A model generated the notes under the pieces. The model searched no databases. It saw only the letters and a program-made list of their open reading frames with translations, and was not told the origin of the DNA. DNA of 64,000 bases, taken from NCBI GenBank assembly GCA_947625225.1, contig CANQNQ010000002.1, forward strand, positions 1-64,000, given 5' to 3'. Shown piece by piece: positions 1 to 64,000 of this stretch (within the stretch, counting starts at the first letter, position 1; every line of letters begins with the position of its first letter). The position numbers and the translations under genes were made by a program. The stretch comes from an uncultured Clostridia bacterium (GTDB lineage Bacteria; Bacillota; Clostridia; Christensenellales; CAG-917).

Positions 1-10
1 TTCTTGAAGA

Positions 11-69
11 AAATGATAAATCCGAACCCGTCGCCAACAGGCACTACAAGGTTCGGATTATTATCATTT
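11..69. other. long inverted repeat beside tRNA-Arg
   Basis: Arms at 11-28 and 50-69 are complementary apart from two extra bases in the right arm, giving an 18-bp stem with a loop of about 21 bases. It lies immediately 3' of the leftward tRNA-Arg. There is no T-run after it on the tRNA strand, so it is not a classical intrinsic terminator. It could be a processing or termination structure, or the edge of an element that continues outside the window. Confidence 0.5.
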
Positions 70-71
70 GG

Positions 72-144
72 TACACCCGACAGGACTTGAACCCGCGCCT
101 TCAGAATCGGAATCTGATACTCTATCCAGCTGAGCTACGGGTGT
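72..144 (-). tRNA. tRNA-Arg (anticodon CCG)
   Basis: The reverse strand folds into a full cloverleaf. The 7-bp acceptor stem (ACACCCG with CGGGTGT) is at 138-144 and 73-79. The D arm has an AGCTGGATA loop. The 5-bp anticodon stem TCAGA/TCTGA carries the loop TTCCGAT, giving anticodon CCG, which reads the arginine codon CGG. The T loop is TTCAAGT. The discriminator base is A at position 72. CCA is not encoded. Confidence 0.95.
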
Positions 145-154
145 GCGCTTAGAT

Positions 155-183
155 ATTATAAGATATATTTTCCGGTTTGTCGA
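155..183 (-). promoter_or_regulatory. promoter of tRNA-Arg
   Basis: On the reverse strand, TCGACA (178-183) and TATAAT (155-160) are separated by 17 bases, and the -10 box ends 10 bases before the mature tRNA 5' end. This matches a sigma-A type promoter. Confidence 0.7.
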
Positions 184-324
184 GAATTTACTCAAAATTA
201 CTTTTGCGCATAATCATAATGGCAGAAAACTGTTTCGTTCTGCCATCGTTAAATTCGCCCAAATGCGTTTCTGTCAATGAGAAAGGCGGGATGCATGTTA
301 TATATTGATATATCTAAGGCGTAT

Positions 325-531
325 TTACATGCCCCGGGGGAGGCGGTAAAAGCCGATGAAGGATTCTACTACGTCGATGAAATCCTGCAGGTCGGCGAAA
401 TAATTTGGGTAGGCGGCATTGAGGACTTGGAAGGGATCTACACGTATTAAGACGGCGTCTTTGTCGCGCGCAGTTCGCTCGATTTGGCTGTAGAGTTGCA
501 TGACTTTGTCGACGTCGCCGGGTGCGAAAAA
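325..531 (-). pseudogene. detached C-terminal segment of the RelA/SpoT-domain gene
   Basis: Directly after the TAA at 532-534 the same reading frame stays open for about 68 codons, to a second TAA at 325-327. The translated segment includes VLIRVDPFQVLNAAYPNYF, which looks like the C-terminal tail of orphan RelA/SpoT-domain proteins. It has no start codon or ribosome site of its own near its 5' end. Either the parent gene carries a nonsense mutation or the stop is read through. Confidence 0.7.
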
Positions 532-1374
532 TTACATGCGAATAGTGTGCTCGGTGTAATCGGAGGTCAGCAAGAAATAGCCGCGCTTGTTATTGTGCTC
601 TTGTTTGAATGTTTGGAGTGCAAATTTGATGTTTTTCAGCAATCGGATAATGTTCATCTGCTTGTCTATGCGTTCGATCTCGTCGACCAGCTCGAAAAGG
701 TCTGATGGAGTGTTTGGGACGGCGGGCGCGTGCTCCAACCGCGCAAACAGGGAGGACGTCAGTGCAAAAAAGCGCAGGGTCGTCTCGTCACCCTGTCCCG
801 ATTTGAGCGCTTGTCCTGTGTATGCCCCAAGCGTTTCCACGGCGATAGCCCAAACGTGCTGCAGGTGGGTACGGAATTGTATCTCGACGCGCATGTCGTC
901 GTAGGCACCGCGTTGGTCGCCATGATATTTGTACACGACGTGCAGACTTCTGTAGCCCGACGCTTTGGGCGATTGGATATAGTCGTAAACTTTCAGCCGC
1001 TCATGCCGTATGCGCGACGAATTGTATTTTTCCGCGCAATAATACGCCTCCATAATTGTCCGGGCAATGCAACGGCAGCCGCCCAAGTCATTCATATACA
1101 GCAGACTCATCGCGTCCTCGCGGCGCAATTTGTCGACTATGGAATTGAGCCGCTTCAACCGCTGCGCGACGATGACCCCATGTCCCGCGCCGATTTTGCG
1201 CAGGCGCATATAGACCGTGTGCAATGGAATTGCGTGAGCCGCGCGCCAATTGTCCAGCACTTGCACCGCCTCGTCGTATGCGGCCTCGTACGCGTTGCCA
1301 TTTTTGAGTATTTCGCCGGCGCGCCTGATATCTCCCTTTGAATATTCTACTTTTCTCCATGTCGGTTGTCCCAT
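532..1374 (-). CDS. RelA/SpoT-domain protein, putative (p)ppGpp synthetase, C-terminus cut by in-frame stop
   Basis: The protein carries a RelA/SpoT nucleotidyltransferase domain, which in active members moves pyrophosphate from ATP to GDP or GTP to make the alarmone (p)ppGpp. Visible hallmarks are RLKRLNSIVDKL, followed by MNDLGGCRCIA, SPKASGYRSLHVVYKY and VEIQFRTHLQHVWA. There is no HD hydrolase domain and no TGS/ACT regulatory region, so it is a stand-alone small-synthetase type. The ATG at 1374 is preferred because AAGGA lies 7 bases upstream. An ATG at 1380 is possible, and an open frame continues further up to 1728 but does not look protein-like. The frame stops at 532-534, although family-like sequence continues in frame to 325. 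It is transcribed divergently from the unknown gene at 1509. A toxic small alarmone synthetase cannot be excluded. Confidence 0.75.
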   Translation of the reverse strand: MGQPTWRKVEYSKGDIRRAGEILKNGNAYEAAYDEAVQVLDNWRAAHAIPLHTVYMRLRKIGAGHGVIVAQRLKRLNSIVDKLRREDAMSLLYMNDLGGCRCIARTIMEAYYCAEKYNSSRIRHERLKVYDYIQSPKASGYRSLHVVYKYHGDQRGAYDDMRVEIQFRTHLQHVWAIAVETLGAYTGQALKSGQGDETTLRFFALTSSLFARLEHAPAVPNTPSDLFELVDEIERIDKQMNIIRLLKNIKFALQTFKQEHNNKRGYFLLTSDYTEHTIRM

Positions 1375-1508
1375 AAACATATCCTTGTTGCCATATTTGC
1401 GACGTGTAGGCAAGGTCATTATAGCATCAAAATTGCCGTTTGGCAGGCGGCAAATGCGTAAGTCGGCATATATGCGCGGGAGGGGCATATAATTTGAGGA
1501 GGTGGAAT

Positions 1509-2354
1509 ATGGCGTTGGGTAAACAGATATTGGTGTTGAGCGGCGGCGGGCACAAGGGCGTGGTAAAGTTGCTGTGCGGCGGCGGAATGCTAAAGGGCAG
1601 CTGCGCGTTGGACTTCCGTCCCGTCGGGGCAAGTTTGTACTTCGTGGGCGAAAATATCGCAAAAGTGGGTATAAACGATATAAATACGACGTTTGAAGTG
1701 CCGTTTGTGACAAATTACGATATTTCATGCGTGCTGAGGTCCAGCTCGGTGACGATGTTTGGCGGCGTGGGCAACAAGGCGGATCTGCTTAAAAAAATTG
1801 ATGATTTTTCCAAGGGCGCAGACAGTGCTAAGCCCGCAAACCCCTCAAAAATTTCCTCAGATGACCATGCCAAAGCGGGGCAGGATAAAGTTGCGGCGGA
1901 CGCGTCCCCCGATGGCGCAAGCGCGGTTGGCGCGGGGGATATGGCGCAGGCGATGGGTGCGGCGCGCGGGGAGGCGCGCTCCGTCAGGATGGCGGATGCC
2001 TTGGGCGAGGATTGGATAAAGTATGACGGCAACAATTTTTACTACGCTGTCAAGCCGCAGATAGACGAGATGTTTGTGTGCTATCCGCTTGAGGAGAGCC
2101 TGGGCAAGGCGGTGGAAAATTCCAAGTGGGTCAAAATAGAAGCGGAGGACGGATACTACGTCGTGGGGCTGCTGTTTGACGACGCCGAGCCGGCGTTCAT
2201 CTGCTACGGAGTGCCGTCCGTGTCCGCCGACAGCCGCCCGCCCAAGGAACTGGAGGACATGTGCGTATGGCTGCCGCTCACTCAAAAGACGGCGGACGCT
2301 GCGGGCTATTGGGTGATATATCAATCCGCCAAGACGGGAGAGATAGTAAAATAA
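1509..2354 (+). CDS. hypothetical protein, two-part, function unknown
   Basis: This 281-residue protein has no family I can name. GAGGAGG lies just before the chosen ATG at 1509, with TATAAT at 1488-1493, implying a very short leader. The N-terminal ~100 residues begin with a basic/Gly-rich stretch (SGGGHKGVVKLL) and are predicted to be mostly beta. Residues ~110-165 are a low-complexity Ala/Ser/Asp-rich linker. The C-terminal ~110 residues form a second compact domain starting at DWIKYDGNNFYYAVKPQIDE. There is no signal peptide or membrane segment, so it is likely cytoplasmic. The two-domain-plus-linker layout suggests a regulatory or adaptor role, but nothing in the neighbourhood identifies one. 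Confidence 0.65.
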   Translation: MALGKQILVLSGGGHKGVVKLLCGGGMLKGSCALDFRPVGASLYFVGENIAKVGINDINTTFEVPFVTNYDISCVLRSSSVTMFGGVGNKADLLKKIDDFSKGADSAKPANPSKISSDDHAKAGQDKVAADASPDGASAVGAGDMAQAMGAARGEARSVRMADALGEDWIKYDGNNFYYAVKPQIDEMFVCYPLEESLGKAVENSKWVKIEAEDGYYVVGLLFDDAEPAFICYGVPSVSADSRPPKELEDMCVWLPLTQKTADAAGYWVIYQSAKTGEIVK

Positions 2355-2393
2355 AAAAGCGACATGAGTCGCAAATATCATAAAAATTTTATT

Positions 2394-2708
2394 TCAGATA
2401 TTCAAATTTTGCAAGAGCGTCGTAACGGCGCTTTTATCTTTTTTGGATAGTTTTCTATAATTGGTTATCAACATTCTTTCATCATCGGACAAAAATATTT
2501 GGTCGGCGTCATAATTGAAAAATTGCGCGAGCGATATACCAAATGCGTCGCAAAGCGCGCTTAAAGTTGCGATCGTCGGCTGCGTCCCACGAGAAAACAT
2601 GTTTGTAATTGTAACATACGGCACGCCTGCCTCATCGCACATCTTATAATTTGTCCAATTACGCTCATCTCTGAGCTGTTTGATTCTGTCTGTAATTTCC
2701 ATATGCAT
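2394..2708 (-). CDS. XRE-family helix-turn-helix regulator, likely controller of the adjacent RM genes
   Basis: This 104-residue protein begins with an HTH_3/XRE domain (TDRIKQLRDERNWTNYKM through TNMFSRGTQPTIATLSALC, residues ~5-60). A short helical tail follows (LSKKDKSAVTTLLQNL). It is divergent from the methylase at 2817 and shares a 108-base promoter region carrying two palindromes with the same TACATTTGTA core. This is the usual arrangement for restriction-modification control proteins or self-regulating repressors. The first ATG at 2708 has no ribosome site and lies close to a TACTAT -10-like box, so the mRNA may be leaderless. An alternative ATG is at 2702. Confidence 0.8.
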   Translation of the reverse strand: MHMEITDRIKQLRDERNWTNYKMCDEAGVPYVTITNMFSRGTQPTIATLSALCDAFGISLAQFFNYDADQIFLSDDERMLITNYRKLSKKDKSAVTTLLQNLNI

Positions 2709-2720
2709 CTATATAGTATG

Positions 2721-2732
2721 ATACATTTGTAT
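2721..2732. promoter_or_regulatory. operator palindrome 1 for XRE regulator
   Basis: ATACATTTGTAT is a perfect 5+2+5 inverted repeat. It sits just upstream of the TACTAT -10-like box (2713-2718) of the leftward regulator gene. It shares its ten-base core with palindrome 2. Confidence 0.6.
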
Positions 2733-2753
2733 ATATCATATATCCCATATGTA

Positions 2754-2783
2754 TTGACTTATATGTTACATTTGTAATATAAT
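2754..2783 (+). promoter_or_regulatory. promoter of methylase/HNH operon
   Basis: TTGACT (2754-2759) and TATAAT (2778-2783) are 18 bases apart, upstream of the methylase start at 2817. Operator palindrome 2 lies inside the spacer, so binding of the regulator would block RNA polymerase. Confidence 0.7.
2766..2777. promoter_or_regulatory. operator palindrome 2 for XRE regulator
   Basis: TTACATTTGTAA is a perfect 5+2+5 inverted repeat within the -35/-10 spacer of the rightward promoter. Its core is identical to that of palindrome 1, 45 bases away. Confidence 0.6.
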
Positions 2784-2816
2784 TTGTCTAAGAATTGTAT
2801 ATGGAGATAGTTCGAT

Positions 2817-3965
2817 ATGGCTACTAAAAACATGGACGCCGCTAAAAAGAACAAAGCGGATGAATTTTACACACAACTAAGCGACATCGAAGCAGAGTTG
2901 CGCCACTATAAGGAACAATTTTACGGCAAGACCGTTTTGTGCAACTGTGACGATCCATATGAGAGCAATTTTTTTAAGTATTTTGCAATGAATTTCAATC
3001 ATTTGGGGTTGAAAAAGTTGATTGCCACATGTTATGCGCCGTCGCCGATAGCTTATACTCAGCTTTCGTTGTTTGATGATGAAAAGGTTATAACCGCCAA
3101 TAAACGGAAAGCATATAAAATTGAAATTACACAAATAGGTGATTACAATGGCGATGGGGCAACAGATTTGGTGGATGTAGATTTATTGCTTAAAAACAAA
3201 GAAAATGCGCTTTCGTTTTTGAATGAAGATGGTGATTTCCGTTCGGAAGAGTGTATAAACTTGTTGAAAGAGGCGGATGTGGTGGTGACAAATCCCCCGT
3301 TCTCGCTTTTCAGAGAGTATGTTGCACAACTGATAGAATATAATAAAAATTTTATAATCATCGGTAATACCAATGCTTTGACTTATAAGGAAATATTTCA
3401 TTTGTTTAAGGAAAATAAAATAAGGACAGGAAATACGAAATTTAATGTTGGTATGTATTTTTCCGTACCTAACGATTTTGAAAAATATCATAAAATTGAA
3501 AATGGAAAGAAATATGTGAGAGTTTCGACAACATGTTGGTTTACAAGTTTGCCGGTTAATAAGCATAATGAATTCTTAACTCTTTACAAACATTATTCTC
3601 CTGAGGAATATCCACATTATGACAATTATAATGCTATAAATGTAGACAAAGCAACAGATATTCCGTGTGATTATGTGGGGGAGATGGGCGTTCCCATAAC
3701 ATTTTTGGATAAATATAACCCAGACCAGTTTGAAATTGTAGCGTTAGGCATCGTCGGCAGTATAAATTTTACCTGTGAAAAGAAAATGGAAATTCTAAAA
3801 GATGGAGTTCCAACAGGTCAATATACGATAAATGCAAAAGGAACGCTATATAAAAAATATAATCCCAGTACAGATACAAAACCGCCAGCTTTCAGAGATT
3901 GTGAAACGGGGACTTTATATTCGAGTATATATGCAAGAATAATCATAAGGAGGAAGCAACAATGA
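2817..3965 (+). CDS. EcoRI-type adenine-specific DNA methyltransferase
   Basis: This 382-residue protein matches the EcoRI methylase family (N6-adenine methylation of DNA using S-adenosylmethionine). The catalytic motif IV, NPPF, is at residues 159-162 in the context EADVVVTNPPFSLF. The N-terminal region (YKEQFYGKTVLCNCDDPYESNF) resembles the family's cofactor-binding start. The gene is noticeably more AT-rich than its flanks, suggesting recent transfer. It overlaps the next gene by 4 bases (ATGA), so the two are translationally coupled. Its probable job is to protect host sites from the neighbouring nuclease-like protein. Its recognition sequence cannot be inferred from the sequence. Confidence 0.88.
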   Translation: MATKNMDAAKKNKADEFYTQLSDIEAELRHYKEQFYGKTVLCNCDDPYESNFFKYFAMNFNHLGLKKLIATCYAPSPIAYTQLSLFDDEKVITANKRKAYKIEITQIGDYNGDGATDLVDVDLLLKNKENALSFLNEDGDFRSEECINLLKEADVVVTNPPFSLFREYVAQLIEYNKNFIIIGNTNALTYKEIFHLFKENKIRTGNTKFNVGMYFSVPNDFEKYHKIENGKKYVRVSTTCWFTSLPVNKHNEFLTLYKHYSPEEYPHYDNYNAINVDKATDIPCDYVGEMGVPITFLDKYNPDQFEIVALGIVGSINFTCEKKMEILKDGVPTGQYTINAKGTLYKKYNPSTDTKPPAFRDCETGTLYSSIYARIIIRRKQQ

Positions 3966-5062
3966 AAATCGAACTTCATCACATCAAAATAGCCGAGGTC
4001 TGCGACGGATATGTGGACAGCGCGGAAGAAGGAGTAGTAGGCTACGGCGGAAAACTGAACATTCGCCCAAAATATCAGCGCGAATTTGTGTATGACAATG
4101 AGAAGCGCAATGCGGTCATAAGCACCATCACCAAAGGCTTTCCTCTAAACGTCATGTATTGGGCGAAAAATGCGGATGGCACATTTGAAGTGTTGGACGG
4201 GCAGCAACGCACCGTCAGTTTTTGTCAATACGTCAACGGGGATTTTTCCGTCAATGACAAATATTTTCACAATCTGACTCAATCGGCGAAAGACAACATT
4301 TTGAATTACAGCCTGTTGATATATTTCTGCGAGGGCACAGAGGACGAAAAGCTGGATTGGTTTTCAACTGTTAACATAGCGGGGGAGGAGTTGACCCCAC
4401 AAGAATTGAGAAACGCTACATATACGGGCGAATGGCTGACGCACGCAAAATCCATATTCAGCAAGTCAAATTGTGCCGCATACCTGTTTGCAAAAGACTA
4501 TGTGCCCGGTTCGCCCATAAAACAAGAGCTTTTGGAAACCGCGCTGGATTGGATAAGCAAGGGGAATATCAAGGGCTATATGGCGGATCATCAGCATTGC
4601 CAAAACGCCAACGAGCTTTGGATATACTTCCAAAACGTGATAAATTGGGTGAAGCTGACGTTCACCACTTATCGTCGCGAGATGAAAGGCATAAATTGGG
4701 GTAAATTGTATGATGAGTACAAGGACAGAACTTTCAATACTGTCGCGCTTGAGAGACAAATTGCCGAGTTTATGCTTGACGATGATGTGACAAACAAAAA
4801 GGGGATATATTCGTATGTGCTCACCGGCAAGGAAAAATATCTCAGTTTGCGCGCGTTCACGGAGAGCCAAAAGCGGCAAGCATATGAAAAACAAGCGGGC
4901 ATATGTCCGCATTGCGTTGCCGAGCACAGGGAAAAGACTTGGTATAAATTAGAGGAAATGGAAGCCGATCATATTACTCCTTGGAGTGAGGGCGGCAAGA
5001 CTGTCGTTGACAATTGCCAGATGTTGTGTAAGGAGCATAATAGGATAAAAAGCAATCGTTAA
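3962..5062 (+). CDS. DUF262-HNH endonuclease-like protein
   Basis: This 366-residue protein fuses an N-terminal DUF262 (ParB/Srx-fold) domain with a C-terminal HNH nuclease. The DUF262 signatures are YQREF (residues ~38-42) and LDGQQR (78-83). The HNH end has CPHC at 315-318, DH at 336-337, N351, and Cys356/His359 as the second half of the zinc knuckle, so the metal-binding and catalytic set looks complete. DUF262-HNH proteins occur in nucleotide-dependent restriction of modified DNA (GmrSD-like) and in other defence proteins. Coupling to a DNA methylase suggests it acts as the restriction partner. Whether DUF262 hydrolyses nucleotides here is unknown. It ends 1 base from convergent rsmI with no visible terminator between. 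Confidence 0.82.
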   Translation: MKIELHHIKIAEVCDGYVDSAEEGVVGYGGKLNIRPKYQREFVYDNEKRNAVISTITKGFPLNVMYWAKNADGTFEVLDGQQRTVSFCQYVNGDFSVNDKYFHNLTQSAKDNILNYSLLIYFCEGTEDEKLDWFSTVNIAGEELTPQELRNATYTGEWLTHAKSIFSKSNCAAYLFAKDYVPGSPIKQELLETALDWISKGNIKGYMADHQHCQNANELWIYFQNVINWVKLTFTTYRREMKGINWGKLYDEYKDRTFNTVALERQIAEFMLDDDVTNKKGIYSYVLTGKEKYLSLRAFTESQKRQAYEKQAGICPHCVAEHREKTWYKLEEMEADHITPWSEGGKTVVDNCQMLCKEHNRIKSNR

Positions 5063-5063
5063 G

Positions 5064-5867
5064 TTACATATTCAGGGAGGCTTGATAGATGTCGTTTTTG
5101 GGGACGCCGCGGTCCTTAGCGACCTGCTTGACGGCCTCCTTTTTGTCGCAACCCTCGTTGAGGTAGTGTTGCAGATGCTCCTCGACAGTCAGGTCGTTCA
5201 ACGGATTTTGCGCAGAGGCGGGGTCCACTATGAGCACTATCTCGCCGCGCTCCTCGCCTTCGTAGTTTGCGAGAGTGGAGGTGACAACGCTTTCGTACAC
5301 TTTGGTGAGTTCGCGCACGGTATGAACCTGTCTGTCTCCCAGCGTTTCTAGCAGCATGGCGCAAGTTTTTTTGAGGTCATGTGGCGCGACGTACAACACG
5401 ATGGGCAGGCAAGCGCTGTCCGCTTTTGTCAATATTGCCACTTTATCTGTTCGTTTTTCGGGTAAAAACCCTATGAATGTGAAACCTGCCGCCTTTATGC
5501 CACTCAGCGTGACGGCGCTTGCGAACGCTGTGGGACCGGGGACAAGCTCGGTCTCCACGCCCAACTCGCGGCACTTGGAGATGACTTCCGCGCCGGGGTC
5601 GCTGATGGAGGGCATGCCGGCGTCCGTTATTAGCGCGACGTTCTGCCCGCCGTTTATAAGCTCTATTATATTTTGCGCCGCCTCCGCCTCATTGAATTTG
5701 TGATAGGAAATCAGCCGCGCGTGGATGTCGTAGCGGCTCAGCAGCGGCAGCGAGTGGCGGGTGTCCTCGCACGCTATCACGTCCGCGCTTTTAAGGACGT
5801 CCAGCGCGCGCAACGTTATGTCCGCCAGGTTGCCTATGGGGGTGCCCACAATGTACAATTTTGCCAT
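5064..5867 (-). CDS. rsmI: 16S rRNA (cytidine1402-2'-O)-methyltransferase
   Basis: RsmI 2'-O-methylates C1402 in the decoding centre of 16S rRNA, using S-adenosylmethionine. The 267-residue protein opens with LYIVGTPIGNLADITLRALDVL and then ACEDTRHS, the family signature, with ITDAGMPSISDPG near residue 80. Its length fits the tetrapyrrole-methylase fold (usually 270-290 residues). It is the last gene of a leftward unit rplI-trmN6-rsmI, starting 6 bases after its upstream neighbour. Confidence 0.95.
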   Translation of the reverse strand: MAKLYIVGTPIGNLADITLRALDVLKSADVIACEDTRHSLPLLSRYDIHARLISYHKFNEAEAAQNIIELINGGQNVALITDAGMPSISDPGAEVISKCRELGVETELVPGPTAFASAVTLSGIKAAGFTFIGFLPEKRTDKVAILTKADSACLPIVLYVAPHDLKKTCAMLLETLGDRQVHTVRELTKVYESVVTSTLANYEGEERGEIVLIVDPASAQNPLNDLTVEEHLQHYLNEGCDKKEAVKQVAKDRGVPKNDIYQASLNM

Positions 5868-5873
5868 AATTTC

Positions 5874-6584
5874 CTATTCGACGCCGTACAGGCGTTTATA
5901 TTGTTGGGTGTCCTTGCCGTCCTCGTCCTTTGCGACAAATGTGGACAGCGTAAGCCCTTCCTTGCCGCCCTTGCGCGCGCTGACCACCGCGGCGTCCGCG
6001 CCCGAGGACAGTTTGGGGAAGATAAGCGTCATGTGTTTGGGCTGCAGGTTGCGGCTTGTCATTGCCGAAAACAGCGTTGCCAACCGCGCGACTTTTATCA
6101 CAAAGCACGCGTCTCCGCCGAATTTAAGCGCCCACGCCGCCGCGGCAACGAAGTCGTCCAGTGTGGCTCCGCTCTCGCAGCGGGACAGCCCTCTTTCGCC
6201 CTCCGCGCCGCCCGAAGTGAAGTAGGGAGGATTGCAAAGCGCTTTGTCAAAGCTTTCCGCCTTCACAAGGCTACATATGTCGCGCACGTCGCCGTTGATG
6301 ACGTCAAATTTGTCCTCTAAGCCGTTGAGACGGGCGCTTCTTAGGGATAGCTCGCACTGCTTTTGCTGTATCTCTATGCCCGTGGCGTGCGCCGCCCCGC
6401 GCTTGACGAGAGCGAGTATGGACAGTATCCCGCCGCCGGAGCCGAGGTCCAGCACGCGGTCGCCGACGTCTATCTTTGCCATATTGGCGACAAACACGGA
6501 GTCCTGCGTGAAGCGATAGCCCTCGCTGTCCTGCAGCAGTTTGCGACCGTCTATCCCCAGATCGACCAAGTACTCCGACATCAC
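5874..6584 (-). CDS. tRNA1(Val) adenine-37 N6-methyltransferase-like protein
   Basis: This 236-residue class I SAM-dependent methylase has the cofactor loop [13 protein letters not shown] and the catalytic motif NPPY (CNPPYF). It belongs to the TrmN6/YfiC-type group of small RNA adenine methylases. Its neighbour rsmI supports a role in RNA modification. Its start overlaps the end of rplI by 4 bases (ATGA), and rsmI follows closely, so all three are co-transcribed. The exact target base is inferred from the family, not shown. Confidence 0.85.
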
Positions 6585-7027
6585 AGGCGTATCACGTCCA
6601 CGCGCACCGTCTGCGACACCTCGGGGTAGAGGCGGACGGTCACTTCGAAGGTGCCGAAGTCGCGGATGTGTTCCTTCATATCTATCTTCTTTTTGTCGAC
6701 GGCGACGCCCATTGCGCCCAGCGCTTCCGCCACCATTTCCGCCGTCACCGAACCGAACATCTTGCCGTTGTTGTCGCCGCCCTTTGCGCCGACGGTGACG
6801 GTCACTTTGCTCAGCATCTGTGCAGTTGCCACTGCTTGCGCGCGTTCGGCGGCTTCCTTTGCCGCCTGAGCCTTCTTTTGCTGCTCGTAGGCGTTGAGAT
6901 TTTGCGGGGTGCCTTCCTTTGCCATGCCTTTTTTGATGAGGAAGTTGCGCGCGTAGCCGTCGTTGACCTCGACCACTTCGCCCTGTTTGCCCGTGCCTTT
7001 GACGTCTTTTAGAAGAATGACTTTCAT
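6581..7027 (-). CDS. rplI: 50S ribosomal protein L9
   Basis: L9 binds 23S rRNA near the L1 stalk. The N-terminal domain [16 protein letters not shown] followed by [11 protein letters not shown] is diagnostic, and the long connecting helix and C-terminal domain are present (148 residues, normal length). The ATG at 7027 is chosen because GGAGGG lies upstream and the protein then begins with canonical MKVILL. A longer frame to 7054 is not supported. It is first in the unit with the two rRNA/tRNA methylases. Confidence 0.97.
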
Positions 7028-7054
7028 ATATCCCTCCGATTTGTTGCTAAACAC

Positions 7055-7083
7055 ATTTTAGCATATACTTGGCGTTTTATCAA
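7055..7083 (-). promoter_or_regulatory. promoter of rplI unit
   Basis: On the reverse strand TTGATA (7078-7083) and TAAAAT (7055-7060) are spaced by 17 bases, ending 27 bases before the rplI start. Confidence 0.75.
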
Positions 7084-7167
7084 CGGAAAATATATTTGTC
7101 CCGCGTCTATAAATTCTGTTTTGGGACATACTAGCCAAAAAGGGCGCTTTGCGCCTCGGAGGAAAAT

Positions 7168-7473
7168 ATGAAACAGATCAATTGTTCCACATCCAATTGC
7201 GAACACAACATCAAGGGCAAGTGCCTTGCGGGGGTCATCTCGGTCAGCGAAAACGCCAAGTGCGTCAGCCGCATCAAGCGCGAGGGCGGCGCTCTTGCGC
7301 AAAACTTTGCGGACGTTGAGGCGGGCGACGACATCTACGCCAACGACCTCGAATCCCTCGTGCAGTGCGCGGCTCAGTGCGCTTTCAACAACCACGGGCT
7401 GTGCGCCAACGAGCAGATAGACGTGCGCGACGCGGCGTTTTCCACAAAGTGCCGCACCTTCCTCAAAAAATAA
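7168..7473 (+). CDS. DUF1540 cysteine-rich protein
   Basis: This 101-residue soluble protein has two DUF1540-like halves. The first is NCSTSNCEHNIKGKCLAGVISV, with a following Cys in ENAKC. The second is CAAQCAFNNHGLCANEQIDV, with a following Cys in STKC. Each half has a C-x(5)-C-x(n)-C spacing suited to binding metal or forming a compact knuckle. GGAGG lies upstream of the ATG. DUF1540 proteins are common in spore-forming Firmicutes but have no assigned activity. It is divergent from rplI and not obviously coupled to the next gene. Confidence 0.85.
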   Translation: MKQINCSTSNCEHNIKGKCLAGVISVSENAKCVSRIKREGGALAQNFADVEAGDDIYANDLESLVQCAAQCAFNNHGLCANEQIDVRDAAFSTKCRTFLKK

Positions 7474-7567
7474 GCCGACATAAGCCTTTCGACACATTGC
7501 GTCATTATGGCGCATATTCGTCCGTTTTGCGCGCGCGCCCTGTGATATTATGGGTGCGAGGTGTATT

Positions 7568-8695
7568 ATGTGGAATATCGAAGAACGCTCCGTCTCAGGC
7601 GCAAAAGTCTACGTCGGCGACGATATGGCGAATGAAGTGTTGGTAAGGCTTGAGCTCATCATAGAGGAAGGTGCCATCTGTATTTTGTACGACAGTCATC
7701 TCGGCGCGCTTGCCGAGCGCTTACGCGAGGGGCTGAAGCCCAATTACAGAATGTTTTTCAAAAGCGTCCCCTCCGCGCGCAGCGGCGAGATACAGGACGA
7801 CATTGACGTGCCCGAATATGTCAGGCACGTTTTTGCCGTTGGCGCAGGCTCGGCGGCGAGGGCGGCAAAGCGGCTGGCGGCGAGACTGAATGTGGATTGG
7901 TCCATATATCTGACCGCTCCGTCTACGGATACTATAATGAGCGATTTTCCGCCAAAAGCCGTGTTTATCGACAAAAATGTGCAGATAAATTGCCCGTTTG
8001 ACTGTATTGCGTCCGGATACGGCATATTGCTGTCCGCAAAACTTGCCGCCTTCGAGCGCTTCTTTGCAGATAAGGTGTTGTCCGATCTGCTGCCGGCTGA
8101 GCGCGCGGAGAAACCGACTGCAGAGGTTTCATACGAGCTTGCGCCGCACGAGCTTGCGTTTGAGTTGCTTAAATCGCGGGGCGGGGACAGCGCGTCGCTG
8201 ATAGCCCGGATCTTGTACCTTCGGGCGCTTGAAAAGGGCAGGCGACCGAGGCTGATGGGGGAGTACAGATTTCTTGCGAGCGCGATGCTTGTCAACTTCT
8301 ATTGTTCCTTGCTTGGCGCGCCGTCCATTGACATAATGCCGCCCGCCTGCAAGCATACGGCGCTGGACAGACTTGCTCAGCTTAAATTTGACGTCGCGGG
8401 CACTGCGAAAAAAGTTGACTTTTTCGACATAAACAGTTATTTTAGAATAAGTTATATTTTAAGCGAATATCGCATGGACCTGCTTGAAAAATTGGGCGGG
8501 ATAGACATGCGTGCGGCGCAGCGATTCTGGCGCAGGTTATATCCAGACGCGGGCTATTGGCTGAAAAGCGAGGTCAGCGTCAAAGATATGCTGGAGGCGC
8601 TGACGCTTGCGGGCGCGCTGAGCGACGGGTTGACGGGTTACGCGTTCGCGTCGGGAGCGCTTGCTATAAACGCGCCGCCAAAGGGGAGTGTATGA
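7568..8695 (+). CDS. glycerol-1-phosphate dehydrogenase (AraM)-like protein, probably degenerate
   Basis: This 375-residue protein has the fold pattern of the sn-glycerol-1-phosphate dehydrogenase/iron-alcohol-dehydrogenase group. A Rossmann-like VGAGSAARAAKRLAARL stands where the family has GGGTxxDxAK, followed by LTAPSTDTIMSDFPPKAVF. The conserved metal-binding Asp of the G-(D)-LL helix is replaced (GYGILLSAKL), and I see no later GSEH-type His pair, so catalysis is doubtful. The start at 7568 follows GAGGTG. It overlaps the next gene, a HAD-IIA phosphatase, by 4 bases. The same pairing (AraM with AraL) is known in Bacillus, which supports the assignment. Confidence 0.65.
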   Translation: MWNIEERSVSGAKVYVGDDMANEVLVRLELIIEEGAICILYDSHLGALAERLREGLKPNYRMFFKSVPSARSGEIQDDIDVPEYVRHVFAVGAGSAARAAKRLAARLNVDWSIYLTAPSTDTIMSDFPPKAVFIDKNVQINCPFDCIASGYGILLSAKLAAFERFFADKVLSDLLPAERAEKPTAEVSYELAPHELAFELLKSRGGDSASLIARILYLRALEKGRRPRLMGEYRFLASAMLVNFYCSLLGAPSIDIMPPACKHTALDRLAQLKFDVAGTAKKVDFFDINSYFRISYILSEYRMDLLEKLGGIDMRAAQRFWRRLYPDAGYWLKSEVSVKDMLEALTLAGALSDGLTGYAFASGALAINAPPKGSV

Positions 8696-9492
8696 AAAAC
8701 ATCAAGTCTGTGGAGCTGTTTGTGTTTGACCTCGACGGGACCGTGTACATCGGCGACGACGAGATCGACGGCTCCTTTGACGCCATCAACAGCTTAAGAC
8801 AAATGGGCAAGCGCATATGCTTTTTTACAAACAACAGCTCGCGCATGCACACCGACTACATAGCCCGCCTCAACAAGCTGGGGCTGAGGACTTATTCGGA
8901 CGAGATATACACCAGCGGGCAGGTCACCTGCGAGTACATACTTGACAATTACAGGGGCAAAAAGGTGTTTTTGCTTGGCAACGAGAGGCTGAGGGCGGAG
9001 TTTGAACTGTACGGCATTGAGCTGAGCGACGACGATCCCGACATCTGCGTCATCGGCTTTGACACATCGCTCACCTACGAAAGGCTGTATAAGCTGTGCA
9101 AATACGTCAACGCGGGGCTGCCGTACATCGCGACGCACCCCGATTTTTTCTGCCCTGCGCCGGGCTGTCCCATGCCGGATATAGGCGCGTTGATGGAGGC
9201 GGTGCGCTTGACGGTGGGCAGGTCTCCCGACATCATTATGGGCAAGCCCCACAAGACCGCGGGCGAGCGCCTTGCAAAAAAGTACAATCTGCACCCGCGT
9301 CAGATCGCGATGGTGGGCGACAGGCTGTATACGGACGTCGCGTTCGGCAAAAATTGCGGCTTTGTGTCCGTGCTGGTGCTCTCGGGCGAGACGGACAAGG
9401 AGATGCTGAGTCGCTCCAAGATAAAGCCCGATTACGTGCTTGACAAGGTGAAGGACATCCCCGCGCTTATAAAAGAAGAGCAGGAGGCGTAA
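8692..9492 (+). CDS. HAD-IIA family sugar/polyol phosphatase (AraL/NagD-like)
   Basis: This is a 266-residue HAD hydrolase. Motif I is FVFDLDGTVY (the first Asp is the nucleophile), motif II is FFTNNSS, motif III is GKPHK, and motif IV is GDRLYTDVAFGKNCG, so the catalytic set is complete. The subclass IIA cap sits between motifs II and III. AraL-type members dephosphorylate small sugar or glycerol phosphates. It begins inside the stop of the AraM-like gene and is therefore translationally coupled to it. Substrate is inferred from that pairing only. Confidence 0.88.
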   Translation: MKNIKSVELFVFDLDGTVYIGDDEIDGSFDAINSLRQMGKRICFFTNNSSRMHTDYIARLNKLGLRTYSDEIYTSGQVTCEYILDNYRGKKVFLLGNERLRAEFELYGIELSDDDPDICVIGFDTSLTYERLYKLCKYVNAGLPYIATHPDFFCPAPGCPMPDIGALMEAVRLTVGRSPDIIMGKPHKTAGERLAKKYNLHPRQIAMVGDRLYTDVAFGKNCGFVSVLVLSGETDKEMLSRSKIKPDYVLDKVKDIPALIKEEQEA

Positions 9493-9513
9493 AACAAATT
9501 TTTATATACGGCG

Positions 9514-9540
9514 ATGAGGCGGCACAGTGTGCCGCCTCAT
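9514..9540 (+). terminator. hairpin after AraM/AraL-like pair
   Basis: A perfect 12-bp stem, ATGAGGCGGCAC with its complement, has a 3-base loop. No T-run follows, so termination here is probable but not certain. The AATACAGGT copy at 9597 lies 57 bases further on. Confidence 0.5.
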
Positions 9541-9596
9541 TGCTCAGGGGGAGATTATATTTGTCCGCAGTGACGCGTGCGGGTCGCGAATTTTTG

Positions 9597-9605
9597 AATA
9601 CAGGT
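9597..9605 (+). repeat. AATACAGGT motif
   Basis: Exact core in the convergent gap between the HAD phosphatase and the SpoIIQ-like gene. The ACTC prefix is absent, and the right flank is AT-rich (TATATTTTG). Confidence 0.6.
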
Positions 9606-9627
9606 ATATATTTTGACGATATGAGGC

Positions 9628-10308
9628 TTATTTTTCGTCAAGCACCAGCACGGTGAGCGGGTCGATATATTCGCCGTCTTTCAACATCTCGAAGTGCAGA
9701 TGCGCGCCCTCAAGGGATTCGTAGCCCTGCGAGGTGGACATCTTGCCTATCTCCTGACCCTGCTTCACCTTGTCGCCCTTTTTGAGGGTGGACTCCGCCT
9801 CAAGGGACATATACTTTGTCACATAGCCGTCGTCGTGCTTGAGCACAATGTAGTAGCCGTCCAGCTTGTTGTAGCCCGTCTCCTCCACGGTGCCGTCCGC
9901 CGCGGCGGTCACATTGAGGTCGTCGGACTTGAAATCCACGCCGTTATGCGTCCTGAAGTCGCCCATAGTTTCGTTTTTGACAAGCGCGTCTATGGAGCAA
10001 TTTAAGCTGACCGTGCCGTTGCAGGGCATGTAAAAGGTCAACTTTTTGGGGACGTCGGGTTGGACGTCGGGCTTGTTGCCCTCGTTGGGATCCTGATTTT
10101 GCGAGTCGTCGGGTTTCTGCACGGATATATCGCCTCCGCCCGGCTCGATGTTGTCTACGGTCGGCGCGTCCTGCGAACCGCTGTTGTGCGTGACCGCCAG
10201 CGCGATCACCGTGGCGATGGACGCTATGCACAGTATAAGCAACAGGTAAAAAGCGTTGCGCTTCATAAAGCCTCCGACGCGCTTCATTGCAATGGAAAAT
10301 TTACTCAT
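9628..10308 (-). CDS. membrane-anchored M23 peptidase, SpoIIQ-like
   Basis: The 226-residue protein has an N-terminal transmembrane segment (FYLLLILCIASIATVIALAV, residues ~22-41), a Pro/Asp/Gln-rich linker and a LytM/M23 domain. Zinc-site residues are visible: the His and Asp in RTHNGVDF, and HLHFE near the C-terminus. This fits SpoIIQ, which in forespores bridges to the mother cell during engulfment. Clostridial SpoIIQ proteins commonly keep the metal ligands, as here. A general cell-wall hydrolase or SpoIVFA-like role is the alternative. The start at 10308 has GGAGGT 8 bases upstream. Confidence 0.75.
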   Translation of the reverse strand: MSKFSIAMKRVGGFMKRNAFYLLLILCIASIATVIALAVTHNSGSQDAPTVDNIEPGGGDISVQKPDDSQNQDPNEGNKPDVQPDVPKKLTFYMPCNGTVSLNCSIDALVKNETMGDFRTHNGVDFKSDDLNVTAAADGTVEETGYNKLDGYYIVLKHDDGYVTKYMSLEAESTLKKGDKVKQGQEIGKMSTSQGYESLEGAHLHFEMLKDGEYIDPLTVLVLDEK

Positions 10309-10382
10309 TTTTGTGTACCTCCGATTTGCAATGATTATTGACCCGCTCACGCCGCTTTATACGTCCAATGCTCAAAATTTTC

Positions 10383-10391
10383 AATACAGGT
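10383..10391 (+). repeat. AATACAGGT motif
   Basis: Exact core preceded by TC and followed by CGCTGTTTTTGCAAAA, in the divergent gap between the SpoIIQ-like gene and the acyl-CoA ligase, about 100 bases upstream of the ligase promoter. Confidence 0.65.
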
Positions 10392-10488
10392 CGCTGTTTT
10401 TGCAAAAGAATGTTGATATGTATGGGCAATCTGCGCCTCTGCGCCCGCGCGAAAAAAGACATAAATTGCGCCTTAAAGTCAAATGTGC

Positions 10489-10517
10489 TTTACATATAAA
10501 AATTGGGATAGTATAAT
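10489..10517 (+). promoter_or_regulatory. promoter of acyl-CoA ligase, leaderless
   Basis: TTTACA (10489-10494), 17 bases, then TATAAT (10512-10517). The ATG at 10524 is where transcription would be expected to begin, and no ribosome site precedes it, so the mRNA is probably leaderless. Confidence 0.75.
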
Positions 10518-10523
10518 TGACGT

Positions 10524-12047
10524 ATGACTTCGATACACCATTCGTTATATCGCTTTATGCATGATTTTCATGCCAAGCAGGACAGCGTCGCCGTGATAAG
10601 CGGCAACTCCAAGATGACCTTTCGCAAGCTGTTTGACGAGATCGACAGGGTCGCGGCGGGGCTTTACGCCATGGGAGTCAGGCGCGGCAGCGTGGTTATG
10701 CTTGCGCTGCCCAACATCCTGCAGAACGTGGTGGCGGTGTACGCGCTCTCCCGCATAGGCGCGGTGGCGGCGATGATACATCCGCTGTTTTCTGCCGACC
10801 AATTTGCGCAGGCGGTGGAAAAGCTCAAGCCGGAGGTGGTGTTCCTTTCTGACGTAAATCTCAAATCATTCTGGAGCAGGTGCGGCGGTGCAAAGCGCGT
10901 GATATGTCCCTTTTTGGCGTACGCGTACATTGGGCTCAAGCGCGGCAGGCAGTTTGAGCTGTACGAGGGCGACGGCGAGGAGGATATGTTCTATATGCAG
11001 TCGGGCGGCACTTCGGGCTCGCCAAAGACCATAGCGCTGTCCTCGCGCGCGGTCAACGCCATAGTGGCAAATCTGTGCGCGACGCTGGGCGATCGTTTTT
11101 CGGAGCACAACAGGATGCTGTGCGTCATGCCCATGTTCCACGGCTTCGGGCTGTGCGTGGGCGTGCATGCGTCGCTCAGTTTCAACATGACGGCGGTGCT
11201 TATGGCGCGCTTTGACGCGGACAAGGCAATGAAAGTAATCGCCAAGCGTCGCGTCACCAATATGATAGCGGTGCCGCGCATGGTCAGCAAGCTGCTTGCG
11301 CACAAGGATTTCAAGGGTGACAACATAAGCAGCATACAGGAGGTCTATGTCGGCGGCGACAGCATCAGCGACAGGCTGGTGAGCGACTTCGAGCAGCGCA
11401 TACGCGACGTGGGCGGCAACGCGCGCATACTTCCCGGCTACGGATTGACGGAGACGGTCACGGTCTGCGCCCTCACCCGCGGCGAGTTCAGGCAGGGCAG
11501 CGTGGGCGCCATGCTTGACGGCATGGAGGCGCGGGTCGTGGACGACGACCTCAATGTCCTGCCCGTGGGCGAAAGGGGCGAGCTGCTCATCGCGGGCGAT
11601 CAGCTTATGACGGGCTACTTCGGCGACGAGGAGGCGACAAAGGCGGCGTTTGTTGAGATAGGCGGCAAGCGCTACGTCAGGTCGGGAGACCTCGTCAGCA
11701 TGGACGAGGAGGGCAGGATATACTTCCTCGGCAGAAAGAAGAGGCTGATAAAGATATCGGGCATGAACGTGTTCCCATCCGACATCGAGAGCGTCGCGCA
11801 ACAGCTGGACTACGTCAAGGAGTGCGTTGCGCTGGAGTACAAGGTGGGCGACAAGTCCTTCATAAGATTGCTTGTAGAGGGCGAGCTGACCGACGCGCAA
11901 AAGAAGGGGATAATTTCGCACATCGCAAAACATCTGTCCCACTGGAACATCCCAAGCGACATCGTGTGCGTAGAGAGGTTCCCGCGCACGCAGATCGGCA
12001 AGGTGGACGCAAAGGCGCTTATGGCGCAGTATGGCACAAACGAGTAG
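10524..12047 (+). CDS. AMP-binding acyl-CoA synthetase/ligase
   Basis: This 507-residue member of the ANL adenylate-forming family activates a carboxylic acid with ATP and transfers it to CoA. Motifs in order are the P-loop-like MQSGGTSGSPKTIALSS, YGLTETV near residue 310, SGDLVSMDEEGRIYFLGRKKRLIKISG (hinge), and a C-terminal lysine in QIGKVDAK. N-terminal and C-terminal domains are complete. The chain length of its substrate is not predictable. It is transcribed alone, with a strong promoter and its own terminator. Confidence 0.88.
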   Translation: MTSIHHSLYRFMHDFHAKQDSVAVISGNSKMTFRKLFDEIDRVAAGLYAMGVRRGSVVMLALPNILQNVVAVYALSRIGAVAAMIHPLFSADQFAQAVEKLKPEVVFLSDVNLKSFWSRCGGAKRVICPFLAYAYIGLKRGRQFELYEGDGEEDMFYMQSGGTSGSPKTIALSSRAVNAIVANLCATLGDRFSEHNRMLCVMPMFHGFGLCVGVHASLSFNMTAVLMARFDADKAMKVIAKRRVTNMIAVPRMVSKLLAHKDFKGDNISSIQEVYVGGDSISDRLVSDFEQRIRDVGGNARILPGYGLTETVTVCALTRGEFRQGSVGAMLDGMEARVVDDDLNVLPVGERGELLIAGDQLMTGYFGDEEATKAAFVEIGGKRYVRSGDLVSMDEEGRIYFLGRKKRLIKISGMNVFPSDIESVAQQLDYVKECVALEYKVGDKSFIRLLVEGELTDAQKKGIISHIAKHLSHWNIPSDIVCVERFPRTQIGKVDAKALMAQYGTNE

Positions 12048-12080
12048 TTTCATATAGAGTGACATACATATATTATAGTG

Positions 12081-12121
12081 GCGCTCCCGTATGCAGCAGT
12101 GTGCAAATGGGAGCGCTTTTT
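12081..12121 (+). terminator. terminator of acyl-CoA ligase
   Basis: GCGCTCCC (12081-12088) pairs with GGGAGCGC (12109-12116), followed by TTTTT. An AATACAGGT copy on the other strand begins four bases later. Confidence 0.8.
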
Positions 12122-12124
12122 GAT

Positions 12125-12133
12125 ACCTGTATT
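12125..12133 (-). repeat. AATACAGGT motif
   Basis: Full version on the reverse strand with AAAAACTC before the core, placed directly after the T-run of the acyl-CoA ligase terminator. Confidence 0.75.
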
Positions 12134-12179
12134 GAGTTTTTCTAAGATTTGTTGAGATGTAAATATGTCAAAACGATGA

Positions 12180-12350
12180 TATGTATGAGCTTTGATATGC
12201 GCATATGTTATCTTGCATATTGTGACATATGCGCAATCAATATTTGACGTGATTGTGCGGGCGCATATGCGCATATTTTGCTGTGCCTGCGCGGACATAT
12301 GCTCATCTGTCGCCATATAAAAAAACCGACGAGGCGCCATATGTGCAGGC
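12180..12350. repeat. CATATG / GCGCATAT-rich intergenic stretch
   Basis: The gap between the ligase and spoVG holds no gene. It contains repeated palindromic words built from GCGCATATGC: near 12195, 12228, 12260 and 12292, with a further CATATG at about 12337. Similar words recur at 14300-14410 on the other side of murC. No protein-like frame or promoter is evident. Confidence 0.45.
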
Positions 12351-12381
12351 GTTCACATCGGGTGCCTTTAATAAATCGTGC

Positions 12382-12423
12382 AAAAAAAACACCGCCTGTC
12401 TCAATTGAGACAAGTCGCTCGGT
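12382..12423 (-). terminator. terminator of spoVG
   Basis: On the reverse strand TTGTCTC and GAGACAG pair around an AATT loop, with an outer ACCG/CGGT clamp, followed by a run of eight T. Confidence 0.8.
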
Positions 12424-12451
12424 TTATATTGCAGTGGTCTTTGAGGGGAAA

Positions 12452-12727
12452 TCAGCCCTCATCGGAGCCCGCGCTCTCTTTGTAGGCGGTAAGGATAAGG
12501 TTTCTTAAGGCTTCGCGCGTCTCGGTATTTATGGGATGAACAATATCTTTGAACTCGCCGCCGGGCGTCTTTCTGGACGGCATGGCGATAAACTCGCCGT
12601 CAGTGCCGTCTATGATCTTGATGTCGTGGATTGCAAAGCAATCGTCAATGATGACGGAGGCAACCGCTTTGAGCTTGCTGCCGTCAGCAGTCACTTTGCG
12701 AATCCGTATGTCCGTGATGTTAAGCAT
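12452..12727 (-). CDS. spoVG: septation/sporulation regulator SpoVG
   Basis: This 91-residue protein matches SpoVG over its length: MLNITDIRIRKV, then VASVIIDDCFAIHDIKII and FIAMPSRKTPGGEFKDIVHP. SpoVG is a small RNA/DNA-binding regulator that affects septation and sporulation in Firmicutes. GGAGG precedes the ATG. It is transcribed alone, divergently from murC, and ends in a strong intrinsic terminator. Confidence 0.96.
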   Translation of the reverse strand: MLNITDIRIRKVTADGSKLKAVASVIIDDCFAIHDIKIIDGTDGEFIAMPSRKTPGGEFKDIVHPINTETREALRNLILTAYKESAGSDEG

Positions 12728-12852
12728 GTGGTATACCTCCTGAGTATTCCTATATAAATCTTAACATAGAACTTCTCGATTTTCAATAATTATTTTTAAT
12801 TTTACCCAATTTATTATTAAAAAACCGCCTTTGGTTGACATGTTAATTTTAT

Positions 12853-12861
12853 ACCTGTATT
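12853..12861 (-). repeat. AATACAGGT motif
   Basis: Exact core on the reverse strand in the divergent gap between spoVG and murC, 45 bases before the murC start. The prefix is ATTC instead of ACTC. Confidence 0.65.
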
Positions 12862-12905
12862 GAATATTGTCAAAAATTTCAAATTTTTCATATAGTGAGC
12901 GCGAT

Positions 12906-14264
12906 ATGTGCAGGCAAATTCATTTTATAGGCGGAAGCGGCGTGGGCATAGGCGCGCTGGCAAAGTTCGCGCTGGGGACGGGAGCAAGGGTAAGCGCAAG
13001 CGACAGGACGGATAGCGATCTGCTTCGAGCGCTTGAAGCGGCGGGCGCGCGCGTATGGGTGGGCGAAAAACCGCGCGAGATGGGCGACGTAGACCTCGTG
13101 GTATACTCCTCTGCGGTCAAAGCGGACAATGCTGAGCTTGCCGCGGCGTGCGAAAGAGGCATCCCCACGCTTGAAAGGCACAAGTTTTTGGGCGAGGTCT
13201 CCCGCAGATTTGCATATTGCGCGGCGATCGCGGGGACGCACGGCAAGACAACCACCACGGCTATGCTGACGCACATCCTTTCAAGCGAAGGCGTAAAGCT
13301 GGCGGCGATGATAGGCGGCATGTCGCGCGACTTTGGCAACTATTTTTGCAACTTTGACTTGAGAGATGGCGACGGCATATTCGTAACGGAGGCGTGCGAG
13401 TACAGGCGCAGCTTTTTGAGCCTTGCGCCCACGGTTGGCGTCGTGACAAATATGGAATGCGACCATCCCGATTGCTACGCGAGTCTGGACGATGTGAAGG
13501 ACGCGTTTGCACGGTTTTTGGCGGGGGCAAAAAAAAAGATAATCCCGTCGGGGCTTGGTCGCCTGCTTGGGATAGACGCTCCCGCGCGGGAAAATTGCAT
13601 ATTGCGCGTGGACGGCGGACGCGTGGAGAGCATGGACGTGGAGATTGTTGGCGAAAACAGGTGCCGACTTGAGCAGGACGGAAGAGCGCTGTGCGATATA
13701 GAACTTAAAGAGGACGGAGACTACAACCTGTTCAACGCGGCGTTTGCGGTGGCGGCGGCGATGGAGCTGGGCGCAGATCCCGTGCGCGCGGCGCGTAGCC
13801 TGTCCACCTTTGGCGGCGTGGACAGACGATACGAATATGCCGGCGAGATGGGCGGCGTGCCGGTTTATTTCGACTTTGCGCACCACCCGACGGAGTTGAC
13901 CTGCGTGCTGAGGCGCGCCGCGAAGCGCGGAAAAGTGTTGACCGTGTTTCAGCCGCACACCTACAGCCGCACCAAGGCGTACCTCGACGACTTTGTCAAG
14001 GCGCTGACGGAAAAAGAGGTCGGGACGCTTATACTCATGCCCGCGTACAGCGCGCGGGAGGACGCGTCGGAGGGCGTGGACAGCAACGCTCTGGCGGAGG
14101 CAATACGGCGCGCGGGCAAAGAGGACGTGCTGTGCCTCGGCGCGGATGAGGTATTGCCCGCCGTAAGAAAGCGCACTGTGTCACACGGCGTGATTTTGTT
14201 TGTGGGCGCGGGCGATATATACAAACTGAAACGCGAAATTCCGCATACAGGTGTGCATTTTTGA
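12906..14264 (+). CDS. murC: UDP-N-acetylmuramate--L-alanine ligase
   Basis: MurC adds L-alanine to UDP-MurNAc in cytoplasmic peptidoglycan precursor synthesis. The 452-residue protein has the N-terminal HFIGGSGVGIGALAK nucleotide-sugar motif, the ATP loop AGTHGKTTTTAML (residues ~105-117), VTEACEYRRSFL, DFAHHPTEL and QPHTYSRT, all typical of MurC. The ATG at 12906 is chosen because it gives the canonical N-terminus. A TTG at 12867 is open but lacks support. A TATAGT box at 12891 would give a very short or absent leader. The variant word CATACAGGT lies in its last codons (14244). Confidence 0.95.
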   Translation: MCRQIHFIGGSGVGIGALAKFALGTGARVSASDRTDSDLLRALEAAGARVWVGEKPREMGDVDLVVYSSAVKADNAELAAACERGIPTLERHKFLGEVSRRFAYCAAIAGTHGKTTTTAMLTHILSSEGVKLAAMIGGMSRDFGNYFCNFDLRDGDGIFVTEACEYRRSFLSLAPTVGVVTNMECDHPDCYASLDDVKDAFARFLAGAKKKIIPSGLGRLLGIDAPARENCILRVDGGRVESMDVEIVGENRCRLEQDGRALCDIELKEDGDYNLFNAAFAVAAAMELGADPVRAARSLSTFGGVDRRYEYAGEMGGVPVYFDFAHHPTELTCVLRRAAKRGKVLTVFQPHTYSRTKAYLDDFVKALTEKEVGTLILMPAYSAREDASEGVDSNALAEAIRRAGKEDVLCLGADEVLPAVRKRTVSHGVILFVGAGDIYKLKREIPHTGVHF

Positions 14265-14413
14265 CTAAAAAAGCGTACAGTATTGGATTTAGAAAAGCGC
14301 AAAATATATGCGCATATGCGAATATGGCTAAATGATAACATTGTATATGTGCGCATATGAATATGCCGCCAAATGAGGATACCTCAAATGGCGGGGCGCG
14401 CATATGGGAAGGG
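14265..14413. other. intergenic, CATATG-rich with imperfect hairpin
   Basis: No gene is seen. The gap between convergent murC and the DUF4363 gene repeats GCGCATATG-like words. It also has a hairpin (CCGCCA and GAGG with their complements around ATA, about 14368-14396) without a T-run on either strand. Confidence 0.4.
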
Positions 14414-14791
14414 TCAGATGATGTCCGCCGGATTGAAGTCCACAATGTTGTGGATGTTGGACGACATCACCAGCAGTGACTGTATCTTGGACAGCGCGTT
14501 CTGATAGTCCGCGCACTCCAGCGAGCCCTGCGTTTCGCCCAGCGCGACAGAGAAGTTGCGCACGTCCGGGGAGTATATAAACAGCTCCATATAGCTGCGC
14601 CTCTTTTCCCACCAGGCTGACAGCCGCGCGCACTGCTCGGCGCAATCGTTCGACTGCGACTTCACGGCGCCTTCAAGCTCCAGCAGTCTTTTGTCCAGTG
14701 CGTCGAACACTTTGTCCACGTAAAAGTTTTCAAGTATGCCCGCCGTGATGATGACAAGCAAAATTACTATGGCGACCACGACCTTTTTCAT
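14414..14791 (-). CDS. DUF4363 family membrane-anchored protein
   Basis: The 125-residue protein starts with one transmembrane helix (VVVAIVILLVIITAGILENF) followed by an extracytoplasmic helical region containing SAWWEKRRSYMELFIYSPD and ending in NIHNIVDFNPADII, which fits DUF4363. It overlaps the DUF421 gene upstream by 4 bases. DUF421/DUF4363 pairs recur in spore-forming Firmicutes, and a partnership at the membrane is inferred from that. No enzymatic motif is visible. Confidence 0.8.
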   Translation of the reverse strand: MKKVVVAIVILLVIITAGILENFYVDKVFDALDKRLLELEGAVKSQSNDCAEQCARLSAWWEKRRSYMELFIYSPDVRNFSVALGETQGSLECADYQNALSKIQSLLVMSSNIHNIVDFNPADII

Positions 14792-15600
14792 TGGTGCCTC
14801 CCATCCTCGCCAAAAGCGGCGTTTTTGGCACCTGTATCGCGTTTTTCGTCGCCCATGGCGGCGTCAGTGACGCTTACGGATGTCTCCGCGTCGTCGTCCG
14901 TGGTCAACGTTGCGGTGATGTAGTCACCCTTGTAGGGCTGTATAAACAGCTGTTCGCCGGCGACAAGCAGCACCAGCACATCGCTTTGGCATATATGCAG
15001 CCTGTCAAGCAGCACCAGCATCCTTTCCTTGGTGACGCCGTTGAGCTTGGCGAGATTTTCGCCTAGAAATTCGCCCTCCATTATGACGGTGACGGGCAGT
15101 CCCGCCTGCTGTACATCAAGCCCCAGATCGGAGGGGGACACGGGGCGACTTTGGCTTTTGGGCAGCACGGTGAGGCTGCCGTTGGTCTCGAGTATGGCGT
15201 ATTCCACCTCGCTTGGATTGAAGTAACCGTCCCCTCGCAGCGCCTCCATGATGTCGTCTATGTTCATATTCAGCTCCTTCATCACCTCGGGAAGGATGTT
15301 GCCGCGCTCGATGAGGATGACGGGCTTGCCGTTGAGGAATTTGCGGAAGCGCACGCTCTTTGTTGCCAGCTTTGTGATGATGATGTGCACCAAAAACAGC
15401 GAGAATACGGGGATTATGCCGTAGATTATGGGGATGGTGGCGTCCGCCATGGGGATGCACACCAGCTCGCTTGCGACAAGCGTGATCGCCAGCTCGAAGG
15501 GCTGCAATTCGCCCAATTGCCGCTTGCCCATAAGGCGCATTGCCAACAGCAAAAAGAAATATAGTATTATACAGCGTAAAAACAAATTCAGCATAAGCAT
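14788..15600 (-). CDS. DUF421 (YetF-like) membrane protein
   Basis: This 270-residue protein has three N-terminal transmembrane segments (from FLRCIILYFFLLLAMRLMGK), then the cytoplasmic DUF421 core with GKPVILIERGNIL and EYAILETNGSLTVLPKSQSRPV. A variable acidic tail follows. The RLMGKRQLGELQPFELAITL loop is typical of the family. YetF/YrbG-type proteins are linked to spores, but their function is unknown. No clear ribosome site precedes the ATG. It forms a coupled pair with the DUF4363 gene. A GATACAGGT variant lies within its last codons (14830). Confidence 0.85.
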   Translation of the reverse strand: MLMLNLFLRCIILYFFLLLAMRLMGKRQLGELQPFELAITLVASELVCIPMADATIPIIYGIIPVFSLFLVHIIITKLATKSVRFRKFLNGKPVILIERGNILPEVMKELNMNIDDIMEALRGDGYFNPSEVEYAILETNGSLTVLPKSQSRPVSPSDLGLDVQQAGLPVTVIMEGEFLGENLAKLNGVTKERMLVLLDRLHICQSDVLVLLVAGEQLFIQPYKGDYITATLTTDDDAETSVSVTDAAMGDEKRDTGAKNAAFGEDGRHQ

Positions 15601-15649
15601 ATTGTGCTTTTACGCGGCGGTTTTATTCAAAAAAACGCAATACATGTGG

Positions 15650-17194
15650 CTATTTTGCCATTTGTTTATACGCTTTGCGCGCATGCCTTTTTTTGCGGGA
15701 AGTCACGCCCACGGGACGTATCAGCTTCATCAGCCCCACCACGTCCACGATCTTGAACGCGTTTACAAATACCGTCATCAACAGCAACGCTGCTACGCCC
15801 ACCACGAGCACGGATACCCACTTGCCCGCCGCGGAGGTCAGCAGTCGCTCGCAGAACATGCCAAGCACAGCCAACGGAATGGAAAATCCAATCAGCAGCG
15901 CCGCCTTGCGCGCGTTGACAAAGGCGCCCACCTCCTTTTTGAGCCGGATACAGTTGAGAAGCGCCGTCACGCCGAAACACAGCCCGCTGCCCACCGCCAT
16001 CGCGTACACGCCTATGTATTTTGGCAGCAGCAGTATGCAGGGTATGACGGGCAGGGTGCCTATGACGGTGTTCAAAAAGGTGTTTTTCTCCCTGCCCAGC
16101 GAGTTGAGCATGGGCGTTGTCACTTGCGCTATGGATATTGGAAACAGCAACAGAGAGCAGTATGACACCAACTCTCCCGCCTCGCTGTCGCCGAAAATAA
16201 GGGTGCCCAAATGCCTGCCAAGCGGCAGATACAGCACAAAGAAGCACGCGGCTATCAGCATCGCAAACAGCATGGCGGCGCTCAGCTTGCCGCGCACTCC
16301 GTCCATGTCCCCCTTGCTTTTCAGCTCCGCGACGTCGGGGATGAGCACCACCGACAGCGAGCTTACCAGCATGACTGGCGCCATGATGAGGGGCAGCGCC
16401 ATGCCCGCCACTCTGCCGTACTCCGCGGTGGCGTCGGCGGGGGACATTCCCGCGCGGATGAGCAGGCGGGGCAGCACTATCGCCGTAAGAGAGGCGGTGA
16501 GAGCGGTGAGTATGCGCGTTGCGGACAGCGGCAGGGTGCGCAGGGTAAGCTCCTTGAAGCCGCGAGGCTTTGTCAGCCTTCCGCCCGAGGCGAAGTACAG
16601 CACGCCAAGCGTCGCCACGCATACCGCGTCGGACAGCGTCATCGCCAGCGCAATGCCCGTCGCGCCGCTAAGAGATGACACCAGCCCTCCCGCAAGCACG
16701 GCGGCAAGGATTATGCGCACCACCTCGTCAAGCAGCTCCGTGGATGAAAACGCGAGGAAGTTTTTTCTGCCCCAGAACCAGCTGCGCAGCGAGGCGTACA
16801 GCGTGGACGTGACAAGCGTGGGCAGCATGATGAGGAATATGGGCAGGCATCTCTCGTCCGAAAACAGCACGCCAAGGCGAGCGTTTAGCCCGTACAGCAG
16901 CGCGCACAGCCCGCCGGATATGGAAAGTCCCAGTATGATGGACGCGGTGGTGAGCGAGTTTTGCCGCTTTGTATCGCTCGTCGCCTGCGCCTCCGCCACC
17001 TTGCGGGACAGCACCGTGGGCGCGCCTGAAGTGAGCGTAAACAGCATGGACAGCACGCTCATCGAGATTTGATATATGCCCACCGTCTGCGCTCCCAGCG
17101 CGCGCGACATCCAGATCTTGAAAACAAAGGATATAAGCCTTGTCACGATGGCGAACCCCGTGACTATGGTGAAGGACTTTGCCGTTTTGTTCAT
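15650..17194 (-). CDS. spoVB: MOP-superfamily flippase, stage V sporulation protein B-like
   Basis: The 514-residue protein is all transmembrane helices, with the SpoVB-type start TAKSFTIVTGFAIVTRLISF and FKIWMSRALGAQTVGIYQ. It belongs to the polysaccharide/lipid II flippase group (SpoVB, YtgP/MurJ-like). SpoVB itself is needed for spore cortex synthesis. The ATG at 17194 fits the family N-terminus, though no strong ribosome site is seen. An open frame continues further up but is not protein-like. It stands alone, between the DUF421 gene and the giant lipoprotein gene. Distinguishing SpoVB from a vegetative YtgP paralogue would need a tree. Confidence 0.82.
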   Translation of the reverse strand: MNKTAKSFTIVTGFAIVTRLISFVFKIWMSRALGAQTVGIYQISMSVLSMLFTLTSGAPTVLSRKVAEAQATSDTKRQNSLTTASIILGLSISGGLCALLYGLNARLGVLFSDERCLPIFLIMLPTLVTSTLYASLRSWFWGRKNFLAFSSTELLDEVVRIILAAVLAGGLVSSLSGATGIALAMTLSDAVCVATLGVLYFASGGRLTKPRGFKELTLRTLPLSATRILTALTASLTAIVLPRLLIRAGMSPADATAEYGRVAGMALPLIMAPVMLVSSLSVVLIPDVAELKSKGDMDGVRGKLSAAMLFAMLIAACFFVLYLPLGRHLGTLIFGDSEAGELVSYCSLLLFPISIAQVTTPMLNSLGREKNTFLNTVIGTLPVIPCILLLPKYIGVYAMAVGSGLCFGVTALLNCIRLKKEVGAFVNARKAALLIGFSIPLAVLGMFCERLLTSAAGKWVSVLVVGVAALLLMTVFVNAFKIVDVVGLMKLIRPVGVTSRKKRHARKAYKQMAK

Positions 17195-17292
17195 AAAAAA
17201 GTTTATGCGCCCAAAAGCGGCGGATATGCAACGGGCGCAAAGCACAGCTTGATTTATACTATAGTTTTTATAAGGTTGGGCGCGAAAAACGC

Positions 17293-17301
17293 AATACAGG
17301 T
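17293..17301 (+). repeat. AATACAGGT motif
   Basis: Exact core between spoVB and the giant lipoprotein gene, followed by AACAAAAAC, 44 bases from the terminator at 17336. Confidence 0.6.
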
Positions 17302-17335
17302 AACAAAAACGGGGGAGTGGGGGCGAAAAAGGCAT

Positions 17336-17367
17336 AAAAAAAAGCCCTGCGAGTTTTCGCAGGGCTT
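17336..17367 (-). terminator. terminator of the 1,558-residue lipoprotein gene
   Basis: Perfect 11-bp stem (AAGCCCTGCGA with its complement), 4-base loop, then a T-run on the reverse strand. Confidence 0.9.
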
Positions 17368-17381
17368 GAGCGGTGAAGTTA

Positions 17382-20300
17382 TCACTCCTTGTCGTCGTCG
17401 TACCTGTCGCGCTTGTCGTCAAGCGTCTGCGCAGGCATTGTGGCGTTGACCTTCTTGGGAGCGGCGTCGCCCTTGTCTTTCTTGCGCACCTTGCGCACGA
17501 TGAACACGATCACGACCGCGATGATCATCACGCCCAGCACGATGGTGGGTATCATCCACCACAGCGCCTCAAGGTTGAAGTTGTTGGCGTTGGTGGTGTC
17601 GCCGCCCTCGTTCTCTTCGGGAGTGTTGGGATTGCCCGCGGTGTCCAGCGCGATCTTGCGGGTTTTCACTGTGGCGCTTTCTTCTATATCGTCAACGGAG
17701 TCGTGGTCGTCTACGGGCGTCAGCATGATGTCGTCAAACATCGCGTAGCCGCTGGTGAGGCCCGTTACTACCGTTTCGCCGTCGACGGTCTTGTCGTTGT
17801 AGCTGCCCAGCGACAGCTTGATGGTGACGGAGGTCACGTCGTCCTCGTTGGTCTCCACATAGAAGGTGTATTGTGCCCAATCATTGGAGATTATTGCGGG
17901 GAACCTGAAGGGCTCGTCAATATCGTTGGCGGAGCCGAGGTACAGCTCGATGTATGCGCCCGCTTCCTGATCGGCGTACTTCTTTTGTTGTATTGCCTGC
18001 TTCAGACCGGCGAGGTCCCAATGGTCTCCGGAGACCTTGTAGGAGGCGTATTCGGGATCCGCCTTTGCCGCCTTTATGTCGTCTGCGGTGACTTTGTCGG
18101 TGAATATGCCGTAGGTGCGCACCCACACGCTCACCTGATATACAGTGTTTGCTTTTAGCGTGTTGGAGCTGCTGGTATAGGTATAGGCGCTGTCGGAAGT
18201 GTTGTTGATGACAAGCATCTGCTTGCTGTTGTTGTGTGCGTTACCGTCAAGCACGTTGGACGGTATCCACCTGGACTGCTTCAGCTCAAACACTTTTTGC
18301 TCTCTTATAGCCTCGATCAGCCCTGCGTCGTCCCAAGTTTGATTCTCGCTGTTGTAGAAGCTGTTGTACAGTTTGTTTTCCTCGGTGCCTTCTTTGAGGG
18401 CTTCCGCCTTGATGGCGTTCTGCTCGCTTTCGGTGACGGTTATGCCGCTGTCGGAAGTGGAGTAGTCCCTGCCGAAGATCTCCGCATAGTTGGTGTAAGT
18501 ATCGTCTCCGTCTATGCTCTTCTCGCCGAAGAAGCCCTTGTCGGCGTACAGGATGCCCGCCTTGGAGTTGGACGAGGTCTGGTTGGTACCCGCCGCGCCC
18601 GACCAGCCGGTGGGGGTGGCAAGCGTGGACCTGGATTCCGTCGTGGAGGACAGCGAGTCAAAGCTGTCGGTCAGGAAGGAGATCTTCTTTTTGGTGGCGT
18701 CGTTGGCGTCAAGAGACTTGGTCTGCTTTTCAAATTCGGCTTCCTCAAGCGTCTCAAACAGCACGTTGTCGAAGAACACCACGCCGGTGGAGCGCAGGCT
18801 TGCCGCAAATTCGTCTGCGGGCAAGTCGTCGACATTATCGGTGTATTGCTTATCCTGACCCAGCCACAGGTTGAGGCGTATGGACACGCTGGTCTTGCCG
18901 ACCTCGATGTAGAAGGTGAACTTTGTCCAGCCGTTGGCAGCCGCCGCAACCTTGGCAGCGTTCACGATAAATTTGCTGTCGTTGTCTACGGACGCCTCGC
19001 CCGTAAGGAAGATGGACGCCGTTGCTTCGCTGACGCGGGCGTACACGCTGAGCACATAGAATGTGTTGGCGGACAGGGTGAAGCTGTCGGACGCGAAGCC
19101 TATCGCCGCGCCCGCATTGCTGCCTATGGCAAGCATGTTGGGGCCGCTGAGCTTCTCGATGTCTTCCTTGTTGAAGGCAGCTGAATCTGCGCCGAAGAAG
19201 TTGTCGAAGAAATTTGCCGGTTTGCCCGTGACGGTTGTTGCCTGGTTGCTCGCATTGTATTTGCCGCTATCTTTATCGGGGTCTTTTTCAAGTTGCAGTA
19301 TGCCCGCAAAGATGTCGGCTCTGTTGTCGTCTTCCGTCTTGTTGACCTCGACGGAGCTGTCGCTTATCGTCCAATTGAGGGGCTTTGCGGCGTAGTCCTG
19401 CTGAGAGAGCAGCTCGTGGGTTTCGAAGTCGAGGTTGTCGTCGTCGGCGTCGAATTCGTCAAAGTTGCCGTTGCTGACGCGCTTGGAGTAGTCGTAGCTC
19501 TCCGTCAGGTTGACGGACTTGGTGTAGGTGCCCGTGGACGTGCTGTTGAAGTTGGAGTAGGTCAGCGTTGCCATGTTGAAGTTGGCAAAGTACACCGTGC
19601 CCGTTGTCAGCGTGGAGGTCGCCCAGCGATTGCCCGTGCCGAGCGCGAACTTCAAGGCAACTTCCGTGTCCTTGTCCTGCGCGCCGCGGATGACTATATT
19701 GATCTCCACCCAGTCGTTGAGGTACTCGTCCACGCCGTCGGTGTTCACTCTGGTGAAGCTGGTCAGCTGAACTTCGTCCGCGTCCTCGATGTCCTTGCCG
19801 TCTTTCTCGGCATTTTCCGCCTGAGCGGTCTTGTTGAGCAGCGTAACGTATGCGCCGCTGGTGGACTTGACGTCAACCGTCTTCAGCCAGAATGAGATGC
19901 GGTAGAAGTTGTTGGCGTTTATAGTGATGGGTGCGGTTTCAACGTCAAAGTAGGTGTCGGCGGTCGCGTTTATGGCAAATGCGTCCTTGACGGGGAAGGA
20001 GTAGGGCAGTTCGACCTTGCTGTTGAAGTTTTCGTCTTCGAGGTTGACCCTGCCTGCCTTGATTATGTTTTGAACAGCGGCGTACTCCTGGCTGTCGAAG
20101 TCATAAGTGGACGTCCAGCCTGCGGGAACATTCAGCTCGTTGCCTTCGAGCTTTTCGATGGAACCGTTGCCGTTGAGGAAGTTGCCGAGCACGGCATTGT
20201 CCGTTGTGAGATCGACTGCGATCGCGGTATAGCCGCCGTTGCCGTCACCGGACAGGTCAAGCGTGTTGTCGGTAGAATATGCCGCCTCAGTTTTAGTTGT

Positions 20301-22058
20301 CCACTCTGCGTCGTCGATGACGTTGAGTTGCAGGTCGTCGAAGAACGCCCAACCGTTTGCGAACGTGCCGTCCGCGGTGTAGCTTCTGCTGTCGGAGCCG
20401 GACAGTTTGTAGGATATCTCCGTGTTGCTGGATTTGCCTTCGGTGCCCAGCCACAGCTCCATATTGTAGTTGTAGTCCTTGTACTGGTTGCCCTTGATGT
20501 AGAAGGTGTATTGAGTCCAGCCGTCGGTGTAGCCGTATTCGGTACCCGAGGCCTCGCCTTCGAAGTTGCCCTCCGTGCCGACCTTACGGTTGCCGATGAA
20601 CAGCTGATTTGATTCATCTTTCTTGCGCGCGATGCCCTTGATGATGATGTCCTTGCCGTCGGAGCCCGTCAGCTTCAGCGTGACGCCCTCGCCGTGGATC
20701 TTGTAGCCGTACACCCAAATGGACAGCGCGTAATAGGCGCCTTTTTCAATGGTTATGTTTCTGGAGGAACGGATGCCCTGTGCGGTCATCGTGGACTGGG
20801 ACAGCACAAATATATTGCTGCCGACGCCGCCTCTGGTCGCGTCAAGCAGGTTTTCGAGGAAATCGGTGGATGTCAGATCCTCGATGGTGTCGTATGTGAT
20901 GGAACCTGCTTCGTTTGCGAGGGTATATGTGCGGTTGAAGTTTTTGAGGATGGAATCGTCCTTGAACGCCTGACGCCTTGCGTCAACTTCCAGATCTTTG
21001 ATCGCCTTGAACAGGTCGAGGTCTACGATGGCGTTTCTGCCGATGGTGGTATCAGCCGCGTCGGTCTGGTTGCTGTTGCCCGTCACGACGGACCAGCTGT
21101 TGGGTGCGCCGGAGTAGGAGGGGCTGAGCGAGCCGAAATCGAACCTGCCGTTGGGCACCTTGAGGGTGGCGGTGGCAATGGTGGAGTTGTCCTGCTTTTC
21201 CGCAGCGATTTTTTGGGCAAATGTGGCGGCGGGGTCGTCGGCGTGCACTTTGGAAAGCGCGTCGTCGTCCTTGACTTCGTCCGCGGTCAGCTTCTTTAGA
21301 CTGACGTTGTCAAAGAATGCGTAGCCCGTGGTGAGGCCGTCGGAGGTCATGCTGGAATTCGCCTTGCCAAGACCGAGCATAACGGAAAGGCTGGTGGAAG
21401 CGGTGGGAGAGGTCTCGATGTAGATCTCGTAAGTCTTCCACGTATCATTCGTGTTGATGTTGTCAAATTCCGCATAGGTGTTGGAGCTTACGTAAATGCG
21501 CGCGCCGCCAAGACCTTCCTTGTTGCCCTTTATGTTGTGGGTAAGCACGTCCACCGTCAGCACATAGTACGCGCCCTTGTCAAGCGTAAAGCTGGTGGAA
21601 GTGTAGCCGTATGCCGTGGGGCCGTGCGCGCTCTTGTCGGTGGCTTGCTCCGGCATATAGATCATCAATGCGTTCTTGATGTCGTCGCCTTCGCCGTAAC
21701 GACCGTCTGCGGTAAGCGCGTTGTAAAGCGCGTCGTCTTTGTCGTCCCATTTCGCTTTGTTTGCGTTATACAGATCCTTGGTGACCTTGACCGCGCCCGC
21801 AATGACGTCGTCGCGATAGCTGCCGCCATTGTACATTTTGGCGCCCGACCAGCCCGTGATGGTGCGGGGGTAGGAGTCGGATGCCGTGTTGATCACCTTG
21901 AAGTCTCCGTTGGAGATAAGCAACCCTTCGGTTGCGGTGGGCGTCTTGCTGTCGTCGGTCTTGTTGTCGTCGGGATTGCAGGCGACAAGCATGCATGACG
22001 CCAATGTGAACATCAGCGCGACCAACAGTGTCAAAACTACTAATTTCTTTTTGTTCAT
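17382..22058 (-). CDS. giant five-module cell-surface lipoprotein with C-terminal membrane anchor
   Basis: This 1,558-residue protein begins with a lipoprotein signal (MNKKKLVVLTLLVALMFTLASC, with a second candidate lipobox LVAC) and ends with a hydrophobic helix (WWMIPTIVLGVMIIAVVIVF) and a basic tail, so both ends may be membrane-attached. Between them are five related modules of about 250-350 residues. Each opens with an N-G-x-F-like strand and a P-x-GW turn. Each contains xFYVxSxxVxT and xYTFYIE-like strands, and closes with GYAFFDNVSL, GWAFFDDLQL, GTVYFANFNM, GVVFFDNVLF or GYAMFDDIML. This is the pattern of galactose-binding/CBM4-9-like jellyrolls, so glycan binding is plausible but unproven. 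There is no catalytic domain. Confidence 0.85.
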   Translation of the reverse strand: MNKKKLVVLTLLVALMFTLASCMLVACNPDDNKTDDSKTPTATEGLLISNGDFKVINTASDSYPRTITGWSGAKMYNGGSYRDDVIAGAVKVTKDLYNANKAKWDDKDDALYNALTADGRYGEGDDIKNALMIYMPEQATDKSAHGPTAYGYTSTSFTLDKGAYYVLTVDVLTHNIKGNKEGLGGARIYVSSNTYAEFDNINTNDTWKTYEIYIETSPTASTSLSVMLGLGKANSSMTSDGLTTGYAFFDNVSLKKLTADEVKDDDALSKVHADDPAATFAQKIAAEKQDNSTIATATLKVPNGRFDFGSLSPSYSGAPNSWSVVTGNSNQTDAADTTIGRNAIVDLDLFKAIKDLEVDARRQAFKDDSILKNFNRTYTLANEAGSITYDTIEDLTSTDFLENLLDATRGGVGSNIFVLSQSTMTAQGIRSSRNITIEKGAYYALSIWVYGYKIHGEGVTLKLTGSDGKDIIIKGIARKKDESNQLFIGNRKVGTEGNFEGEASGTEYGYTDGWTQYTFYIKGNQYKDYNYNMELWLGTEGKSSNTEISYKLSGSDSRSYTADGTFANGWAFFDDLQLNVIDDAEWTTKTEAAYSTDNTLDLSGDGNGGYTAIAVDLTTDNAVLGNFLNGNGSIEKLEGNELNVPAGWTSTYDFDSQEYAAVQNIIKAGRVNLEDENFNSKVELPYSFPVKDAFAINATADTYFDVETAPITINANNFYRISFWLKTVDVKSTSGAYVTLLNKTAQAENAEKDGKDIEDADEVQLTSFTRVNTDGVDEYLNDWVEINIVIRGAQDKDTEVALKFALGTGNRWATSTLTTGTVYFANFNMATLTYSNFNSTSTGTYTKSVNLTESYDYSKRVSNGNFDEFDADDDNLDFETHELLSQQDYAAKPLNWTISDSSVEVNKTEDDNRADIFAGILQLEKDPDKDSGKYNASNQATTVTGKPANFFDNFFGADSAAFNKEDIEKLSGPNMLAIGSNAGAAIGFASDSFTLSANTFYVLSVYARVSEATASIFLTGEASVDNDSKFIVNAAKVAAAANGWTKFTFYIEVGKTSVSIRLNLWLGQDKQYTDNVDDLPADEFAASLRSTGVVFFDNVLFETLEEAEFEKQTKSLDANDATKKKISFLTDSFDSLSSTTESRSTLATPTGWSGAAGTNQTSSNSKAGILYADKGFFGEKSIDGDDTYTNYAEIFGRDYSTSDSGITVTESEQNAIKAEALKEGTEENKLYNSFYNSENQTWDDAGLIEAIREQKVFELKQSRWIPSNVLDGNAHNNSKQMLVINNTSDSAYTYTSSSNTLKANTVYQVSVWVRTYGIFTDKVTADDIKAAKADPEYASYKVSGDHWDLAGLKQAIQQKKYADQEAGAYIELYLGSANDIDEPFRFPAIISNDWAQYTFYVETNEDDVTSVTIKLSLGSYNDKTVDGETVVTGLTSGYAMFDDIMLTPVDDHDSVDDIEESATVKTRKIALDTAGNPNTPEENEGGDTTNANNFNLEALWWMIPTIVLGVMIIAVVIVFIVRKVRKKDKGDAAPKKVNATMPAQTLDDKRDRYDDDKE

Positions 22059-22270
22059 AACCAAACCTGTTAAGATGTATTTTTTCGGACCTGAGCCCTT
22101 TGGTTGCCCTTTATTTTGCCTATAAATGCGCGCCGCGCAAAATACAATGCTTTGTTATTTTAATACAAATAATCAAATATTGCAATTAAAATTGATATTT
22201 TCTTGCAAAATAATAAAACTATTAAAAAAAGCGTTCGGGATTTTCATATTTCGGCGCGGGGAGGCACAAG
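22059..22270. other. AT-rich divergent promoter region
   Basis: No gene is seen. The stretch between the giant lipoprotein gene and the rightward TSUP gene is strongly AT-rich around 22140-22230 and must carry both promoters. I could not pick unique -35/-10 pairs. Confidence 0.4.
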
Positions 22271-22693
22271 GTGGCATACGCATATATTTTTGACAGAGAT
22301 CCCGCAAAATATAAGCCGTCCGATGCCCGCAAAAGGCGGATACGGCAGGCTGCGCTGGCGCTTGCGGGGCTTATAATAGGCGCCGTCAACGGCATATTCG
22401 GGGCGGGAGGCGGCATGCTCGCCGTGCCCGCGCTCACCTTCATCGCAGGGTTGGACGTAAAGAAAGCGCACGCCACCGCCATCGCCGTCATACTGCCGCT
22501 GTGCGCCGTCAGCGCGCTGGTGTACGGACTGAGGGGCAGCTTCGACATGGGCATAGTTGCGCCCACCTGCATTGGCGTTGCGGCGGGCGGGATATTGGGC
22601 GCGCTGCTGCTTAAAAAGCTGAACACGGACGCGCTGTGCTTTGTGTTTTACGCGCTTATGCTGATCGCCGGCATAAGGATGATAATGTCATAA
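22271..22693 (+). CDS. half-size TSUP (TauE/SafE) family permease subunit A
   Basis: This 140-residue membrane protein matches half of a TSUP transporter. After a basic cytoplasmic N-terminus comes the signature helix LIIGAVNGIFGAGGGMLAVPAL (residues ~33-54), then KKAHATAIAVILPLCAVSAL and two more helices. Full TSUP proteins have two such halves (about 250 residues). It starts with GTG after GGGGAGG. The next gene encodes another half with the same signature, so the working transporter, probably for sulfur compounds or organic acids, is likely a heteromer. Confidence 0.8.
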   Translation: MAYAYIFDRDPAKYKPSDARKRRIRQAALALAGLIIGAVNGIFGAGGGMLAVPALTFIAGLDVKKAHATAIAVILPLCAVSALVYGLRGSFDMGIVAPTCIGVAAGGILGALLLKKLNTDALCFVFYALMLIAGIRMIMS

Positions 22694-22743
22694 ACGTGCG
22701 TTTATCGTGCCGAATTGACAAATAAACGCCTTATTTAGTAAAT

Positions 22744-23112
22744 ATGGAATTTTTGTACTTTGTTCTTGCGGGGATATTGGGCGGTGTGCTTGCGGGCATG
22801 GGTATGGGCGGCGGCACGCTGACAATGCCAATACTTGTGCTCATAATGGGAGTATCCCAGCTGACCGCGCAATTTGCCAATCTCATCGCCTTTTTGCCAA
22901 GCGGCGGGGCGGCGCTTGTCATGCACGCCAAAAACGGGTATCTCGAGCCGTCCGCCGTGCCATGGTTGCTGCTTCCCGCGCTTGCGGGGTGCGCGCTCAC
23001 CTCATTTTTTGCGACGTCCGTGGACGCGGGACTGCTTAAGAGGCTGTTCGGAGGCTTTCTTGTGGCGGTGGCGGCGGCGTCCCTGTGCGCAAAAGTCCTC
23101 AAAAAAAGTTAA
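22744..23112 (+). CDS. half-size TSUP (TauE/SafE) family permease subunit B
   Basis: This 122-residue membrane protein is a second TSUP half. LAGILGGVLAGMGMGGGTLTMP matches the signature of subunit A, followed by GVSQLTAQFANLIAFLPSGGAALVMH. It has no cytoplasmic extension. It lies 50 bases downstream of subunit A, in the same direction. Substrate unknown. Confidence 0.8.
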   Translation: MEFLYFVLAGILGGVLAGMGMGGGTLTMPILVLIMGVSQLTAQFANLIAFLPSGGAALVMHAKNGYLEPSAVPWLLLPALAGCALTSFFATSVDAGLLKRLFGGFLVAVAAASLCAKVLKKS

Positions 23113-23152
23113 AGAGAAGCATTTATTTTTGCAAATTTGTAAAAATCGGGTA

Positions 23153-23181
23153 TTTACAACCGCCAAAATGTAGGGTATAAT
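23153..23181 (+). promoter_or_regulatory. promoter of ppx-maf-mreB unit
   Basis: TTTACA (23153-23158), 17 bases, TATAAT (23176-23181), 77 bases upstream of the ppx start. Confidence 0.75.
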
Positions 23182-23257
23182 CTTTATACTAAGAGATTGA
23201 ATAACATTGTGCGAGGGTGCGCGCTATTTTGCGGCGTCGCTCTCGCGGGAGATGAAT

Positions 23258-24778
23258 ATGGAAAAAATAGCTATCATTGACCTTGGCTCCAACTCTGCAA
23301 GACTCGTGTTGGTCAACGTGCTGGACGGAGGCTATTTCGTCGTGTTTGACGAGCTCAAAGAGACCGTTCGTCTCGGTCAGGATATGGACTGGGACGGCTT
23401 TATAAAGCCTCAACGCATCGCGCAGACAATAAAGACGCTCACCATGTTCCGTCGCCTCTGCGACGCAAACCATGTGGACAAAATCTTGGCGTATGCCACC
23501 GCCGCGGTGCGTCGCGCCAAAAACCAGAAGAGCTTCCTTGACGAGGTGGCGATGACTTGCGGCATCAAGATAAAGGTGCTTTCCGTCGAGGAGCAGGCAA
23601 TGTTGGTGTACCAGGGCGTCATCAACTCCATGGACATCCCCAAGGGACTCATCATGGAGATGGGCGGCGGCTCCACCAATCTTATATACTACAATCGCCG
23701 CAACCTCATCCACTACGAGACGCTGCCTTTCGGCGCGGTGACCCTCACCGACCTGTTCAAGAGCGACAGCTCCAACCCGCAGGAGAGGGCGGCAAAGATA
23801 GAGGAGTTCATAGGCGAGCAGCTCAACAAGATCACCTGGCTTGACAATGTGGAGCCGGACACCGCCTTTGTGGGCGTGGGAGGCAGTTTCCGCAATCTTG
23901 GCAGAATAAGTCGTCTTATAAGGAAGTACCCCTTCAACATGACGCACAACTACGAGCTGTCCTGCACGGAATTTGACAGCATCTACAACACCATTCGCAA
24001 GCTGGATCTTGACAGCACCATGAAGATACGCGGTCTGTCCAGCGGCAGGGCGGACATATTCCCCTCCGCGCTTGCGGTGATGAAGGCGGTCATCAATCGC
24101 TTTGCCTTCACAAAGATAACCATCAGCGGCTGCGGATTGAGGGAGGGCGCGATGTTCCGTTACGCCGTACCCGGAGTTATGGAGAGGCCGCTGAGCGACG
24201 TGCTGGGGCATTCGCTGTACACGCAGATGAAGTACTTTGACATCAACGTCGAGCACGCCGAACACGTGTACAACATCTCAATTCAACTGTTTAAGCAGCT
24301 GAAAGTGCTGCATAAAATGCCTCGTGCGTATGTAAAGGTGCTAAAGATCGCCGCGCTGTTGCACGACAGCGGCATGAGGATAAAGTTTTACAACCACCAG
24401 CTGCACTCGCAGTATATCATCCTCAACAGCAACCTCTACGGCGTGTCGCACAAGGACATAGTGCTGGCGTCCTTTGTGGCGGTGGGGCACCGCAAGGCGG
24501 AGTTCTCAAAGGAGGATCTGCTTAAGTATAAGGATATGATCACCGCCGACGACGCTGAGGCGATAAAGAAGCTGAGCGTCATACTGCGCATCGCCGAAAG
24601 CTTTGACCGCAGCCAGAGCGGCGTGGTCACAGGCATCAACTGCGACGTGCTTGGAGACAGCGTCATCATAAAGACCGAGACCGAAAACGGCGGCGACTGC
24701 TCGCTGGAGATAAAGGACGCAATGGGCGCCGTGGCGGACTTCAAGGCGGCGTACGGCAAAAATCTGGAGATACTGTGA
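23258..24778 (+). CDS. ppx: Ppx/GppA-family exopolyphosphatase/pppGpp phosphatase with HD-like domain
   Basis: This 506-residue protein has the actin-like Ppx/GppA ATPase fold: IAIIDLGSNSARLVLVNV (phosphate 1), MEMGGGSTNLIYY (phosphate 2) and a conserved GVGGSFRNLGRI. A C-terminal HD-type helical domain (IAALLHDSGMRIKFYNHQLHSQYI) follows. Members hydrolyse polyphosphate or the pppGpp gamma phosphate. Here it could complement the RelA/SpoT gene in the same window, but that is speculation. The ATG at 23258 has GGGAG 6 bases upstream. It is coupled to maf by overlap. Confidence 0.88.
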   Translation: MEKIAIIDLGSNSARLVLVNVLDGGYFVVFDELKETVRLGQDMDWDGFIKPQRIAQTIKTLTMFRRLCDANHVDKILAYATAAVRRAKNQKSFLDEVAMTCGIKIKVLSVEEQAMLVYQGVINSMDIPKGLIMEMGGGSTNLIYYNRRNLIHYETLPFGAVTLTDLFKSDSSNPQERAAKIEEFIGEQLNKITWLDNVEPDTAFVGVGGSFRNLGRISRLIRKYPFNMTHNYELSCTEFDSIYNTIRKLDLDSTMKIRGLSSGRADIFPSALAVMKAVINRFAFTKITISGCGLREGAMFRYAVPGVMERPLSDVLGHSLYTQMKYFDINVEHAEHVYNISIQLFKQLKVLHKMPRAYVKVLKIAALLHDSGMRIKFYNHQLHSQYIILNSNLYGVSHKDIVLASFVAVGHRKAEFSKEDLLKYKDMITADDAEAIKKLSVILRIAESFDRSQSGVVTGINCDVLGDSVIIKTETENGGDCSLEIKDAMGAVADFKAAYGKNLEIL

Positions 24779-25374
24779 GCGCCATGTTTTCAAAGCGTAT
24801 AATCCTTGCCTCCGCTTCTCCAAGGCGGAAGGAACTGCTTGAGGGCATGGGACTCAAATTTGAAATAGTCCCCACCCACGTTGAGGACGACAGCGCCGAA
24901 AGCAAGTCCTTGCACCTGTTCAGGCTGTTCCCTTCAAGGGCGGTGCTGGATGTGGCAAGGCGCAAGGCGCGTTCGATCGTCGCCGACGATGCCACCGTCA
25001 TCGCCGCGGATACGGCGGTGGTAAGGCGAGGCAGAATGTACGGCAAGCCCATCACGGATACCAACGCGATGATAATGCTGTGCGAGCTTGAGGGCAAGTG
25101 GCACACCGTCATCACCGCGGTGACCGTGCGCTGTGGCAGCAAGGAGAGAAGTTTTGTTGTAAGATCCCGCGTCAAGTTCAAGCCGCTTGATCACGTGGAT
25201 ATAGCGTCCTATGTGCAGAAGTGCCATCCGCTGGACAAGGCGGGCGCTTACGGCATACAGGACAAGCAGATCGTGCAAAAATACAGGGGCAGCTACTCCA
25301 ACATTGTGGGCTTGCCCTGCGAAAAACTTTCGCGCACGCTTGCGGAAGTGGGGGTGTTGAATGACAACGTTTGA
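24775..25374 (+). CDS. maf: Maf-family nucleotide pyrophosphatase
   Basis: Maf proteins hydrolyse non-canonical or specific nucleoside triphosphates and are linked to septum control. The 199-residue protein has the N-terminal LASASPRRKELLEGMGL signature, VIAADTAVV and KAGAYGIQDKQ. The GTG at 24775 overlaps the ppx stop and has GGAGA 4 bases upstream. An ATG lies at 24784. Its end overlaps the mreB-like start by 14 bases, giving a tight ppx-maf-mreB unit. Confidence 0.93.
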   Translation: MSAMFSKRIILASASPRRKELLEGMGLKFEIVPTHVEDDSAESKSLHLFRLFPSRAVLDVARRKARSIVADDATVIAADTAVVRRGRMYGKPITDTNAMIMLCELEGKWHTVITAVTVRCGSKERSFVVRSRVKFKPLDHVDIASYVQKCHPLDKAGAYGIQDKQIVQKYRGSYSNIVGLPCEKLSRTLAEVGVLNDNV

Positions 25375-26371
25375 GTTTTCCATCGACCTTGGCAGCAAGT
25401 TTATCACCATTGTTCAGCACGAGAGGGGCGGCAGCAGTCGCCTCGTCTTGCGCGAGCCTGCCATCGCCATCGTCACAAAGGCGCACAACCGTCTGGAGAT
25501 ACGCGACGCGGGCTTCCGTGCGCAGAACGTCATGACGGGCTCCCTTGGCGGCGCAAAGGTCATCGAGCCTATCCGCGAGGGCGTCATCGTTGACGAGGAG
25601 ATGGCGACAAAACTGCTGGCGTACTTTTTAGAAAAGATCACGCCCAAAAGCATTTTCAAGCCGCACGTCAACGCCATTGTGTCCATATGTTCCTCCTCTA
25701 CGGGGTCGGACAGGCAGGCGGTGGAGAAGTGTTGCCTCAAAGCGGGCATCAGCGAGGTCACGCTTGTGGAGGCTCCGCTCAGTTTGCTTAGCTACACCAA
25801 CAGCATAGGCGGTCTGTTTGTGGACATCGGCGGCGGCAAGACGGAGATCGCCGCGGTCACCAATCACGGCATTGCCGCGGGCTGCACAGTCAACATCGCG
25901 GGCGACGCATTCAACAAGGCGATAATTGATTACATATTCGAGCGCTACGGCGTCAGGCTTGGCGAGTTTACGGTGGAGCATCTCAAGCAATCCGCGCTGT
26001 CCTTCTACATAGGCGACGAGGGCAGCTATGCGGTGTCGGGCGGCGGCAGGGACGGCAATCCCAAGAGCGTGTTTGTCACAGCGGACGATCTGCGCAACGC
26101 CGTCATCGATATAGTTGACGACGTCATAGAAGTCATCATATCCGTCATAGATCAGGCGCCGCCTGAACTGTCGGCGGAGATACTGCGCAAGGGCATATTC
26201 ATCAGCGGCGGCTCGCTGCGTATTCCGGGACTGAAAGACTATATGGAGCAGGCGCTGGAGCTGCCCATCACAGTGCTGGAGGACCTTGAGACTGCGGTGG
26301 CAAAGGGCGGCGCAAACTTCTTTGACAACAAGGAATTGCTTAGCGATATGCTTGGCGTCAAGTTGCTTTAG
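25361..26371 (+). CDS. mreB: MreB/Mbl-family rod-shape actin homologue
   Basis: The 336-residue protein has the bacterial actin pattern of MreB: FSIDLGSKFITI (phosphate 1), EPIREGVIVDEEMATKLLAYFL, SLLSYTNSIGGLFVDIGGGKTEI (phosphate 2) and ILRKGIFISGGSLRIPGLKDYM (adenosine region). MreB filaments guide lateral wall synthesis beneath the membrane. The position after maf matches the frequent maf-mreB order. MreC and MreD are not in the window. It could be an Mbl paralogue. Confidence 0.9.
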   Translation: MTTFEFSIDLGSKFITIVQHERGGSSRLVLREPAIAIVTKAHNRLEIRDAGFRAQNVMTGSLGGAKVIEPIREGVIVDEEMATKLLAYFLEKITPKSIFKPHVNAIVSICSSSTGSDRQAVEKCCLKAGISEVTLVEAPLSLLSYTNSIGGLFVDIGGGKTEIAAVTNHGIAAGCTVNIAGDAFNKAIIDYIFERYGVRLGEFTVEHLKQSALSFYIGDEGSYAVSGGGRDGNPKSVFVTADDLRNAVIDIVDDVIEVIISVIDQAPPELSAEILRKGIFISGGSLRIPGLKDYMEQALELPITVLEDLETAVAKGGANFFDNKELLSDMLGVKLL

Positions 26372-26401
26372 GCGCAAAATACAAAGTTTATATGCAAAAA
26401 C

Positions 26402-26424
26402 GCGGCTGATAAAGCCGCTTTTTT
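26402..26424 (+). terminator. terminator of ppx-maf-mreB unit
   Basis: GCGGCT and AGCCGC pair around GATAA, followed by TTTTTT. Confidence 0.85.
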
Positions 26425-26439
26425 GTTGTAATGCGGCAT

Positions 26440-26467
26440 TTGTCAAATTGGTATATGCGTTTGACAA
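26440..26467. promoter_or_regulatory. inverted repeat upstream of minD
   Basis: TTGTCAAA and TTTGACAA form a perfect 8-bp inverted repeat with a 12-base spacer, 63 bases before minD. TTGACA in the right arm could also serve as a -35 box, though no good -10 follows at 17 bases. Possible operator. Confidence 0.4.
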
Positions 26468-26530
26468 TGTTCCGACTTTTCTTACGTAAAAAGCCAATAA
26501 ATTCGCCATATTTATATTTACCATATACAT

Positions 26531-27280
26531 ATGAGAAAAATTGTAGTTACATCCGGCAAGGGCGGCGTGGGCAAAACCACCGTCACCGCTTCGCTGGGCA
26601 GGAAGTTGGCTCTGCGCGGGTACAGGGTGGTGCTGGTGGACGGGGACGTGGGCCTCAACAACCTCGACGTCGTGACCGCCATAGAGCGGCGCGTGGTGTA
26701 CGACATCAGTGACGTGCTGATGGGCAAGTGCCGCGCATTTCAGGCGTTGGTGCAGGACAGCGAAAGCTCCATGCGCATCCTGCCGTCCTCAAAGGACAGC
26801 TCCTTGCTTACCGCGCAGGCGTTCAAGGGAGTGGTGGACAGCTTCGGGGAGTTTGACTTTGTCATCATCGACTGCCCTGCGGGCATAGAGCACGGATTTC
26901 ATCGCGCCGTCAGCGCGGCGGACGAGGCGATAGTGATCACCACGCCCTCGCTGTCCGCAATACGCGACGCGGACAAGGTGTTGGGGTTGCTGCGCAGCTA
27001 TCGCCTCAGCGACGTGTCGCTTGTGGTCAACAGGGTGCGCCCGGATATGGTGGCAAAGCACGAGATGCTGGGCGCCGCCGAAATAGGCGCGCTGTTGCAC
27101 GTGCCGCCAATAGGAGTCATACCCGAGGACGACCTCATCACGCTGTATCAACAGCTGGGCAGCGTGCCCGATTGCGCCATATCCGACCGCGCGTACCTTG
27201 CGCTTGCGGACAACGTGGCAAACAACAGCAAGGCGTTTTACGACGTCACTCAAAAAAGACGCTTCGGGAGGAGAAGATGA
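26531..27280 (+). CDS. minD: septum site-determining ATPase MinD
   Basis: This 249-residue deviant-Walker ATPase begins RKIVVTSGKGGVGKTTVTAS, the MinD signature loop. It also has LVDGDVGLNNLDVVTAIE and FVIIDCPAGIEHGF (Walker B). It binds the membrane as an ATP dimer and positions the division inhibitor away from the poles. The C-terminus (VTQKRRFGRRR) is basic and may stand in for the usual amphipathic targeting helix. It overlaps minE by 4 bases. No ribosome site is evident. Confidence 0.95.
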   Translation: MRKIVVTSGKGGVGKTTVTASLGRKLALRGYRVVLVDGDVGLNNLDVVTAIERRVVYDISDVLMGKCRAFQALVQDSESSMRILPSSKDSSLLTAQAFKGVVDSFGEFDFVIIDCPAGIEHGFHRAVSAADEAIVITTPSLSAIRDADKVLGLLRSYRLSDVSLVVNRVRPDMVAKHEMLGAAEIGALLHVPPIGVIPEDDLITLYQQLGSVPDCAISDRAYLALADNVANNSKAFYDVTQKRRFGRRR

Positions 27281-27528
27281 GGACGACAAGGGATATATCC
27301 AAGCGCATGCGCGACATACTTACCCGCGACAAGGTGGGCATAAAGGACGGCTTTGCCTCCGCGATGACCAAGGACGTGCAGAAGGTGCTGAGCGACTACT
27401 TCGAGCTGGACTCGCCCGTCAGGGTGGAGGTGGCGCAGGGCGCGGACGGCAAATACGCGGTGAACGTCAGCTGCACGGCGTATTGCATAAAGCAATTTGA
27501 CACCACCTACGACGTCAAAAGATATTGA
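27277..27528 (+). CDS. minE: cell-division topological specificity factor MinE
   Basis: The 83-residue protein fits MinE: an N-terminal helix (SKRMRDILTRDKVGIK) followed by the dimerisation domain MTKDVQKVLSDYFELD and VRVEVAQGADGKYAVNVSCT. MinE stimulates MinD ATPase and drives oscillation. Its presence indicates a MinE-type rather than DivIVA-only Min system. GGGAGGAG lies before the ATG, which overlaps the minD stop. minC is not in the window. Confidence 0.9.
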   Translation: MRTTRDISKRMRDILTRDKVGIKDGFASAMTKDVQKVLSDYFELDSPVRVEVAQGADGKYAVNVSCTAYCIKQFDTTYDVKRY

Positions 27529-27575
27529 GGAATATCCGTCGCATACGGGGCATATGCTTTATGCGAGGTGATATT

Positions 27576-27815
27576 ATGGAATTTGACCAAAACAAAATGT
27601 TGGACGTTGAAGTCAGCCAAAACGAATTTGTGGAAAACCGCGTCAGCACCAAGCGCAAGCGCGGCCGCACGGGACTTGACGTGCTGGACTACGTTATGAT
27701 CCCCGTGACGATAGGCGTGTTTGTTTCGTTGGGCTTTTTGTTTGCCAACCTTTTTAAGGCGACGGCGGCGGTGGACGCCCTGAGCTCGGTGGCGCAATTT
27801 GTACACATGATCTGA
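27576..27815 (+). CDS. small single-pass membrane protein between minE and spoIVFB
   Basis: This 79-residue protein of unknown family has a charged N-terminal half (MEFDQNKMLDVEVSQNEF, then TKRKRGRTGLD) and one transmembrane helix (YVMIPVTIGVFVSLGFLFAN). GAGGTG precedes the ATG at 27576. In Bacillus, the position between the min genes and spoIVFB belongs to spoIVFA, the inhibitor of SpoIVFB, but this product lacks the M23 domain of SpoIVFA. It may be a minimal functional substitute; this is an inference from position only. Confidence 0.75.
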   Translation: MEFDQNKMLDVEVSQNEFVENRVSTKRKRGRTGLDVLDYVMIPVTIGVFVSLGFLFANLFKATAAVDALSSVAQFVHMI

Positions 27816-27836
27816 CCATAAAGGCGGTTTATCCGT

Positions 27837-28664
27837 ATGCAAATCAAGGTTCATCCGCTCTTTTTTGTGCTTGCCCTCATTCTTATTGCGTTTGGGCAAG
27901 CACTGAATTTTGCGTGCACCTTCCTTGCGTTGATATTGCACGAAACCGCTCACGCGCTCATGGCACGGGCGCGTGGGTTTGTCGTAAAGCGCGTGGTGCT
28001 GTTGCCCTTTGGCGCCATGATGAGCGTGGAGGAGCGCTTTGACAGGACGTCGTCCGTGGCGGTGGGGCTGGCGGGTCCCGTCGCAAATCTGCTTGTCGCG
28101 CTGCTTACGCTGGGAGTGTGGTGGCTGTTTCCCGCGGTGTACTCCCTCACGCTTCCGTTTTTGTACGCCAATTTGTCGTTGGGGCTGTTCAATCTGTTGC
28201 CCGTGTACCCGCTGGACGGCTCGCGCGTGGCGCTGGGACTTTGCAAAAACAGGATGCGCGCCGTCAAGGGCTTGCAGATCGCGGGAATAGTGGTCAGCGT
28301 GGCGCTCTTCGCGCTGTTTATTACGTCCGCATTTTTCAAGATCAACTTCACGCTGGGGATAGTCGCGGTGTTTTTGTTTTACGGCGCGGCGTTCGGCACA
28401 AAGGAGGAGATGTACGTTGGCATACTTGACAACGCAAGCAAAAACTACGCGCTGGGCGTGCAGCAAAAGCGGGTGCGCGTGTTGGGCGCAACGCCCATCG
28501 TCAGGCTGTATCACCACATCTCATCCGCTTGCGAAACCGTGTTCGAGGTGCTCGACGAGGGCGGCAAGACGCTCGCCGTGCTTGACGAGGCGGGGCTTAA
28601 GCGCATCGCCGTAAAACGCAAACTGAGCACGCCCATAGGGGAGTGCCTTGACAAGATGGGCTGA
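27837..28664 (+). CDS. spoIVFB: site-2 metalloprotease SpoIVFB
   Basis: SpoIVFB is the intramembrane protease that releases mature sigma-K in the mother cell. The 275-residue protein has HETAH (HExxH) at residues 35-39 inside a transmembrane helix and the third ligand in LLPVYPLDGSR (Asp127). Up to six helices precede a C-terminal CBS-like region (residues ~195-270), as in known SpoIVFB. It closes the minD-minE-small protein-spoIVFB unit. Confidence 0.88.
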   Translation: MQIKVHPLFFVLALILIAFGQALNFACTFLALILHETAHALMARARGFVVKRVVLLPFGAMMSVEERFDRTSSVAVGLAGPVANLLVALLTLGVWWLFPAVYSLTLPFLYANLSLGLFNLLPVYPLDGSRVALGLCKNRMRAVKGLQIAGIVVSVALFALFITSAFFKINFTLGIVAVFLFYGAAFGTKEEMYVGILDNASKNYALGVQQKRVRVLGATPIVRLYHHISSACETVFEVLDEGGKTLAVLDEAGLKRIAVKRKLSTPIGECLDKMG

Positions 28665-28676
28665 ATATTTTGCGGC

Positions 28677-28696
28677 GCGCGGGCAAAAAACCGCGC
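28677..28696 (+). terminator. weak terminator of min-spoIVFB unit
   Basis: GCGCGG and CCGCGC pair around an A-rich loop, followed by ACTTTTC. Short stem and broken T-run. Confidence 0.5.
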
Positions 28697-28773
28697 ACTT
28701 TTCATTTGGCATTGATTTTTTGGCGAATATCTGCTAAACTGTTTGTAATATTGTAAAAAGGTGTTTTACGGCT

Positions 28774-29733
28774 ATGGATGACAAAAAGTATATCGGCATA
28801 GACATCGGCGGCATGAGCATAAAGGGCGGCGTCGTGGACGGCGGAGGGCGCATACTGTATAAAAGCGCCATCACCATCGAACCTTGCAAGCCCGACAGCG
28901 AGATATTGAGCGACATCGCGGGACTTGTGAAGTCGCTGCTTGAAGCGACGGGACTCGACAAAGAGGACGTCGCCGGAATAGGCGTGGGCTGCCCCGGATC
29001 GGTATATGACGAAAAGGGCGTGGTCAGGTACTCCTGCAACATCAACTTCCGCAACACGCCCATGGCGGAGATGCTCTCAAAACTGAGCGGCATACCAAAC
29101 GTAAAGATAAGCAACGACGCCAACTGCGCCGCGCTTGGCGAAACGCTGTTCGGCGCGGGCAACGGCGCGCAAAACTCCGTCATGATCACGCTTGGCACGG
29201 GCGTTGGCACGGGCATTGTGGTCAACGGAAAACTGCTCACCGGCAACTGCTCCGCGGGCGCCGAGGGCGGACACATAACCATCAATATGGGCGGAAGGAT
29301 GTGCGGTTGCGGCAAGAAGGGACACTTTGAGGCATATGCCTCCGCAACCGGACTCATCGCGCAGACCTCCGAGGCATGCGCAAAGCATCCCGACAGTCTG
29401 TTGGCAAAGATAGCCGCGCAGGACGGAATAAACGGCAAAACGGTGTTTATTGCCGCAAAACAGGGTGATAAAGTGGCAAAAGCGGTGATAAAGCGCTATC
29501 TCAACTACGTCGGGACCGGGCTTGTGATTTTTGCCAACATATTCTTCCCAGAGGTCATCATCGTGGGCGGCGGCATCTCAAACGAGGGAGATACCATCAT
29601 AAAACCGCTGTCAAAATACGTCGCAAAAAACATATACGGAGCCGAGTACAATCCCCCCATCAAGGTGGTTGCGGCGACGCTGAGGAACGACGCCGGCGTC
29701 GTGGGCGCGGCGGCGCTTTGCTTCGACGACTGA
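28774..29733 (+). CDS. glk: ROK-family glucokinase
   Basis: This 319-residue ROK sugar kinase phosphorylates glucose with ATP. It has the phosphate loop IGIDIGGMSIKGGVVDG, the GTGVGTGIVVNGKL motif, EGGHI and the zinc-binding CGCGKKGHFEAYAS. The C-terminal helical region is complete. TTGATT and TAAACT with a 16-base spacer upstream suggest its own promoter. It lies 28 bases before the RNase G gene and is probably co-transcribed with it. Confidence 0.93.
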   Translation: MDDKKYIGIDIGGMSIKGGVVDGGGRILYKSAITIEPCKPDSEILSDIAGLVKSLLEATGLDKEDVAGIGVGCPGSVYDEKGVVRYSCNINFRNTPMAEMLSKLSGIPNVKISNDANCAALGETLFGAGNGAQNSVMITLGTGVGTGIVVNGKLLTGNCSAGAEGGHITINMGGRMCGCGKKGHFEAYASATGLIAQTSEACAKHPDSLLAKIAAQDGINGKTVFIAAKQGDKVAKAVIKRYLNYVGTGLVIFANIFFPEVIIVGGGISNEGDTIIKPLSKYVAKNIYGAEYNPPIKVVAATLRNDAGVVGAAALCFDD

Positions 29734-29761
29734 AAAGTATCAAATTTTTCGGACATAAATT

Positions 29762-31249
29762 ATGAAACAACTGATCCTTGACTACACGCCCTATTGCACG
29801 CGCGTCGCGCTTGTCGAGGACGGCGAAATGATAGATTTCTCCGTCGAGCGCGCCAGCGCCAGAGGGCTTGTGGGCAACATCTACAAGGGCAAGGTGGAAA
29901 ACGTCATCAGCGGTATGAAGGCGGCGTTTGTCAACATCGGGCTCGAGCGTAACGGCTTTTTGTACATGGGCGAATCACGCGTGGACAAGACTATGCTGCA
30001 AAGCCTACCTCCCAATCGCAACGCTTCCGAGGTGTCCGCGGGCGACATTATCATGTGCCAGGTCACCAAGGACATGTTCGGGCAAAAGGGTCCCAGACTG
30101 ACCACGGACGTCACGCTGCCGGGGTACTATCTGGTGTTGCTTACCAACTCCAACTTCATCGGCATATCCCGCAAGATAGAGGACGACAAGCGCAGGGAAT
30201 ATCTCGAGCAGCTTGTCAAATCGCTGTGTCCGCCAGACAAGGGCTTTATCATCCGCTCCGCCGCGGACCGCGCAACGGACGCCGAGATAGAAAAGGAAGC
30301 CGCCAAACTGCTGGCGCTGTGGGACAAGATAGAGAGGCAGTATGTGCAAACTCACGCCGCGTGCATGGTATTTGAGGAAGCAAGTTTGTTTGAGCGCGCC
30401 TTGCGCGACACCTTCAGCGAGGATATTGACAAAATTGTCGTCGACGACGAGATGATAGCAAACCGCCTTCAGGGCAAGGTGGGCAGGGCCGAAATCGAAC
30501 TGTACACGGGCGAGCGCAACATAATGTCCCACTTTGGGCTAAGCACGCAGATAAATCACCTCTGCGACCACGTGGTCAATATGCCGGGCGGCTCCTACAT
30601 AGTCATCGACAAGACGGAGGCGCTGACGGTGATAGACGTAAACACGGGGCGATACGTGGGCGGAAGCAACCTTGAGGACACCGTGTTCAAGACAAACCTT
30701 GTCGCCGCAAGGTGCATAGCGCGCCAACTGCGCATACGCAACATCAGCGGCATAGTCATCATTGATTTTATAGACATGGTCGATCCCGCGCACCGCGAGG
30801 CTGTGGTGGAGGAGCTTAAAAACGCCCTCAAACACGATCGCCTCAAGACGGCTACCGTGGGTATGACCCCGCTGGGGCTGGTGGAGCTTACAAGGAAAAA
30901 GACCAGACTGCCCATGGACGACTTTATGCTGCAGCCCTGCAAGGACTGTTCGGGCGGATTTGTCATAAGCGACGCGCAACTGGTGTTTATGCTGAGGGAT
31001 CAGCTGGTGGACTATATGCTGGCTACGGGCGCGGACTGCGCGTACGTGGGCGTGCATCCCGACGTGTACAAGACCGTGTTTGAAAGCAACATAATGCACC
31101 GCAACATAACGCGAAGTTGGCTCGACAAGCAGATATTTATATACGCGGACGACAGCCTGAGGCGCGAACGCTTTGAATTCAGCCTCAAAAAGCCCGGCTT
31201 TGACACACCCGTGATAAGGCAGCTTGCGGACACCGCCCGCGAGGAGTAG
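29762..31249 (+). CDS. rng: ribonuclease G/E family endoribonuclease
   Basis: This 495-residue protein has an N-terminal S1 RNA-binding domain (GNIYKGKVENVISGMKAAFVNIG) and an RNase E/G catalytic domain with the metal-site stretch TVIDVNTGRYVGG and VIIDFIDMV. A Cys pair (CKDC) forms the zinc link between protomers. Such enzymes process rRNA and initiate mRNA decay. It lacks the long scaffold tail of RNase E, so RNase G is the better name. Confidence 0.92.
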   Translation: MKQLILDYTPYCTRVALVEDGEMIDFSVERASARGLVGNIYKGKVENVISGMKAAFVNIGLERNGFLYMGESRVDKTMLQSLPPNRNASEVSAGDIIMCQVTKDMFGQKGPRLTTDVTLPGYYLVLLTNSNFIGISRKIEDDKRREYLEQLVKSLCPPDKGFIIRSAADRATDAEIEKEAAKLLALWDKIERQYVQTHAACMVFEEASLFERALRDTFSEDIDKIVVDDEMIANRLQGKVGRAEIELYTGERNIMSHFGLSTQINHLCDHVVNMPGGSYIVIDKTEALTVIDVNTGRYVGGSNLEDTVFKTNLVAARCIARQLRIRNISGIVIIDFIDMVDPAHREAVVEELKNALKHDRLKTATVGMTPLGLVELTRKKTRLPMDDFMLQPCKDCSGGFVISDAQLVFMLRDQLVDYMLATGADCAYVGVHPDVYKTVFESNIMHRNITRSWLDKQIFIYADDSLRRERFEFSLKKPGFDTPVIRQLADTAREE

Positions 31250-31308
31250 TATCTTAAACGGTATGCGCAGCTTTTGGCGCCGCCGTTTTTTTATAAAACA
31301 AATGAAGG

Positions 31309-31337
31309 TTGCGCTCCGCGCCTTTGTGTGATATAAT
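31309..31337 (+). promoter_or_regulatory. promoter of alcohol-dehydrogenase-like gene
   Basis: TTGCGC (31309-31314), 17 bases, TATAAT (31332-31337). The -35 is imperfect. GAGG and the ATG follow within 16 bases. Confidence 0.65.
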
Positions 31338-31352
31338 CATCATGAGGCTATT

Positions 31353-32327
31353 ATGAAGGCTTGGAATATTGACAAATCAGGTGTAAATCTTGTTGAATCG
31401 TCTCCCGTGCGTAAGCCGGGGGAGGTCAAACTCAAATTGCTTAAGGTCGCGCTGTCTGCATTCGACCTCAGATACCTGTCCACAACGGAGGGCTCCCACC
31501 CCAAGGTGCCCGGGCATTCCGCCGTGGCGTATGTGTCCGAGGCGGACGAGGACAGCGGCTTGCCTCTCGGCTCGCGCGTGGCCATCAGCCCCTTCGTCGA
31601 GGTGGAGGAACACGGCGTGCATACCGTCAAGACCATGGGCGTGGACATCGACGGCTTGCTGAGCGATTTCATCTGCGTACCCGCGCAGAACGTATTTCCT
31701 TTGCCCGACGGCATCCCCGACGAGGAGGCGGTGTTTGTGGACTATATCGCCATGGGCAACCGCGCGCTGGAGGAGCTGAAGAGCGGCAAGGGCGACTATG
31801 TGGTCATCGTGGGCGCAAGCACGCTGGGACTTATATTGTGCCAATTGGCAAACTACTATCAGTTGGTGCCCATTTTGGTGGACCTGGACAACGACAAGCT
31901 GACGCTTGCAAAAAGCTGGGACGTGATATATACGCTCAACCCCACATTCGAGGATCTGGAGAGAAAGGTGGAGGAGATCACGGGCGGCAGAATGTGCGAG
32001 GCGGCTATGTTCGCGGGCGAGGGGATGGGCTTCAACGCCGCGCTGAGGCTTGTGAAAAAGAGGGGCGAGGTCATCATCGCAGGCTATTCCTTCCACAAAA
32101 AACATCAGGTCGACATGGACACCATCCTCAAAAAGCAGCTTAACATAAAAGGCGTGTGCAACGGCGTGGGCGAGGTGCCCTCCGCGATAAATATCCTTGC
32201 CAACAGGTTTATAAGGACGGACGGATTTATTGGCGGGCATGCCGAGTTTGACAACATCCCGCGCCTCACGGAGGACTGCGCAAAATATCCCATGAAGCAC
32301 GGCAAGATACTTGTTTCTATGGATTAG
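31353..32327 (+). CDS. MDR-superfamily alcohol-dehydrogenase-like protein lacking the catalytic Cys
   Basis: This 324-residue medium-chain dehydrogenase/reductase has the GroES-like N-domain and a Rossmann domain (VVIVGASTLGLILCQLANYY). The usual catalytic Cys-x-Asp is replaced by AFD (ALSAFDLRYL), and GHE is GHS (VPGHSAV). The structural-zinc Cys cluster is absent. It probably does not work as a standard zinc alcohol dehydrogenase. A zinc-free reductase or a non-catalytic role is possible. It is transcribed alone. Confidence 0.8.
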   Translation: MKAWNIDKSGVNLVESSPVRKPGEVKLKLLKVALSAFDLRYLSTTEGSHPKVPGHSAVAYVSEADEDSGLPLGSRVAISPFVEVEEHGVHTVKTMGVDIDGLLSDFICVPAQNVFPLPDGIPDEEAVFVDYIAMGNRALEELKSGKGDYVVIVGASTLGLILCQLANYYQLVPILVDLDNDKLTLAKSWDVIYTLNPTFEDLERKVEEITGGRMCEAAMFAGEGMGFNAALRLVKKRGEVIIAGYSFHKKHQVDMDTILKKQLNIKGVCNGVGEVPSAINILANRFIRTDGFIGGHAEFDNIPRLTEDCAKYPMKHGKILVSMD

Positions 32328-32348
32328 AGGATGTCGCTGTCAAGTTGT

Positions 32349-32377
32349 AAAAAAAGAGGCAAACGCCTCTTTTTTTT
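32349..32377. terminator. bidirectional terminator
   Basis: AAAGAGGC and GCCTC(T) pair around AAAC, with A-run and T-run on either side, serving both the rightward dehydrogenase-like gene and leftward lysC. Confidence 0.88.
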
Positions 32378-32400
32378 GATGTCTGATTTTGAAAAAACTC

Positions 32401-32409
32401 AATACAGGT
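32401..32409 (+). repeat. AATACAGGT motif
   Basis: Full version, AAAAAACTC before the core and GGCAAAAAC after, in the convergent gap just beyond the bidirectional terminator. Confidence 0.75.
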
Positions 32410-32473
32410 GGCAAAAACAGCATAGTAAAACCATCCTATTGAAGGGTGGGTTTTACTGAGAATAGAGTAGTCG

Positions 32474-33754
32474 CTATTTGAAGAAGCCGTGGTAGATGGC
32501 GGTGATGGCTTTTTCGTAGTCAAAGGTGTCTACGCCGATGATTATGTTCAGCTCGGACGAGCCTTGGTCTATCATGCGGACGTTGATGTGGCGTGCGGCG
32601 AGCGATTTGAACAGAGCGGCGGCGGTGCCTTGTCTGGACGCCATGTTGCGCCCCACTGTTGCGATAAGCGCAAGGCCGCTGTGCACCTCGATGTTGTCCG
32701 CGTCGGAGGCGTTTTGCAGCTTAAGCAGCAGCCTTGGCAGGCGGCGCTCTACGTATTCGTCGCGAATGACTATGGACAGCGTGTCTATCCCCGACGGCAC
32801 GTGTTCGAAGGATATTTGCTCCTCTTCCAGCACGCTCAGCACGCGGCGGGCGAAGCCGATCTCGCTGTTCATCATATCCTTTTCGATGTTGATTATGGTG
32901 AATCCCTTTTTGCCGGCGACGCCTGTGACGACGCGCTCGGAAGGGCAGTCCGCGGCGTCTGCGACGATCATCGTGCCGGGATGGGTGGGATTGAAAGTGT
33001 TTTTGACGTTTATTGGGATGCCGGCGTGCCTTACGGGAAAGATGCATTCGGGGTGCAGCACCTCCGCGCCCATATACGCCAGCTCGCGTAGCTCCTTGTA
33101 GCTGAGGCGCTCGATCAGGCAGGGATCTTTTACTATGCGAGGATCTGCGCTCAAAAAGCCGTCCACGTCCGTCCAATTTTCGTACAGGTCTGCGTCCAAT
33201 GCGGCGGCGACAATGGCGCCCGTGATGTCGGAGCCTCCGCGAGAGAAAGTCTTTATGTTGCCGTCCGGCAATGTCCCGTAAAAGCCGGGTAGTACGGCGA
33301 TATGCGTTGACGACAGCCGTCTGAACAGCCTGCCACAGCTTTCGGCGAGCAACAGTTCCCCATCCTCGTCGAAGCATATAAGCCCCGCCGCGTCCACAAA
33401 TTCCGCGCCCAAAATCTCAGCAAGCATACGCGCGCAGAGGTATTCGCCTCTTGACGCCGCAAAGTCGCGCGAGGAAGTGCCTTCAAGCTGTGTTCCCACG
33501 TCCTGCAGCAGCGGAGCTATGTCCACGCCAAAGGCGTCCGCAATGTCCGTATATCTTTTGGCGATCCCCTCAAAGTCGTGCGATTTGCCGTAGGCGTACA
33601 GCGCGTCCGTCACCTTGACGTCGGCGGGGAAGCGTTTGCCGGGGGCGGACACGACTATATAGCGCCTGTCCTCGTCCTGCCTGATTATATCTGTCACTAA
33701 GCGGACGCTGTCCGCGCTTGCCATGGACGTGCCGCCGAATTTGCAAACTTTCAT
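32474..33754 (-). CDS. lysC: aspartate kinase
   Basis: This 426-residue protein phosphorylates aspartate in the first step of lysine/threonine/methionine (and diaminopimelate) synthesis. The kinase domain opens with KVCKFGGTSMA, and the substrate segment FSRGGSDITGAIVAAAL is present. Two C-terminal ACT domains (from ~residue 280) would sense end products. The ATG at 33754 follows GGAG. An upstream in-frame ATG (33766) is possible. No lysine riboswitch is recognisable in the 195 bases upstream. Confidence 0.94.
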   Translation of the reverse strand: MKVCKFGGTSMASADSVRLVTDIIRQDEDRRYIVVSAPGKRFPADVKVTDALYAYGKSHDFEGIAKRYTDIADAFGVDIAPLLQDVGTQLEGTSSRDFAASRGEYLCARMLAEILGAEFVDAAGLICFDEDGELLLAESCGRLFRRLSSTHIAVLPGFYGTLPDGNIKTFSRGGSDITGAIVAAALDADLYENWTDVDGFLSADPRIVKDPCLIERLSYKELRELAYMGAEVLHPECIFPVRHAGIPINVKNTFNPTHPGTMIVADAADCPSERVVTGVAGKKGFTIINIEKDMMNSEIGFARRVLSVLEEEQISFEHVPSGIDTLSIVIRDEYVERRLPRLLLKLQNASDADNIEVHSGLALIATVGRNMASRQGTAAALFKSLAARHINVRMIDQGSSELNIIIGVDTFDYEKAITAIYHGFFK

Positions 33755-33865
33755 AAACTGCTCCATATATGGTTTTATACTGTATTGTACTGTTGTCCCA
33801 TCAAAATATGTTCGATGTATCCTAAAGGCATACTTAAAGTGTATAAACGATTTGAAAAATATATG

Positions 33866-33892
33866 AAAAAACGCGCCCCTGTCGGGACGCGT
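33866..33892 (-). terminator. terminator of holA-cdaA unit
   Basis: On the reverse strand ACGCGTCCC pairs with GGGGCGCGT (one G-T pair) around GACA, followed by a T-run. It separates cdaA from lysC. Confidence 0.8.
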
Positions 33893-33908
33893 TGATGTTG
33901 AAAAACTC

Positions 33909-33917
33909 AATACAGGT
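33909..33917 (+). repeat. AATACAGGT motif
   Basis: Full version (AAAAACTC prefix, CGCTGTTTCG suffix), lying between the cdaA stop and its terminator. Confidence 0.75.
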
Positions 33918-33949
33918 CGCTGTTTCGTCTAAAAAATGCTTTATGAGGC

Positions 33950-34798
33950 TCAAAGTCTTGTGCGGCGCTTGCGCCTCAGCTGCGAGTTGCGCCTTGCCAC
34001 CGCCGAGGGGGAGATGCCATAGGCGTCCTCTATTTCGTCCTTGAGTTTGTCCATGGTCATATAGCGCTTTATCTCGCCGTGCTTGACTACGGAGATTATG
34101 CCCGTCTCCTCGCTGACGACGATGGACAGCACGTCCGTATCCTCCGTCACGCCTATTGCGGCGCGGTGGCGTGTGCCCATCTCTTTATTTACGTTGCGCT
34201 GCGTGAGCGTGAGGAAGCAGCCCGCAGCGATTATCTTGTTGCCGCGCACGATGACGGCGCCGTCGTGCAGAGGAGCCTTTGTGTTGAATATGCTTTCCAA
34301 CAGAGGCGCGGACAGCGTTGCGCCCAGGCGGGTGCCCGTGTCGAGTATGTTGTTGTGGATGTCGCCCGCGGTGTCTATTATGATTATCGCGCCCACGTCC
34401 TGCTTTGCCATATCCTGGCAGGCGGCGAGTATCTCGGAGGTGGCGTCGTGCAGTTCGTCATCACTGTTGTGCATCTCCGTGTTGCGGGCGGTGGAGACCT
34501 TCTGGAATATACTCTTGAGGTCGTTTTGATACACTACGCACGCCGCGATTATATCTACCAGCACCACGTAGTGCATTATGTATTTGGACACTTCGAGTAT
34601 CGTGCCCCCGCGGATCTCGGAGAGCACGGACACCAAAATTTCCAGAATACTGCCCAAAAGCAACAGTATAAGCACTTTCAGATTGCGCTTGTAGATGAAA
34701 AACAGTATCAGCAACGTCAGCACCGAGAGCAGTATAACGGCGTCGATGATGGCGTATGCATCCAGATTTTTGGCATATTCAACAAAGTTGTATGTCAT
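33950..34798 (-). CDS. cdaA: diadenylate cyclase CdaA
   Basis: CdaA makes the second messenger c-di-AMP from two ATP, at the membrane. The 282-residue protein has three N-terminal transmembrane helices and the DAC domain with LHDGAVIV (DGA motif) and MGTRHRAAIG (RHR motif), both intact. A coiled segment links the two. CdaR and glmM, its usual neighbours, are not adjacent; instead it follows a membrane-protein gene and holA. GAAGG lies before the ATG. Confidence 0.94.
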   Translation of the reverse strand: MTYNFVEYAKNLDAYAIIDAVILLSVLTLLILFFIYKRNLKVLILLLLGSILEILVSVLSEIRGGTILEVSKYIMHYVVLVDIIAACVVYQNDLKSIFQKVSTARNTEMHNSDDELHDATSEILAACQDMAKQDVGAIIIIDTAGDIHNNILDTGTRLGATLSAPLLESIFNTKAPLHDGAVIVRGNKIIAAGCFLTLTQRNVNKEMGTRHRAAIGVTEDTDVLSIVVSEETGIISVVKHGEIKRYMTMDKLKDEIEDAYGISPSAVARRNSQLRRKRRTRL

Positions 34799-34823
34799 AG
34801 TGCTACCTTCATCCCTTCAGATT

Positions 34824-35690
34824 TTATATATCGAACTCGTCAAAGACGTGGTCGGAGTTGTTGTCCTCGGACTTGTCGCCCGAGACTGCGCCGGCGTCCA
34901 GATCTTCGCCGAATACGTCGGCGTAGGACTTGCCGCCTTTGTTTTGCGAGGCGGTGAATCGTTCGCGCGTTTCGGGGTTGCGGAATGCGGACGCCTGTTT
35001 TGCAAACCACAATCCAAGCGCGATGACCGCGGCGAGATAAACGAAGTATATGACCACAGTGGTTATTGTGGCGGCGACGTCGATCTCGGTGACCATATAG
35101 CCCGCCTCAAGCAGCTGCTCCTGTATAAGCGCGCCCGTTTCGCCATTGTCGGTGACAAGCAGCATCACAAGACCGTCGCCCAACACCAGCAAGCCCAACA
35201 CTACCATGTACACGGCGAACCACATGTTGTAGGCATTGTGCGCCTCTACGGGGTTGAAACGGTAAAATTTTGCCACGATGAGGAACGCCGCGATGTACGC
35301 GCCCGTCAGCAGGAATATTTTTACCGGCGAGCTTGTGAACGCGTAAATGTCAGGCTCAAGTATCGCAAACGCTTCGATAAGCCCCACCACCAGCTGCACC
35401 GCGGCGGTGAACGCCATCACGATGTAGCAGAAGTCGCGGCGGGATATCGCGCGCGCATAGCGGCGAAAACCTATGGAGTACACCACCAGCGCGCCGAGGA
35501 ATGTGAACAGCGCGGGCAGCAAGCCCTCCAGCAGTATGTCGAATATAAGCGTGACTATCGCAAGGCGCGAGCTTACGTCCGTAACGACTATGTTGGCGTA
35601 TATCTCGTATATGGCGTTCACAAAGCATGCGAATATGAGAAACAGCCATATGAACGCGTGAAATTTTTTGTTGAGTTTGTCAGCTACCAT
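34824..35690 (-). CDS. polytopic membrane protein, function unknown
   Basis: This 288-residue protein has about six predicted transmembrane helices (the first at ~10-30, FHAFIWLFLIFACFVNAIY) and a hydrophilic acidic C-terminal tail of ~50 residues (from FRNPETRERFTASQNKGG). The ATG at 35690 follows GGAGAG; an open frame continues to 35735. It sits between holA and cdaA with short gaps, suggesting co-transcription. I recognise no family. The tail may face the cytoplasm and interact with CdaA, but this is conjecture. Confidence 0.7.
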   Translation of the reverse strand: MVADKLNKKFHAFIWLFLIFACFVNAIYEIYANIVVTDVSSRLAIVTLIFDILLEGLLPALFTFLGALVVYSIGFRRYARAISRRDFCYIVMAFTAAVQLVVGLIEAFAILEPDIYAFTSSPVKIFLLTGAYIAAFLIVAKFYRFNPVEAHNAYNMWFAVYMVVLGLLVLGDGLVMLLVTDNGETGALIQEQLLEAGYMVTEIDVAATITTVVIYFVYLAAVIALGLWFAKQASAFRNPETRERFTASQNKGGKSYADVFGEDLDAGAVSGDKSEDNNSDHVFDEFDI

Positions 35691-35756
35691 ATTCTCTCCG
35701 TCATAAAATTGGCACATGAGTGCGATTTTTTGCATATGTGACGCTTATAGCGTATG

Positions 35757-36740
35757 TCAATTGATGTTGATAAGCTCCAGCACCGCCTCGTGCATGGCGC
35801 TGTCCTCCTGCCGCTTGCCGCTGAGGATGTCGTATTGCAGGCGGTGGAGCATGTCCACGCTGTTTTTGAGGCGTATCTGCGTATAGTTTGCCAGCGTTCG
35901 CCTTATAAAATACAGCGCGTTGGGGGAGCCGCCGAAGTAGGACGCGAAATAGTCGTTTGTCGCGCCCTTGTTGAGCGAGACGTGCAACAGCTTTCTGAAG
36001 CGGTCGTACAGCCCGTTGATTATCACCCTTGGCAGCGTTCCGGCGTCCAGCATGGCGGTGAGGATATCCACTGTGCGAGCGCTGTCTCTGACGCTAACCG
36101 CGTCGGTGAGCATGTACAACCTGTAATCCAGATCCGCGTTGACCAGCTCCGTCACGTCCTTATAGGTTATGTTACCATCCGAAAACGCCTTGAGTTTGGC
36201 GGTTTCGGTGACTATGCGCGCCATGGAGCTTTGCGTGCGCTCTATCAGTTCCTTGCGTGCGGCGGCGTCCATCGTGCGCGCGGGAGGTTCTTTAAGCAAT
36301 GCGTCTATCTGCTCGCCCAACTCCTGCTCCGAAAGGGGAGCGCAGTTGACTGTGGTGCAATGCTTTGTGCCAAGCGACTTCGCCACGTCCGCGGGACAGC
36401 CTATCGCCAGCACAGTGCCCTCGTTGGGGGAGGCGAGATAGTCCTTGAGGACGGAAAGCTCCGCTTCCGTACACTTTTCAGAGAGTGTGAGCACCGCGAC
36501 CTTGCGCACGTCGAACACGGGGACGGTGTTGAGCGTTTCAAGCACTGCCGCCATCCCGTCCGCCTGCGAAAAGCGGGCGAAGTTGAACTGTGCGAACTCG
36601 TCGTCGACAAGGCGGCGGAACTGCTTGAGCGCAGTATAAACCAAATAATCGTCCACGCCGTAAACAACGTAAACCTTGTCGGCGTTTTCGCTGCCGTCAA
36701 GCACGGCGTTTATATGGGTGTTAAGCGCGCTCCAATTCAT
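35757..36740 (-). CDS. holA: DNA polymerase III delta subunit
   Basis: HolA is the clamp-loader subunit that opens the sliding clamp. The 327-residue protein has an N-terminal AAA+-like domain beginning MNWSALNTHI and VYVVYGVDDYLVYTALKQFR, RKVAVLTLSE, a lid and the C-terminal collar domain (TELVNADLDYRLYMLTDAV, GLYDRFRKLL). GAGG lies 5 bases before the ATG at 36740. Confidence 0.9.
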   Translation of the reverse strand: MNWSALNTHINAVLDGSENADKVYVVYGVDDYLVYTALKQFRRLVDDEFAQFNFARFSQADGMAAVLETLNTVPVFDVRKVAVLTLSEKCTEAELSVLKDYLASPNEGTVLAIGCPADVAKSLGTKHCTTVNCAPLSEQELGEQIDALLKEPPARTMDAAARKELIERTQSSMARIVTETAKLKAFSDGNITYKDVTELVNADLDYRLYMLTDAVSVRDSARTVDILTAMLDAGTLPRVIINGLYDRFRKLLHVSLNKGATNDYFASYFGGSPNALYFIRRTLANYTQIRLKNSVDMLHRLQYDILSGKRQEDSAMHEAVLELININ

Positions 36741-37038
36741 TTTTACCTCAATGATATAATATAACATTTAATTTTGCGCGTGTAAAGAATTAGAAAAATT
36801 TTTATGAAAAATTATAGACATTTAACCCTTTTGGAATATATTTTTTTGCGTTTTCCGGGCATAAAACGGCGAAATATGCGCGTATTGCGGCGTTGAGCGG
36901 CAAATTTGAGCGCATAAACGCTTGCTTTGCGCACCCGCGCGTTTTTGACGGGCAAGAGGCGCAAAAGGTGGATATGGACAAAGCGCGGAGATAGTGATAT
37001 AATGCCTTTATGCAGGTATGCGCTTTAAGGAGGGGATC
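36741..37038. other. divergent intergenic region
   Basis: No gene is seen between holA and the FAD enzyme. The left half is AT-rich. The right half carries the rightward promoter listed separately. Confidence 0.5.
36975..37003 (+). promoter_or_regulatory. promoter of FAD oxidoreductase/radical SAM unit
   Basis: TGGACA (36975-36980), 17 bases, TATAAT (36998-37003), 36 bases before the start codon. Confidence 0.7.
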
Positions 37039-38376
37039 ATGAACTTTAAGATAGCTGTCGTCGGACTTGGACAGGGCGGAGCGGTCGCCGCGTATAAACT
37101 TGCGCTTGATGGCAACGACGTGACCGTCTACGAGGCGCAGCAAAGGGGCGAAGTCAGTTACGATTGGCACGACGACATACGCTTCGATATATTTGAAAAC
37201 ACCGATGTGCCCGCGCCCACGCGCGAGGCGTACAGGGCAAAGAGCAAGTGGCTGTTTGTGTCTCCAAATTGGCTAAGCGCGCTGCCAATGCCGCCCGCTC
37301 CAGAAATGGAAGAGGTGTCCATAGATCGCCGCGCGCTGAGCGAGCACTTTGCAAAACTGCTTGAAGAGGCGGGTTGCAAGCTGCGTTTCGGCGTGATGGT
37401 GACGGGTCTCGCGCTTGAAAACGGCTCCGTAAAGGGCGTGAGGACGGCGGACGGCGAGGAAAGATACGACCTCGTGATAGACGCAAGCGGTATGGATTCT
37501 CCGCTCCGCGCGCAATTGCCCCAGAAGTGGTGCGTGCAGGGCGAGGTCAACAAGGAGGGCGTGCTGTACGGCTACCGCGCATTTTTCAAGGCTCCCGACG
37601 GCGCAAAGCCGCTTGAGGAGGGCATAAACAGCTCGCTTGTTCTGAAGCACATGGGCGGCAAGGGCATAAGTTGGTGCAACCTCACCGAGGACGGCAAGAC
37701 GGACGTGCTAATAGGCAGGATAGGCGCACTGAGCGACGAGGAGATAGAAGCGGCAATTTGCGACATGAGGTCACATTTTGACATACTGAGCGAGGATATT
37801 TTGAGCGAAAGACGCGTAAAGATATGCTTAAGGAGCGGCATTGCCGTGGGCGTGGCGGACGGCTACGTCGCGATAGGCGACAGCGCGTTTATGACCATGC
37901 CGCTGATGGGCAGTGGGATAGAATCCTCCATGAAAGCGGGCAAATTGTTTGCGGATATGGTGGCAAACGGAGACGTAACGGACTTCGGCGCGGCGCAGCT
38001 GTGGAAGTTTTGGAGACAGTATATGCGCGTATATGGCGGCGACTTCGCGCTTATAGACGTTGTGAAAAGCTGGGCGCTGGCGCAAAAGCCGGAAATGATA
38101 GATTGGGTGTTTTCAAGTGGACTTATAGAGCGCAGCGACCTCGCGCTGGTCAGCACGGACTCCAACGCGACAAAGCAGGGCATTCCCGCAAAGAGCATAT
38201 TCAAAAAGATAGGCATACTGCTCAAAAAACCCTCGTTCGTGGGCTCTGCGCTTAGGGCTGTGGTGCGCGCGCTGATGGCAAAACGCTGCGCGACGCACGC
38301 GCCCAAAAAGTACGACGAGCGCCGCATAAGGCGATGGGCTGCGCGCTACGATAAGCGCATAGGCAAGTACAACTGA
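37039..38376 (+). CDS. NAD(P)/FAD-dependent oxidoreductase (geranylgeranyl-reductase-like)
   Basis: This 445-residue flavoprotein has the dinucleotide fold FKIAVVGLGQGGAVAAYKLAL, a second strand ending in VTVYEAQ, DLVIDASGMDSPLR, and GYVAIGDSAFMTMPLMGSGI, the FAD-binding end motif of the FixC/geranylgeranyl reductase and PHBH groups. The C-terminal ~80 residues are helical and basic. Substrate unknown; reduction of isoprenoid lipids is one possibility. GGAGGGG precedes the ATG at 37039. It is followed 7 bases later by a radical SAM gene. Confidence 0.8.
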   Translation: MNFKIAVVGLGQGGAVAAYKLALDGNDVTVYEAQQRGEVSYDWHDDIRFDIFENTDVPAPTREAYRAKSKWLFVSPNWLSALPMPPAPEMEEVSIDRRALSEHFAKLLEEAGCKLRFGVMVTGLALENGSVKGVRTADGEERYDLVIDASGMDSPLRAQLPQKWCVQGEVNKEGVLYGYRAFFKAPDGAKPLEEGINSSLVLKHMGGKGISWCNLTEDGKTDVLIGRIGALSDEEIEAAICDMRSHFDILSEDILSERRVKICLRSGIAVGVADGYVAIGDSAFMTMPLMGSGIESSMKAGKLFADMVANGDVTDFGAAQLWKFWRQYMRVYGGDFALIDVVKSWALAQKPEMIDWVFSSGLIERSDLALVSTDSNATKQGIPAKSIFKKIGILLKKPSFVGSALRAVVRALMAKRCATHAPKKYDERRIRRWAARYDKRIGKYN

Positions 38377-38383
38377 GGCACAT

Positions 38384-39214
38384 ATGGCGGACATAAGAAT
38401 AGCTCGCGTGGGCTTGCACAGGTTTGAGGAGCCTTGTATTTCGGGGACGAGGGGCAGCGGAACGGTGTTTTTTTCCGGCTGCAATCTGAGGTGCAGGTTC
38501 TGTCAAAACTACGAGATATCCCGCGACGACAAGGGCATCCCGGTGGATGGCGACACGCTGTTGAGGCTTATGCAATACCTTGTCGACGAGGGCGCGCACA
38601 ACATCAATCTTGTGACTCCGTCAAATTACACAAACGTGCTTATTCCCGTACTTGAACGCGCAAAATCGTTGCTTAAAGTGCCGATCGTGTGGAACAGCAG
38701 CGGTTACGAAAGCGTTGCCAACCTCAAAAAACTTGAGGGGTATGTGGATATATATTTGCCCGACTTCAAGTACAGCGACGACGATATGGCGTGGCGATAT
38801 TCGCACGCAAAAGGGTACAGGGACGTTGCGGCAAAGGCTATAGGCGAGATGCGACGCCAGCAGCCCGCGGACGTGTTTGACGACGACGGGATAATGTGGC
38901 GGGGCGTAATAGTGCGCCATTTGGTGCTGCCTTGCGGTGTGGAAAACGCGCGCGGCGTGAGCAGGGAGATCGCGGCGATAGACAAAAGCATGTACGTCAG
39001 CATGATGGGACAATATTTTCCGACTCCCGCCGTGGCGGACGACCCGACGCTTGGCAGACGGCTGACAGAGGAAGAGTACGACGCCGCGATAGACGGTTTT
39101 TTCGAGGCGGGGCTTACAAACGGGTTCAGTCAATCCTTGGACAGCGCGACGGAGGAGTATGTGCCCGACTTCGACCTTGGCGCGCTGGAGTCACTTATAG
39201 CGCGGCTAAAGTAG
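38384..39214 (+). CDS. radical SAM protein, PflX/COG1313-like
   Basis: This 276-residue protein carries the [4Fe-4S] motif CNLRCRFC (Cys33, Cys37, Cys40) in GTVFFSGCNLRCRFCQNYE, typical of the PflX-like activase-related group. There is no SPASM or other added cluster domain. The middle region (WNSSGYESVANLKKL, VDIYLPDFKY) fits the family barrel. GAGG precedes the ATG. Probably co-transcribed with the flavoprotein. Substrate protein or reaction unknown. Confidence 0.85.
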   Translation: MADIRIARVGLHRFEEPCISGTRGSGTVFFSGCNLRCRFCQNYEISRDDKGIPVDGDTLLRLMQYLVDEGAHNINLVTPSNYTNVLIPVLERAKSLLKVPIVWNSSGYESVANLKKLEGYVDIYLPDFKYSDDDMAWRYSHAKGYRDVAAKAIGEMRRQQPADVFDDDGIMWRGVIVRHLVLPCGVENARGVSREIAAIDKSMYVSMMGQYFPTPAVADDPTLGRRLTEEEYDAAIDGFFEAGLTNGFSQSLDSATEEYVPDFDLGALESLIARLK

Positions 39215-39352
39215 GTGCGATACAGATTGCATAATGAGGCGATCAAATTTGCATAATTATTTAACGATTTGATTTGTTTGGCAAGGTTTTTCATTAAAAT
39301 TATTAAAAAACAGCCCAAAAAATGGTATTTTATAAATTTTATTATAAATAAG

Positions 39353-39380
39353 TTGACAAATACTGCATATACATTATAAA
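39353..39380 (+). promoter_or_regulatory. promoter of second giant lipoprotein gene
   Basis: Consensus TTGACA (39353-39358), 16 bases, TATAAA (39375-39380), in an AT-rich region, leaving a leader of about 80 bases. Confidence 0.7.
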
Positions 39381-39467
39381 ATTATATTCATTATAAATAG
39401 ACTAAAAAACATCTAAAACGCGGGCGCGTCCCGCGCGAATCGATTGCTTTCATACAGGAGGCGAACA

Positions 39468-42400
39468 ATGAGAAAAAGACTTTTGACGGTTGTCTGCGTA
39501 GCTCTTGCACTTATTTTGGCGCTTGGCGTGTTTGTTGCGTGCAACAAGGACAAGGATAAAGACTTCACCGTCACGTTTAAGGACGGATCCGACGTCGTCA
39601 AGACTGTCAGCGTACAGAGAGGTGGCGGGCTTGCCGCCAAGGATATCCCCGCCGCGCCCAAGCACGAAGGCGAGGTCTTTGACGGCTGGTATGTGGACGC
39701 CGACGTCGTTTCGACAGGCTATGTGCCCTCCGGCAGCATCACCGCGCTTGCCAAGTACCATACTCCCGCCGCGGGCGAATACATAGTGAAGTTTTCGCTT
39801 GGCGAATACGATGGCAACGGCTCCGCTCCGTCGGATATGGCGGCGACCAGCGGCATGCTTGTGGAGCTGCCCAACGTTGATTTCGACTTCCAAGGTTTGA
39901 TATTCGGCGGCTGGCAGATAGAGGGTCAGACGGGCACGCTGTACGGCGCGGGCGATGTATACCAGGTGTTTGGCAGCGTCAACTTTGTCGCGACCTGGGT
40001 GGTGAACGAGGCGGCGGCAGACGTCACTTTGAGCTTTGTCGCAAACGGCGGCAGCGACACCGCGGCTGTCACGGCAAAGCCGGGCGAGCTTATAAACGCG
40101 CCTGCGGCTCCTCAAAAGCAGGGCTTGACCTTTGTCGGCTGGTATACCAATGCGGAGCTGACAGGGGAGGCGGTGCAATTCCCCGCGCGCATGCCCAAGG
40201 ACGGCGGCACCTACTATGCAAAGTGGGCGACTCGCTATATCGTGAGGAGGCAATTGCAGAATGTTGCGGGCGACGGCTACACACCCGACGACGTAATATA
40301 TGACATTCCCGAAGGGGATCCCATCACCGAGGTGGACGTCACCGCGGCGATAACCGGTTTTGTATTTGTGGACGGCGAGACAGTGTTCACCCCCGTAAAC
40401 GGCGGCGTGTACGAGCTGAAGTACGACAGACAGCACTACACCGTGACCTACAAGCTCAACCTCGATGACTATGAGGTTGAAAACGAGCAAGTGGACAGCG
40501 TCGTCTACGGACAGAGATACAAGGTTGCGGAGCAGCTTTACGGCGGCGCGGAGGGCTATATGTTCAAGGGCTGGTCCGAGGCGGAGGAAGGCAGTGTGGT
40601 CAAGGAGTACGTCACCATAACGGGTCCCATGACGCTGTACGCGCAGTGGCTGGAAGCATATCTTGACGCCAACGGCGGCTACGACTACATCTACTACGAC
40701 GCCGACGCGCCCTCAAAGATATACCTTGAAAGACTGGGCATGGACGATTATGTCGAGGGCAAGTTTGACGTCGCTACGCAGAAGTTTATGTTCAACATGA
40801 GCGATTTCCAGCTGACGGGCACCCTCAATCAGGAGGTAGGCAGCTACTGCTACGACGTGGGCGACAAGACGTACTATTGGTACAATGACGCGAAAGAAAG
40901 CATAGAGGAGGACAGTTATGTCGTGCTGCACGACGACGGCACCGCCAAGGTGAAGGTGACGGACGGCGTGTTCAGCAGATACAAGGCAGGCAATGACGGG
41001 CTGGAAATTCAGACCTTGCCCGCGGGCGAATATGACAACGTGACCTATCTCTACGACAGCGGCAACTTCGATTATGTGCTGACCATCACGGCGGACAACG
41101 GCACCGTGTACGAGTTCGGCTTTGCCAACGGTTGGGCAAACAAGCTCCGCGACGATTCTCCCGACATGGCGCACTTCGATGTGTTCTTTACGCGCGGACT
41201 CGAGGCGGGCTACTACTGCGTGGGCATAGACGAAGAAGGCTATCTTGACACCAGCCTTATTGTAATACTCACCGGTTACGGCACGGCGATCGTCGTTATG
41301 GACACTGAACAGTATGTTTGCGAATACGAAGTGTATGAAACGGATCTCGGCCTCGGCGTGGAAGCGGTGCTCGATTTGTCAAGCACAGGCGTCAACAGAG
41401 TGCTGCGCATCCTGTCCAGCGATTATATCGGCACGACCACAAGCGGCTACATCCTGCGCGGCCTGAGCCAATACAATGGCATGGGCGAGGATGGCGTCTA
41501 CACCAACGGCAACGAAAGCCTGTTCCTCACCGGTTACAGCCTCGCTTTGGAGAACGTAGCCGCAAACGAGCTTTATGACGGCTATTGCAACGCCATACTC
41601 AGCATAAATGGCAGAAATGAGAATATGAAGTATGTCGTCAGCGACTACTTTGACAGCGAGTACTATGGCGACGACTTTGTAGGATTGGAAAATACTCAAT
41701 ACAGTTTGTACATTTTGAATTTGTACAGCGCTGTCGACGGCGCATGGCAACCTTACAACAGGCAGGCATACGCGCTTGCAAAACTAGTGGGCAAGGAGTG
41801 GCAGTTTAGCTTTGGCTGGATGCCGGACGAGCTGACTCAAGCAAATGATTCATATTTCTATGCCGACCTCACCGAGGGCAGCTTGGATCTCGGCTATATA
41901 ATTATGAAGGCCGATAGCGCCTCGCAAAACGGCGGCGCAATGATGTTTGTGGACAAAGCCGGCAACGTGAAAGTCGGCACCTATGCCAAGGACGCGGTCG
42001 ACGGGCAGTATACCTTCACCGCGGACAGCACGAGTCTGAAGTTCCGCTTGCAGGCTTACGACGATGATTCCACGTTCCAAATGTTCTTCGCTTACAGCCC
42101 GGACAACCACGTCATCAACGGCGAGTTCAAACACGACAACGAAATGTTGTCCATCGACTTCATTTGGGCGTCATATGTGGACGCGTACGGGATCCAGCAC
42201 AACGGCACTTACTACGACGTGACCGATGGCAGCAGCCCGACGTACAAGTTTGTCTGCGCGGACGAGAATTGTGACATTGCCTTCACTTTTACTGTCGAGG
42301 ACGGCGGGGACGGCGAGGACGACAAGTTTATCCTTTCGGACGAGGCGGCGGTTGACGCAACGGACTACTTCTATCTGGATCTGGAAGAGCAAAGTATTTA

Positions 42401-44033
42401 CACCGGCCTCAAATTGACCGTGGACGCTTCGCTCAACGCGACAATAAGCAACTGCGACGATCCCTCGGTGGACTCTCCCGTGTTCACGGAAGTGGTGAAA
42501 GGCAAGCTTGAAGTTTTCGACCTCATCAACGGAATTTATACGTTTGCCAACTTGCAGGTGAGTGATGAAGACCTTGCGACCGAATTTGGGATGAATGATA
42601 GCTTCAATGTGATGTTCCTGACAGTGACCGCAACGGGCGGCGTGCAGATGAATGCGTTTATGACATCCGACCACTTGGCTGGCACATATACCGTTAAGGA
42701 TTTGAAGGGACAGCCCGCAAATATCACCTCCCTTGGTCTCAACGGCTTTGGCGACGGCACCATGGAAATGGCTGCCGAGGGCTTGTTGATGATCGCCAAC
42801 TATACCGTGTCGGCGTACCGCGACGGGCACTACATCGTCACGCTGGCGGCAGGCAGCACAAGTTATTCCTTTGAATTGAATACCTCGGACAACACCGCAG
42901 TCTTGCTCGACAGTGAGGGCTTCATGATGTACAATCTGACCGATGGCATGTATATTTACAACGTTTATATGCTGTTGGACGGCAAGGGCAATGTGGACAT
43001 CATATACTATGACAGCAAAACAGATGAGACAAAGACGGTAAGCGAATCCACAAGCACATACGATATGGATGAGGAAAATCCCGGCTACGGCAGTGTGACC
43101 CTCAATTATGTCGTCTTTAGTGAAGGGACGGATATGTCATATACGCAAAAGGTGCATTGGAATGACAACGTCGATTATTTGCGCGATGTATACGGCATGA
43201 CCGAAAATTTCCAATTTGTGTTGGTCACGTTGGGTAGCTACCAGTGCTTCCTGGTGTACAATGAGGCGTTGGAAGATATCTTTGTGTGCGACGACGGCTC
43301 CGTGCTTGTGACGGATGGCTATTTCCAGGCCGAATACATCGACAAATACGGCAACTACTATTCAAGCGGGCAGTTTGTTATAGAGGAGCGCGAATATTAC
43401 AATGTCTATCTGGAGTCTACGACAATTGATTTGCTCAGGTTCAGCAGCAACGATGACTTCACCTTTGTACTGTTTGACGACGGCACTTTCCACCGCGTTG
43501 GCAACGAGATAGGCGCATACGATTATTTTGGCTCGGCAACCGTTTACTTTGATGGAGAGGGTGGGTTCTTGTTCAACAGTGATACGTTGGGCATTATGTT
43601 TGGCACATATGTCCTCGAAGATGACATCTACTCTTCCGCTACGGGCTATATCTATCAAGAGGTCACCGTGACCGTCCCCGAGGATTACGACGATGACGGC
43701 AATCCAACGGGTTACGTTGATTTCAGATTCCAGCTCGACCAAAACAGCTATAGCTGCTACCTGTATGACGAGAGCATTGCAGGCGAATTTACCAATGATG
43801 TGAGCAACAATACTGTCGTAAACATGTATGGCAACGGATATATGGAGTTCTTGATTGTGTTGGAGGACGGTACGCAGGTGGCTGTGGTGCTGTACAGCAT
43901 TGAAGAGGAAGCGGACGGCGAAGAATGCTATACATGCATTATGGTGGACCTCGAAACCCTGGTGGCATACACTTTCAGCTTGGACCTTGTAAACAAGACG
44001 TACGTCTATTCAGGTATGGAATCTTTGACTTGA
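39468..44033 (+). CDS. giant cell-surface lipoprotein with InlB/Flg_new-type repeats
   Basis: This 1,521-residue protein starts with a lipoprotein signal (MRKRLLTVVCVALALILALG, lipobox FVAC). Residues ~30-400 hold Listeria-Bacteroides (Flg_new/InlB-B) repeats, each ending in an FxGW...YAKW-type strand: EVFDGWYVDA, LTFVGWYTNA with YYAKW, and YMFKGWSEAE with LYAQW. The remaining ~1,100 residues are a long run of divergent beta-rich repeats dominated by Asp, Tyr, Gly and Thr. There is no transmembrane anchor at the C-terminus, so attachment is by lipid only. GGAGG precedes the ATG. Likely a surface adhesin or scaffold; no enzyme motif is seen. Confidence 0.85.
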   Translation: MRKRLLTVVCVALALILALGVFVACNKDKDKDFTVTFKDGSDVVKTVSVQRGGGLAAKDIPAAPKHEGEVFDGWYVDADVVSTGYVPSGSITALAKYHTPAAGEYIVKFSLGEYDGNGSAPSDMAATSGMLVELPNVDFDFQGLIFGGWQIEGQTGTLYGAGDVYQVFGSVNFVATWVVNEAAADVTLSFVANGGSDTAAVTAKPGELINAPAAPQKQGLTFVGWYTNAELTGEAVQFPARMPKDGGTYYAKWATRYIVRRQLQNVAGDGYTPDDVIYDIPEGDPITEVDVTAAITGFVFVDGETVFTPVNGGVYELKYDRQHYTVTYKLNLDDYEVENEQVDSVVYGQRYKVAEQLYGGAEGYMFKGWSEAEEGSVVKEYVTITGPMTLYAQWLEAYLDANGGYDYIYYDADAPSKIYLERLGMDDYVEGKFDVATQKFMFNMSDFQLTGTLNQEVGSYCYDVGDKTYYWYNDAKESIEEDSYVVLHDDGTAKVKVTDGVFSRYKAGNDGLEIQTLPAGEYDNVTYLYDSGNFDYVLTITADNGTVYEFGFANGWANKLRDDSPDMAHFDVFFTRGLEAGYYCVGIDEEGYLDTSLIVILTGYGTAIVVMDTEQYVCEYEVYETDLGLGVEAVLDLSSTGVNRVLRILSSDYIGTTTSGYILRGLSQYNGMGEDGVYTNGNESLFLTGYSLALENVAANELYDGYCNAILSINGRNENMKYVVSDYFDSEYYGDDFVGLENTQYSLYILNLYSAVDGAWQPYNRQAYALAKLVGKEWQFSFGWMPDELTQANDSYFYADLTEGSLDLGYIIMKADSASQNGGAMMFVDKAGNVKVGTYAKDAVDGQYTFTADSTSLKFRLQAYDDDSTFQMFFAYSPDNHVINGEFKHDNEMLSIDFIWASYVDAYGIQHNGTYYDVTDGSSPTYKFVCADENCDIAFTFTVEDGGDGEDDKFILSDEAAVDATDYFYLDLEEQSIYTGLKLTVDASLNATISNCDDPSVDSPVFTEVVKGKLEVFDLINGIYTFANLQVSDEDLATEFGMNDSFNVMFLTVTATGGVQMNAFMTSDHLAGTYTVKDLKGQPANITSLGLNGFGDGTMEMAAEGLLMIANYTVSAYRDGHYIVTLAAGSTSYSFELNTSDNTAVLLDSEGFMMYNLTDGMYIYNVYMLLDGKGNVDIIYYDSKTDETKTVSESTSTYDMDEENPGYGSVTLNYVVFSEGTDMSYTQKVHWNDNVDYLRDVYGMTENFQFVLVTLGSYQCFLVYNEALEDIFVCDDGSVLVTDGYFQAEYIDKYGNYYSSGQFVIEEREYYNVYLESTTIDLLRFSSNDDFTFVLFDDGTFHRVGNEIGAYDYFGSATVYFDGEGGFLFNSDTLGIMFGTYVLEDDIYSSATGYIYQEVTVTVPEDYDDDGNPTGYVDFRFQLDQNSYSCYLYDESIAGEFTNDVSNNTVVNMYGNGYMEFLIVLEDGTQVAVVLYSIEEEADGEECYTCIMVDLETLVAYTFSLDLVNKTYVYSGMESLT

Positions 44034-44053
44034 TGTCAAAGCGCAAAATGATG

Positions 44054-44083
44054 ACGCGCGCGGACAAGTTCTGCGCGCGTTTT
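44054..44083 (+). terminator. terminator of second giant lipoprotein gene
   Basis: ACGCGCGCGGA pairs with TTCTGCGCGCGT around a short loop, followed by TTT. An AATACAGGT copy on the other strand begins five bases later. Confidence 0.8.
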
Positions 44084-44087
44084 GCAT

Positions 44088-44096
44088 ACCTGTATT
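44088..44096 (-). repeat. AATACAGGT motif
   Basis: Reverse-strand core with TTTTGC before and ATGCAAAAC after, adjacent to the terminator. Confidence 0.65.
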
Positions 44097-44099
44097 GCA

Positions 44100-44440
44100 A
44101 AATTTGCTTTGGAATGCGCATTAGGCATACGTTTTTTTGCGAGGATATACGCCGTTTGTTGCGCTTTGATGGCTTTTGGTATTTCCGCTTTAATTCGTAT
44201 GGCGGAGAGACGTTATCGTGTGTATAGTCAGTCCCTTAGTTATGCGTATTTTATTTGTAAATTGTAGGGCGGCATTGGAGCAGCGTGCGGCGGCGCGTTT
44301 TTGGCATATATCAAAGTCGATAAGTCCCTCCGGCGTGGCGTATTTGGTCTGTTGACTGCCGTGAGGCGGGCGGTATGGCTTTGCGCCCGCGCTGAACACT
44401 TTTTGTATTTTATAAAGAAAACCTTAAAATTCCTGTCGAA
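44100..44440. other. intergenic DNA without recognised content
   Basis: Short open frames exist on both strands but none has a ribosome site or recognisable protein. I see no RNA gene. It may hold gene remnants. Confidence 0.4.
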
Positions 44441-44445
44441 ATTTG

Positions 44446-44474
44446 TTGATAAAATTTTATCGTTGTGCTAAAAT
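44446..44474 (+). promoter_or_regulatory. promoter of uracil permease unit
   Basis: TTGATA (44446-44451), 17 bases, TAAAAT (44469-44474). Transcription would start near 44481, leaving a 178-base leader. Confidence 0.75.
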
Positions 44475-44506
44475 ATCCGCAATATGTTTGCGGAGGCGGC
44501 GCTACT

Positions 44507-44599
44507 ATGAAGGGTATGCTGATGTCCCATGTGGAGACCATTTGCGTGGCGGTGTCGGGTGAAGTGCCCTCTGTTTCCTCCGCTGAGTATCTCGCCTGA
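44507..44599 (+). CDS. 30-residue leader peptide upstream of uracil permease
   Basis: The frame MKGMLMSHVETICVAVSGEV with ten further residues is preceded by GGAGG 8-10 bases upstream and ends 2 bases before an intrinsic terminator. Its position between promoter and terminator is typical of translated attenuation leaders. There is no strong run of one regulatory amino acid. Codons 6-7 (ATG TCC) lie in a second copy of the terminator's 5' arm, so ribosome progress could change RNA folding. The peptide itself may have no function. Confidence 0.6.
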   Translation: MKGMLMSHVETICVAVSGEVPSVSSAEYLA

Positions 44600-44601
44600 A
44601 T

Positions 44602-44631
44602 AGATGTCCCGTTTGCGGACATCTTTTTTTT
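44602..44631 (+). terminator. attenuator terminator before uracil permease
   Basis: AGATGTCC (44602-44609) pairs with GGACATCT (44617-44624), followed by a run of T. The word GATGTCCC of the 5' arm also occurs at 44521-44528, and that copy could pair with the same 3' arm to form an antiterminator. Confidence 0.8.
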
Positions 44632-44658
44632 GGATAATAAACATATAGGAGAAATGTT

Positions 44659-46248
44659 ATGGCAAACAACAATCTCATCTATGACGTGCAAGATGTGCCA
44701 AAGCCGTTTGGTAAATTGCTGGTCTTTGCGTTCCAGCAGGTGTTGGCTATCATGGCTGCAACGATAGCCGTGCCGACGATCACAGGACTGAGTGTACAGA
44801 TCCCCGCTGCAATTCTCGGCGCGGGCATAGGTACGATAGTGTACCTGCTGTTCACCAAGTTCAAGAGCCCCGTTTTCCTTGGCAGTTCGTTCGCATTCCT
44901 CAGCTCGTTGAGCGTGGCAATCTGCTATGGCTATTTGGGCATCATCGTAGGCTCTATCTTCGCAGGACTTGTGTATGTGGTGCTGGCGATCATCATCCAC
45001 TTTGCGGGCACCAAATGGGTAAGCAAACTGATGCCTCCCGTCATCATCGGACCCACCGTCGCCCTCATCGGTCTTTCTCTTGCGGGCAACGCAATGGGCG
45101 ATATGGTCACGGCAAGCGGAGCGGAAACATTAACCTTGATCAATGGTGCGCCGGTAAATTATAATCTTATAAGTTTGCTGTGCGGACTTGTGACTTTCTT
45201 CACCATCATCATCTGCTCCTGCCAAAAGAGATTCAAGAGCATGAAGTTGATCCCCTTCATCATTGGTATTGGCGCCGGCTATCTTGTGGCGACCATCTTC
45301 TCCGCAATCGGCTACGGCGCGAAAGTGGAGTATCTCAAGATAATCGACTGGTCCCCCTTGGTGGACAATTTCAAGGTGCTTGGCGACAGCGCTGCTAAGG
45401 CGGGCGATAAAGTGCAGGCGTTCCTCACATATCCCGACTTCGCGCTCATCGAGGCTATCAAGGAAATCGTTAATAAGGGCGTCAATGCGGATATTTTGAA
45501 AGCGTCCGACAACGCAGGTCAACTGCTCAACGGCGCAGGCGTTGCAGAGGTCGCGCTGGCATTCATCCCCGTGGCATTGGTCGTGTTTGCAGAGCATATC
45601 GCAGACCACAAGAACCTCAGCTCTATCATCGGTCAGGACCTCGTCGAAGGCGAGCCCGGTCTGAAGAGAACGCTGCTCGGCGACGGCGTAGGCTCCATCG
45701 CGGGCACAGTGTTCGGCTATTGCCCCAACACCACCTACGGCGAGTCCGTCGGCTGCGTGGCTATCACCAGAAACGCGTCGGTAGCTACAATATTTATGGC
45801 TGCTTGCATGTGCATCGTACTCAGCTTCATCAGCCCGCTTATGTGCCTGCTGCGCACCATCCCCAGCTGCGTTATGGGCGGCGTGTGCCTCACCCTGTAC
45901 GGATTTATAGCGGTCAGCGGTCTCAAGATGTTCAAGCACATCGACCTTGGCGAAAACAAGAATCTGTTTGTCGTCAGCGCCATCCTCATTGCGGGCATTG
46001 GCGGTCTGTCCATCCAGATCCCGTACGCGATTGAAGGCAACGGCTTGGTCACCAAGACCATCCAGATCACGTCCATCGCGACCGCGCTCATTCTGGGCAT
46101 TGTTACCTACGCAGTCATCGGCGCCATCGAGAAGCGCGGCGGTAAGAACGAGGATAAGCCCGAAAGCCTTATGGCGGCTCCCGTCGAGGCGGACAACACC
46201 TACGAGGTGGGCGCCAAGGAAGCTGCTGAAACTAATCAGGACGACTAA
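44659..46248 (+). CDS. uracil/xanthine permease (NCS2 family)
   Basis: This 529-residue nucleobase:cation symporter has about 14 transmembrane helices, starting FGKLLVFAFQQVLAIMAATI. The UraA signature stretch VVFAEHIADHKNLSSIIGQDL and FGYCPNTTYGESVGCVAITR is intact, including the conserved Glu residues. The next gene, upp, indicates uracil as the substrate. GGAG lies before the ATG. A long acidic C-terminal tail (~40 residues) is unusual but soluble. Expression is probably controlled by the upstream leader/attenuator. Confidence 0.92.
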   Translation: MANNNLIYDVQDVPKPFGKLLVFAFQQVLAIMAATIAVPTITGLSVQIPAAILGAGIGTIVYLLFTKFKSPVFLGSSFAFLSSLSVAICYGYLGIIVGSIFAGLVYVVLAIIIHFAGTKWVSKLMPPVIIGPTVALIGLSLAGNAMGDMVTASGAETLTLINGAPVNYNLISLLCGLVTFFTIIICSCQKRFKSMKLIPFIIGIGAGYLVATIFSAIGYGAKVEYLKIIDWSPLVDNFKVLGDSAAKAGDKVQAFLTYPDFALIEAIKEIVNKGVNADILKASDNAGQLLNGAGVAEVALAFIPVALVVFAEHIADHKNLSSIIGQDLVEGEPGLKRTLLGDGVGSIAGTVFGYCPNTTYGESVGCVAITRNASVATIFMAACMCIVLSFISPLMCLLRTIPSCVMGGVCLTLYGFIAVSGLKMFKHIDLGENKNLFVVSAILIAGIGGLSIQIPYAIEGNGLVTKTIQITSIATALILGIVTYAVIGAIEKRGGKNEDKPESLMAAPVEADNTYEVGAKEAAETNQDD

Positions 46249-46258
46249 GGAAAAATTG

Positions 46259-46294
46259 CGGCATACGGGATATGGCTCCCGTATGCCGTTTTTT
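46259..46294 (+). terminator. terminator after uracil permease
   Basis: A perfect 12-bp stem, CGGCATACGGGA with its complement, 6-base loop, then TTTTTT. upp therefore needs readthrough or its own promoter. Confidence 0.9.
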
Positions 46295-46305
46295 AGAAAA
46301 ATGCA

Positions 46306-46314
46306 ACCTGTATT
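46306..46314 (-). repeat. AATACAGGT motif
   Basis: Reverse-strand core with TTGCATTTTT after it, between the permease terminator and upp. Confidence 0.65.
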
Positions 46315-46334
46315 ACAATTTTTGAGGTAAAATT

Positions 46335-46973
46335 ATGAAACAATATCCCAATGTAACCATCTTCAATCATCCGCTCATCCAGCACAAGGTCGCCATCTTG
46401 CGCGACAAAAACACCGGGATGAAGGAGTTCCGCGAGCTCGTCGAGGAGATAACCACCCTTATGGTGTTCGAGGCGTTCAAGGACGTCCCCACCAAGACCG
46501 TCACCGTGGAAACTCCGCTTGAAACCGTGCCTCAGACCATGGTGGCAGACAATGCCGTCACCATCGTGCCAATCCTGCGCGCGGGCCTCGGCATGGTCAA
46601 TGGTGTGCATACGCTGTTTCCCACAGCCAGAGTAGGGCACATCGGTCTCTACCGCGACGAGGAGACTCTCGAGCCGCACGAGTACTACTGCAAGCTCCCC
46701 GAGGGCATCGAGAACAGCATCGCCATCTTGCTTGACCCCATGCTCGCCACCGGCGGCAGCGCAGTCGGAGCCATCGACCTGCTCAAAAAGCGCGGCTGCA
46801 AGGAGATCCGCCTTATGAACATCATCGGCGTCCCTCAGGGCGTCGAAGCCGTCGCCTCCGCGCATCCCGACGTGAAGATCTATGTGTCCACTCTCGACCG
46901 CCAGCTCAACGATGTGGGCTATATTTTGCCGGGATTGGGGGATGCGGGCGATCGCCTCTTCGGCACCAAATAA
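46335..46973 (+). CDS. upp: uracil phosphoribosyltransferase
   Basis: Upp converts uracil and PRPP to UMP in pyrimidine salvage. The 212-residue protein has the type signatures [19 protein letters not shown], the PRPP loop [16 protein letters not shown], and the C-terminal uracil-binding [20 protein letters not shown] precedes the ATG. It works with the upstream permease to take up and trap uracil. Confidence 0.96.
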
Positions 46974-46986
46974 AACCGCACCAGAC

Positions 46987-47164
46987 AGCGAATAACTGCG
47001 TCAGGGGCAACGCTCCGACGACCGTGTACAAAAAGTACACTAGGTCGCCGATTCGTTGCCCCTTTCTTGTTCTTCATCTGCCCGGAGCGGTTTTATGCAA
47101 ACCAACAAAATTACATTGGGCGGCTAGGCAAACCTCGCGCTATACATCTAAATCACACAGTTTT
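46987..47164. repeat. structured ~180-base repeat, copy A
   Basis: Conserved 5' flank AGCGAATAACTGCGTCA. Outer stem GGGGCAACG (47004-47012) with CGTTGCCCC (47054-47062). Inner stem CGACCGTGTAC with GTACAC-TA-GGTCG, having a two-base TA bulge and an AAAAA loop (47030-47034). Conserved 3' flank TTGTTCTTCATCTGCC and GGAGCGGTTTTATG, ending ATCTAAATCACACAGTTTT. It begins 13 bases after the upp stop. Non-coding by appearance. Confidence 0.75.
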
Positions 47165-47175
47165 TATATATAAAT

Positions 47176-47217
47176 CAGGGGTCCCCAAGCAAATGAGCTT
47201 GCGAATTTGTTGGGGTA
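47176..47217. repeat. GGGGTCCCC hairpin 1
   Basis: CCCCAAGCAAAT (47183-47194) pairs with ATTTGTTGGGG (47205-47215) with one bulged G. It is preceded by AAATCAGGGGT. Same frame sequence as hairpin 2 but a different stem interior. Confidence 0.65.
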
Positions 47218-47219
47218 AA

Positions 47220-47262
47220 TCTGGGGTCCCCGCGAAAACACCTTGTGTTTTTGTGGGGTATA
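47220..47262. repeat. GGGGTCCCC hairpin 2
   Basis: CCCCGCGAAAACAC (47228-47241) pairs with GTGTTTTTGTGGGG (47245-47258) over 14 bp, including two G-T pairs, with a CTT loop. Preceded by TCTGGGGT as in hairpin 1. Confidence 0.65.
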
Positions 47263-47264
47263 GG

Positions 47265-47445
47265 AGCGAATAACTGTGTCAACGTCCGTTTTCTTCACGT
47301 CATGTACAGCAAGTACATTAGGCGTTTGAGAACGGACGTTTCCTTGTTCTTCATCTGCCTGGAGCGGTTTTATGTTAATCAACAATTACATTAGTCGGCT
47401 TGGCAAGCCCTTCTTTCGCGCTATGCATCTAAATCACGCAGTTTT
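47265..47445. repeat. structured ~180-base repeat, copy B
   Basis: Same flanks as copy A (AGCGAATAACTGTGTCA; TTGTTCTTCATCTGCC; GGAGCGGTTTTATG; ATCTAAATCACGCAGTTTT). The outer stem is AACGTCCGTT (47281-47290) with AACGGACGTT (47331-47340), unrelated in sequence to copy A but perfectly paired. The inner stem CGTCATGTAC with GTACAT-TA-GGCG keeps the TA bulge. Confidence 0.75.
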
Positions 47446-47487
47446 AAGTTATAGGGATTTTAAGTGTCTTTTTTATGCCTAAAACTC

Positions 47488-47496
47488 AATACAGGT
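47488..47496 (+). repeat. AATACAGGT motif
   Basis: Full version (AAAACTC before, GGCAAAAATATC after), between repeat copy B and the 3' end of the lipoprotein hydrolase gene. Confidence 0.75.
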
Positions 47497-47506
47497 GGCA
47501 AAAATA

Positions 47507-48304
47507 TCATAAATAGTGCAGCCAATCTATATCTTTTTCTTCCGTGGCGGGCAGGTGCGCGCGCATAAAGGCCAGTGTGTAGGTCACGGTAAGTTCGCGT
47601 TGGAGCTGTTTGTCCTCTTCCGATATCCCGTCGCCGTCGCCGTTGAACATGCCAAGTATGCCGTCCGCGTCCATTGTGCTGAAGCTCATGTGGGCGCCGG
47701 GGGTTATCATGTGGTGCTCCAGCATATCCTCGTCCAGGCGGGAGAGTGCGGACGCTTTCATTTCGTCCGTCAGCACGTGGTCGCCTGCCGCTTCCAGCAG
47801 CAGAGTGGGCATATTCAGCCCGTGGATATTGTCCTCGAGGTAGCAAAGCGGGGAGTACAGAATGGCGCCAAGCGCCTTGTCGGGGTTTTCCTGTATCCTC
47901 TTGACCGCGGCACCGCCTCCCTGCGAGTGGCCGCCTATAAAGAACTGCGTGCCCTCAAAGTCGTAGAACGCGTATTCTGTTTCTTTGTAGTCCATATACG
48001 TCATGTACAGATCCGCCAGCGGGAACACCATGAGATAGCCCTGCGCGGCAAGCGGCATGGCGAGATATTCGTAAAGTGAGGGGGCGATAGCGGTGCCCAC
48101 GTAGAAGATCATGCCGTACTTGCAATTTACGCCCTTGGGCTTGTAGGCGACGTAGTCCTCGGTCTCGACAATTTCCACTTCAAAGTCGTTGTCGACGCTG
48201 TAGTCAACGCTTTTGGAGCTGTTGCAGGCAAAAAGCGCAAGCGAACATGCGGCAAGCATGGCAATCGCAACGATGATCAGCGCGGTTTTCTTGATTTTTT
48301 GCAT
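47507..48304 (-). CDS. alpha/beta-hydrolase lipoprotein
   Basis: This 265-residue protein has a lipoprotein signal (KIKKTALIIVAIAMLAACSLALFAC, with Cys in the LFAC lipobox). Its alpha/beta-hydrolase domain has the nucleophile elbow GGHSQGGG, a likely acid in LLEAAGDHVL, and a His in PGAHMSF, consistent with an intact Ser-Asp-His triad. It resembles dienelactone-hydrolase/PET-hydrolase-like esterases. GAGGAGG lies upstream of the ATG at 48304. It acts outside the membrane; substrate unknown. Confidence 0.85.
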   Translation of the reverse strand: MQKIKKTALIIVAIAMLAACSLALFACNSSKSVDYSVDNDFEVEIVETEDYVAYKPKGVNCKYGMIFYVGTAIAPSLYEYLAMPLAAQGYLMVFPLADLYMTYMDYKETEYAFYDFEGTQFFIGGHSQGGGAAVKRIQENPDKALGAILYSPLCYLEDNIHGLNMPTLLLEAAGDHVLTDEMKASALSRLDEDMLEHHMITPGAHMSFSTMDADGILGMFNGDGDGISEEDKQLQRELTVTYTLAFMRAHLPATEEKDIDWLHYL

Positions 48305-48462
48305 ATGTATGTCCTCCTCTTTTTCACAGTATAACATGTGCGGTGGGATATTGCCATACCCAATTTGTACAATTTGTATGATGCCCTGTAAAATTTGTAT
48401 ATAATAATGACAAATTTGCCGCTGTCTATGGCAAAATTCAAAAAAGATGTTATAATCAAAAT

Positions 48463-49899
48463 ATGAAAGACGCTACTCACGACAACTTTAAGGGCGGAAC
48501 GCTGCAAAAAGCCATAATGGGGTACACTTCGGGTGCCGCTACGCCTTTTCATATGCCCGGGCACAAGCGCAACGCGACTTATGATCACCTTATGGGGGTC
48601 GAAAAGTTGGATTTGACCGAGATAGACGGCTTCGATGACCTCCATGCGCCAAAGGGGATACTCCTTGAGGCGCAAAAGAGGGCGAAAGAGGTGTTTTCCG
48701 TCCCCCATTGCCGATTTTTGGTGAATGGCAGTACCGTCGGCATACTTGCCGGCGTCAAGGCGACGACAAAACGCGGGGATAGGGCGCTTATAGCGCGCAA
48801 CTGTCATCGCAGCGTATATAACGCGGTCGAGCTGTGCGGCTTGAGCGTAAATTACATAATGCCCCAATGCGCGAGCGGGTTTTACGGCTGTGTATCTCCC
48901 GACGAGGTGGAGCGCGCTCTGAGCGCGGACGGCGGTATAAAATTGGTGGTTTTGACGTCCCCCACCTACGAGGGCGTGATCTCCGACATACAAAGCATTG
49001 CCGAGGTATGCCACCGCCACTATGCAGTACTTATGGTGGATGAGGCGCACGGCGCGCATCTGGGACTGTGCGGCGCATTTTGCAAGAGCGCGCGTCAGCT
49101 CGGCGCGGATATAGTGGTCAACAGCCTGCACAAGACTCTGCCCAGCCTCACGCAGACGGCGTTGTTGCACGTGACAAGCGACAGAGTGGATATAAGCAAA
49201 GTGGACGAGGCGCTCGCCGTGTTTGAGACCAGCTCCCCGTCCTATGTGCTGATGTGCAGCATTGACGGCGCGGTAAATTATATTGAGGAACACGGCAAGG
49301 AAGATCTGAAGCGTTGGCATGACGATGTGGTATCACTGCGCGGCAGGCTCGGGACGCTGTTTGAGGATAGCGAGATAAAGCTGTTTGAGGGCGAAGGCGC
49401 GTATGCGCTTGACGTCACAAAGTTGTGCCTGCTGTGCTCCGACGGCTACGCGCTGGCAAGGGAATTGAGGGCGCAAGGGATAGAGGTGGAGATGGCGGCC
49501 CCGTCGCATGTGCTTGCGCTGAGCGGAATGGGCGACACAGCGCAGACTTTTGACAGGCTTTATGAGGCGTTGAAAGTGGTAAAGACTCAATACAGGTACG
49601 CAAAATTGCCATATGGAGCGTCTTTTTACGGGGTGCCGGAGAGGGCGTGTGCCGCATATGAAGTTGACGCGCTTGAGCAGGAGCAGTTGCCTTTAAACAG
49701 CTGCGACGGCAGGATCTCCGCCGAAAACGTGTGGGTGTATCCTCCCGGCTCGCCCGTCATCGTCAAGGGCGAAAGAGTGGACGGCGATACGCTGAGCAGG
49801 CTCGTCGCGCTTGACAAATGCGGCGCGGCGGTGCAAAGCTCCCGCGGGGATATGCCAAAGGCGCTGTACGTCCTGAGAGAATTGCGCGGGCACGCTTGA
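48463..49899 (+). CDS. Orn/Lys/Arg decarboxylase-type PLP enzyme
   Basis: This 478-residue fold-type I PLP protein of the Orn/Lys/Arg decarboxylase group opens with TPFHMPGHKRN. The PLP segment is LMVDEAHGAHLG, and the Schiff-base lysine is in VNSLHKTLPSLTQTA. The C-terminal domain starts at ~385 and includes YPPGSPVIVKGERV. It probably makes a polyamine or cadaverine by decarboxylation. TATAAT ends 6 bases before the ATG and there is no ribosome site, so it is probably leaderless. An AATACAGGT word lies in frame at 49589, in the linker before the C-terminal domain, encoding KTQYRYAKLP. Confidence 0.9.
   Translation: MKDATHDNFKGGTLQKAIMGYTSGAATPFHMPGHKRNATYDHLMGVEKLDLTEIDGFDDLHAPKGILLEAQKRAKEVFSVPHCRFLVNGSTVGILAGVKATTKRGDRALIARNCHRSVYNAVELCGLSVNYIMPQCASGFYGCVSPDEVERALSADGGIKLVVLTSPTYEGVISDIQSIAEVCHRHYAVLMVDEAHGAHLGLCGAFCKSARQLGADIVVNSLHKTLPSLTQTALLHVTSDRVDISKVDEALAVFETSSPSYVLMCSIDGAVNYIEEHGKEDLKRWHDDVVSLRGRLGTLFEDSEIKLFEGEGAYALDVTKLCLLCSDGYALARELRAQGIEVEMAAPSHVLALSGMGDTAQTFDRLYEALKVVKTQYRYAKLPYGASFYGVPERACAAYEVDALEQEQLPLNSCDGRISAENVWVYPPGSPVIVKGERVDGDTLSRLVALDKCGAAVQSSRGDMPKALYVLRELRGHA
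49589..49597 (+). repeat. AATACAGGT motif inside decarboxylase gene
   Basis: ACTCAATACAGGT followed by ACGCAAAATTGCC, read in frame. The reading frame is not interrupted. Confidence 0.7.
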
Positions 49900-49924
49900 C
49901 AATGCGCGCATATTGGAATATAAT
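49896..49924 (+). promoter_or_regulatory. promoter of SCIFF operon
   Basis: Perfect consensus TTGACA (49896-49901), 17 bases, TATAAT (49919-49924). It overlaps the stop codon of the decarboxylase gene. Confidence 0.85.
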
Positions 49925-49956
49925 GTGTACATCAGCAGACAAAAAAGGAGATTGAT

Positions 49957-50103
49957 ATGAAGAGAATCGTTACCCTCAAGACTCGCGACCTCGACGCGAG
50001 CAGGAACAACGGCGGTTGCGGCGAGTGCCAAACCTCCTGCCAATCCGCGTGCAAGACGTCCTGCGGCGTTGCCAATCAGAAGTGCGAGAAGCAGGCAAAA
50101 TAA
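49957..50103 (+). CDS. scfA: SCIFF ranthipeptide precursor
   Basis: The 48-residue peptide MKRIVTLKTRDLDASRNNGG continues with CGECQTSCQSACKTSC and CEKQAK, with six Cys in its C-terminal half, matching the SCIFF (six cysteines in forty-five residues) family. The maturase at 50163 would install alpha/beta/gamma thioether links from Cys to acceptor residues. GGAG and a consensus promoter precede it. SCIFF is nearly universal in Clostridia and its final role is unknown. Confidence 0.95.
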   Translation: MKRIVTLKTRDLDASRNNGGCGECQTSCQSACKTSCGVANQKCEKQAK

Positions 50104-50124
50104 TAATTTTGCGACAGAGCAAGC

Positions 50125-50151
50125 GCCTAGCTTTATGCTAGGCATTTTTTT
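50125..50151 (+). terminator. attenuating terminator between scfA and scfB
   Basis: GCCTAGC (50125-50131) pairs with GCTAGGC (50137-50143), followed by ATTTTTTT. Partial readthrough would give excess precursor over maturase. Confidence 0.8.
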
Positions 50152-50162
50152 AAACAAAGAAA

Positions 50163-51542
50163 ATGACGCATTTATACAAACTGAACGGATACAACATAGT
50201 TCTTGACACCGCAAGCGGCAGCGTGCATAGCGTGGACGACGTTGCGTATGACGCGATAAGCATGTACAACGACTGCTCAAAGCAACAGATAGCGGAATTT
50301 ATCACTTCCAAATATCCCGATGTAAGCGAAGCGGACGTCGAGGATGTGCTTGCGGACGTCGCCGAGCTGAAGGCGGATGGCAAGCTGTTTTCGGAGGACA
50401 AATATAAGCCGAACGTTGACGCGCTTGCCAAACGCGATCCCGTCATAAAGGCGCTGTGCCTGCATGTGGCGCACACCTGCAACCTCGATTGCGCGTACTG
50501 CTTTGCCGCGCAGGGCAAGTACCACGGCCAAAGGGTGCTGATGAGCTACGAGGTGGGCAAGCGCGCACTGGATTTTCTGGTGGAAAACAGCGGCACAAGG
50601 CACAACCTCGAGGTGGACTTTTTCGGCGGCGAACCGCTGATGAACTTCGACGTGGTCAAGCGCCTTGTCGCATACGCCCGCTCCATTGAGGGGGAGCGCG
50701 GCAAGCGTTTCAGGTTTACACTGACCACCAACGGCATGCTGCTTGACGACGACGTGATAGACTTTGCCAACCGCGAGATGGACAACGTGGTGCTGTCCCT
50801 CGACGGGCGCAAGGAGGTCAACGACCGCTTTCGCAAGACTGTGGGCGGCGTGGGCAGCTATGATATAATAGTCCCCAAATTCCAAAAATTCGTGAAAGCT
50901 AGAGGTGACAAGAGCTACTACATGCGCGGCACCTTCACTCACAACAACGTCGATTTTACCAACGACATTCAAACTATGTTGGATCTGGGCTTCGACCAGC
51001 TCAGCATGGAGCCCGTGGTCTGCCCGCCGTCCGACCCCTACGCGCTGACGGAGGAGGATAAGCCCGAGCTGTTCAGGCAATACGAGCGTCTCGCGCAAAT
51101 GATGATAGAGCGCAAAACGCAGGGCAAGCCATTCACCTTTTATCACTACATGCTTGATCTGGAAGCAGGCCCCTGCATCTACAAGCGCATATCCGGTTGT
51201 GGCAGCGGCACGGAATATCTAGCCGTAACTCCCACGGGCGAGCTGTATCCCTGCCATCAATTTGTTGGCAACAAGGACTACCTGATGGGCGACATATACG
51301 AAGGCATAAAGCGCGCGGACATCCGCGACAAATTCAAACGTTGCAACGCCTATTCCCGCAAGGAGTGCGAGGATTGCTGGGCAAGGCTGTACTGTTCGGG
51401 CGGCTGCGCGGCAAACGCCTACAACGCTACGGGGGACATCAACGGCGTATACGGCTACGGCTGTGACCTGTTCAGAAAGCGCATAGAGTGCGCCATAATG
51501 CTCAAAGTGGACGAGTACGCAAAGAGCGGACAAAAAGAGTAA
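50163..51542 (+). CDS. scfB: SCIFF peptide radical SAM maturase
   Basis: This 459-residue protein has an N-terminal RRE-like peptide-recognition region (residues ~1-90), the radical SAM motif CNLDCAYC (Cys106, Cys110, Cys113), and a C-terminal SPASM/Twitch-like domain with auxiliary-cluster Cys in CEDCWARLYCSGGCAANAY and GYGCDLF. It forms thioether cross-links in the SCIFF peptide. Its location directly after the precursor and the signatures make this a firm call. Confidence 0.95.
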   Translation: MTHLYKLNGYNIVLDTASGSVHSVDDVAYDAISMYNDCSKQQIAEFITSKYPDVSEADVEDVLADVAELKADGKLFSEDKYKPNVDALAKRDPVIKALCLHVAHTCNLDCAYCFAAQGKYHGQRVLMSYEVGKRALDFLVENSGTRHNLEVDFFGGEPLMNFDVVKRLVAYARSIEGERGKRFRFTLTTNGMLLDDDVIDFANREMDNVVLSLDGRKEVNDRFRKTVGGVGSYDIIVPKFQKFVKARGDKSYYMRGTFTHNNVDFTNDIQTMLDLGFDQLSMEPVVCPPSDPYALTEEDKPELFRQYERLAQMMIERKTQGKPFTFYHYMLDLEAGPCIYKRISGCGSGTEYLAVTPTGELYPCHQFVGNKDYLMGDIYEGIKRADIRDKFKRCNAYSRKECEDCWARLYCSGGCAANAYNATGDINGVYGYGCDLFRKRIECAIMLKVDEYAKSGQKE

Positions 51543-51561
51543 AACAGACAAAAATATATAG

Positions 51562-51608
51562 AAAAACTCAATACAGGTTGCAATTTTGCAAATCTGTATT
51601 GAGTTTTT
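51562..51608. terminator. bidirectional terminator built from two inverted AATACAG copies
   Basis: AAAAACTCAATACAG (51562-51576) and its exact complement (51594-51608) form a 15-bp stem with a 17-base loop that contains TTGCAATTTTGCAA, followed by T-runs on both strands. It lies between convergent scfB and the DUF975 gene. Confidence 0.85.
51570..51578 (+). repeat. AATACAGGT motif
   Basis: Left arm of the inverted pair. The right arm carries the one-base variant AATACAGAT on the other strand. Confidence 0.8.
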
Positions 51609-51629
51609 TTTGTTGGGAAAAATTGCTTG

Positions 51630-52412
51630 TTAGTCCTCTGTTTGTACGGGCGGCTGAGAGTTTAGCTGTTCAATCGCAAGATATTGTTTTGCCAGCGCGA
51701 TATTATAGTACGGGACGACATAGAGAACAAAGAAGCCCAGTACGATTGTCAGCAGCCACCAACCGATAAAGCTCAATTTCAAAGCCAATATCTTGCCGAA
51801 ATTTTTGTTTACCAATTCAAATCCGTATCTTATGGCATCTGTCGGGCGGACGTTTTGGTCGCGGTTGAGTTTGAAAAATGCGTAGTCGCTGACGCTGTTT
51901 ACCCAAGCCATGAAGAAAAGTAGGCCTATCCCGTAAAATGCCAAGAGTATAAACAATATCGGCATAAAGATGGATACTGCCAGCAATATGATCAACAACA
52001 CCACCGGCAACAACTTTATGAGAGACATCAGTATGTAAATGGCAAAGGCGGGCATTATGTTGTTGAAGCCGCGATAGGTGGATTTTGTGCCTTCGCATTT
52101 GTTGCTTGCCACGTCCAGCCAAAAACCCGCATAACTGCTGCTTATTGCGCCGCCCACAAATATCGGGCCGAATATTGTGCCTAAAAGAAGCGAACCGAAT
52201 TGTATAAGACCAAGCAAAATTTGTGTGAGTACGCTGTAGCCGAAATTCTTTTTGAGCGCCAAGCGCGCTTGTGTCGTCAGCTGTCTGCTTGGGGGCATAG
52301 CGTCGTAACCAACGCTGAGTTCGCCTCCGCATACAGGGCAAAAGCTTACGCCGCCTGCATTGTTTCTGAAAACTACGCGGTCGATCTGTGCGCCGCATTT
52401 TGGACAGTACAT
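51630..52412 (-). CDS. zinc-ribbon DUF975 membrane protein
   Basis: This 260-residue protein starts with a zinc ribbon (YCPKCG and FCPVCG) and continues with about five transmembrane helices in the DUF975 pattern (PIFVGGAISSSYAGFWLDVA and FLILLAFYGIGLLFFMAWVN). GGAGG precedes the ATG at 52412. It is divergent from a small XRE regulator, with a palindromic operator in the 94-base gap, so the regulator probably controls it. Function unknown; membrane-homeostasis roles are often suggested for DUF975. Confidence 0.82.
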   Translation of the reverse strand: MYCPKCGAQIDRVVFRNNAGGVSFCPVCGGELSVGYDAMPPSRQLTTQARLALKKNFGYSVLTQILLGLIQFGSLLLGTIFGPIFVGGAISSSYAGFWLDVASNKCEGTKSTYRGFNNIMPAFAIYILMSLIKLLPVVLLIILLAVSIFMPILFILLAFYGIGLLFFMAWVNSVSDYAFFKLNRDQNVRPTDAIRYGFELVNKNFGKILALKLSFIGWWLLTIVLGFFVLYVVPYYNIALAKQYLAIEQLNSQPPVQTED

Positions 52413-52449
52413 AATTACCTCCATAGTATAAATTGTTGTAACTATTATA

Positions 52450-52484
52450 TCCTACAAAATGTAGGAAGTCAACAAAATGTAGGA
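52450..52484. promoter_or_regulatory. operator for XRE regulator
   Basis: TCCTACAAAATGTAGGA (52450-52466) is a perfect palindrome with a 3-base centre. A half-site CAAAATGTAGGA follows at 52473-52484. It lies between the divergent DUF975 and XRE genes. Confidence 0.65.
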
Positions 52485-52506
52485 AAATTCAGTTAATATA
52501 TGTGCT

Positions 52507-52716
52507 ATGCAGGACAATGTGTTTGGCAAAAGGTTAAAATATCTCAGGCAGGAGCAGGGCGTCTCTCAAAAGGAGCTGGGCGCAAGGCTGGGGTATTGCA
52601 ATCAGACCGTCAGCTTTTGGGAGTCGGGACAGCGCGAGCCGGATCTGGACGCTATAAAAAAGATAGCGGTATATTTTGACGTTACTGCCGATTTCCTGTT
52701 GGGGCTGTCGGATTGA
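52507..52716 (+). CDS. small XRE-family repressor
   Basis: This 69-residue protein is a single HTH_3 domain: FGKRLKYLRQEQGVSQKELG, NQTVSFWESGQREPDLDAIK and VTADFLLGLSD. TAATAT at 52494-52499 places the transcription start at or next to the ATG, and there is no ribosome site, so it is probably leaderless. The operator upstream and the divergent DUF975 gene suggest self-regulation and control of that gene. Confidence 0.9.
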   Translation: MQDNVFGKRLKYLRQEQGVSQKELGARLGYCNQTVSFWESGQREPDLDAIKKIAVYFDVTADFLLGLSD

Positions 52717-52750
52717 TGGAGTAAAACGTTTTTATTTACAAAAAAAACTC

Positions 52751-52759
52751 AATACAGGT
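52751..52759 (+). repeat. AATACAGGT motif
   Basis: Full version (AAAAAAACTC before, TGCAATTTTGCAA after) between the XRE gene and ybaK. The ybaK start is 35 bases downstream. Confidence 0.75.
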
Positions 52760-52793
52760 TGCAATTTTGCAATATGTATGCAAAAATGTTGAT

Positions 52794-53276
52794 ATGGGTA
52801 AGGATAGGATAGACAAGACAAACGCCATGCGCATACTTGACAGCGCGGGCGCAAAATACGAGGTGTTCAGCCTTGGCATATCGGAGGCGGTCAGCGGCGC
52901 GGAAGCGGCGCGCATTTTGGGTGTAGACGAGGCGCAGGTGTTCAAGACTCTGGTCACCGTCGGCAAAAGCCTCGAACACTACGTGTTTGTTATCCCGGTC
53001 GCCAAGGAGTTGGACCTCAAGTCGGCGGCGCAGGCGGTCGGCGAAAAGAATGTGGAGATGCTCAAGTCCAAGGATCTTTTTCCGCTCACGGGCTACGTGC
53101 ACGGAGGTTGTTCGCCGCTGGGAATGAAAAAGTCATTTGTGACCGTCATAGACGATTCCGCGCTGAGGGTGGACAAGCTGTATTTCAGCGCGGGCAAGAT
53201 AGGCGTGCAGATATGCTCCACCTTGGAGCAGCTGCGTCGCGCGCTCAAATTTACCGTCTCGCCCGTCACCAGGTGA
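52794..53276 (+). CDS. ybaK: Cys-tRNA(Pro)/Cys-tRNA(Cys) deacylase YbaK-like
   Basis: This 160-residue YbaK/EbsC protein hydrolyses mischarged Cys-tRNA(Pro). It starts KTNAMRILDSAGAKYEVFSL and has AQVFKTLVTVG with the conserved catalytic lysine, and YVHGGCSPLGMKKSFVTVID, the family signature. The ATG at 52794 gives the usual N-terminus, but no clear ribosome site is seen. Upstream in-frame starts (52767) run through the AATACAGGT region. Confidence 0.9.
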   Translation: MGKDRIDKTNAMRILDSAGAKYEVFSLGISEAVSGAEAARILGVDEAQVFKTLVTVGKSLEHYVFVIPVAKELDLKSAAQAVGEKNVEMLKSKDLFPLTGYVHGGCSPLGMKKSFVTVIDDSALRVDKLYFSAGKIGVQICSTLEQLRRALKFTVSPVTR

Positions 53277-53407
53277 GAATTTTTGGGATTTATAGGCAAT
53301 TTTTATCGATTTGGCCTCAATTTTACGCTTAAATATTGACAAAACCCGTCAAAATGGGTATATTTTTATCGATATCAACATATCGCATCACCATTTTGGA
53401 GTGGAAT

Positions 53408-54052
53408 ATGGAAGTTTCAAAGGCGACCCTCAACAGATTGCCCGCGTACCTCAGATTTTTGTATGAGCTGGACAGGCAGGGCGTGACGCGCGTTTCAAGC
53501 ACCACCATCGCGGGAGGTCTGGACCTCAACCCCGTGCAGGTGCGCAAGGACATTGCGGTGGTGTCCACCGTGGCGGGCAAGCCAAAGACGGGATATATAA
53601 CAAAGGAGCTAATCGCCGACCTCGAAAACTTTTTGGGCTATCACAACACGCGCGACGCCATATTGGTGGGCGCGGGCGGTCTCGGACATGCAATACTCGG
53701 TTATGACGGCTTTGCAAAGTATGGGCTGAACGTGGTGGCGGCTTTCGACATAGACGGCGGCGTAGTGGGCACGTCCATCAACGGCAAGCCCGTCTACGAT
53801 ATGTCCCGTCTGCCCGAGATAGTCGGGCGCTTCAACATACAGCTTGGCATCATCACGGTGCCGTCGCAGGCAGCGCAGGAGGTGGCGGACAGGATGGTCG
53901 CCGCGGGCATAAAAGCGATATGGAACTTCGCCGCAAAGCACCTCAACGTACCCGCCAATATAGCGATGAAACATGAGGACCTCGCCGCGTCGTTGGCGCT
54001 TTTGCGCATGCAATTGGTCAGCATGGACGACGCGAACAATCAACCGCAATAA
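53408..54052 (+). CDS. rex: redox-sensing transcriptional repressor Rex
   Basis: Rex binds DNA unless NADH is high and controls fermentation genes. The 214-residue protein has the N-terminal winged helix (TLNRLPAYLRFLYELDRQGV and LDLNPVQVRKDIAVV), the Rossmann domain AILVGAGGLGHAILGYDGF, and DIDGGVVGTSINGKPV. The C-terminal helix for domain swapping is present. The ATG at 53408 is preferred; the upstream open frame is not conserved-looking. Its own target sites could not be located by eye. Confidence 0.95.
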   Translation: MEVSKATLNRLPAYLRFLYELDRQGVTRVSSTTIAGGLDLNPVQVRKDIAVVSTVAGKPKTGYITKELIADLENFLGYHNTRDAILVGAGGLGHAILGYDGFAKYGLNVVAAFDIDGGVVGTSINGKPVYDMSRLPEIVGRFNIQLGIITVPSQAAQEVADRMVAAGIKAIWNFAAKHLNVPANIAMKHEDLAASLALLRMQLVSMDDANNQPQ

Positions 54053-54065
54053 CCGCGAATTTTGC

Positions 54066-54074
54066 AATACAGGT
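54066..54074 (+). repeat. AATACAGGT motif
   Basis: Core with TTTGC before it, between the rex stop and the bidirectional terminator 10 bases further. Confidence 0.65.
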
Positions 54075-54083
54075 ATGTATTTT

Positions 54084-54118
54084 ATAAAAAAAAAGCGACG
54101 CCATGCGTCGCTTTTTTT
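54084..54118. terminator. bidirectional terminator between rex and glyS
   Basis: AAGCGACGC pairs with GCGTCGCTT around CAT, with long A-run and T-run on either side. Confidence 0.92.
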
Positions 54119-54136
54119 GTGCATTTACAGTTTATA

Positions 54137-55522
54137 TCAATATTCAAACTGCTCGGCAAGATAGCCGTCAAGCTCCTCAATGGGCAGACGCACCTGAGCC
54201 ATGGTGTCGCGCTCGCGCACGGTCACGCAGCCGTCCTCAAGCGTATCAAAGTCCACCGTCACGCAGAAGGGAGTGCCTATCTCGTCCTGGCGGCGGTAGC
54301 GCTTGCCGATGGAACCGCTGCCGTCGAAGTCGCACGCATAGCGCTTGGAGAGCGCAGCGTATATTTCCTCCGCCTTTTCGTTAAGCTGCTTTTGCAGGGG
54401 CAGCACCGCCACTTTTACGGGAGCGATGGCGTGATGCAGATGCAGCACAACGCGGGTGTCGTTTTCGCCGACTTGCTCCTCGTCATAGGCGTCGCAGAGG
54501 AAGGCGAGGAACACTCTGTCCGCGCCGAGGGACGGCTCGATGACGTAGGGAACAAACTTCTCGTTGGTGACGGGATCGATGTAGCTGAGGTCCTTGCCGC
54601 TGGTCTTGATGTGTTGATTGAGGTCGTAGTCCGTGCGGTCCGCGACGCCCCACAGCTCGCCCCAGCCGAAGGGGAATTTGTACTCGAAATCGGTGGTCGC
54701 CTTGGAGTAGAAGCACAGCTCCTCCTTGTCGTGGTCGCGCAGTTTGAGGTTTTCGTCCTTCATGCCCAGCTCAAGCAGCCACTTGTGGCAGAAGTCCTTC
54801 CAATAGGCAAACCACTCCAGGTCGGTGCCCGGACGGCAGAAAAATTCAAGCTCCATTTGCTCAAACTCGCGTATGCGGAAAATGAAGTTGCCGGGGGTGA
54901 TCTCGTTGCGGAAGCTCTTGCCTATCTGACCTATGCCGAATGGCAGCTTCTTGCGGGTGGTGCGCTGCACGTTTTTGAAGTTGACAAATATGCCTTGCGC
55001 GGTCTCGGGGCGCAGGTAGACGGTGGAGGTGCTGTCCTCTGTCACGCCTATGAAGGTCTTGAACATCAGGTTGAACTTTCTGACTCCCGTGAAGTCGGAT
55101 TTGCCGCAGACGGGGCAGGGGATGTTGTGCTCGTGCACGTAGGTCTCCATCTCCTCGTTGCTCCAGCCGGCGATGTTTTGCTCGATGCCGTGCTTTGCCA
55201 TATAGTCCTCGATGAGGTCATCCGCGCGGTGGCGGGATTTGCAATTTTTGCAATCCATCAGCGGGTCGGAAAAGCCGCCTATGTGACCGGAAGCCTGCCA
55301 GGTGGTGGGGTTCATCAAAATGGCGCTGTCAAGCCCGACGTTGTAGGGGTTTTCCACCACAAACTTTTTCCACCAAGCCTGCTTGATGTTGTTTTTCATC
55401 TGCGCGCCGAGGGGGCCGTAGTCCCAGGAGTTGGAAAGTCCGCCGTATATCTCGCTGCCGGGATACACAAAGCCCCTGTTTTTTGCGAGGGCGACCAGCT
55501 TGTCCATAGTGAGTTGTGCCAT
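54137..55522 (-). CDS. glyS: glycyl-tRNA synthetase (dimeric type)
   Basis: This 461-residue class II synthetase charges tRNA-Gly. The start [20 protein letters not shown] and [15 protein letters not shown] is typical of the alpha2 enzyme. Motif 2 lies in [19 protein letters not shown] with the preceding [14 protein letters not shown]. Motif 3 is [15 protein letters not shown] zinc-type insertion (CKNC, CPVC) is present. The C-terminal anticodon-binding domain is complete. GGAG precedes the ATG at 55522. No T-box is recognisable upstream. Confidence 0.96.
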
Positions 55523-55577
55523 AATTTTTGCTCCTTTCCCTATATGGATAATAGGGGGATAAATTTTGTTAATAGAA

Positions 55578-55606
55578 TGATAAAATAACCGCGCGCAAAA
55601 GTCAAA
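55578..55606 (-). promoter_or_regulatory. promoter of glyS
   Basis: On the reverse strand TTGACT (55601-55606), 17 bases, TATCAT (55578-55583). The leader is about 45-50 bases and contains a short CCCTAT/ATAGGG hairpin. Confidence 0.7.
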
Positions 55607-55768
55607 CGATTGGCGACAAGTGATAAATTGTTGTATTTTGAGCGATGTAAAAAGAAGTGTAAACAAAAAAGTTGCTATTTTGTAAAAATGATTTATAATG
55701 ATTATGACAAACCTTTTAAGGACGCCCGCATGGGCGTGCCGATGGCAGGCACACAAGCGGAAAAACTC

Positions 55769-55777
55769 AATACAGGT
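55769..55777 (+). repeat. AATACAGGT motif
   Basis: Full version (AAAAACTC before, TGCAATTTTGTCATA after) in the divergent gap between glyS and the DUF3737 gene. Confidence 0.75.
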
Positions 55778-55860
55778 TGCAATTTTGTCATATGTATCGC
55801 AAAAATTGCGGTATAGGCATAAATTTTAAGACGGGCAATGCCCGCGCAGTGAGGAAAAGC

Positions 55861-56700
55861 ATGAAAGAGATCTTGGGGAAAACATTTGGGGAGGAGCGCG
55901 CGCTCTACGCCATAAAGGACGCGCGCGTAAAGGATTGCCGCTTCGAAGGCGTAGAGGACGGCGAATCTTTTTTGAAGGAATGCGAAAACGTCTCCGTTGA
56001 GGATTGCTATATGGACTTGCGCTATCCCATGTGGCACGCGCGCTCGCTGTCCATAAAGGGTGGCGAGATGACCTTGCGTTGCCGCGCGGCGCTGTGGTAC
56101 GACAGCGCGGTCTCAATAGAGAGCTGCAAAATAGACGGCGTGAAGGCGCTGAGGGAGAGCAGGGATATTTCCATTGTAGCCTGCGACATCAACTCGCCGG
56201 AATTTTGCTGGCGCTGCAAAAACGTGAGCGTGCGCGGGGGCAGCGTTGAGGGCGAATACGCCTTTTTCGAGAGCGAAAACGTCAGCGTGGACGGTATAAA
56301 GTTCAACGGCAAATACTCCTTCCAATATATCAAGGGGCTCAGCGTGACCAACAGCGTGCTAAAGACCAAGGACGCCTTTTGGCACACGCAGGGCGCGGTC
56401 ATAAAGGATTGCGTGATAGACGGCGAGTATCTCGGCTGGTATTCGGACGGGCTGACGCTTATAAGGTGCCGTATAAAGGGGACTCAGCCGCTGTGCTACT
56501 GCACAAATCTTAAACTTATAGATTGTACCATGGAGGACTGTGACCTCTCCTTTGAGTACAGCGAAGTGGACGCGGATATAAAGGGCGCGGTGACGTCCGT
56601 CAAGAATCCGCTGAAGGGCAGGATAGTTGCGGACGGCTACGGCGAGATAATACTTAAAGACAGCAAGTATCCCTGCGAGGCGGAGATAGTCGTGAGATGA
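55861..56700 (+). CDS. DUF3737 right-handed beta-helix-like protein
   Basis: This 279-residue protein of the DUF3737 family starts MKEILGKTFGEERALYAIKD. It consists of short repeated strands (VSVEDCYMDLRYPMWHA, VSIESCKIDG, VSVRGGSVEGEYAFFES) typical of a parallel beta-helix. There is no signal peptide. The ATG at 55861 follows GAGG. These proteins are common in gut Firmicutes; no activity is known. Trp/Tyr-rich turns could bind carbohydrate, but this is a guess. Confidence 0.88.
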   Translation: MKEILGKTFGEERALYAIKDARVKDCRFEGVEDGESFLKECENVSVEDCYMDLRYPMWHARSLSIKGGEMTLRCRAALWYDSAVSIESCKIDGVKALRESRDISIVACDINSPEFCWRCKNVSVRGGSVEGEYAFFESENVSVDGIKFNGKYSFQYIKGLSVTNSVLKTKDAFWHTQGAVIKDCVIDGEYLGWYSDGLTLIRCRIKGTQPLCYCTNLKLIDCTMEDCDLSFEYSEVDADIKGAVTSVKNPLKGRIVADGYGEIILKDSKYPCEAEIVVR

Positions 56701-56751
56701 AATATATGCGAAATATCGCATACAGGTGCCACTTTTGATACGCATATAAGA

Positions 56752-56780
56752 AAAAAGCCGCGGTTGACCCGCGGCTTTTT
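56752..56780. terminator. bidirectional terminator
   Basis: AAGCCGCGG pairs with CCGCGGCTT around a 5-base loop, with A-run and T-run. It serves the DUF3737 gene and the convergent Cys-rich mini-gene. The variant word CATACAGGT lies at 56720. Confidence 0.9.
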
Positions 56781-56790
56781 CCATGCGCGC

Positions 56791-56970
56791 TTACTTGCAA
56801 CCGCCGCCGCACATACAGGAGAGCAGCAATATAAGCCACACAATGTCGCAGCTGTTGACGTTCATGCCGCATCCGCAACCGCCGCCGCAGTTGTTGAGCA
56901 GAAGCATCAGGAGAATGAGGTCACAGCAGTTTGCGCCGCATCCGTTTGCGCCGTTAGAGAAAAAGTTCAT
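56791..56970 (-). CDS. 59-residue Gly/Cys-rich hydrophobic mini-protein
   Basis: The reverse-strand frame begins MNFFSNGANGCGANCCDLIL. It has a hydrophobic leucine-rich stretch, CGGGCGCG, then a second hydrophobic stretch (IVWLILLLSC) and ends in MCGGGCK. Two similar halves each combine a hydrophobic segment with a Cys/Gly cluster. GGAGG lies 8 bases before the ATG, and a strong terminator follows the stop, so the gene looks real. It resembles small sporulation or coat-associated Cys-rich proteins in character but matches no family I can name. Confidence 0.75.
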   Translation of the reverse strand: MNFFSNGANGCGANCCDLILLMLLLNNCGGGCGCGMNVNSCDIVWLILLLSCMCGGGCK

Positions 56971-57076
56971 GGTATGTACCTCCGGATATATTAGGATCGC
57001 TCCTACATTACCTTACGCGTTTTGAAAAAAATGTGTTACGGCGCATTGAAAACGGCGCAAGAAAATATATTTTGAT

Positions 57077-57541
57077 GTGGAGCAACTCAAGCGCATGATC
57101 GGCATAGTCGCTGCGCTGTTCTGTACGCTTGTCGTGGCAGGGCTGTGCTCATATTGCTTCAAAATGGACCATGCGTGGTACAACGCGCTTTCAAAGCCGC
57201 AATTTTTGCTGTCCGGCGGGTGGTTTTCGCTGTTTGTGGGCGCAAGCTACCTGTCCTGCATACTGTCCGTAAGCCGCCTTGTGGAGTACAAACATCTGTT
57301 TCCGAGCATGCTGTTTTTCGTGCTGCTGGGAACGGGCTGCGTGCTGTTTGTGTGGAGTTTTTTCACATTGAAAAACATGCTTGCGGCATTGATATTTATG
57401 ACGTTGGTGCTGGCGATGGCGTACACGCTGTTTTTGAGGTTTTTGACCAAGGAAGTGCGCCTCGCGCTTGAATTTTTGCCCACCTTGCTGTTTGACATCT
57501 ACGCGTTTATAGTGGTGCTGTGCATCGTCATGGCAAACTGA
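57077..57541 (+). CDS. TspO/MBR-family membrane protein, divergent
   Basis: This 154-residue protein has five transmembrane helices in the TspO pattern: GLCSYCFKMDHAWYNALSKP near the start, a WSFF at the start of helix 3, and an LPTLLFDIYAFIVVLCIVMAN end where the family has PY-x-WV-x-FA-x-x-LN. Several conserved Trp residues are missing, so ligand binding may differ. The GTG at 57077 has no clear ribosome site. An ATG at 57095 is an alternative. TspO proteins bind porphyrins and other hydrophobic ligands. Confidence 0.65.
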   Translation: MEQLKRMIGIVAALFCTLVVAGLCSYCFKMDHAWYNALSKPQFLLSGGWFSLFVGASYLSCILSVSRLVEYKHLFPSMLFFVLLGTGCVLFVWSFFTLKNMLAALIFMTLVLAMAYTLFLRFLTKEVRLALEFLPTLLFDIYAFIVVLCIVMAN

Positions 57542-57574
57542 AAATTTTGTACGCGCACACAATCAACTTTGTAC

Positions 57575-57603
57575 TTGATAATACATTATAACTTTGGTAT
57601 ACT
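57575..57603 (+). promoter_or_regulatory. promoter of coaX-malQ unit
   Basis: TTGATA (57575-57580), 17 bases, TATACT (57598-57603), 60 bases before coaX. Confidence 0.75.
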
Positions 57604-57663
57604 AAGTATAACGGTTGGAGGACGGCGGAACGCCGTCCGGCAAATGGATATTTTGGGTGTGAT

Positions 57664-58431
57664 ATGATAGTTACAATGGACATAGGCAACACAAACGTCA
57701 AGTTCGGCGTGTTCGACGGGGACGCGCCCGTTGTCACGTGGCGTTTTTCCACAAAGGCGTCCCGTACGTCGGACGAGTACGGCTCGATATTGTCCGACCT
57801 GCTTGCGCGCTCCGGCATCAAGGCGAGCGAAGTCGAGGCGGCGGTGCTGTCGTCGGTGGCGCCCGCGCTGAACTACACGCTGGAGCACACCTGCAAGGAC
57901 TATCTTGGCGTGACGCCCGTGTGGGTGACTCCGTCTACGGACGTGGGGATAAAGGTGCGCTACGACAATCCGCGGGAGCTTGGTTCGGACAGGCTGGTCG
58001 CTGCTGCGGCGGCGTACATGTTGTACGGCGGGCCGGTCATAGTGGTGGACTTCGGCTCGGCGACGACGTTCAATCTGGTCAACAAAAAGGGCGAGTTCAT
58101 CGGCGGCGCAATCGCTCCCGGCATAAAGACTGCGGCGGAATCGCTGGTGAATACCGCCGCTAAGCTGCCGCGCGTGGAGCTTGCCATGCCCGAAAGTATA
58201 GTCGGCAGAAGCACCACAGAGTGCATGCAGAGCGGCATAGTGTACGGCTATACGGGATTGGTGAAGTATATGCTGGAAAGCTACAGGGCGCTGGACGAGA
58301 TGGCGGGCGCAAAAGTCGTCGCCACGGGTGGTCTGTGCGAGCTGGTGGCGGATCAGTCGCTGTTTGACGTGATGGACAGGGCGCTGGCGCTCAAGGGGCT
58401 GAAGATGGCCTACGAGCGCAACAAAAAGTGA
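57664..58431 (+). CDS. coaX: type III pantothenate kinase
   Basis: CoaX phosphorylates pantothenate, the first step of CoA synthesis. The 255-residue protein has the phosphate motif MDIGNTNVKFGVFDGD, then GSDRLVAAAAAYMLYG, VVDFGSATTFNLV and GGAIAPGIKTAAESL. The 4'-phosphopantetheinyl transferase and acyl carrier protein genes downstream make this a small CoA/phosphopantetheine neighbourhood. malQ begins at its stop. Confidence 0.95.
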   Translation: MIVTMDIGNTNVKFGVFDGDAPVVTWRFSTKASRTSDEYGSILSDLLARSGIKASEVEAAVLSSVAPALNYTLEHTCKDYLGVTPVWVTPSTDVGIKVRYDNPRELGSDRLVAAAAAYMLYGGPVIVVDFGSATTFNLVNKKGEFIGGAIAPGIKTAAESLVNTAAKLPRVELAMPESIVGRSTTECMQSGIVYGYTGLVKYMLESYRALDEMAGAKVVATGGLCELVADQSLFDVMDRALALKGLKMAYERNKK

Positions 58432-58436
58432 GAATT

Positions 58437-59969
58437 ATGCAAAGGAAATTCAACCAATTTGATAGGGCGGCGGGGGTGTTGCTCAACATCTCGTCGTTGC
58501 CGAGCGAGTATGGCATAGGGTGCTTTTCGCGCGACGTAAACGCGTTTGCGGACCTGATCGCGGACATGGGCTTCCGCTATTGGCAGATACTGCCCATCAC
58601 CACGATAGGCATGGGCAATTCGCCATATTCGGGCATATCGTCCTTCGCGGGCAACAGGCTGTACATCTGCCCCAACGACCTCGAGGGGCTGCTCAGCGAC
58701 GAGGAAGTCGCCGCGTGCAAGTACCACGGCGAGCCTTACAGGACGGACTACGAGTTTGCAAAACTCAATACAGGTCGCTATTTGAGGCTTGCTTTTTCGC
58801 GTATAACGCCTGAGGTGAGGGCGCGTATGGACGCTTTCCGCAGGGAGAACGCGGATTGGGTTGAGGATTACGCGCTGTTTATGGCGCTGGCGGCGGACTA
58901 CTCCACGGCGTGGTGGAAGTGGGAGGACGGACTAAAGTTCAGGCGCCCCGACGCGCTTGAAAAGGCGCGCGCGCAATACGCCGAGGATATAGACTTCTAC
59001 GTGTTTGAACAATATCAGTTTTTCCGCCAATGGACGAGGCTCAAGTCGGAGGTAAACCGCAGGGGTGTGTCCGTCATAGGTGACTTGCCGTTTTATGTGG
59101 CGACGGATAGCGTGGACGTGTGGGCAAACGCGGACAAATTTCAGCTTGACGAGAAGCTGCTGCCCAAGGCGATCGCGGGCGTGCCGCCGGATCTGTTTGC
59201 GGCAAACGGACAGGTGTGGGGCAATTGCCTCTACGACTTCGAGGCGATGAAGGCGGATGATTATAGTTGGTGGCGGCGTCGCATCTCGCATTGCCTGAAG
59301 ATGTATGACGCGTTGAGGCTGGATCATTTCAGGGCATTTTACAACTATTTTTCCATCCCCGCGTGCGATTACAACACCGCCAAAAACGGGCATTGGGAGC
59401 CGGGACCTGCGGACAGCTTGCTCGACCTCGTGCGGCATGACAACCCCGACGCGCTGTTCATTGCGGAGGACCTGGGGCTTATAGACGAGGATTGCCGCCG
59501 CTATATCGATTCGACGGGCTTGCCTACAATGCGCGTGTTCCAATTCGGTTTTGACGGCACGCCAAGCGGCCACATTCCCTTCAGATACGAGGTGAACACG
59601 GTGGCGTACTCCGGCACGCACGACAACAACACCACGCTGGGCTGGCTGTACGAGCTTAACGAAGGCGCGCGCGACTACGTGCTGAAATATTGCGGCTTCA
59701 CGGGCGCGGGCTGGGGCGCGGGCGGACCGGACTCCAAATCCATGCATGCGATAATCAAGGTGCTGATGATGTCGTCGTCCTCGCTGGTGGTGTTGCCTTT
59801 TCAGGATATGCTGGGCTACGGCGGCGATACACGCATGAACATTCCCGGGGTGCCCGAAGGCAATTGGGAGTACCGCTTGCCTTACCACCTGATGGCGACC
59901 GTGGACAGGGACTTTTTCCTCGACCTCAACAAGACCTACGGCAGAATTGGCGGGGGAGTGAGAAGATGA
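58437..59969 (+). CDS. malQ: 4-alpha-glucanotransferase
   Basis: This 510-residue GH77 enzyme transfers alpha-1,4-glucan chains in starch/glycogen metabolism. It has RAAGVLLNISSLPSEYGIGC, GDLPFYVATDSVDVWAN, DHFRAFYNYFSIP (nucleophile region), LFIAEDLGLI (acid/base) and YSGTHDNNTTLGW. The ATG at 58437 is chosen, with an alternative GTG at 58428 overlapping coaX. An in-frame AATACAGGT word (58767) encodes KLNTGRYLR in an otherwise normal-length protein. Its stop overlaps the next start by 4 bases. Confidence 0.94.
   Translation: MQRKFNQFDRAAGVLLNISSLPSEYGIGCFSRDVNAFADLIADMGFRYWQILPITTIGMGNSPYSGISSFAGNRLYICPNDLEGLLSDEEVAACKYHGEPYRTDYEFAKLNTGRYLRLAFSRITPEVRARMDAFRRENADWVEDYALFMALAADYSTAWWKWEDGLKFRRPDALEKARAQYAEDIDFYVFEQYQFFRQWTRLKSEVNRRGVSVIGDLPFYVATDSVDVWANADKFQLDEKLLPKAIAGVPPDLFAANGQVWGNCLYDFEAMKADDYSWWRRRISHCLKMYDALRLDHFRAFYNYFSIPACDYNTAKNGHWEPGPADSLLDLVRHDNPDALFIAEDLGLIDEDCRRYIDSTGLPTMRVFQFGFDGTPSGHIPFRYEVNTVAYSGTHDNNTTLGWLYELNEGARDYVLKYCGFTGAGWGAGGPDSKSMHAIIKVLMMSSSSLVVLPFQDMLGYGGDTRMNIPGVPEGNWEYRLPYHLMATVDRDFFLDLNKTYGRIGGGVRR
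58767..58775 (+). repeat. AATACAGGT motif inside malQ
   Basis: AAAACTCAATACAGGT followed by CGCTATTTG, in frame with malQ; no frame disruption. Confidence 0.7.
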
Positions 59970-60457
59970 TATTGTTTTTTGTGCGTGCGGATGTGGACAG
60001 CGACAGATTTGTCAAACATTGCTACGCCCATTACCGCGACATAATGCGCCAATACAACCCTAATTTGCCACCTCAGGTGCGCATTTTGCGTGAGGAAGGC
60101 AAAAAACCGAGGCTGGATACGGACGAGGCGTACTTCAATTTGTCCCACTCCCACGGGCTGAGCGTGTTGGCTATATCCCACGCGCCTATAGGCGTTGACG
60201 TGGAGATGGTGCGCCCCATAGACTTTGCCAAGTTCGACTTCATCTCGGCAGAGAACGAGCAGGATTTCTTTGAACAATGGACGCAGCGCGAAAGCTACGT
60301 CAAGTTTACGGGCGAGGGGCTTGGCGCCATGCGCAAACAGCCGCCCGCCGACGCGCACTTCGAGCATTTTGATGTGTTTGACGGCTATCACGTGTGCGTG
60401 TGCGCAGAGGAGCAGAACGTAACCGCGTACGAGATGAACGCGGAGGATATAGATTGA
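59966..60457 (+). CDS. 4'-phosphopantetheinyl transferase superfamily protein
   Basis: This 163-residue short Sfp/AcpS-type protein attaches phosphopantetheine from CoA to carrier proteins. It has FNLSHSHGLSVLAISHAPIG, GVDVEMVRPIDF (magnesium-binding Asp-x-Glu) and WTQRESYVKFTGEGL (the WxxKE-like helix with Arg in place of Lys). It lacks the first third of full Sfp. The acyl carrier protein 33 bases downstream is an obvious partner. Translation is coupled to malQ. Confidence 0.85.
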   Translation: MILFFVRADVDSDRFVKHCYAHYRDIMRQYNPNLPPQVRILREEGKKPRLDTDEAYFNLSHSHGLSVLAISHAPIGVDVEMVRPIDFAKFDFISAENEQDFFEQWTQRESYVKFTGEGLGAMRKQPPADAHFEHFDVFDGYHVCVCAEEQNVTAYEMNAEDID

Positions 60458-60490
60458 TATTGCGCCGCAAATGCGGCAAAGGAGTATATT

Positions 60491-60724
60491 ATGGTTTTTG
60501 AAAAATTGAAGGACTTGATTGTCAAACAAATGGGCGTCGATCGCGACAGCATAACGCTTGACAGCGACATCTTTGACGACATTGGCGCGGACAGCCTGGA
60601 CATCGTGGAGATGCTGATGGACGTGGAAAGCCAGTGGAACATAGTCGTCGACGACAGCGAGATCTTGGGCTTCCGCACAGTGGGCGACGTGGTGAAGTTG
60701 GTGGAACAAAAAATTGCCAAGTGA
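60491..60724 (+). CDS. acpP: acyl carrier protein
   Basis: This 77-residue ACP has the phosphopantetheine serine in GADSLD (Ser35), flanked by DDIGADSLDIVEMLMDVE, and VGDVVKLVEQKI at the end. Most residues fit fatty-acid ACP. No fatty-acid genes are adjacent, so it could serve another pathway with the PPTase. AAAGGAG precedes the ATG. Confidence 0.94.
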   Translation: MVFEKLKDLIVKQMGVDRDSITLDSDIFDDIGADSLDIVEMLMDVESQWNIVVDDSEILGFRTVGDVVKLVEQKIAK

Positions 60725-60787
60725 GCGCAATTCTATATCAAAGGAACAAGGATAGGTAAAATCTTGCCTATTCGAAATTTTGTAGTT

Positions 60788-60815
60788 AAAAACCTGCTTT
60801 TTCAAGCAGGTTTTT
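60788..60815. terminator. bidirectional terminator
   Basis: AAAACCTGCTT pairs with AAGCAGGTTTT around a short TTTC loop, between acpP and convergent clcA. Confidence 0.9.
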
Positions 60816-60829
60816 ATGTTGTTTTAAGT

Positions 60830-62494
60830 TTAGTCGGTTGAATTGGCGCTCTCGTCTTTTTGGGAAGCGTCATATTTGTATTCGGGCGCGGAAATGTCCT
60901 TGCGCGGGCGGTCGCCGACTATTTGAGCTATGTCGTCTTCCACGACGCGCTTGTCGGAGGTCTGCGCCTTTATGTGCAATATGTCGCCGCTTTCCAGTTC
61001 GGTCTCGGAGGATGGGACTACGGCCTTGCCATCGCGCTCAAGCAGCACCACCGTCATGTCGCTCGGCCAGATTATGTCGCGTATCTCGCGTCCGTCCGCA
61101 TGCGAGCCGCGGCGAACTTTGGCGGTGAATTGGTGGATTGAGGGTTCGTTCTCGTCAAGCATCCACTCAAGGATGAGGTCGTAAAGCGGCTTGTGACGGA
61201 ACAGCTCGCTGACAAAGTAGCCTATCAGCACGCCTATTATCACGGGTATAAGCAGGGTGAATTGCCACGTGAACTCGATCACCATCACTATCGCTGTCAG
61301 CGGCGCCTTGACGGTGGAGGCGAATATGGTCGCCATGCATATAAGCACGATGGCGTCCGCGTATGCTTTGTCCATGCCCATCATTATGCACAGTTGCGCC
61401 ATAAACGCGCCTACGCACGCGCCCAGCGCGATTATTGGGACAAAGATGCCTGCGGGGAGCTGCGCGCCAATGTTTAGGCACAGCGAAATGACGCGCAAAA
61501 CTATCAATATCGCCAACGTCGCAAGCAGTGGAGCGCCGAATATGCCGCCGAGGGTCATCTCCTCCGCGCCGCCGTCCGTGCCCAGAGCCTCGATGAGGGA
61601 GTGACCACCGCCCGTGGCAAATACGCTTATAAGCCCCACCGCGCCCGCAAACAGCAGCGGAATGAGGACTTTTACAAAGCCGCGCAGGGCGGTCATTTTG
61701 GAGAACATCCGTCCGCTCAAAGAGGACAATTTGTATATCGCAATGCCCAAAAACGCGCATACTATGGCCGCCAAAACAACATACAGGTATGCATTTATGG
61801 GCAGATCCACCACTTTGAAGTCGTGGAACGCCGCGCCCGTGCTCAGCTTCAGCGCGCCGCGGAGCAGGTTGCGGGTGACCACCGCGCCTATGACGGAAGC
61901 AAAGGTGGTGATCACAAGCGGCGGAGTGAAGCGCCTGTGCGCCTCTTCAAGCGCGAACAGTACGCCGGTTATGGGAGCGTTGGACGCCACCGCCACGCCA
62001 GCGCTTGCGCCCGCCGATATATAAAGGCGCCTCTCCATGTCGGGACGGCGAAGCAATGTGCCCGCTCCGTCCGAAGTCATCGCGCCGATAAGCATGGATG
62101 GGCCCTCCGCGCCCGCCGTAACGCCCATAAACATGACAAACAGCGAGGAAGCCGCCATCGCGGGCAGCACCTTGTACCACTTCATGCGCAGCATACCCCT
62201 GGATGCGCCCTCGGCTTGCGGCACGCCGTTGCCCCTTATCATCGGCACGAAGTACATCGCGACGCTCAGCAAAAACGCGCCCGCCGCCAGCACGACGAAC
62301 AGCAGGGGGATGAACGCGGGATTTTCGCGGATGTAGATATACAGTTCGCCGGAATATTCGCTTATTATGTCCGCAGCTATGTTAAAAAATGTTACCACCA
62401 CGCCCGTCAGCACGCCCGTCAGCAATCCCATTGCCAACAGTTGCGCGGCGCTTTTGAGCGCGTTGAGTTTGCTTTTGTCCGCTTTGATTTCCAT
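60830..62494 (-). CDS. ClC-family chloride channel/antiporter with TrkA-C domain
   Basis: This 554-residue protein has the ClC core with GAEGPSMLIGAM (the G-x-E-x-P selectivity and gating Glu), ITGVLFALEEAHRRF and GIFVPIIALGACVGAF. A C-terminal RCK_C/TrkA-C-like domain (residues ~460-535, with REIRDIIWPSDMTVVLLERD) follows. The gating Glu suggests H+/Cl- exchange rather than a passive channel. The C-terminal domain may bind a nucleotide such as c-di-AMP, made by CdaA in this window; that is a hypothesis. No ribosome site is obvious. Confidence 0.9.
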   Translation of the reverse strand: MEIKADKSKLNALKSAAQLLAMGLLTGVLTGVVVTFFNIAADIISEYSGELYIYIRENPAFIPLLFVVLAAGAFLLSVAMYFVPMIRGNGVPQAEGASRGMLRMKWYKVLPAMAASSLFVMFMGVTAGAEGPSMLIGAMTSDGAGTLLRRPDMERRLYISAGASAGVAVASNAPITGVLFALEEAHRRFTPPLVITTFASVIGAVVTRNLLRGALKLSTGAAFHDFKVVDLPINAYLYVVLAAIVCAFLGIAIYKLSSLSGRMFSKMTALRGFVKVLIPLLFAGAVGLISVFATGGGHSLIEALGTDGGAEEMTLGGIFGAPLLATLAILIVLRVISLCLNIGAQLPAGIFVPIIALGACVGAFMAQLCIMMGMDKAYADAIVLICMATIFASTVKAPLTAIVMVIEFTWQFTLLIPVIIGVLIGYFVSELFRHKPLYDLILEWMLDENEPSIHQFTAKVRRGSHADGREIRDIIWPSDMTVVLLERDGKAVVPSSETELESGDILHIKAQTSDKRVVEDDIAQIVGDRPRKDISAPEYKYDASQKDESANSTD

Positions 62495-62562
62495 ATATAC
62501 CTCGAAGTGTCAGCGCCGCGGAAAAGCGGCTTTGCGGGTTGTGAATTTATGACAAAATTGCC

Positions 62563-62571
62563 ACCTGTATT
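62563..62571 (-). repeat. AATACAGGT motif
   Basis: Full version on the reverse strand (GAAAACTC before, GGCAATTTTGTCATAAA after) between the clcA start and the WYL gene. Confidence 0.75.
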
Positions 62572-62582
62572 GAGTTTTCAGC

Positions 62583-63554
62583 TCATTTTGTGTACATGTC
62601 AAGAGTTTTTTGCAATGTTTCTATAACTTTTTGCCTTAAAGTCGGCGGGGACAGCACCTCGACGTTGGCGTTGTATTGCAGCGCCCAAAACAGCATCGCC
62701 TGTTCGCTTGCCTTGACGGTGACGATTATGTGGTCGTCCTGCTTTTTCACCGTGTAGTCCCTGCCAAACCAGTCCGCCAGCGCGTCCGTCATAAACAGCG
62801 GGCACTTCATCGTCACAGGGCAGGGCTTGTCGCTGTACATATAGGGCATGGATGTCGCTATCGTGCGATAGTTGATCCCGCGCGCGTAGCCGGGATTGGA
62901 TTTTAGCGGCACCGCTTCCTCGTCCAGAAGGCGCATTTTGGTGATCTTGTCCATGCGGTAGAATCCAACTTTGCCGTATTTGTCGTCGCGCAACATCAGG
63001 TAGTAGCGTTGGTTGTGCAGCAGCATCTGATAAGGGGAGGCGACGTGGCTGTCCGACTTGTGCAATTTTTTGTCAGCGCCCACGCGATTGTAGTCAAAGG
63101 CTATCTTTTTGCCGCTTTCTATCGCCTCGTCCGCCAGCTCGATGTTCAGGAAAAAGTCCCTGTTTTCGGACTTTTCCCAATCCTTGACGGAGTAGACGTG
63201 GCGCACATGATTTTTGAAATCGCGGCCGCCAAGCGAGATCAGCTTGTTTATCAGCTGCTCGGAATGCGCGGAATTGATGTGCCGCGCGCTCAGTACGCTG
63301 TCTATAAGCAGGCGCAGTTCGGAGTTTTCAAGCGGGCGGGAGGCGAGATAGGAGCCGTAACGCGTGCTCTCTATGTCGTAGCCCATCTCTTTAAGGCAGG
63401 AGATGTTGCGCCCTATCGCCTTGCGCTCGCATTCGGCACCGTATTCCTTGTCGAGATACTCGATGATGTCCTGTTGCGTGAGAGGGTGCTCGGCGTCGGA
63501 ATGCTTGTCGAGTATCTGATATATGCGCATAAGCAGCGTCTTTTTTGTTTCCAT
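62583..63554 (-). CDS. WYL-domain transcriptional regulator
   Basis: This 323-residue protein has an N-terminal winged helix (LLMRIYQILDKHSDAEHPLT, IIEYLDKEYGAECERKAIGR), a WYL ligand-sensing domain (DSHVASPYQMLLHNQRYYLM, then YGKVGFYRMDKITKM) and a C-terminal WCX extension ending VLSPPTLRQKVIETLQKTLD. WYL domains bind nucleic acids or small ligands and often regulate stress or defence genes. GGAGG precedes the ATG. A palindrome lies at its promoter, suggesting self-repression. Confidence 0.9.
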   Translation of the reverse strand: METKKTLLMRIYQILDKHSDAEHPLTQQDIIEYLDKEYGAECERKAIGRNISCLKEMGYDIESTRYGSYLASRPLENSELRLLIDSVLSARHINSAHSEQLINKLISLGGRDFKNHVRHVYSVKDWEKSENRDFFLNIELADEAIESGKKIAFDYNRVGADKKLHKSDSHVASPYQMLLHNQRYYLMLRDDKYGKVGFYRMDKITKMRLLDEEAVPLKSNPGYARGINYRTIATSMPYMYSDKPCPVTMKCPLFMTDALADWFGRDYTVKKQDDHIIVTVKASEQAMLFWALQYNANVEVLSPPTLRQKVIETLQKTLDMYTK

Positions 63555-63647
63555 ATGTCCTCCTTTGCGCCTTCCTCGCGCATATGACGGCAGCGGAACA
63601 GGCGCAATTGCGACTTTTTTTGAAATTTTTTGAAAAAAGTTTTCAAA

Positions 63648-63665
63648 TGTACCGTTTTCGGGACA
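63648..63665. promoter_or_regulatory. candidate operator for WYL regulator
   Basis: TGTACCG and CGGGACA form an inverted repeat with one mismatch around TTTT, just downstream of the -10 box of the leftward promoter. Confidence 0.5.
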
Positions 63666-63666
63666 T

Positions 63667-63695
63667 ATTATACGCTAAAATGAAATTGAAATCAA
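63667..63695 (-). promoter_or_regulatory. promoter of WYL regulator
   Basis: On the reverse strand TTGATT (63690-63695), 17 bases, TATAAT (63667-63672), with a leader of about 105 bases. Confidence 0.7.
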
Positions 63696-63757
63696 GGGGA
63701 AATGAAAATTTCCTCCCAAAAAACAAAAAAATTGCCGCAAGGCGCAAAGGAGTCAAT

Positions 63758-63871
63758 ATGAATATCAGCATTTCACGCATCAGCAAAGGCGACCAAGTTT
63801 GCAACTCGTCCGTGGCGACCGCCGCAGACGGCAGCCTAATCAGCGTCAGGATGAGCATAATCCATCGCTGA
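63758..63871 (+). CDS. 37-residue hypothetical peptide
   Basis: MNISISRISKGDQVCNSSVA with 17 further residues, preceded by AAAGGAG 6 bases before the ATG. One Cys, no membrane segment, no known family. The ribosome site is good, but the frame is short and may be fortuitous. Confidence 0.4.
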   Translation: MNISISRISKGDQVCNSSVATAADGSLISVRMSIIHR

Positions 63872-64000
63872 CCGACCCCGCTCCCATAACCCATTGCTTC
63901 GGATGAAAACTAAAAGCACGCAGGATAAAGCTGGAAAATACAAAAGATAAACTATTTCTGAGCATAAATTGCGCGCTGTTGTCATCAAGAAGTAAGTTGT
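63872..64000. other. intergenic tail of window
   Basis: No gene, repeat or terminator was recognised here. A gene may begin beyond the window. Confidence 0.4.

Follow-up and report, generated by a model that had tools for sequence, protein, structure and literature searches.

A family of dispersed genome words with lineage-specific cores in a phased AT scaffold in uncultured Clostridia

Copies of the word in the window

The window, that is the whole stretch of 64,000 nucleotides analysed here, belongs to a MAG of 31 unordered contigs (G000) of an uncultured Clostridia bacterium of gut type, and its commonest 9-mer is AATACAGGT. An earlier note, made from the sequence alone, had listed 17 copies, every one of which was found at the coordinate and on the strand given there, while dinucleotide shuffles of the window yield 0.26 copies on average and 2 at most; the ten copies of the longer form ACTCAATACAGG and the inverted pair at 51570 / 51592 are likewise present. 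According to independent gene calls, obtained with a simple caller made for this analysis, 15 of the 17 copies are intergenic, the remaining two, at 49589 and 58767, falling within genes. One-base variants reported at 14244, 14830, 15639 and 61780 are real, and a fifth, placed by the note at 56720, actually starts at 56719; all five carry flanks like those of exact copies. The sites and dense blocks of the window are the following:

9597..9605, + strand, AATACAGGT site
10383..10391, + strand, AATACAGGT site
12125..12133, - strand, AATACAGGT site (ACTCAATACAGGT)
12853..12861, - strand, AATACAGGT site
14244..14252, + strand, variant CATACAGGT with AT flanks
14830..14838, - strand, variant GATACAGGT with AT flanks
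15639..15647, + strand, variant AATACATGT with AT flanks
17293..17301, + strand, AATACAGGT site
32401..32409, + strand, AATACAGGT site; the corresponding gene end of G017 bears a site too
33909..33917, + strand, AATACAGGT site
44088..44096, - strand, AATACAGGT site
46306..46314, - strand, AATACAGGT site
47488..47496, + strand, AATACAGGT site
49589..49597, + strand, AATACAGGT site in gene 48463-49899
51570..51578, + strand, AATACAGGT site following the SCIFF maturase gene and forming the left arm of the inverted pair
51592..51600, - strand, variant AATACAGAT, forming the right arm of that pair
52751..52759, + strand, AATACAGGT site
54066..54074, + strand, AATACAGGT site
55769..55777, + strand, AATACAGGT site
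56719..56727, + strand, variant CATACAGGT with AT flanks
58767..58775, + strand, AATACAGGT site in gene 58437-59969
60071..60078, + strand, CCTCAGGT, tentatively an extra core on the same phased scaffold
61780..61788, + strand, variant CATACAGGT in a ClC-type transporter gene; the G017 and G004 orthologues align ungapped
62563..62571, - strand, AATACAGGT site
7597..19293, no strand, dense block of 8 sites
30401..64000, no strand, dense block of 15 sites, whose boundary lies at 64563, just beyond the window

Specificity, anatomy and origin of the sites

Counted over the 1.52 Mb of the genome, the check named in the earlier note, AATACAGGT occurs 85 times versus 14 for the reversed word, rather than at the near-chance frequency which the note had held to speak against its reading. 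Counts drop steeply at single-base neighbours, except at position 1 (C 39, G 23), and in intergenic DNA the word is the top over-represented 9-mer by score, being found in 63 gaps versus 2.2 expected. When AT flanks are required and tolerated variants allowed, 131 sites are obtained genome-wide. Strands are balanced (45/40 overall and 20/14 in genes), and in these strand counts no bias of the Chi or KOPS type was found. Genes contain 34 sites, on both strands, and divergent gaps, where promoters lie, are under-used: they account for 7 of the 85 site-bearing gaps, versus about 18 expected by length.

The 9-mer is only part of the real unit. Its core, ATAC|AGGT, is located at the dyad of a field of AT tracts, about 100 bp long and with a period of 10.5 bp. 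Beyond the core, aligned copies share only weak preferences (C at -1; A/T at -8 to -4 and at +13 to +17), while AT peaks are found near -49, -38, -27, -16, -6, +15, +25, +36 and +46, symmetrically about the middle of ATAC|AGGT, the strongest tracts lying 10.5 and 21 bp from the dyad. Periodicity was determined on the sequence beyond the core and the flanks used for selection, separately for intergenic and in-gene copies: the power of the 10.5-bp phase is 0.068 for the former, versus 0.013 ± 0.005 for control words, and 0.073 for the latter, versus 0.015 ± 0.007 (0 of 2000 resamples in both cases), a signal about 5 times that of matched control words. The same phased field is seen in G017, a congeneric species (median amino-acid identity of matched genes about 61%), in stretches picked because they carry the word; over the whole G017 genome a strict pattern, which misses sites with shifted tracts, is found 23 times, versus 0 for the reversed one. 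A core-free PWM scan drifted into AT-rich sequence and proved of no use.

The origin of in-gene copies was evaluated in 22 alignments to orthologues from three relatives. Gaps within 10 residues of the site were found in 4 of them (18%), versus a background of 19%, and local identity around the sites is somewhat lower than background. As gaps are no commoner than elsewhere, these copies arose by substitution at tolerant places and not by insertion, and an inserted element is excluded for them; such an origin fits either selection or molecular drive.

Territories, alternative cores and spread among relatives

Ten blocks, spanning 283 kb (19% of the genome), contain 105 of the 131 sites (80%). 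Inside them 67 of the 164 gaps of at least 40 bp (41%) carry a site, versus 18 out of 584 outside. Blocks are interrupted within contigs, at 19-30 kb of the window and at 64-133 kb of contig C2, and also in the gene order, known in part, of the genus mate G002, where several block genes nonetheless adjoin on one contig; a test for one contiguous domain of the matS or Noc kind accordingly found sites clustered yet interrupted, on unordered contigs. Ordinary core genes are found both in blocks (murC, aspartate kinase, glyS) and in bare parts (mreB, minD, RNase G), and there is therefore no core/accessory split. GC content, codon usage and identity to relatives, nearly equal in and out of blocks, show no clear difference, and paired identity tests of block versus non-block genes, which were small, gave no significant result; a chimeric bin, or blocks of foreign origin, was rejected on these grounds. 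Of about 22 G017 sites that could be mapped, five fall at most 60 bp from a G000 site in corresponding position, versus 1.8% of random positions; as gene ends are favoured in both species, this coincidence does no more than hint at shared descent.

An unbiased scan was carried out by scoring every position for a symmetric 10.5-bp AT phase and ranking the 8-mers located at such centres, relatives' genomes being read in part. ATACAGGT is the top 8-mer in G000 (z 19.7 among 29,362 words) as well as in G017 (z 8.5 among 19,505 words). The top word of G002, which has no ATACAGGT sites, is instead GTTAGAAT (z 6.7; z 4.5 and 4.9 in split halves of the data): 9 of its 13 copies are strongly phased and all its single-base neighbours are near background. 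Across the whole G002 genome its strict pattern is found 16 times, 7 of them outside the discovery stretches, versus once for the reversed one; other genomes feature it as well (match/reversed: G010 6/0, G006 5/0, G011 4/0, G031 4/0), while G000 has 1 match and G017 none.

A second core, GTTWAAC, is found on the same phased scaffold within G000. It has about 28 distinct strong copies, the list of 32 including single sites read on both strands, and none falls within ATACAGGT-dense blocks, versus 5 expected (p ~0.003); it is near-palindromic and could instead be an ordinary operator. A further candidate, weaker and tentative, is CCTCAGGT. Two G004 words, CGAGCTAGG and TTTTAGCT, turned out to be ordinary extended repeats, outside this class. 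Lineages of the same order thus keep the scaffold and swap the core, as seen for ATACAGGT and GTTAGAAT and, probably, for GTTWAAC, and the phased-dyad scan detects words of this type without prior knowledge of them. Three features go beyond the earlier note: the 10.5-bp AT phasing, the marked clustering of sites and the existence of other cores.

Counts over 396 genomes from the order show enrichment of the word in a few lineages, mainly in family f5 (word/reversed: G247 20/0, G092 11/1, G114 9/1, G216 6/0), and values near zero in most. Enrichment is also apparent in two of the named Clostridia MAGs from rabbit gut (G075 15/0, G067 10/1). Counts from G070, G072 and G074 were discarded as evidence, their matches including one conserved coding segment (KLNTGIKKAL). 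Viral contigs gave a single match and no enrichment.

Possible readers of the word

These sequences form a real and hitherto undescribed family of dialect-forming genome words. Dispersed self-recognition words are, to our knowledge, known only from Pasteurellaceae and Neisseriaceae. USS show an intergenic bias with copies in genes, inverted pairs and core types differing between clades, and resemble the present word in having a 9-bp core (AAGTGCGGT there, AATACAGGT here) with AT tracts beside it. In contrast, the sites described here are about 130, lie in blocks, feature a two-sided AT field of ~100 bp and show no pilus association; USS tracts form no symmetric 100-bp field, and the system of H. 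influenzae, which relies on a type IV pilus, comprises 1,465 exact or 2,206 motif copies (PMC7811141). In the case of DUS, related species carry different core words and a genome may hold territories of another dialect (PMC3630211, PMC7371117), which are known to arise incidentally through exchange among dialect groups (PMC7371117). Lineage-specific core words are similarly found in the relatives analysed here (GTTAGAAT in G002, G006, G010 and G011). DUS dialects, however, have a CTG core in common, number 2000-6000 per genome and have the pilin ComP as receptor, while the present cores are unrelated to one another and few. Site density in G000 is 1 per 12 kb; DUS occur once per 0.4-1.1 kb (PMC7371117).

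By analogy with these systems, the invariant core, the helical AT phase, the substitution origin, the lack of strand preference, the avoidance of promoters and the dialects give the word the look of an uptake sequence, as do its over-representation and its low neighbours. About a thousand or more copies across the whole core genome, as in uptake sequences, were not found, 80% of the 131 sites lying in 19% of the genome. The uptake reading put forward in the earlier note is therefore borne out in part, as regards the fixed core, the steep fall-off, the AT-tract flanks, the intergenic preference with in-gene copies, the inverted pair and the absence of strand bias, to which the present analysis adds substitution origin and species dialects. 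It is at odds with the lack of co-occurrence with the uptake machinery, a copy number roughly tenfold below that of USS and DUS, the blocky distribution and the symmetric ~100-bp field.

The expectation that the word would mark competent lineages failed: a PilB-type ATPase is encoded by 8 of 25 carriers and by 9 of 34 non-carriers, so that its occurrence does not follow that of the motif. None of the motif-rich genomes G017, G247, G092, G114 and G075 encodes an ATPase of the PilB/PilT/ComGA type, nor does G002, whose core is GTTAGAAT. G000 itself encodes a complete pilus operon as well as ComEC, which is found in 18 of 20 genomes from its genus; inspection by eye singled out no ComEA-like gene beside comEC. 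A function in uptake would therefore imply that most carriers rely on another route or have lost it.

A mark for self-DNA recognition or uptake is nevertheless the leading reading, which we hold tentatively. The 8-bp core ATACAGGT, which is asymmetric, follows A, C or G and is centred in about 100 bp of phased AT tracts, would be a dispersed recognition site, and tracts spaced by 10.5 bp on both sides would allow the DNA to bend or wrap easily around a putative reader of the core. Sites would arise by base substitution where the sequence is free to change, mostly at gene ends and in loosely constrained codons, and then be kept. During DNA exchange, a DNA-binding receptor would favour fragments bearing the lineage's own core; incoming DNA of this kind would be recombined more often and the word would accumulate, possibly by drive, as with USS and DUS. 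In its fullest form, a Clostridia dialect system of self-DNA tags, where lineages place their own 8-bp cores in a common DNA-wrapping scaffold, genomes are mosaics of territories and the reader is unrelated to the type IV pilus machinery, the proposal is doubtful.

The main alternative is binding of the sites by a chromosome-organising protein, a dimer or multimer of which would wrap ~100 bp around the core to form a nucleoid domain, as at matS or Noc sites, a possibility we regard as somewhat unlikely. The dyad symmetry and the 10.5-bp phase, extending ~50 bp on each side, agree with it, as do the lack of strand preference, the avoidance of promoters and the independence of pilus genes. Like matS and Noc sites, which are domain-restricted, the word has an uneven distribution and occurs on both strands, in and between genes: sites are confined to 19% of the genome, from which GTTWAAC is excluded, and one G002 contig has several block genes side by side. 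Dense blocks would then be the domain of the protein, and other cores the targets of proteins with altered recognition. Blocks, however, are interrupted, both within contigs and in the G002 gene order, and the core differs between sister species, a change unusual for chromosome-organising proteins. The share of block gaps carrying a site, 41%, is far above the density of matS or Noc sites, which are palindromes devoid of phased AT fields and conserved between species. Furthermore, no family of DNA-binding paralogues stood out in G000 as a candidate reader. Strong DNA-gyrase sites at gene ends, an improbable explanation, would account for the gene-end location and for a periodic composition of ~10.5 bp over ~100-130 bp: gyrase wraps 120-140 bp and prefers a GC/AT periodicity of 10-11 bp, and in three species a 10-11 bp periodic GC preference is found within ~120 bp of the cut (PMC12324340). 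The E. coli motif, however, has no invariant core word and is periodic only outside a distinct central region of 36 bp (PMC12393610), unlike the present sites, whose tracts are strongest at 10.5 and 21 bp from the dyad. A universal enzyme, moreover, fits poorly with an invariant 8-bp core, its change in a sister species and the restriction to blocks.

Two further explanations are even less probable. An operator of a global transcription factor is very unlikely: the word is mostly intergenic and tolerates variants, and GTTWAAC is operator-like, but the scarcity of sites in divergent gaps led us to reject a promoter operator, and neither the 34 in-gene sites on either strand nor the occupancy of block gaps fits this role. 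The chance that the word is a relic of a REP- or MITE-type mobile repeat is slighter still. Its abundance is species-specific, it favours gene ends, it forms the inverted pair 51570/51592 and G000 encodes a RAYT transposase; the repeat that flanks the RAYT gene is, however, another one, GGGGACGGAGCAAAAATGTTA, copies within genes did not arise by insertion and different cores occur on a common scaffold. Only the AT phase, and no sequence, is common beyond the core, a palindromic unit with further shared sequence, as in REP/RAYT elements, was not found, and an origin from such elements was discarded.

A word family with lineage dialects in Bacillota would either carry the biology of self-recognition words into a further phylum, where something else reads them, or point to a protein that wraps the chromosome and shifts its specificity between sister species. 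On either reading, it provides a testable handle on the barriers to gene exchange in uncultured gut Clostridia.

Type IV pilus genes

A complete type IV pilus operon is present in the source genome (G000). Apart from G000 and the relative G004, no genome of the genus was found to have PilB/PilT-type ATPases.

Contig C10, 20271-27951 (locus L069): pilB, pilT, pilC, pilin, pilD and pilM/N/O-like genes

Small Xre-like genes

Small Xre-like HTH genes form a family of four in G000, three of which have a motif site (the dispersed 9-mer in its AT-tract field) at most about 170 bp away; this closeness is possibly due to chance.

Window, 52507-52716
Contig C9, 39660
Contig C5, 66797
Contig C15, 12810

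Other repeats and reading frames

G000 has one RAYT-type Y1 transposase gene. A hairpin repeat of its own, GGGGACGGAGCAAAAATGTTA, borders it, and further copies of this repeat occur elsewhere in the genome.

Contig C4, 160-921, minus strand (locus L022, C4 1-1260): RAYT gene

The second core, GTTWAAC, is also found within predicted genes of contig C5, as inverted pairs spaced by about 20 bp.

Contig C5, 43637/43658
Contig C5, 57504/57524

The GTCACGCCTCGCAAGAGGCGTGTGAGTTGAAAT words, with about 55 copies in G000 outside the motif-dense blocks, represent a CRISPR-like array family. An extended repeat, CCCCTGCACCCCAAGCTAAAAACGCGAGCTAGGCAAATTCTTGCCGTCGCTCGCGTTTTT, is dispersed in G004 (for example L113, 2283, and L128, 12480), with at least 10 copies in the 368 kb of stretches. 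In the window, the palindrome ATATGCGCATAT is commoner than expected, at several places (six counts for the exact 12-mer, seven for the 11-mer).

In G000, contig C31 (2,818 bases) reads as N throughout, its letters being withheld or masked. C1 259484-274657 is one uninterrupted reading frame that codes for some 5,000 residues, and its product is probably a giant surface protein.

Follow-up and report, generated by a model that had tools for sequence, protein, structure and literature searches.

The window, as we call the whole stretch of 64,000 nt analysed here, comes from an uncultured Clostridia bacterium and carries upp, a gene with a match in 26 of the 28 relatives searched, with a cluster of palindromic repeats behind it (Table 1). 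Further upstream, 5' of the uracil permease-like and upp genes, lies a predicted lipoprotein-like ORF of 1529 aa with repeated GW-type motifs (39444-44033). The first of the repeats, element A, is complete and displays the fold of the whole family, which consists, from the outside in, of an outer helix, a 7-bp helix with an obligatory pyrimidine mismatch, a variable stem and an apical RYGTAC hairpin. Covariance model R1, which includes A among the nine sequences from which it was built, matches this element with 119.9 bits (46973-47097). On the sense strand, the folding energy of A has a z-score of -5.2 against dinucleotide shuffles, and that of element B, which retains only the 3' arm of its outer helix, one of -2.3. 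A and B are the only separate elements matched by R1 over the window. Their common flanks share 85-94% identity, and the 5' arm of A is 89% complementary to the 3' arm of B (inverted repeat I1), making pairing between the two possible.

The stems, bulge, loops and repeats ascribed to A and B in a preliminary description of this locus were all found where it had placed them. The stem it regarded as the outer one is real as well, but it occupies the middle of the structure, the true outer helix of A being formed by 46970-46988 and 47078-47096. Similarly, the two direct repeats of about 180 bases exist, but B does not repeat the A unit in full, because the last ~55 nt of each "copy" are the 3' half of an element from a third subfamily, a complete relative of which is present at L010.

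Table 1. Features of the upp locus (positions in the window)
Feature	Position	Strand	Basis and remarks
upp (uracil phosphoribosyltransferase)	46335..46973	+	predicted ORF; stop codon TAA 46971-46973 belongs to the hairpin
Element A, complete stop-codon-anchored hairpin	46970..47096	+	R1 match and RNA fold
A, 5' outer arm ATAAAACCGCACCAGACAG, includes upp stop codon	46970..46988	+	inverted repeat I3 with 47078-47096
A, 7-bp helix, 5' strand GAATAAC	46990..46996	+	family-wide 7-bp helix with one pyrimidine mismatch; pairs with GTTCTTC 47069-47075 except for one T-C mismatch
A, variable stem and apical hairpin	47004..47062	+	inverted repeat I2, fold
A, variable stem alone	47004-47012 / 47054-47062		GGGGCAACG / CGTTGCCCC
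A, apical hairpin	47020-47046		GACC-GTGTAC-AAAAA-GTACAC-TA-GGTC; TA bulge 47041-47042
A, 3' outer arm CTGCCCGGAGCGGTTTTAT	47078..47096	+	inverted repeat I3
3' half of third-subfamily element, 5' half lost; outer-arm remnant CTAAATCACACAGTTTT	47109..47164	+	direct repeats D2/D3
Two REP-like GGGGTCCCC...GGGGTA hairpins between A and B	47177..47262	+	direct repeat D4
Element B	47264..47374	+	R1 match 47263-47374, 90.2 bits, outer pairs unformed
B, 7-bp helix	47268-47274 / 47346-47352		
B, variable stem	47281-47293 / 47328-47340		AACGTCCGTTTTC / GAGAACGGACGTT
B, apical hairpin	47298-47324		CGTC-ATGTAC-AGCAA-GTACAT-TA-GGCG
B, 3' outer arm	47355-47373		5' outer arm missing
Second 3' half of third-subfamily element, after B	47384..47445	+	direct repeats D2/D3

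A and B are members of an undescribed family of ~127-nt imperfect palindromes situated on stop codons; the genes concerned are unrelated to one another, number dozens and belong to a set of uncultured Clostridia from the gut. Ten copies were detected in their own genome (1.52 Mb) by the apical-hairpin pattern; R1, built from nine copies of this genome, recovered the pattern-found copies together with a few weaker ones. In total, 27 of the 60 genomes searched carried the family, and 18 of the 20 members of the genus were positive (own genome counted). Up to 50 R1 matches were obtained per genome where at most 58 candidates were scored, and one congener yielded 62 matches in 373 kb, some of which are antisense duplicates of the same palindrome. 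Order-wide, 40 of 396 genomes were positive at E <= 1e-5, with dense occurrence in three genera of one family and sporadic occurrence in seven other families. A pattern scan of public genomes pointed to uncultured Clostridia MAGs, Candidatus Limadaptatus stercoripullorum and a MAG filed as Christensenella sp. UBA1260, whereas the same kind of search in viral contigs gave no match. Since MAG assemblies break at the element, all copy counts are lower bounds; one genome was used per species, and the copies are related, so that the counts do not represent independent events. In being short and non-coding, bounded by terminal inverted repeats and present in many copies, the elements qualify as MITEs of the ERIC/RUP type. 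Neither strict nor relaxed Rfam searches (gathering score or E <= 1) gave a match over the elements, in agreement with the earlier proposal of a new structured RNA family. The family was absent from one congener (G013, 94% complete), so whatever its function, it is dispensable.

What the preliminary description did not include is the anchoring of the elements to stop codons. The outer helix begins at the stop codon of the upstream gene or one base 5' of it, and gene-associated copies are oriented as the gene (sense). In 64 of 72 gene-associated copies, 27-31 nt separate the stop codon from the conserved GTCA, and in 34 the spacing is exactly 29 nt. The stop codon was fully paired in 51 of these copies (TAA-TTA in 40, TGA-TCA in 11). 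Even the last base of the last sense codon, which varies from gene to gene, paired with the 3' flank in 46 of the 72 (mean of 19.8 and maximum of 33 in 2000 shuffles); pairing was weakly enriched at base -2 and not significant at base -3. In the congener with 373 kb of sequence, nearly every copy standing first in an array has its start at the TAA that closes a long ORF upstream and follows the orientation of that gene. The host genes are ordinary ones, for example upp, guaA, phosphofructokinase, gyrA, mnmA and glutamine synthetase, as well as genes for an Obg-type GTPase, a mfd-type helicase, an aldolase, and ABC and FtsX proteins. We know of no bacterial interspersed palindrome that is locked to stop codons in this way, the stop codon and the bases opposite it changing together base by base.

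Hairpins at gene ends might simply be ordinary intrinsic (rho-independent) terminators which happen to start at the stop codon and were multiplied by recombination. Terminators in species with runaway transcription reportedly lie near stop codons. Such species can terminate close to translation (Johnson 2020, cited in PMC13323073). Copies of TAA type end in GGTTTTA, their outer helix closing with UUUU, and a plain terminator follows upp in several species where the element is lacking (G004, G012, G017, G001, G019 and G010). However, a U tract is missing from copies of TGA type (e.g. GCGTCAGGTAAC), which have 2.75 T per 12 positions against 6.26, and for this reason termination alone is insufficient. 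Moreover, a hairpin of 127 nt with conserved internal motifs far exceeds what termination needs, and in G031 a separate normal terminator is located just downstream of the upp element. We consider this the least probable of the explanations discussed here.

The copies are amplified, mosaic and arrayed: an intact one adjoins the gene and damaged ones stand behind it, with exact TTTTAC|GTAAAAC junctions in tandem arrays. The arrays of G001 (L118-L137) open with an intact element; those that follow have lost the 5' outer arm, and two classes of linkers, TTTCTTTATCTTATG... and TTGATATATATTTTTGTGG..., join them. Turnover at individual gene ends is considerable. Elements behind upp in G000, G008, G009, G031, G002 and G006 have unrelated outer arms. 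The guaA gene is followed by an element in seven species, always with TAA; where no element is present, guaA ends in TGA or TAA. In the ~90% identical pair G015/G018, eight of the ten element loci compared were occupied in both genomes, often by a different subfamily; presence/absence and subfamily replacement were both seen in this pair, and the empty-site analysis revealed no clean insertion footprint.

The palindrome may also extend into its host gene. It enters the coding region by about 11-15 nt in upp of G002 and G006 and in the G018 gene at L229, and stems reaching into coding sequence follow the synonymous changes there. In rex, the 5' outer arm is itself coding sequence, and although 7 of its 17 positions differ between two species (L210 and L217), both arms are perfectly paired. 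We also considered that a core might have been inserted into a terminator already in place, which would then form the outer helix. This was dropped because a single outer arm is common to many genes of G001, although the arm does contain host sequence at rex, L229 and upp of G002/G006. As for losses, an outer helix without its core was observed at L233 (G018, ~1660-1740; GTAAAAACGCG...CGCGTTTTTAC), apparently as a deletion derivative.

Complete replacement of the arms between A and B had been taken in the preliminary description as proof of selection on a fold. As stated, this reasoning is not supported: A and B contain different stem modules of a shuffled family. The nine founding copies from the own genome showed double changes in 26 of 49 pairs, and four of five covariation measures were not reached by any shuffle. 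To avoid circularity, 18 further copies, 16 of them from genera outside the model, were aligned by sequence alone. Double changes were present in 33 of 41 pairs, and 91.5% of cells were paired, compared with 37-50% in slid-structure controls. An unpaired stem region in further copies, named at the outset as grounds for abandoning the fold, was thus not encountered; pairs covary beyond the founding copies as they do in structured RNAs, with the caveat that templated copying can mimic this. In the same 18 copies, the T-C column of the 7-bp helix was mismatched in every one. Tabulation of this helix in 65 copies revealed exactly one (pyrimidine) mismatch, at position 3, 4 or 5, in 53 of them, in variants such as GAATAAC/GTTCTTC, GAAATAC/GTCTTTC, GCTATGC/GCCTAGC and GATTGAC/GTCACTC. 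Most copies also retain the GTCA/TTYC internal loop and the apical hairpin.

The manner in which the pairs change is unlike that of a typical RNA helix evolving by point mutation and stepwise compensation: double changes outnumbered one-sided G-U changes by 153 to 6 cells in the 18-copy set, and G-U pairs make up ~1% of standard pairs. With G-U intermediates nearly absent, ordinary RNA compensation is insufficient as an explanation. Both strands, sense and antisense, fold about equally well. The strand test gave G-U against A-C cells as 81 to 33 in the first count, but a recount over 72 copies attributed 37 T-G cells to one fixed column and left the remainder nearly balanced, so the test is not decisive.

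Template switching during replication has been reported to create and maintain hairpins, with arms made or repaired in one event (PMC8794818). As templated arm copying yields the same pattern, covariation alone does not prove selection on RNA. The whole fold could even be devoid of function, its pairing being a mutational by-product of template switching that makes and perfects inverted repeats, and the double changes lacking G-U intermediates and the stems copied from coding sequence (rex, L229, upp) would fit this. Yet if arms were corrected without bias, the T-C mismatch, the GTCA/TTYC loop and the apical bulge would be removed, but all three persist, and elements standing behind the first copy have lost their 5' arm rather than being corrected. 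Nor would template switching explain the stop-codon register and why the pairing breaks off sharply one base before the stop. A fold without function appears very unlikely to us, although slightly less so than a mere terminator. The mismatch that is never paired within a covarying helix and the fixed stop-codon register argue for a selected fold.

The main rival to our preferred reading is an element acting primarily at the DNA level, i.e. a non-autonomous, MITE-like palindrome (as ssDNA or cruciform) whose insertion is directed to the ends of coding sequences, where it duplicates some adjacent bases in inverted form, any RNA effect being secondary. Several of the observations above would fit such an element: high and variable copy number, near-identical modules at unrelated genes, the exact tandem junctions, a palindrome running into host coding sequence, and the near absence of G-U pairs together with the lack of a strong strand preference. 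The mismatches are strand-asymmetric, of the kind used by recombinases. On the other hand, none of the three enzyme types searched tracks copy number. The Y1 HUH transposase is absent from G001, G002, G003 and G006 and present in the copy-less G019 and G022; no reverse transcriptase (PF00078) was found in G000, G001, G002, G006, G032 and G035; and none of 21 genomes contained an integron integrase (TIGR02249) over the cut-off. Transposition or recombination, options already mentioned in the preliminary description, thus stand without a mobilising enzyme among the three types searched. Furthermore, we are aware of no transposase that targets strict sense orientation and exact stop-codon register, and positions are conserved between species (G015/G018). 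The flanks read TA...TA in TAA copies and TG...CA in TGA copies, no clean empty site was found, and a target-site duplication was not recognised. We regard a DNA substrate in the first place as a possible but rather doubtful explanation.

The location and orientation of the elements, their register and the mismatch that stays unpaired point towards a fold which some factor reads and which is linked to where translation ends. The reading we prefer, to which we assign about an even chance, is that of a sense-oriented 3'-UTR hairpin copied among gene ends as a non-autonomous repeat, with arms matched partly by templated copying. This hybrid, in which selection keeps the fold while templated copying and recombination supply the arms, is proposed because G-U pairs are nearly absent and neither strand is clearly preferred. 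The upstream mRNA would carry the element as its 3' UTR, where a long hairpin would form and set or shield the mRNA 3' end, as an RNase barrier or an RNase III-type processing site; in TAA-type copies, the outer helix ending in UUUU might additionally help termination. Spread to gene ends, and replacement there, could proceed by copying from other loci, through recombination/gene conversion or transposition, and the arms might stay complementary in part because one serves as template for the other during replication. The fold would be retained since the mismatch, the GTCA/TTYC internal loop and the apical hairpin are presumably required by the factor reading it. The most likely role, judging from ERIC and NEMIS (PMC2229807), would be protection or processing of mRNA 3' ends.

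A more specific variant, which we consider unlikely, is that of a sensor of translation termination: any ribosome positioned at the stop codon would keep the outer helix open, and without the ribosome the helix would close over the stop, so that 3'-end formation or decay would be set by how often ribosomes reach the stop codon. If true, this would be the first RNA element known to us whose defining pairs include, and co-evolve with, a stop codon. More generally, the dozens of natural replicates per genome could allow RNA-structure selection to be separated from templated arm copying, which are usually confounded, and they raise the question of how a repeat finds or keeps the exact end of a reading frame.

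Several known systems share some of these properties. Integron attC sites are imperfect palindromes right after a stop codon, with a variable stem, conserved pairing and unpaired features. The elements described here are alike in all these respects but have no R/L box consensus at their ends, are not accompanied by an integron integrase over the cut-off, and follow fixed housekeeping genes rather than cassettes. REP and BIME palindromes occur as many interspersed gene-end hairpins with mismatched stems, in mosaic arrays, and resemble our family in these traits. In contrast to them, our elements are several times longer, always in sense orientation and anchored on the stop codon by the first copy, and the most heavily loaded genomes lack a RAYT-type Y1 transposase. 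Similar in size and build are the ERIC/IRU/RU-1 elements of enterobacteria, likewise MITE-like imperfect palindromes of ~127 bp present in many copies in transcribed intergenic regions; ERIC RNA was reported to modulate the stability of upstream mRNA in an orientation-dependent, ribosome-influenced manner (reviewed in PMC2229807). However, they belong to a different phylum and share no recognised sequence with the stop-codon hairpins, for which no TA target duplication was recognised; the stop-codon-fixed outer helix, wholesale stem covariation, obligatory mismatch in the 7-bp helix and tandem arrays also set the latter apart. NEMIS/Correia and RUP are MITEs of comparable size (~107-155 bp), and NEMIS RNA hairpins were proposed to be RNase III substrates (PMC2229807). 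Here, no IS630-like TA duplication was recognised, and the stop-codon anchoring and whole-stem turnover are new.

Other palindromes accompany the stop-codon hairpins. The GGGGTCCCC...GGGGTA hairpins between A and B represent a separate repeat family, with matches on contigs C1, C7, C9, C18 and C26 of the own genome. Copies were also seen at L009, L024, L053, L122 and L123, and those at L053, L122 and L123 (G000, G001) are located inside the loops of stop-codon hairpins, as if the loops were their target. The end of contig C9 (L003, G000:C9) and the start of contig C26 (L006, G000:C26) lie inside near-identical copies of the stop-codon element. Another palindromic family, GGGGACGGAGCAAAAATGTTACATTTG...CCTCCGTCCCC, is present in several copies in the same genome (L024 1360-1830, L002 2015-2090 and L006 115-190).
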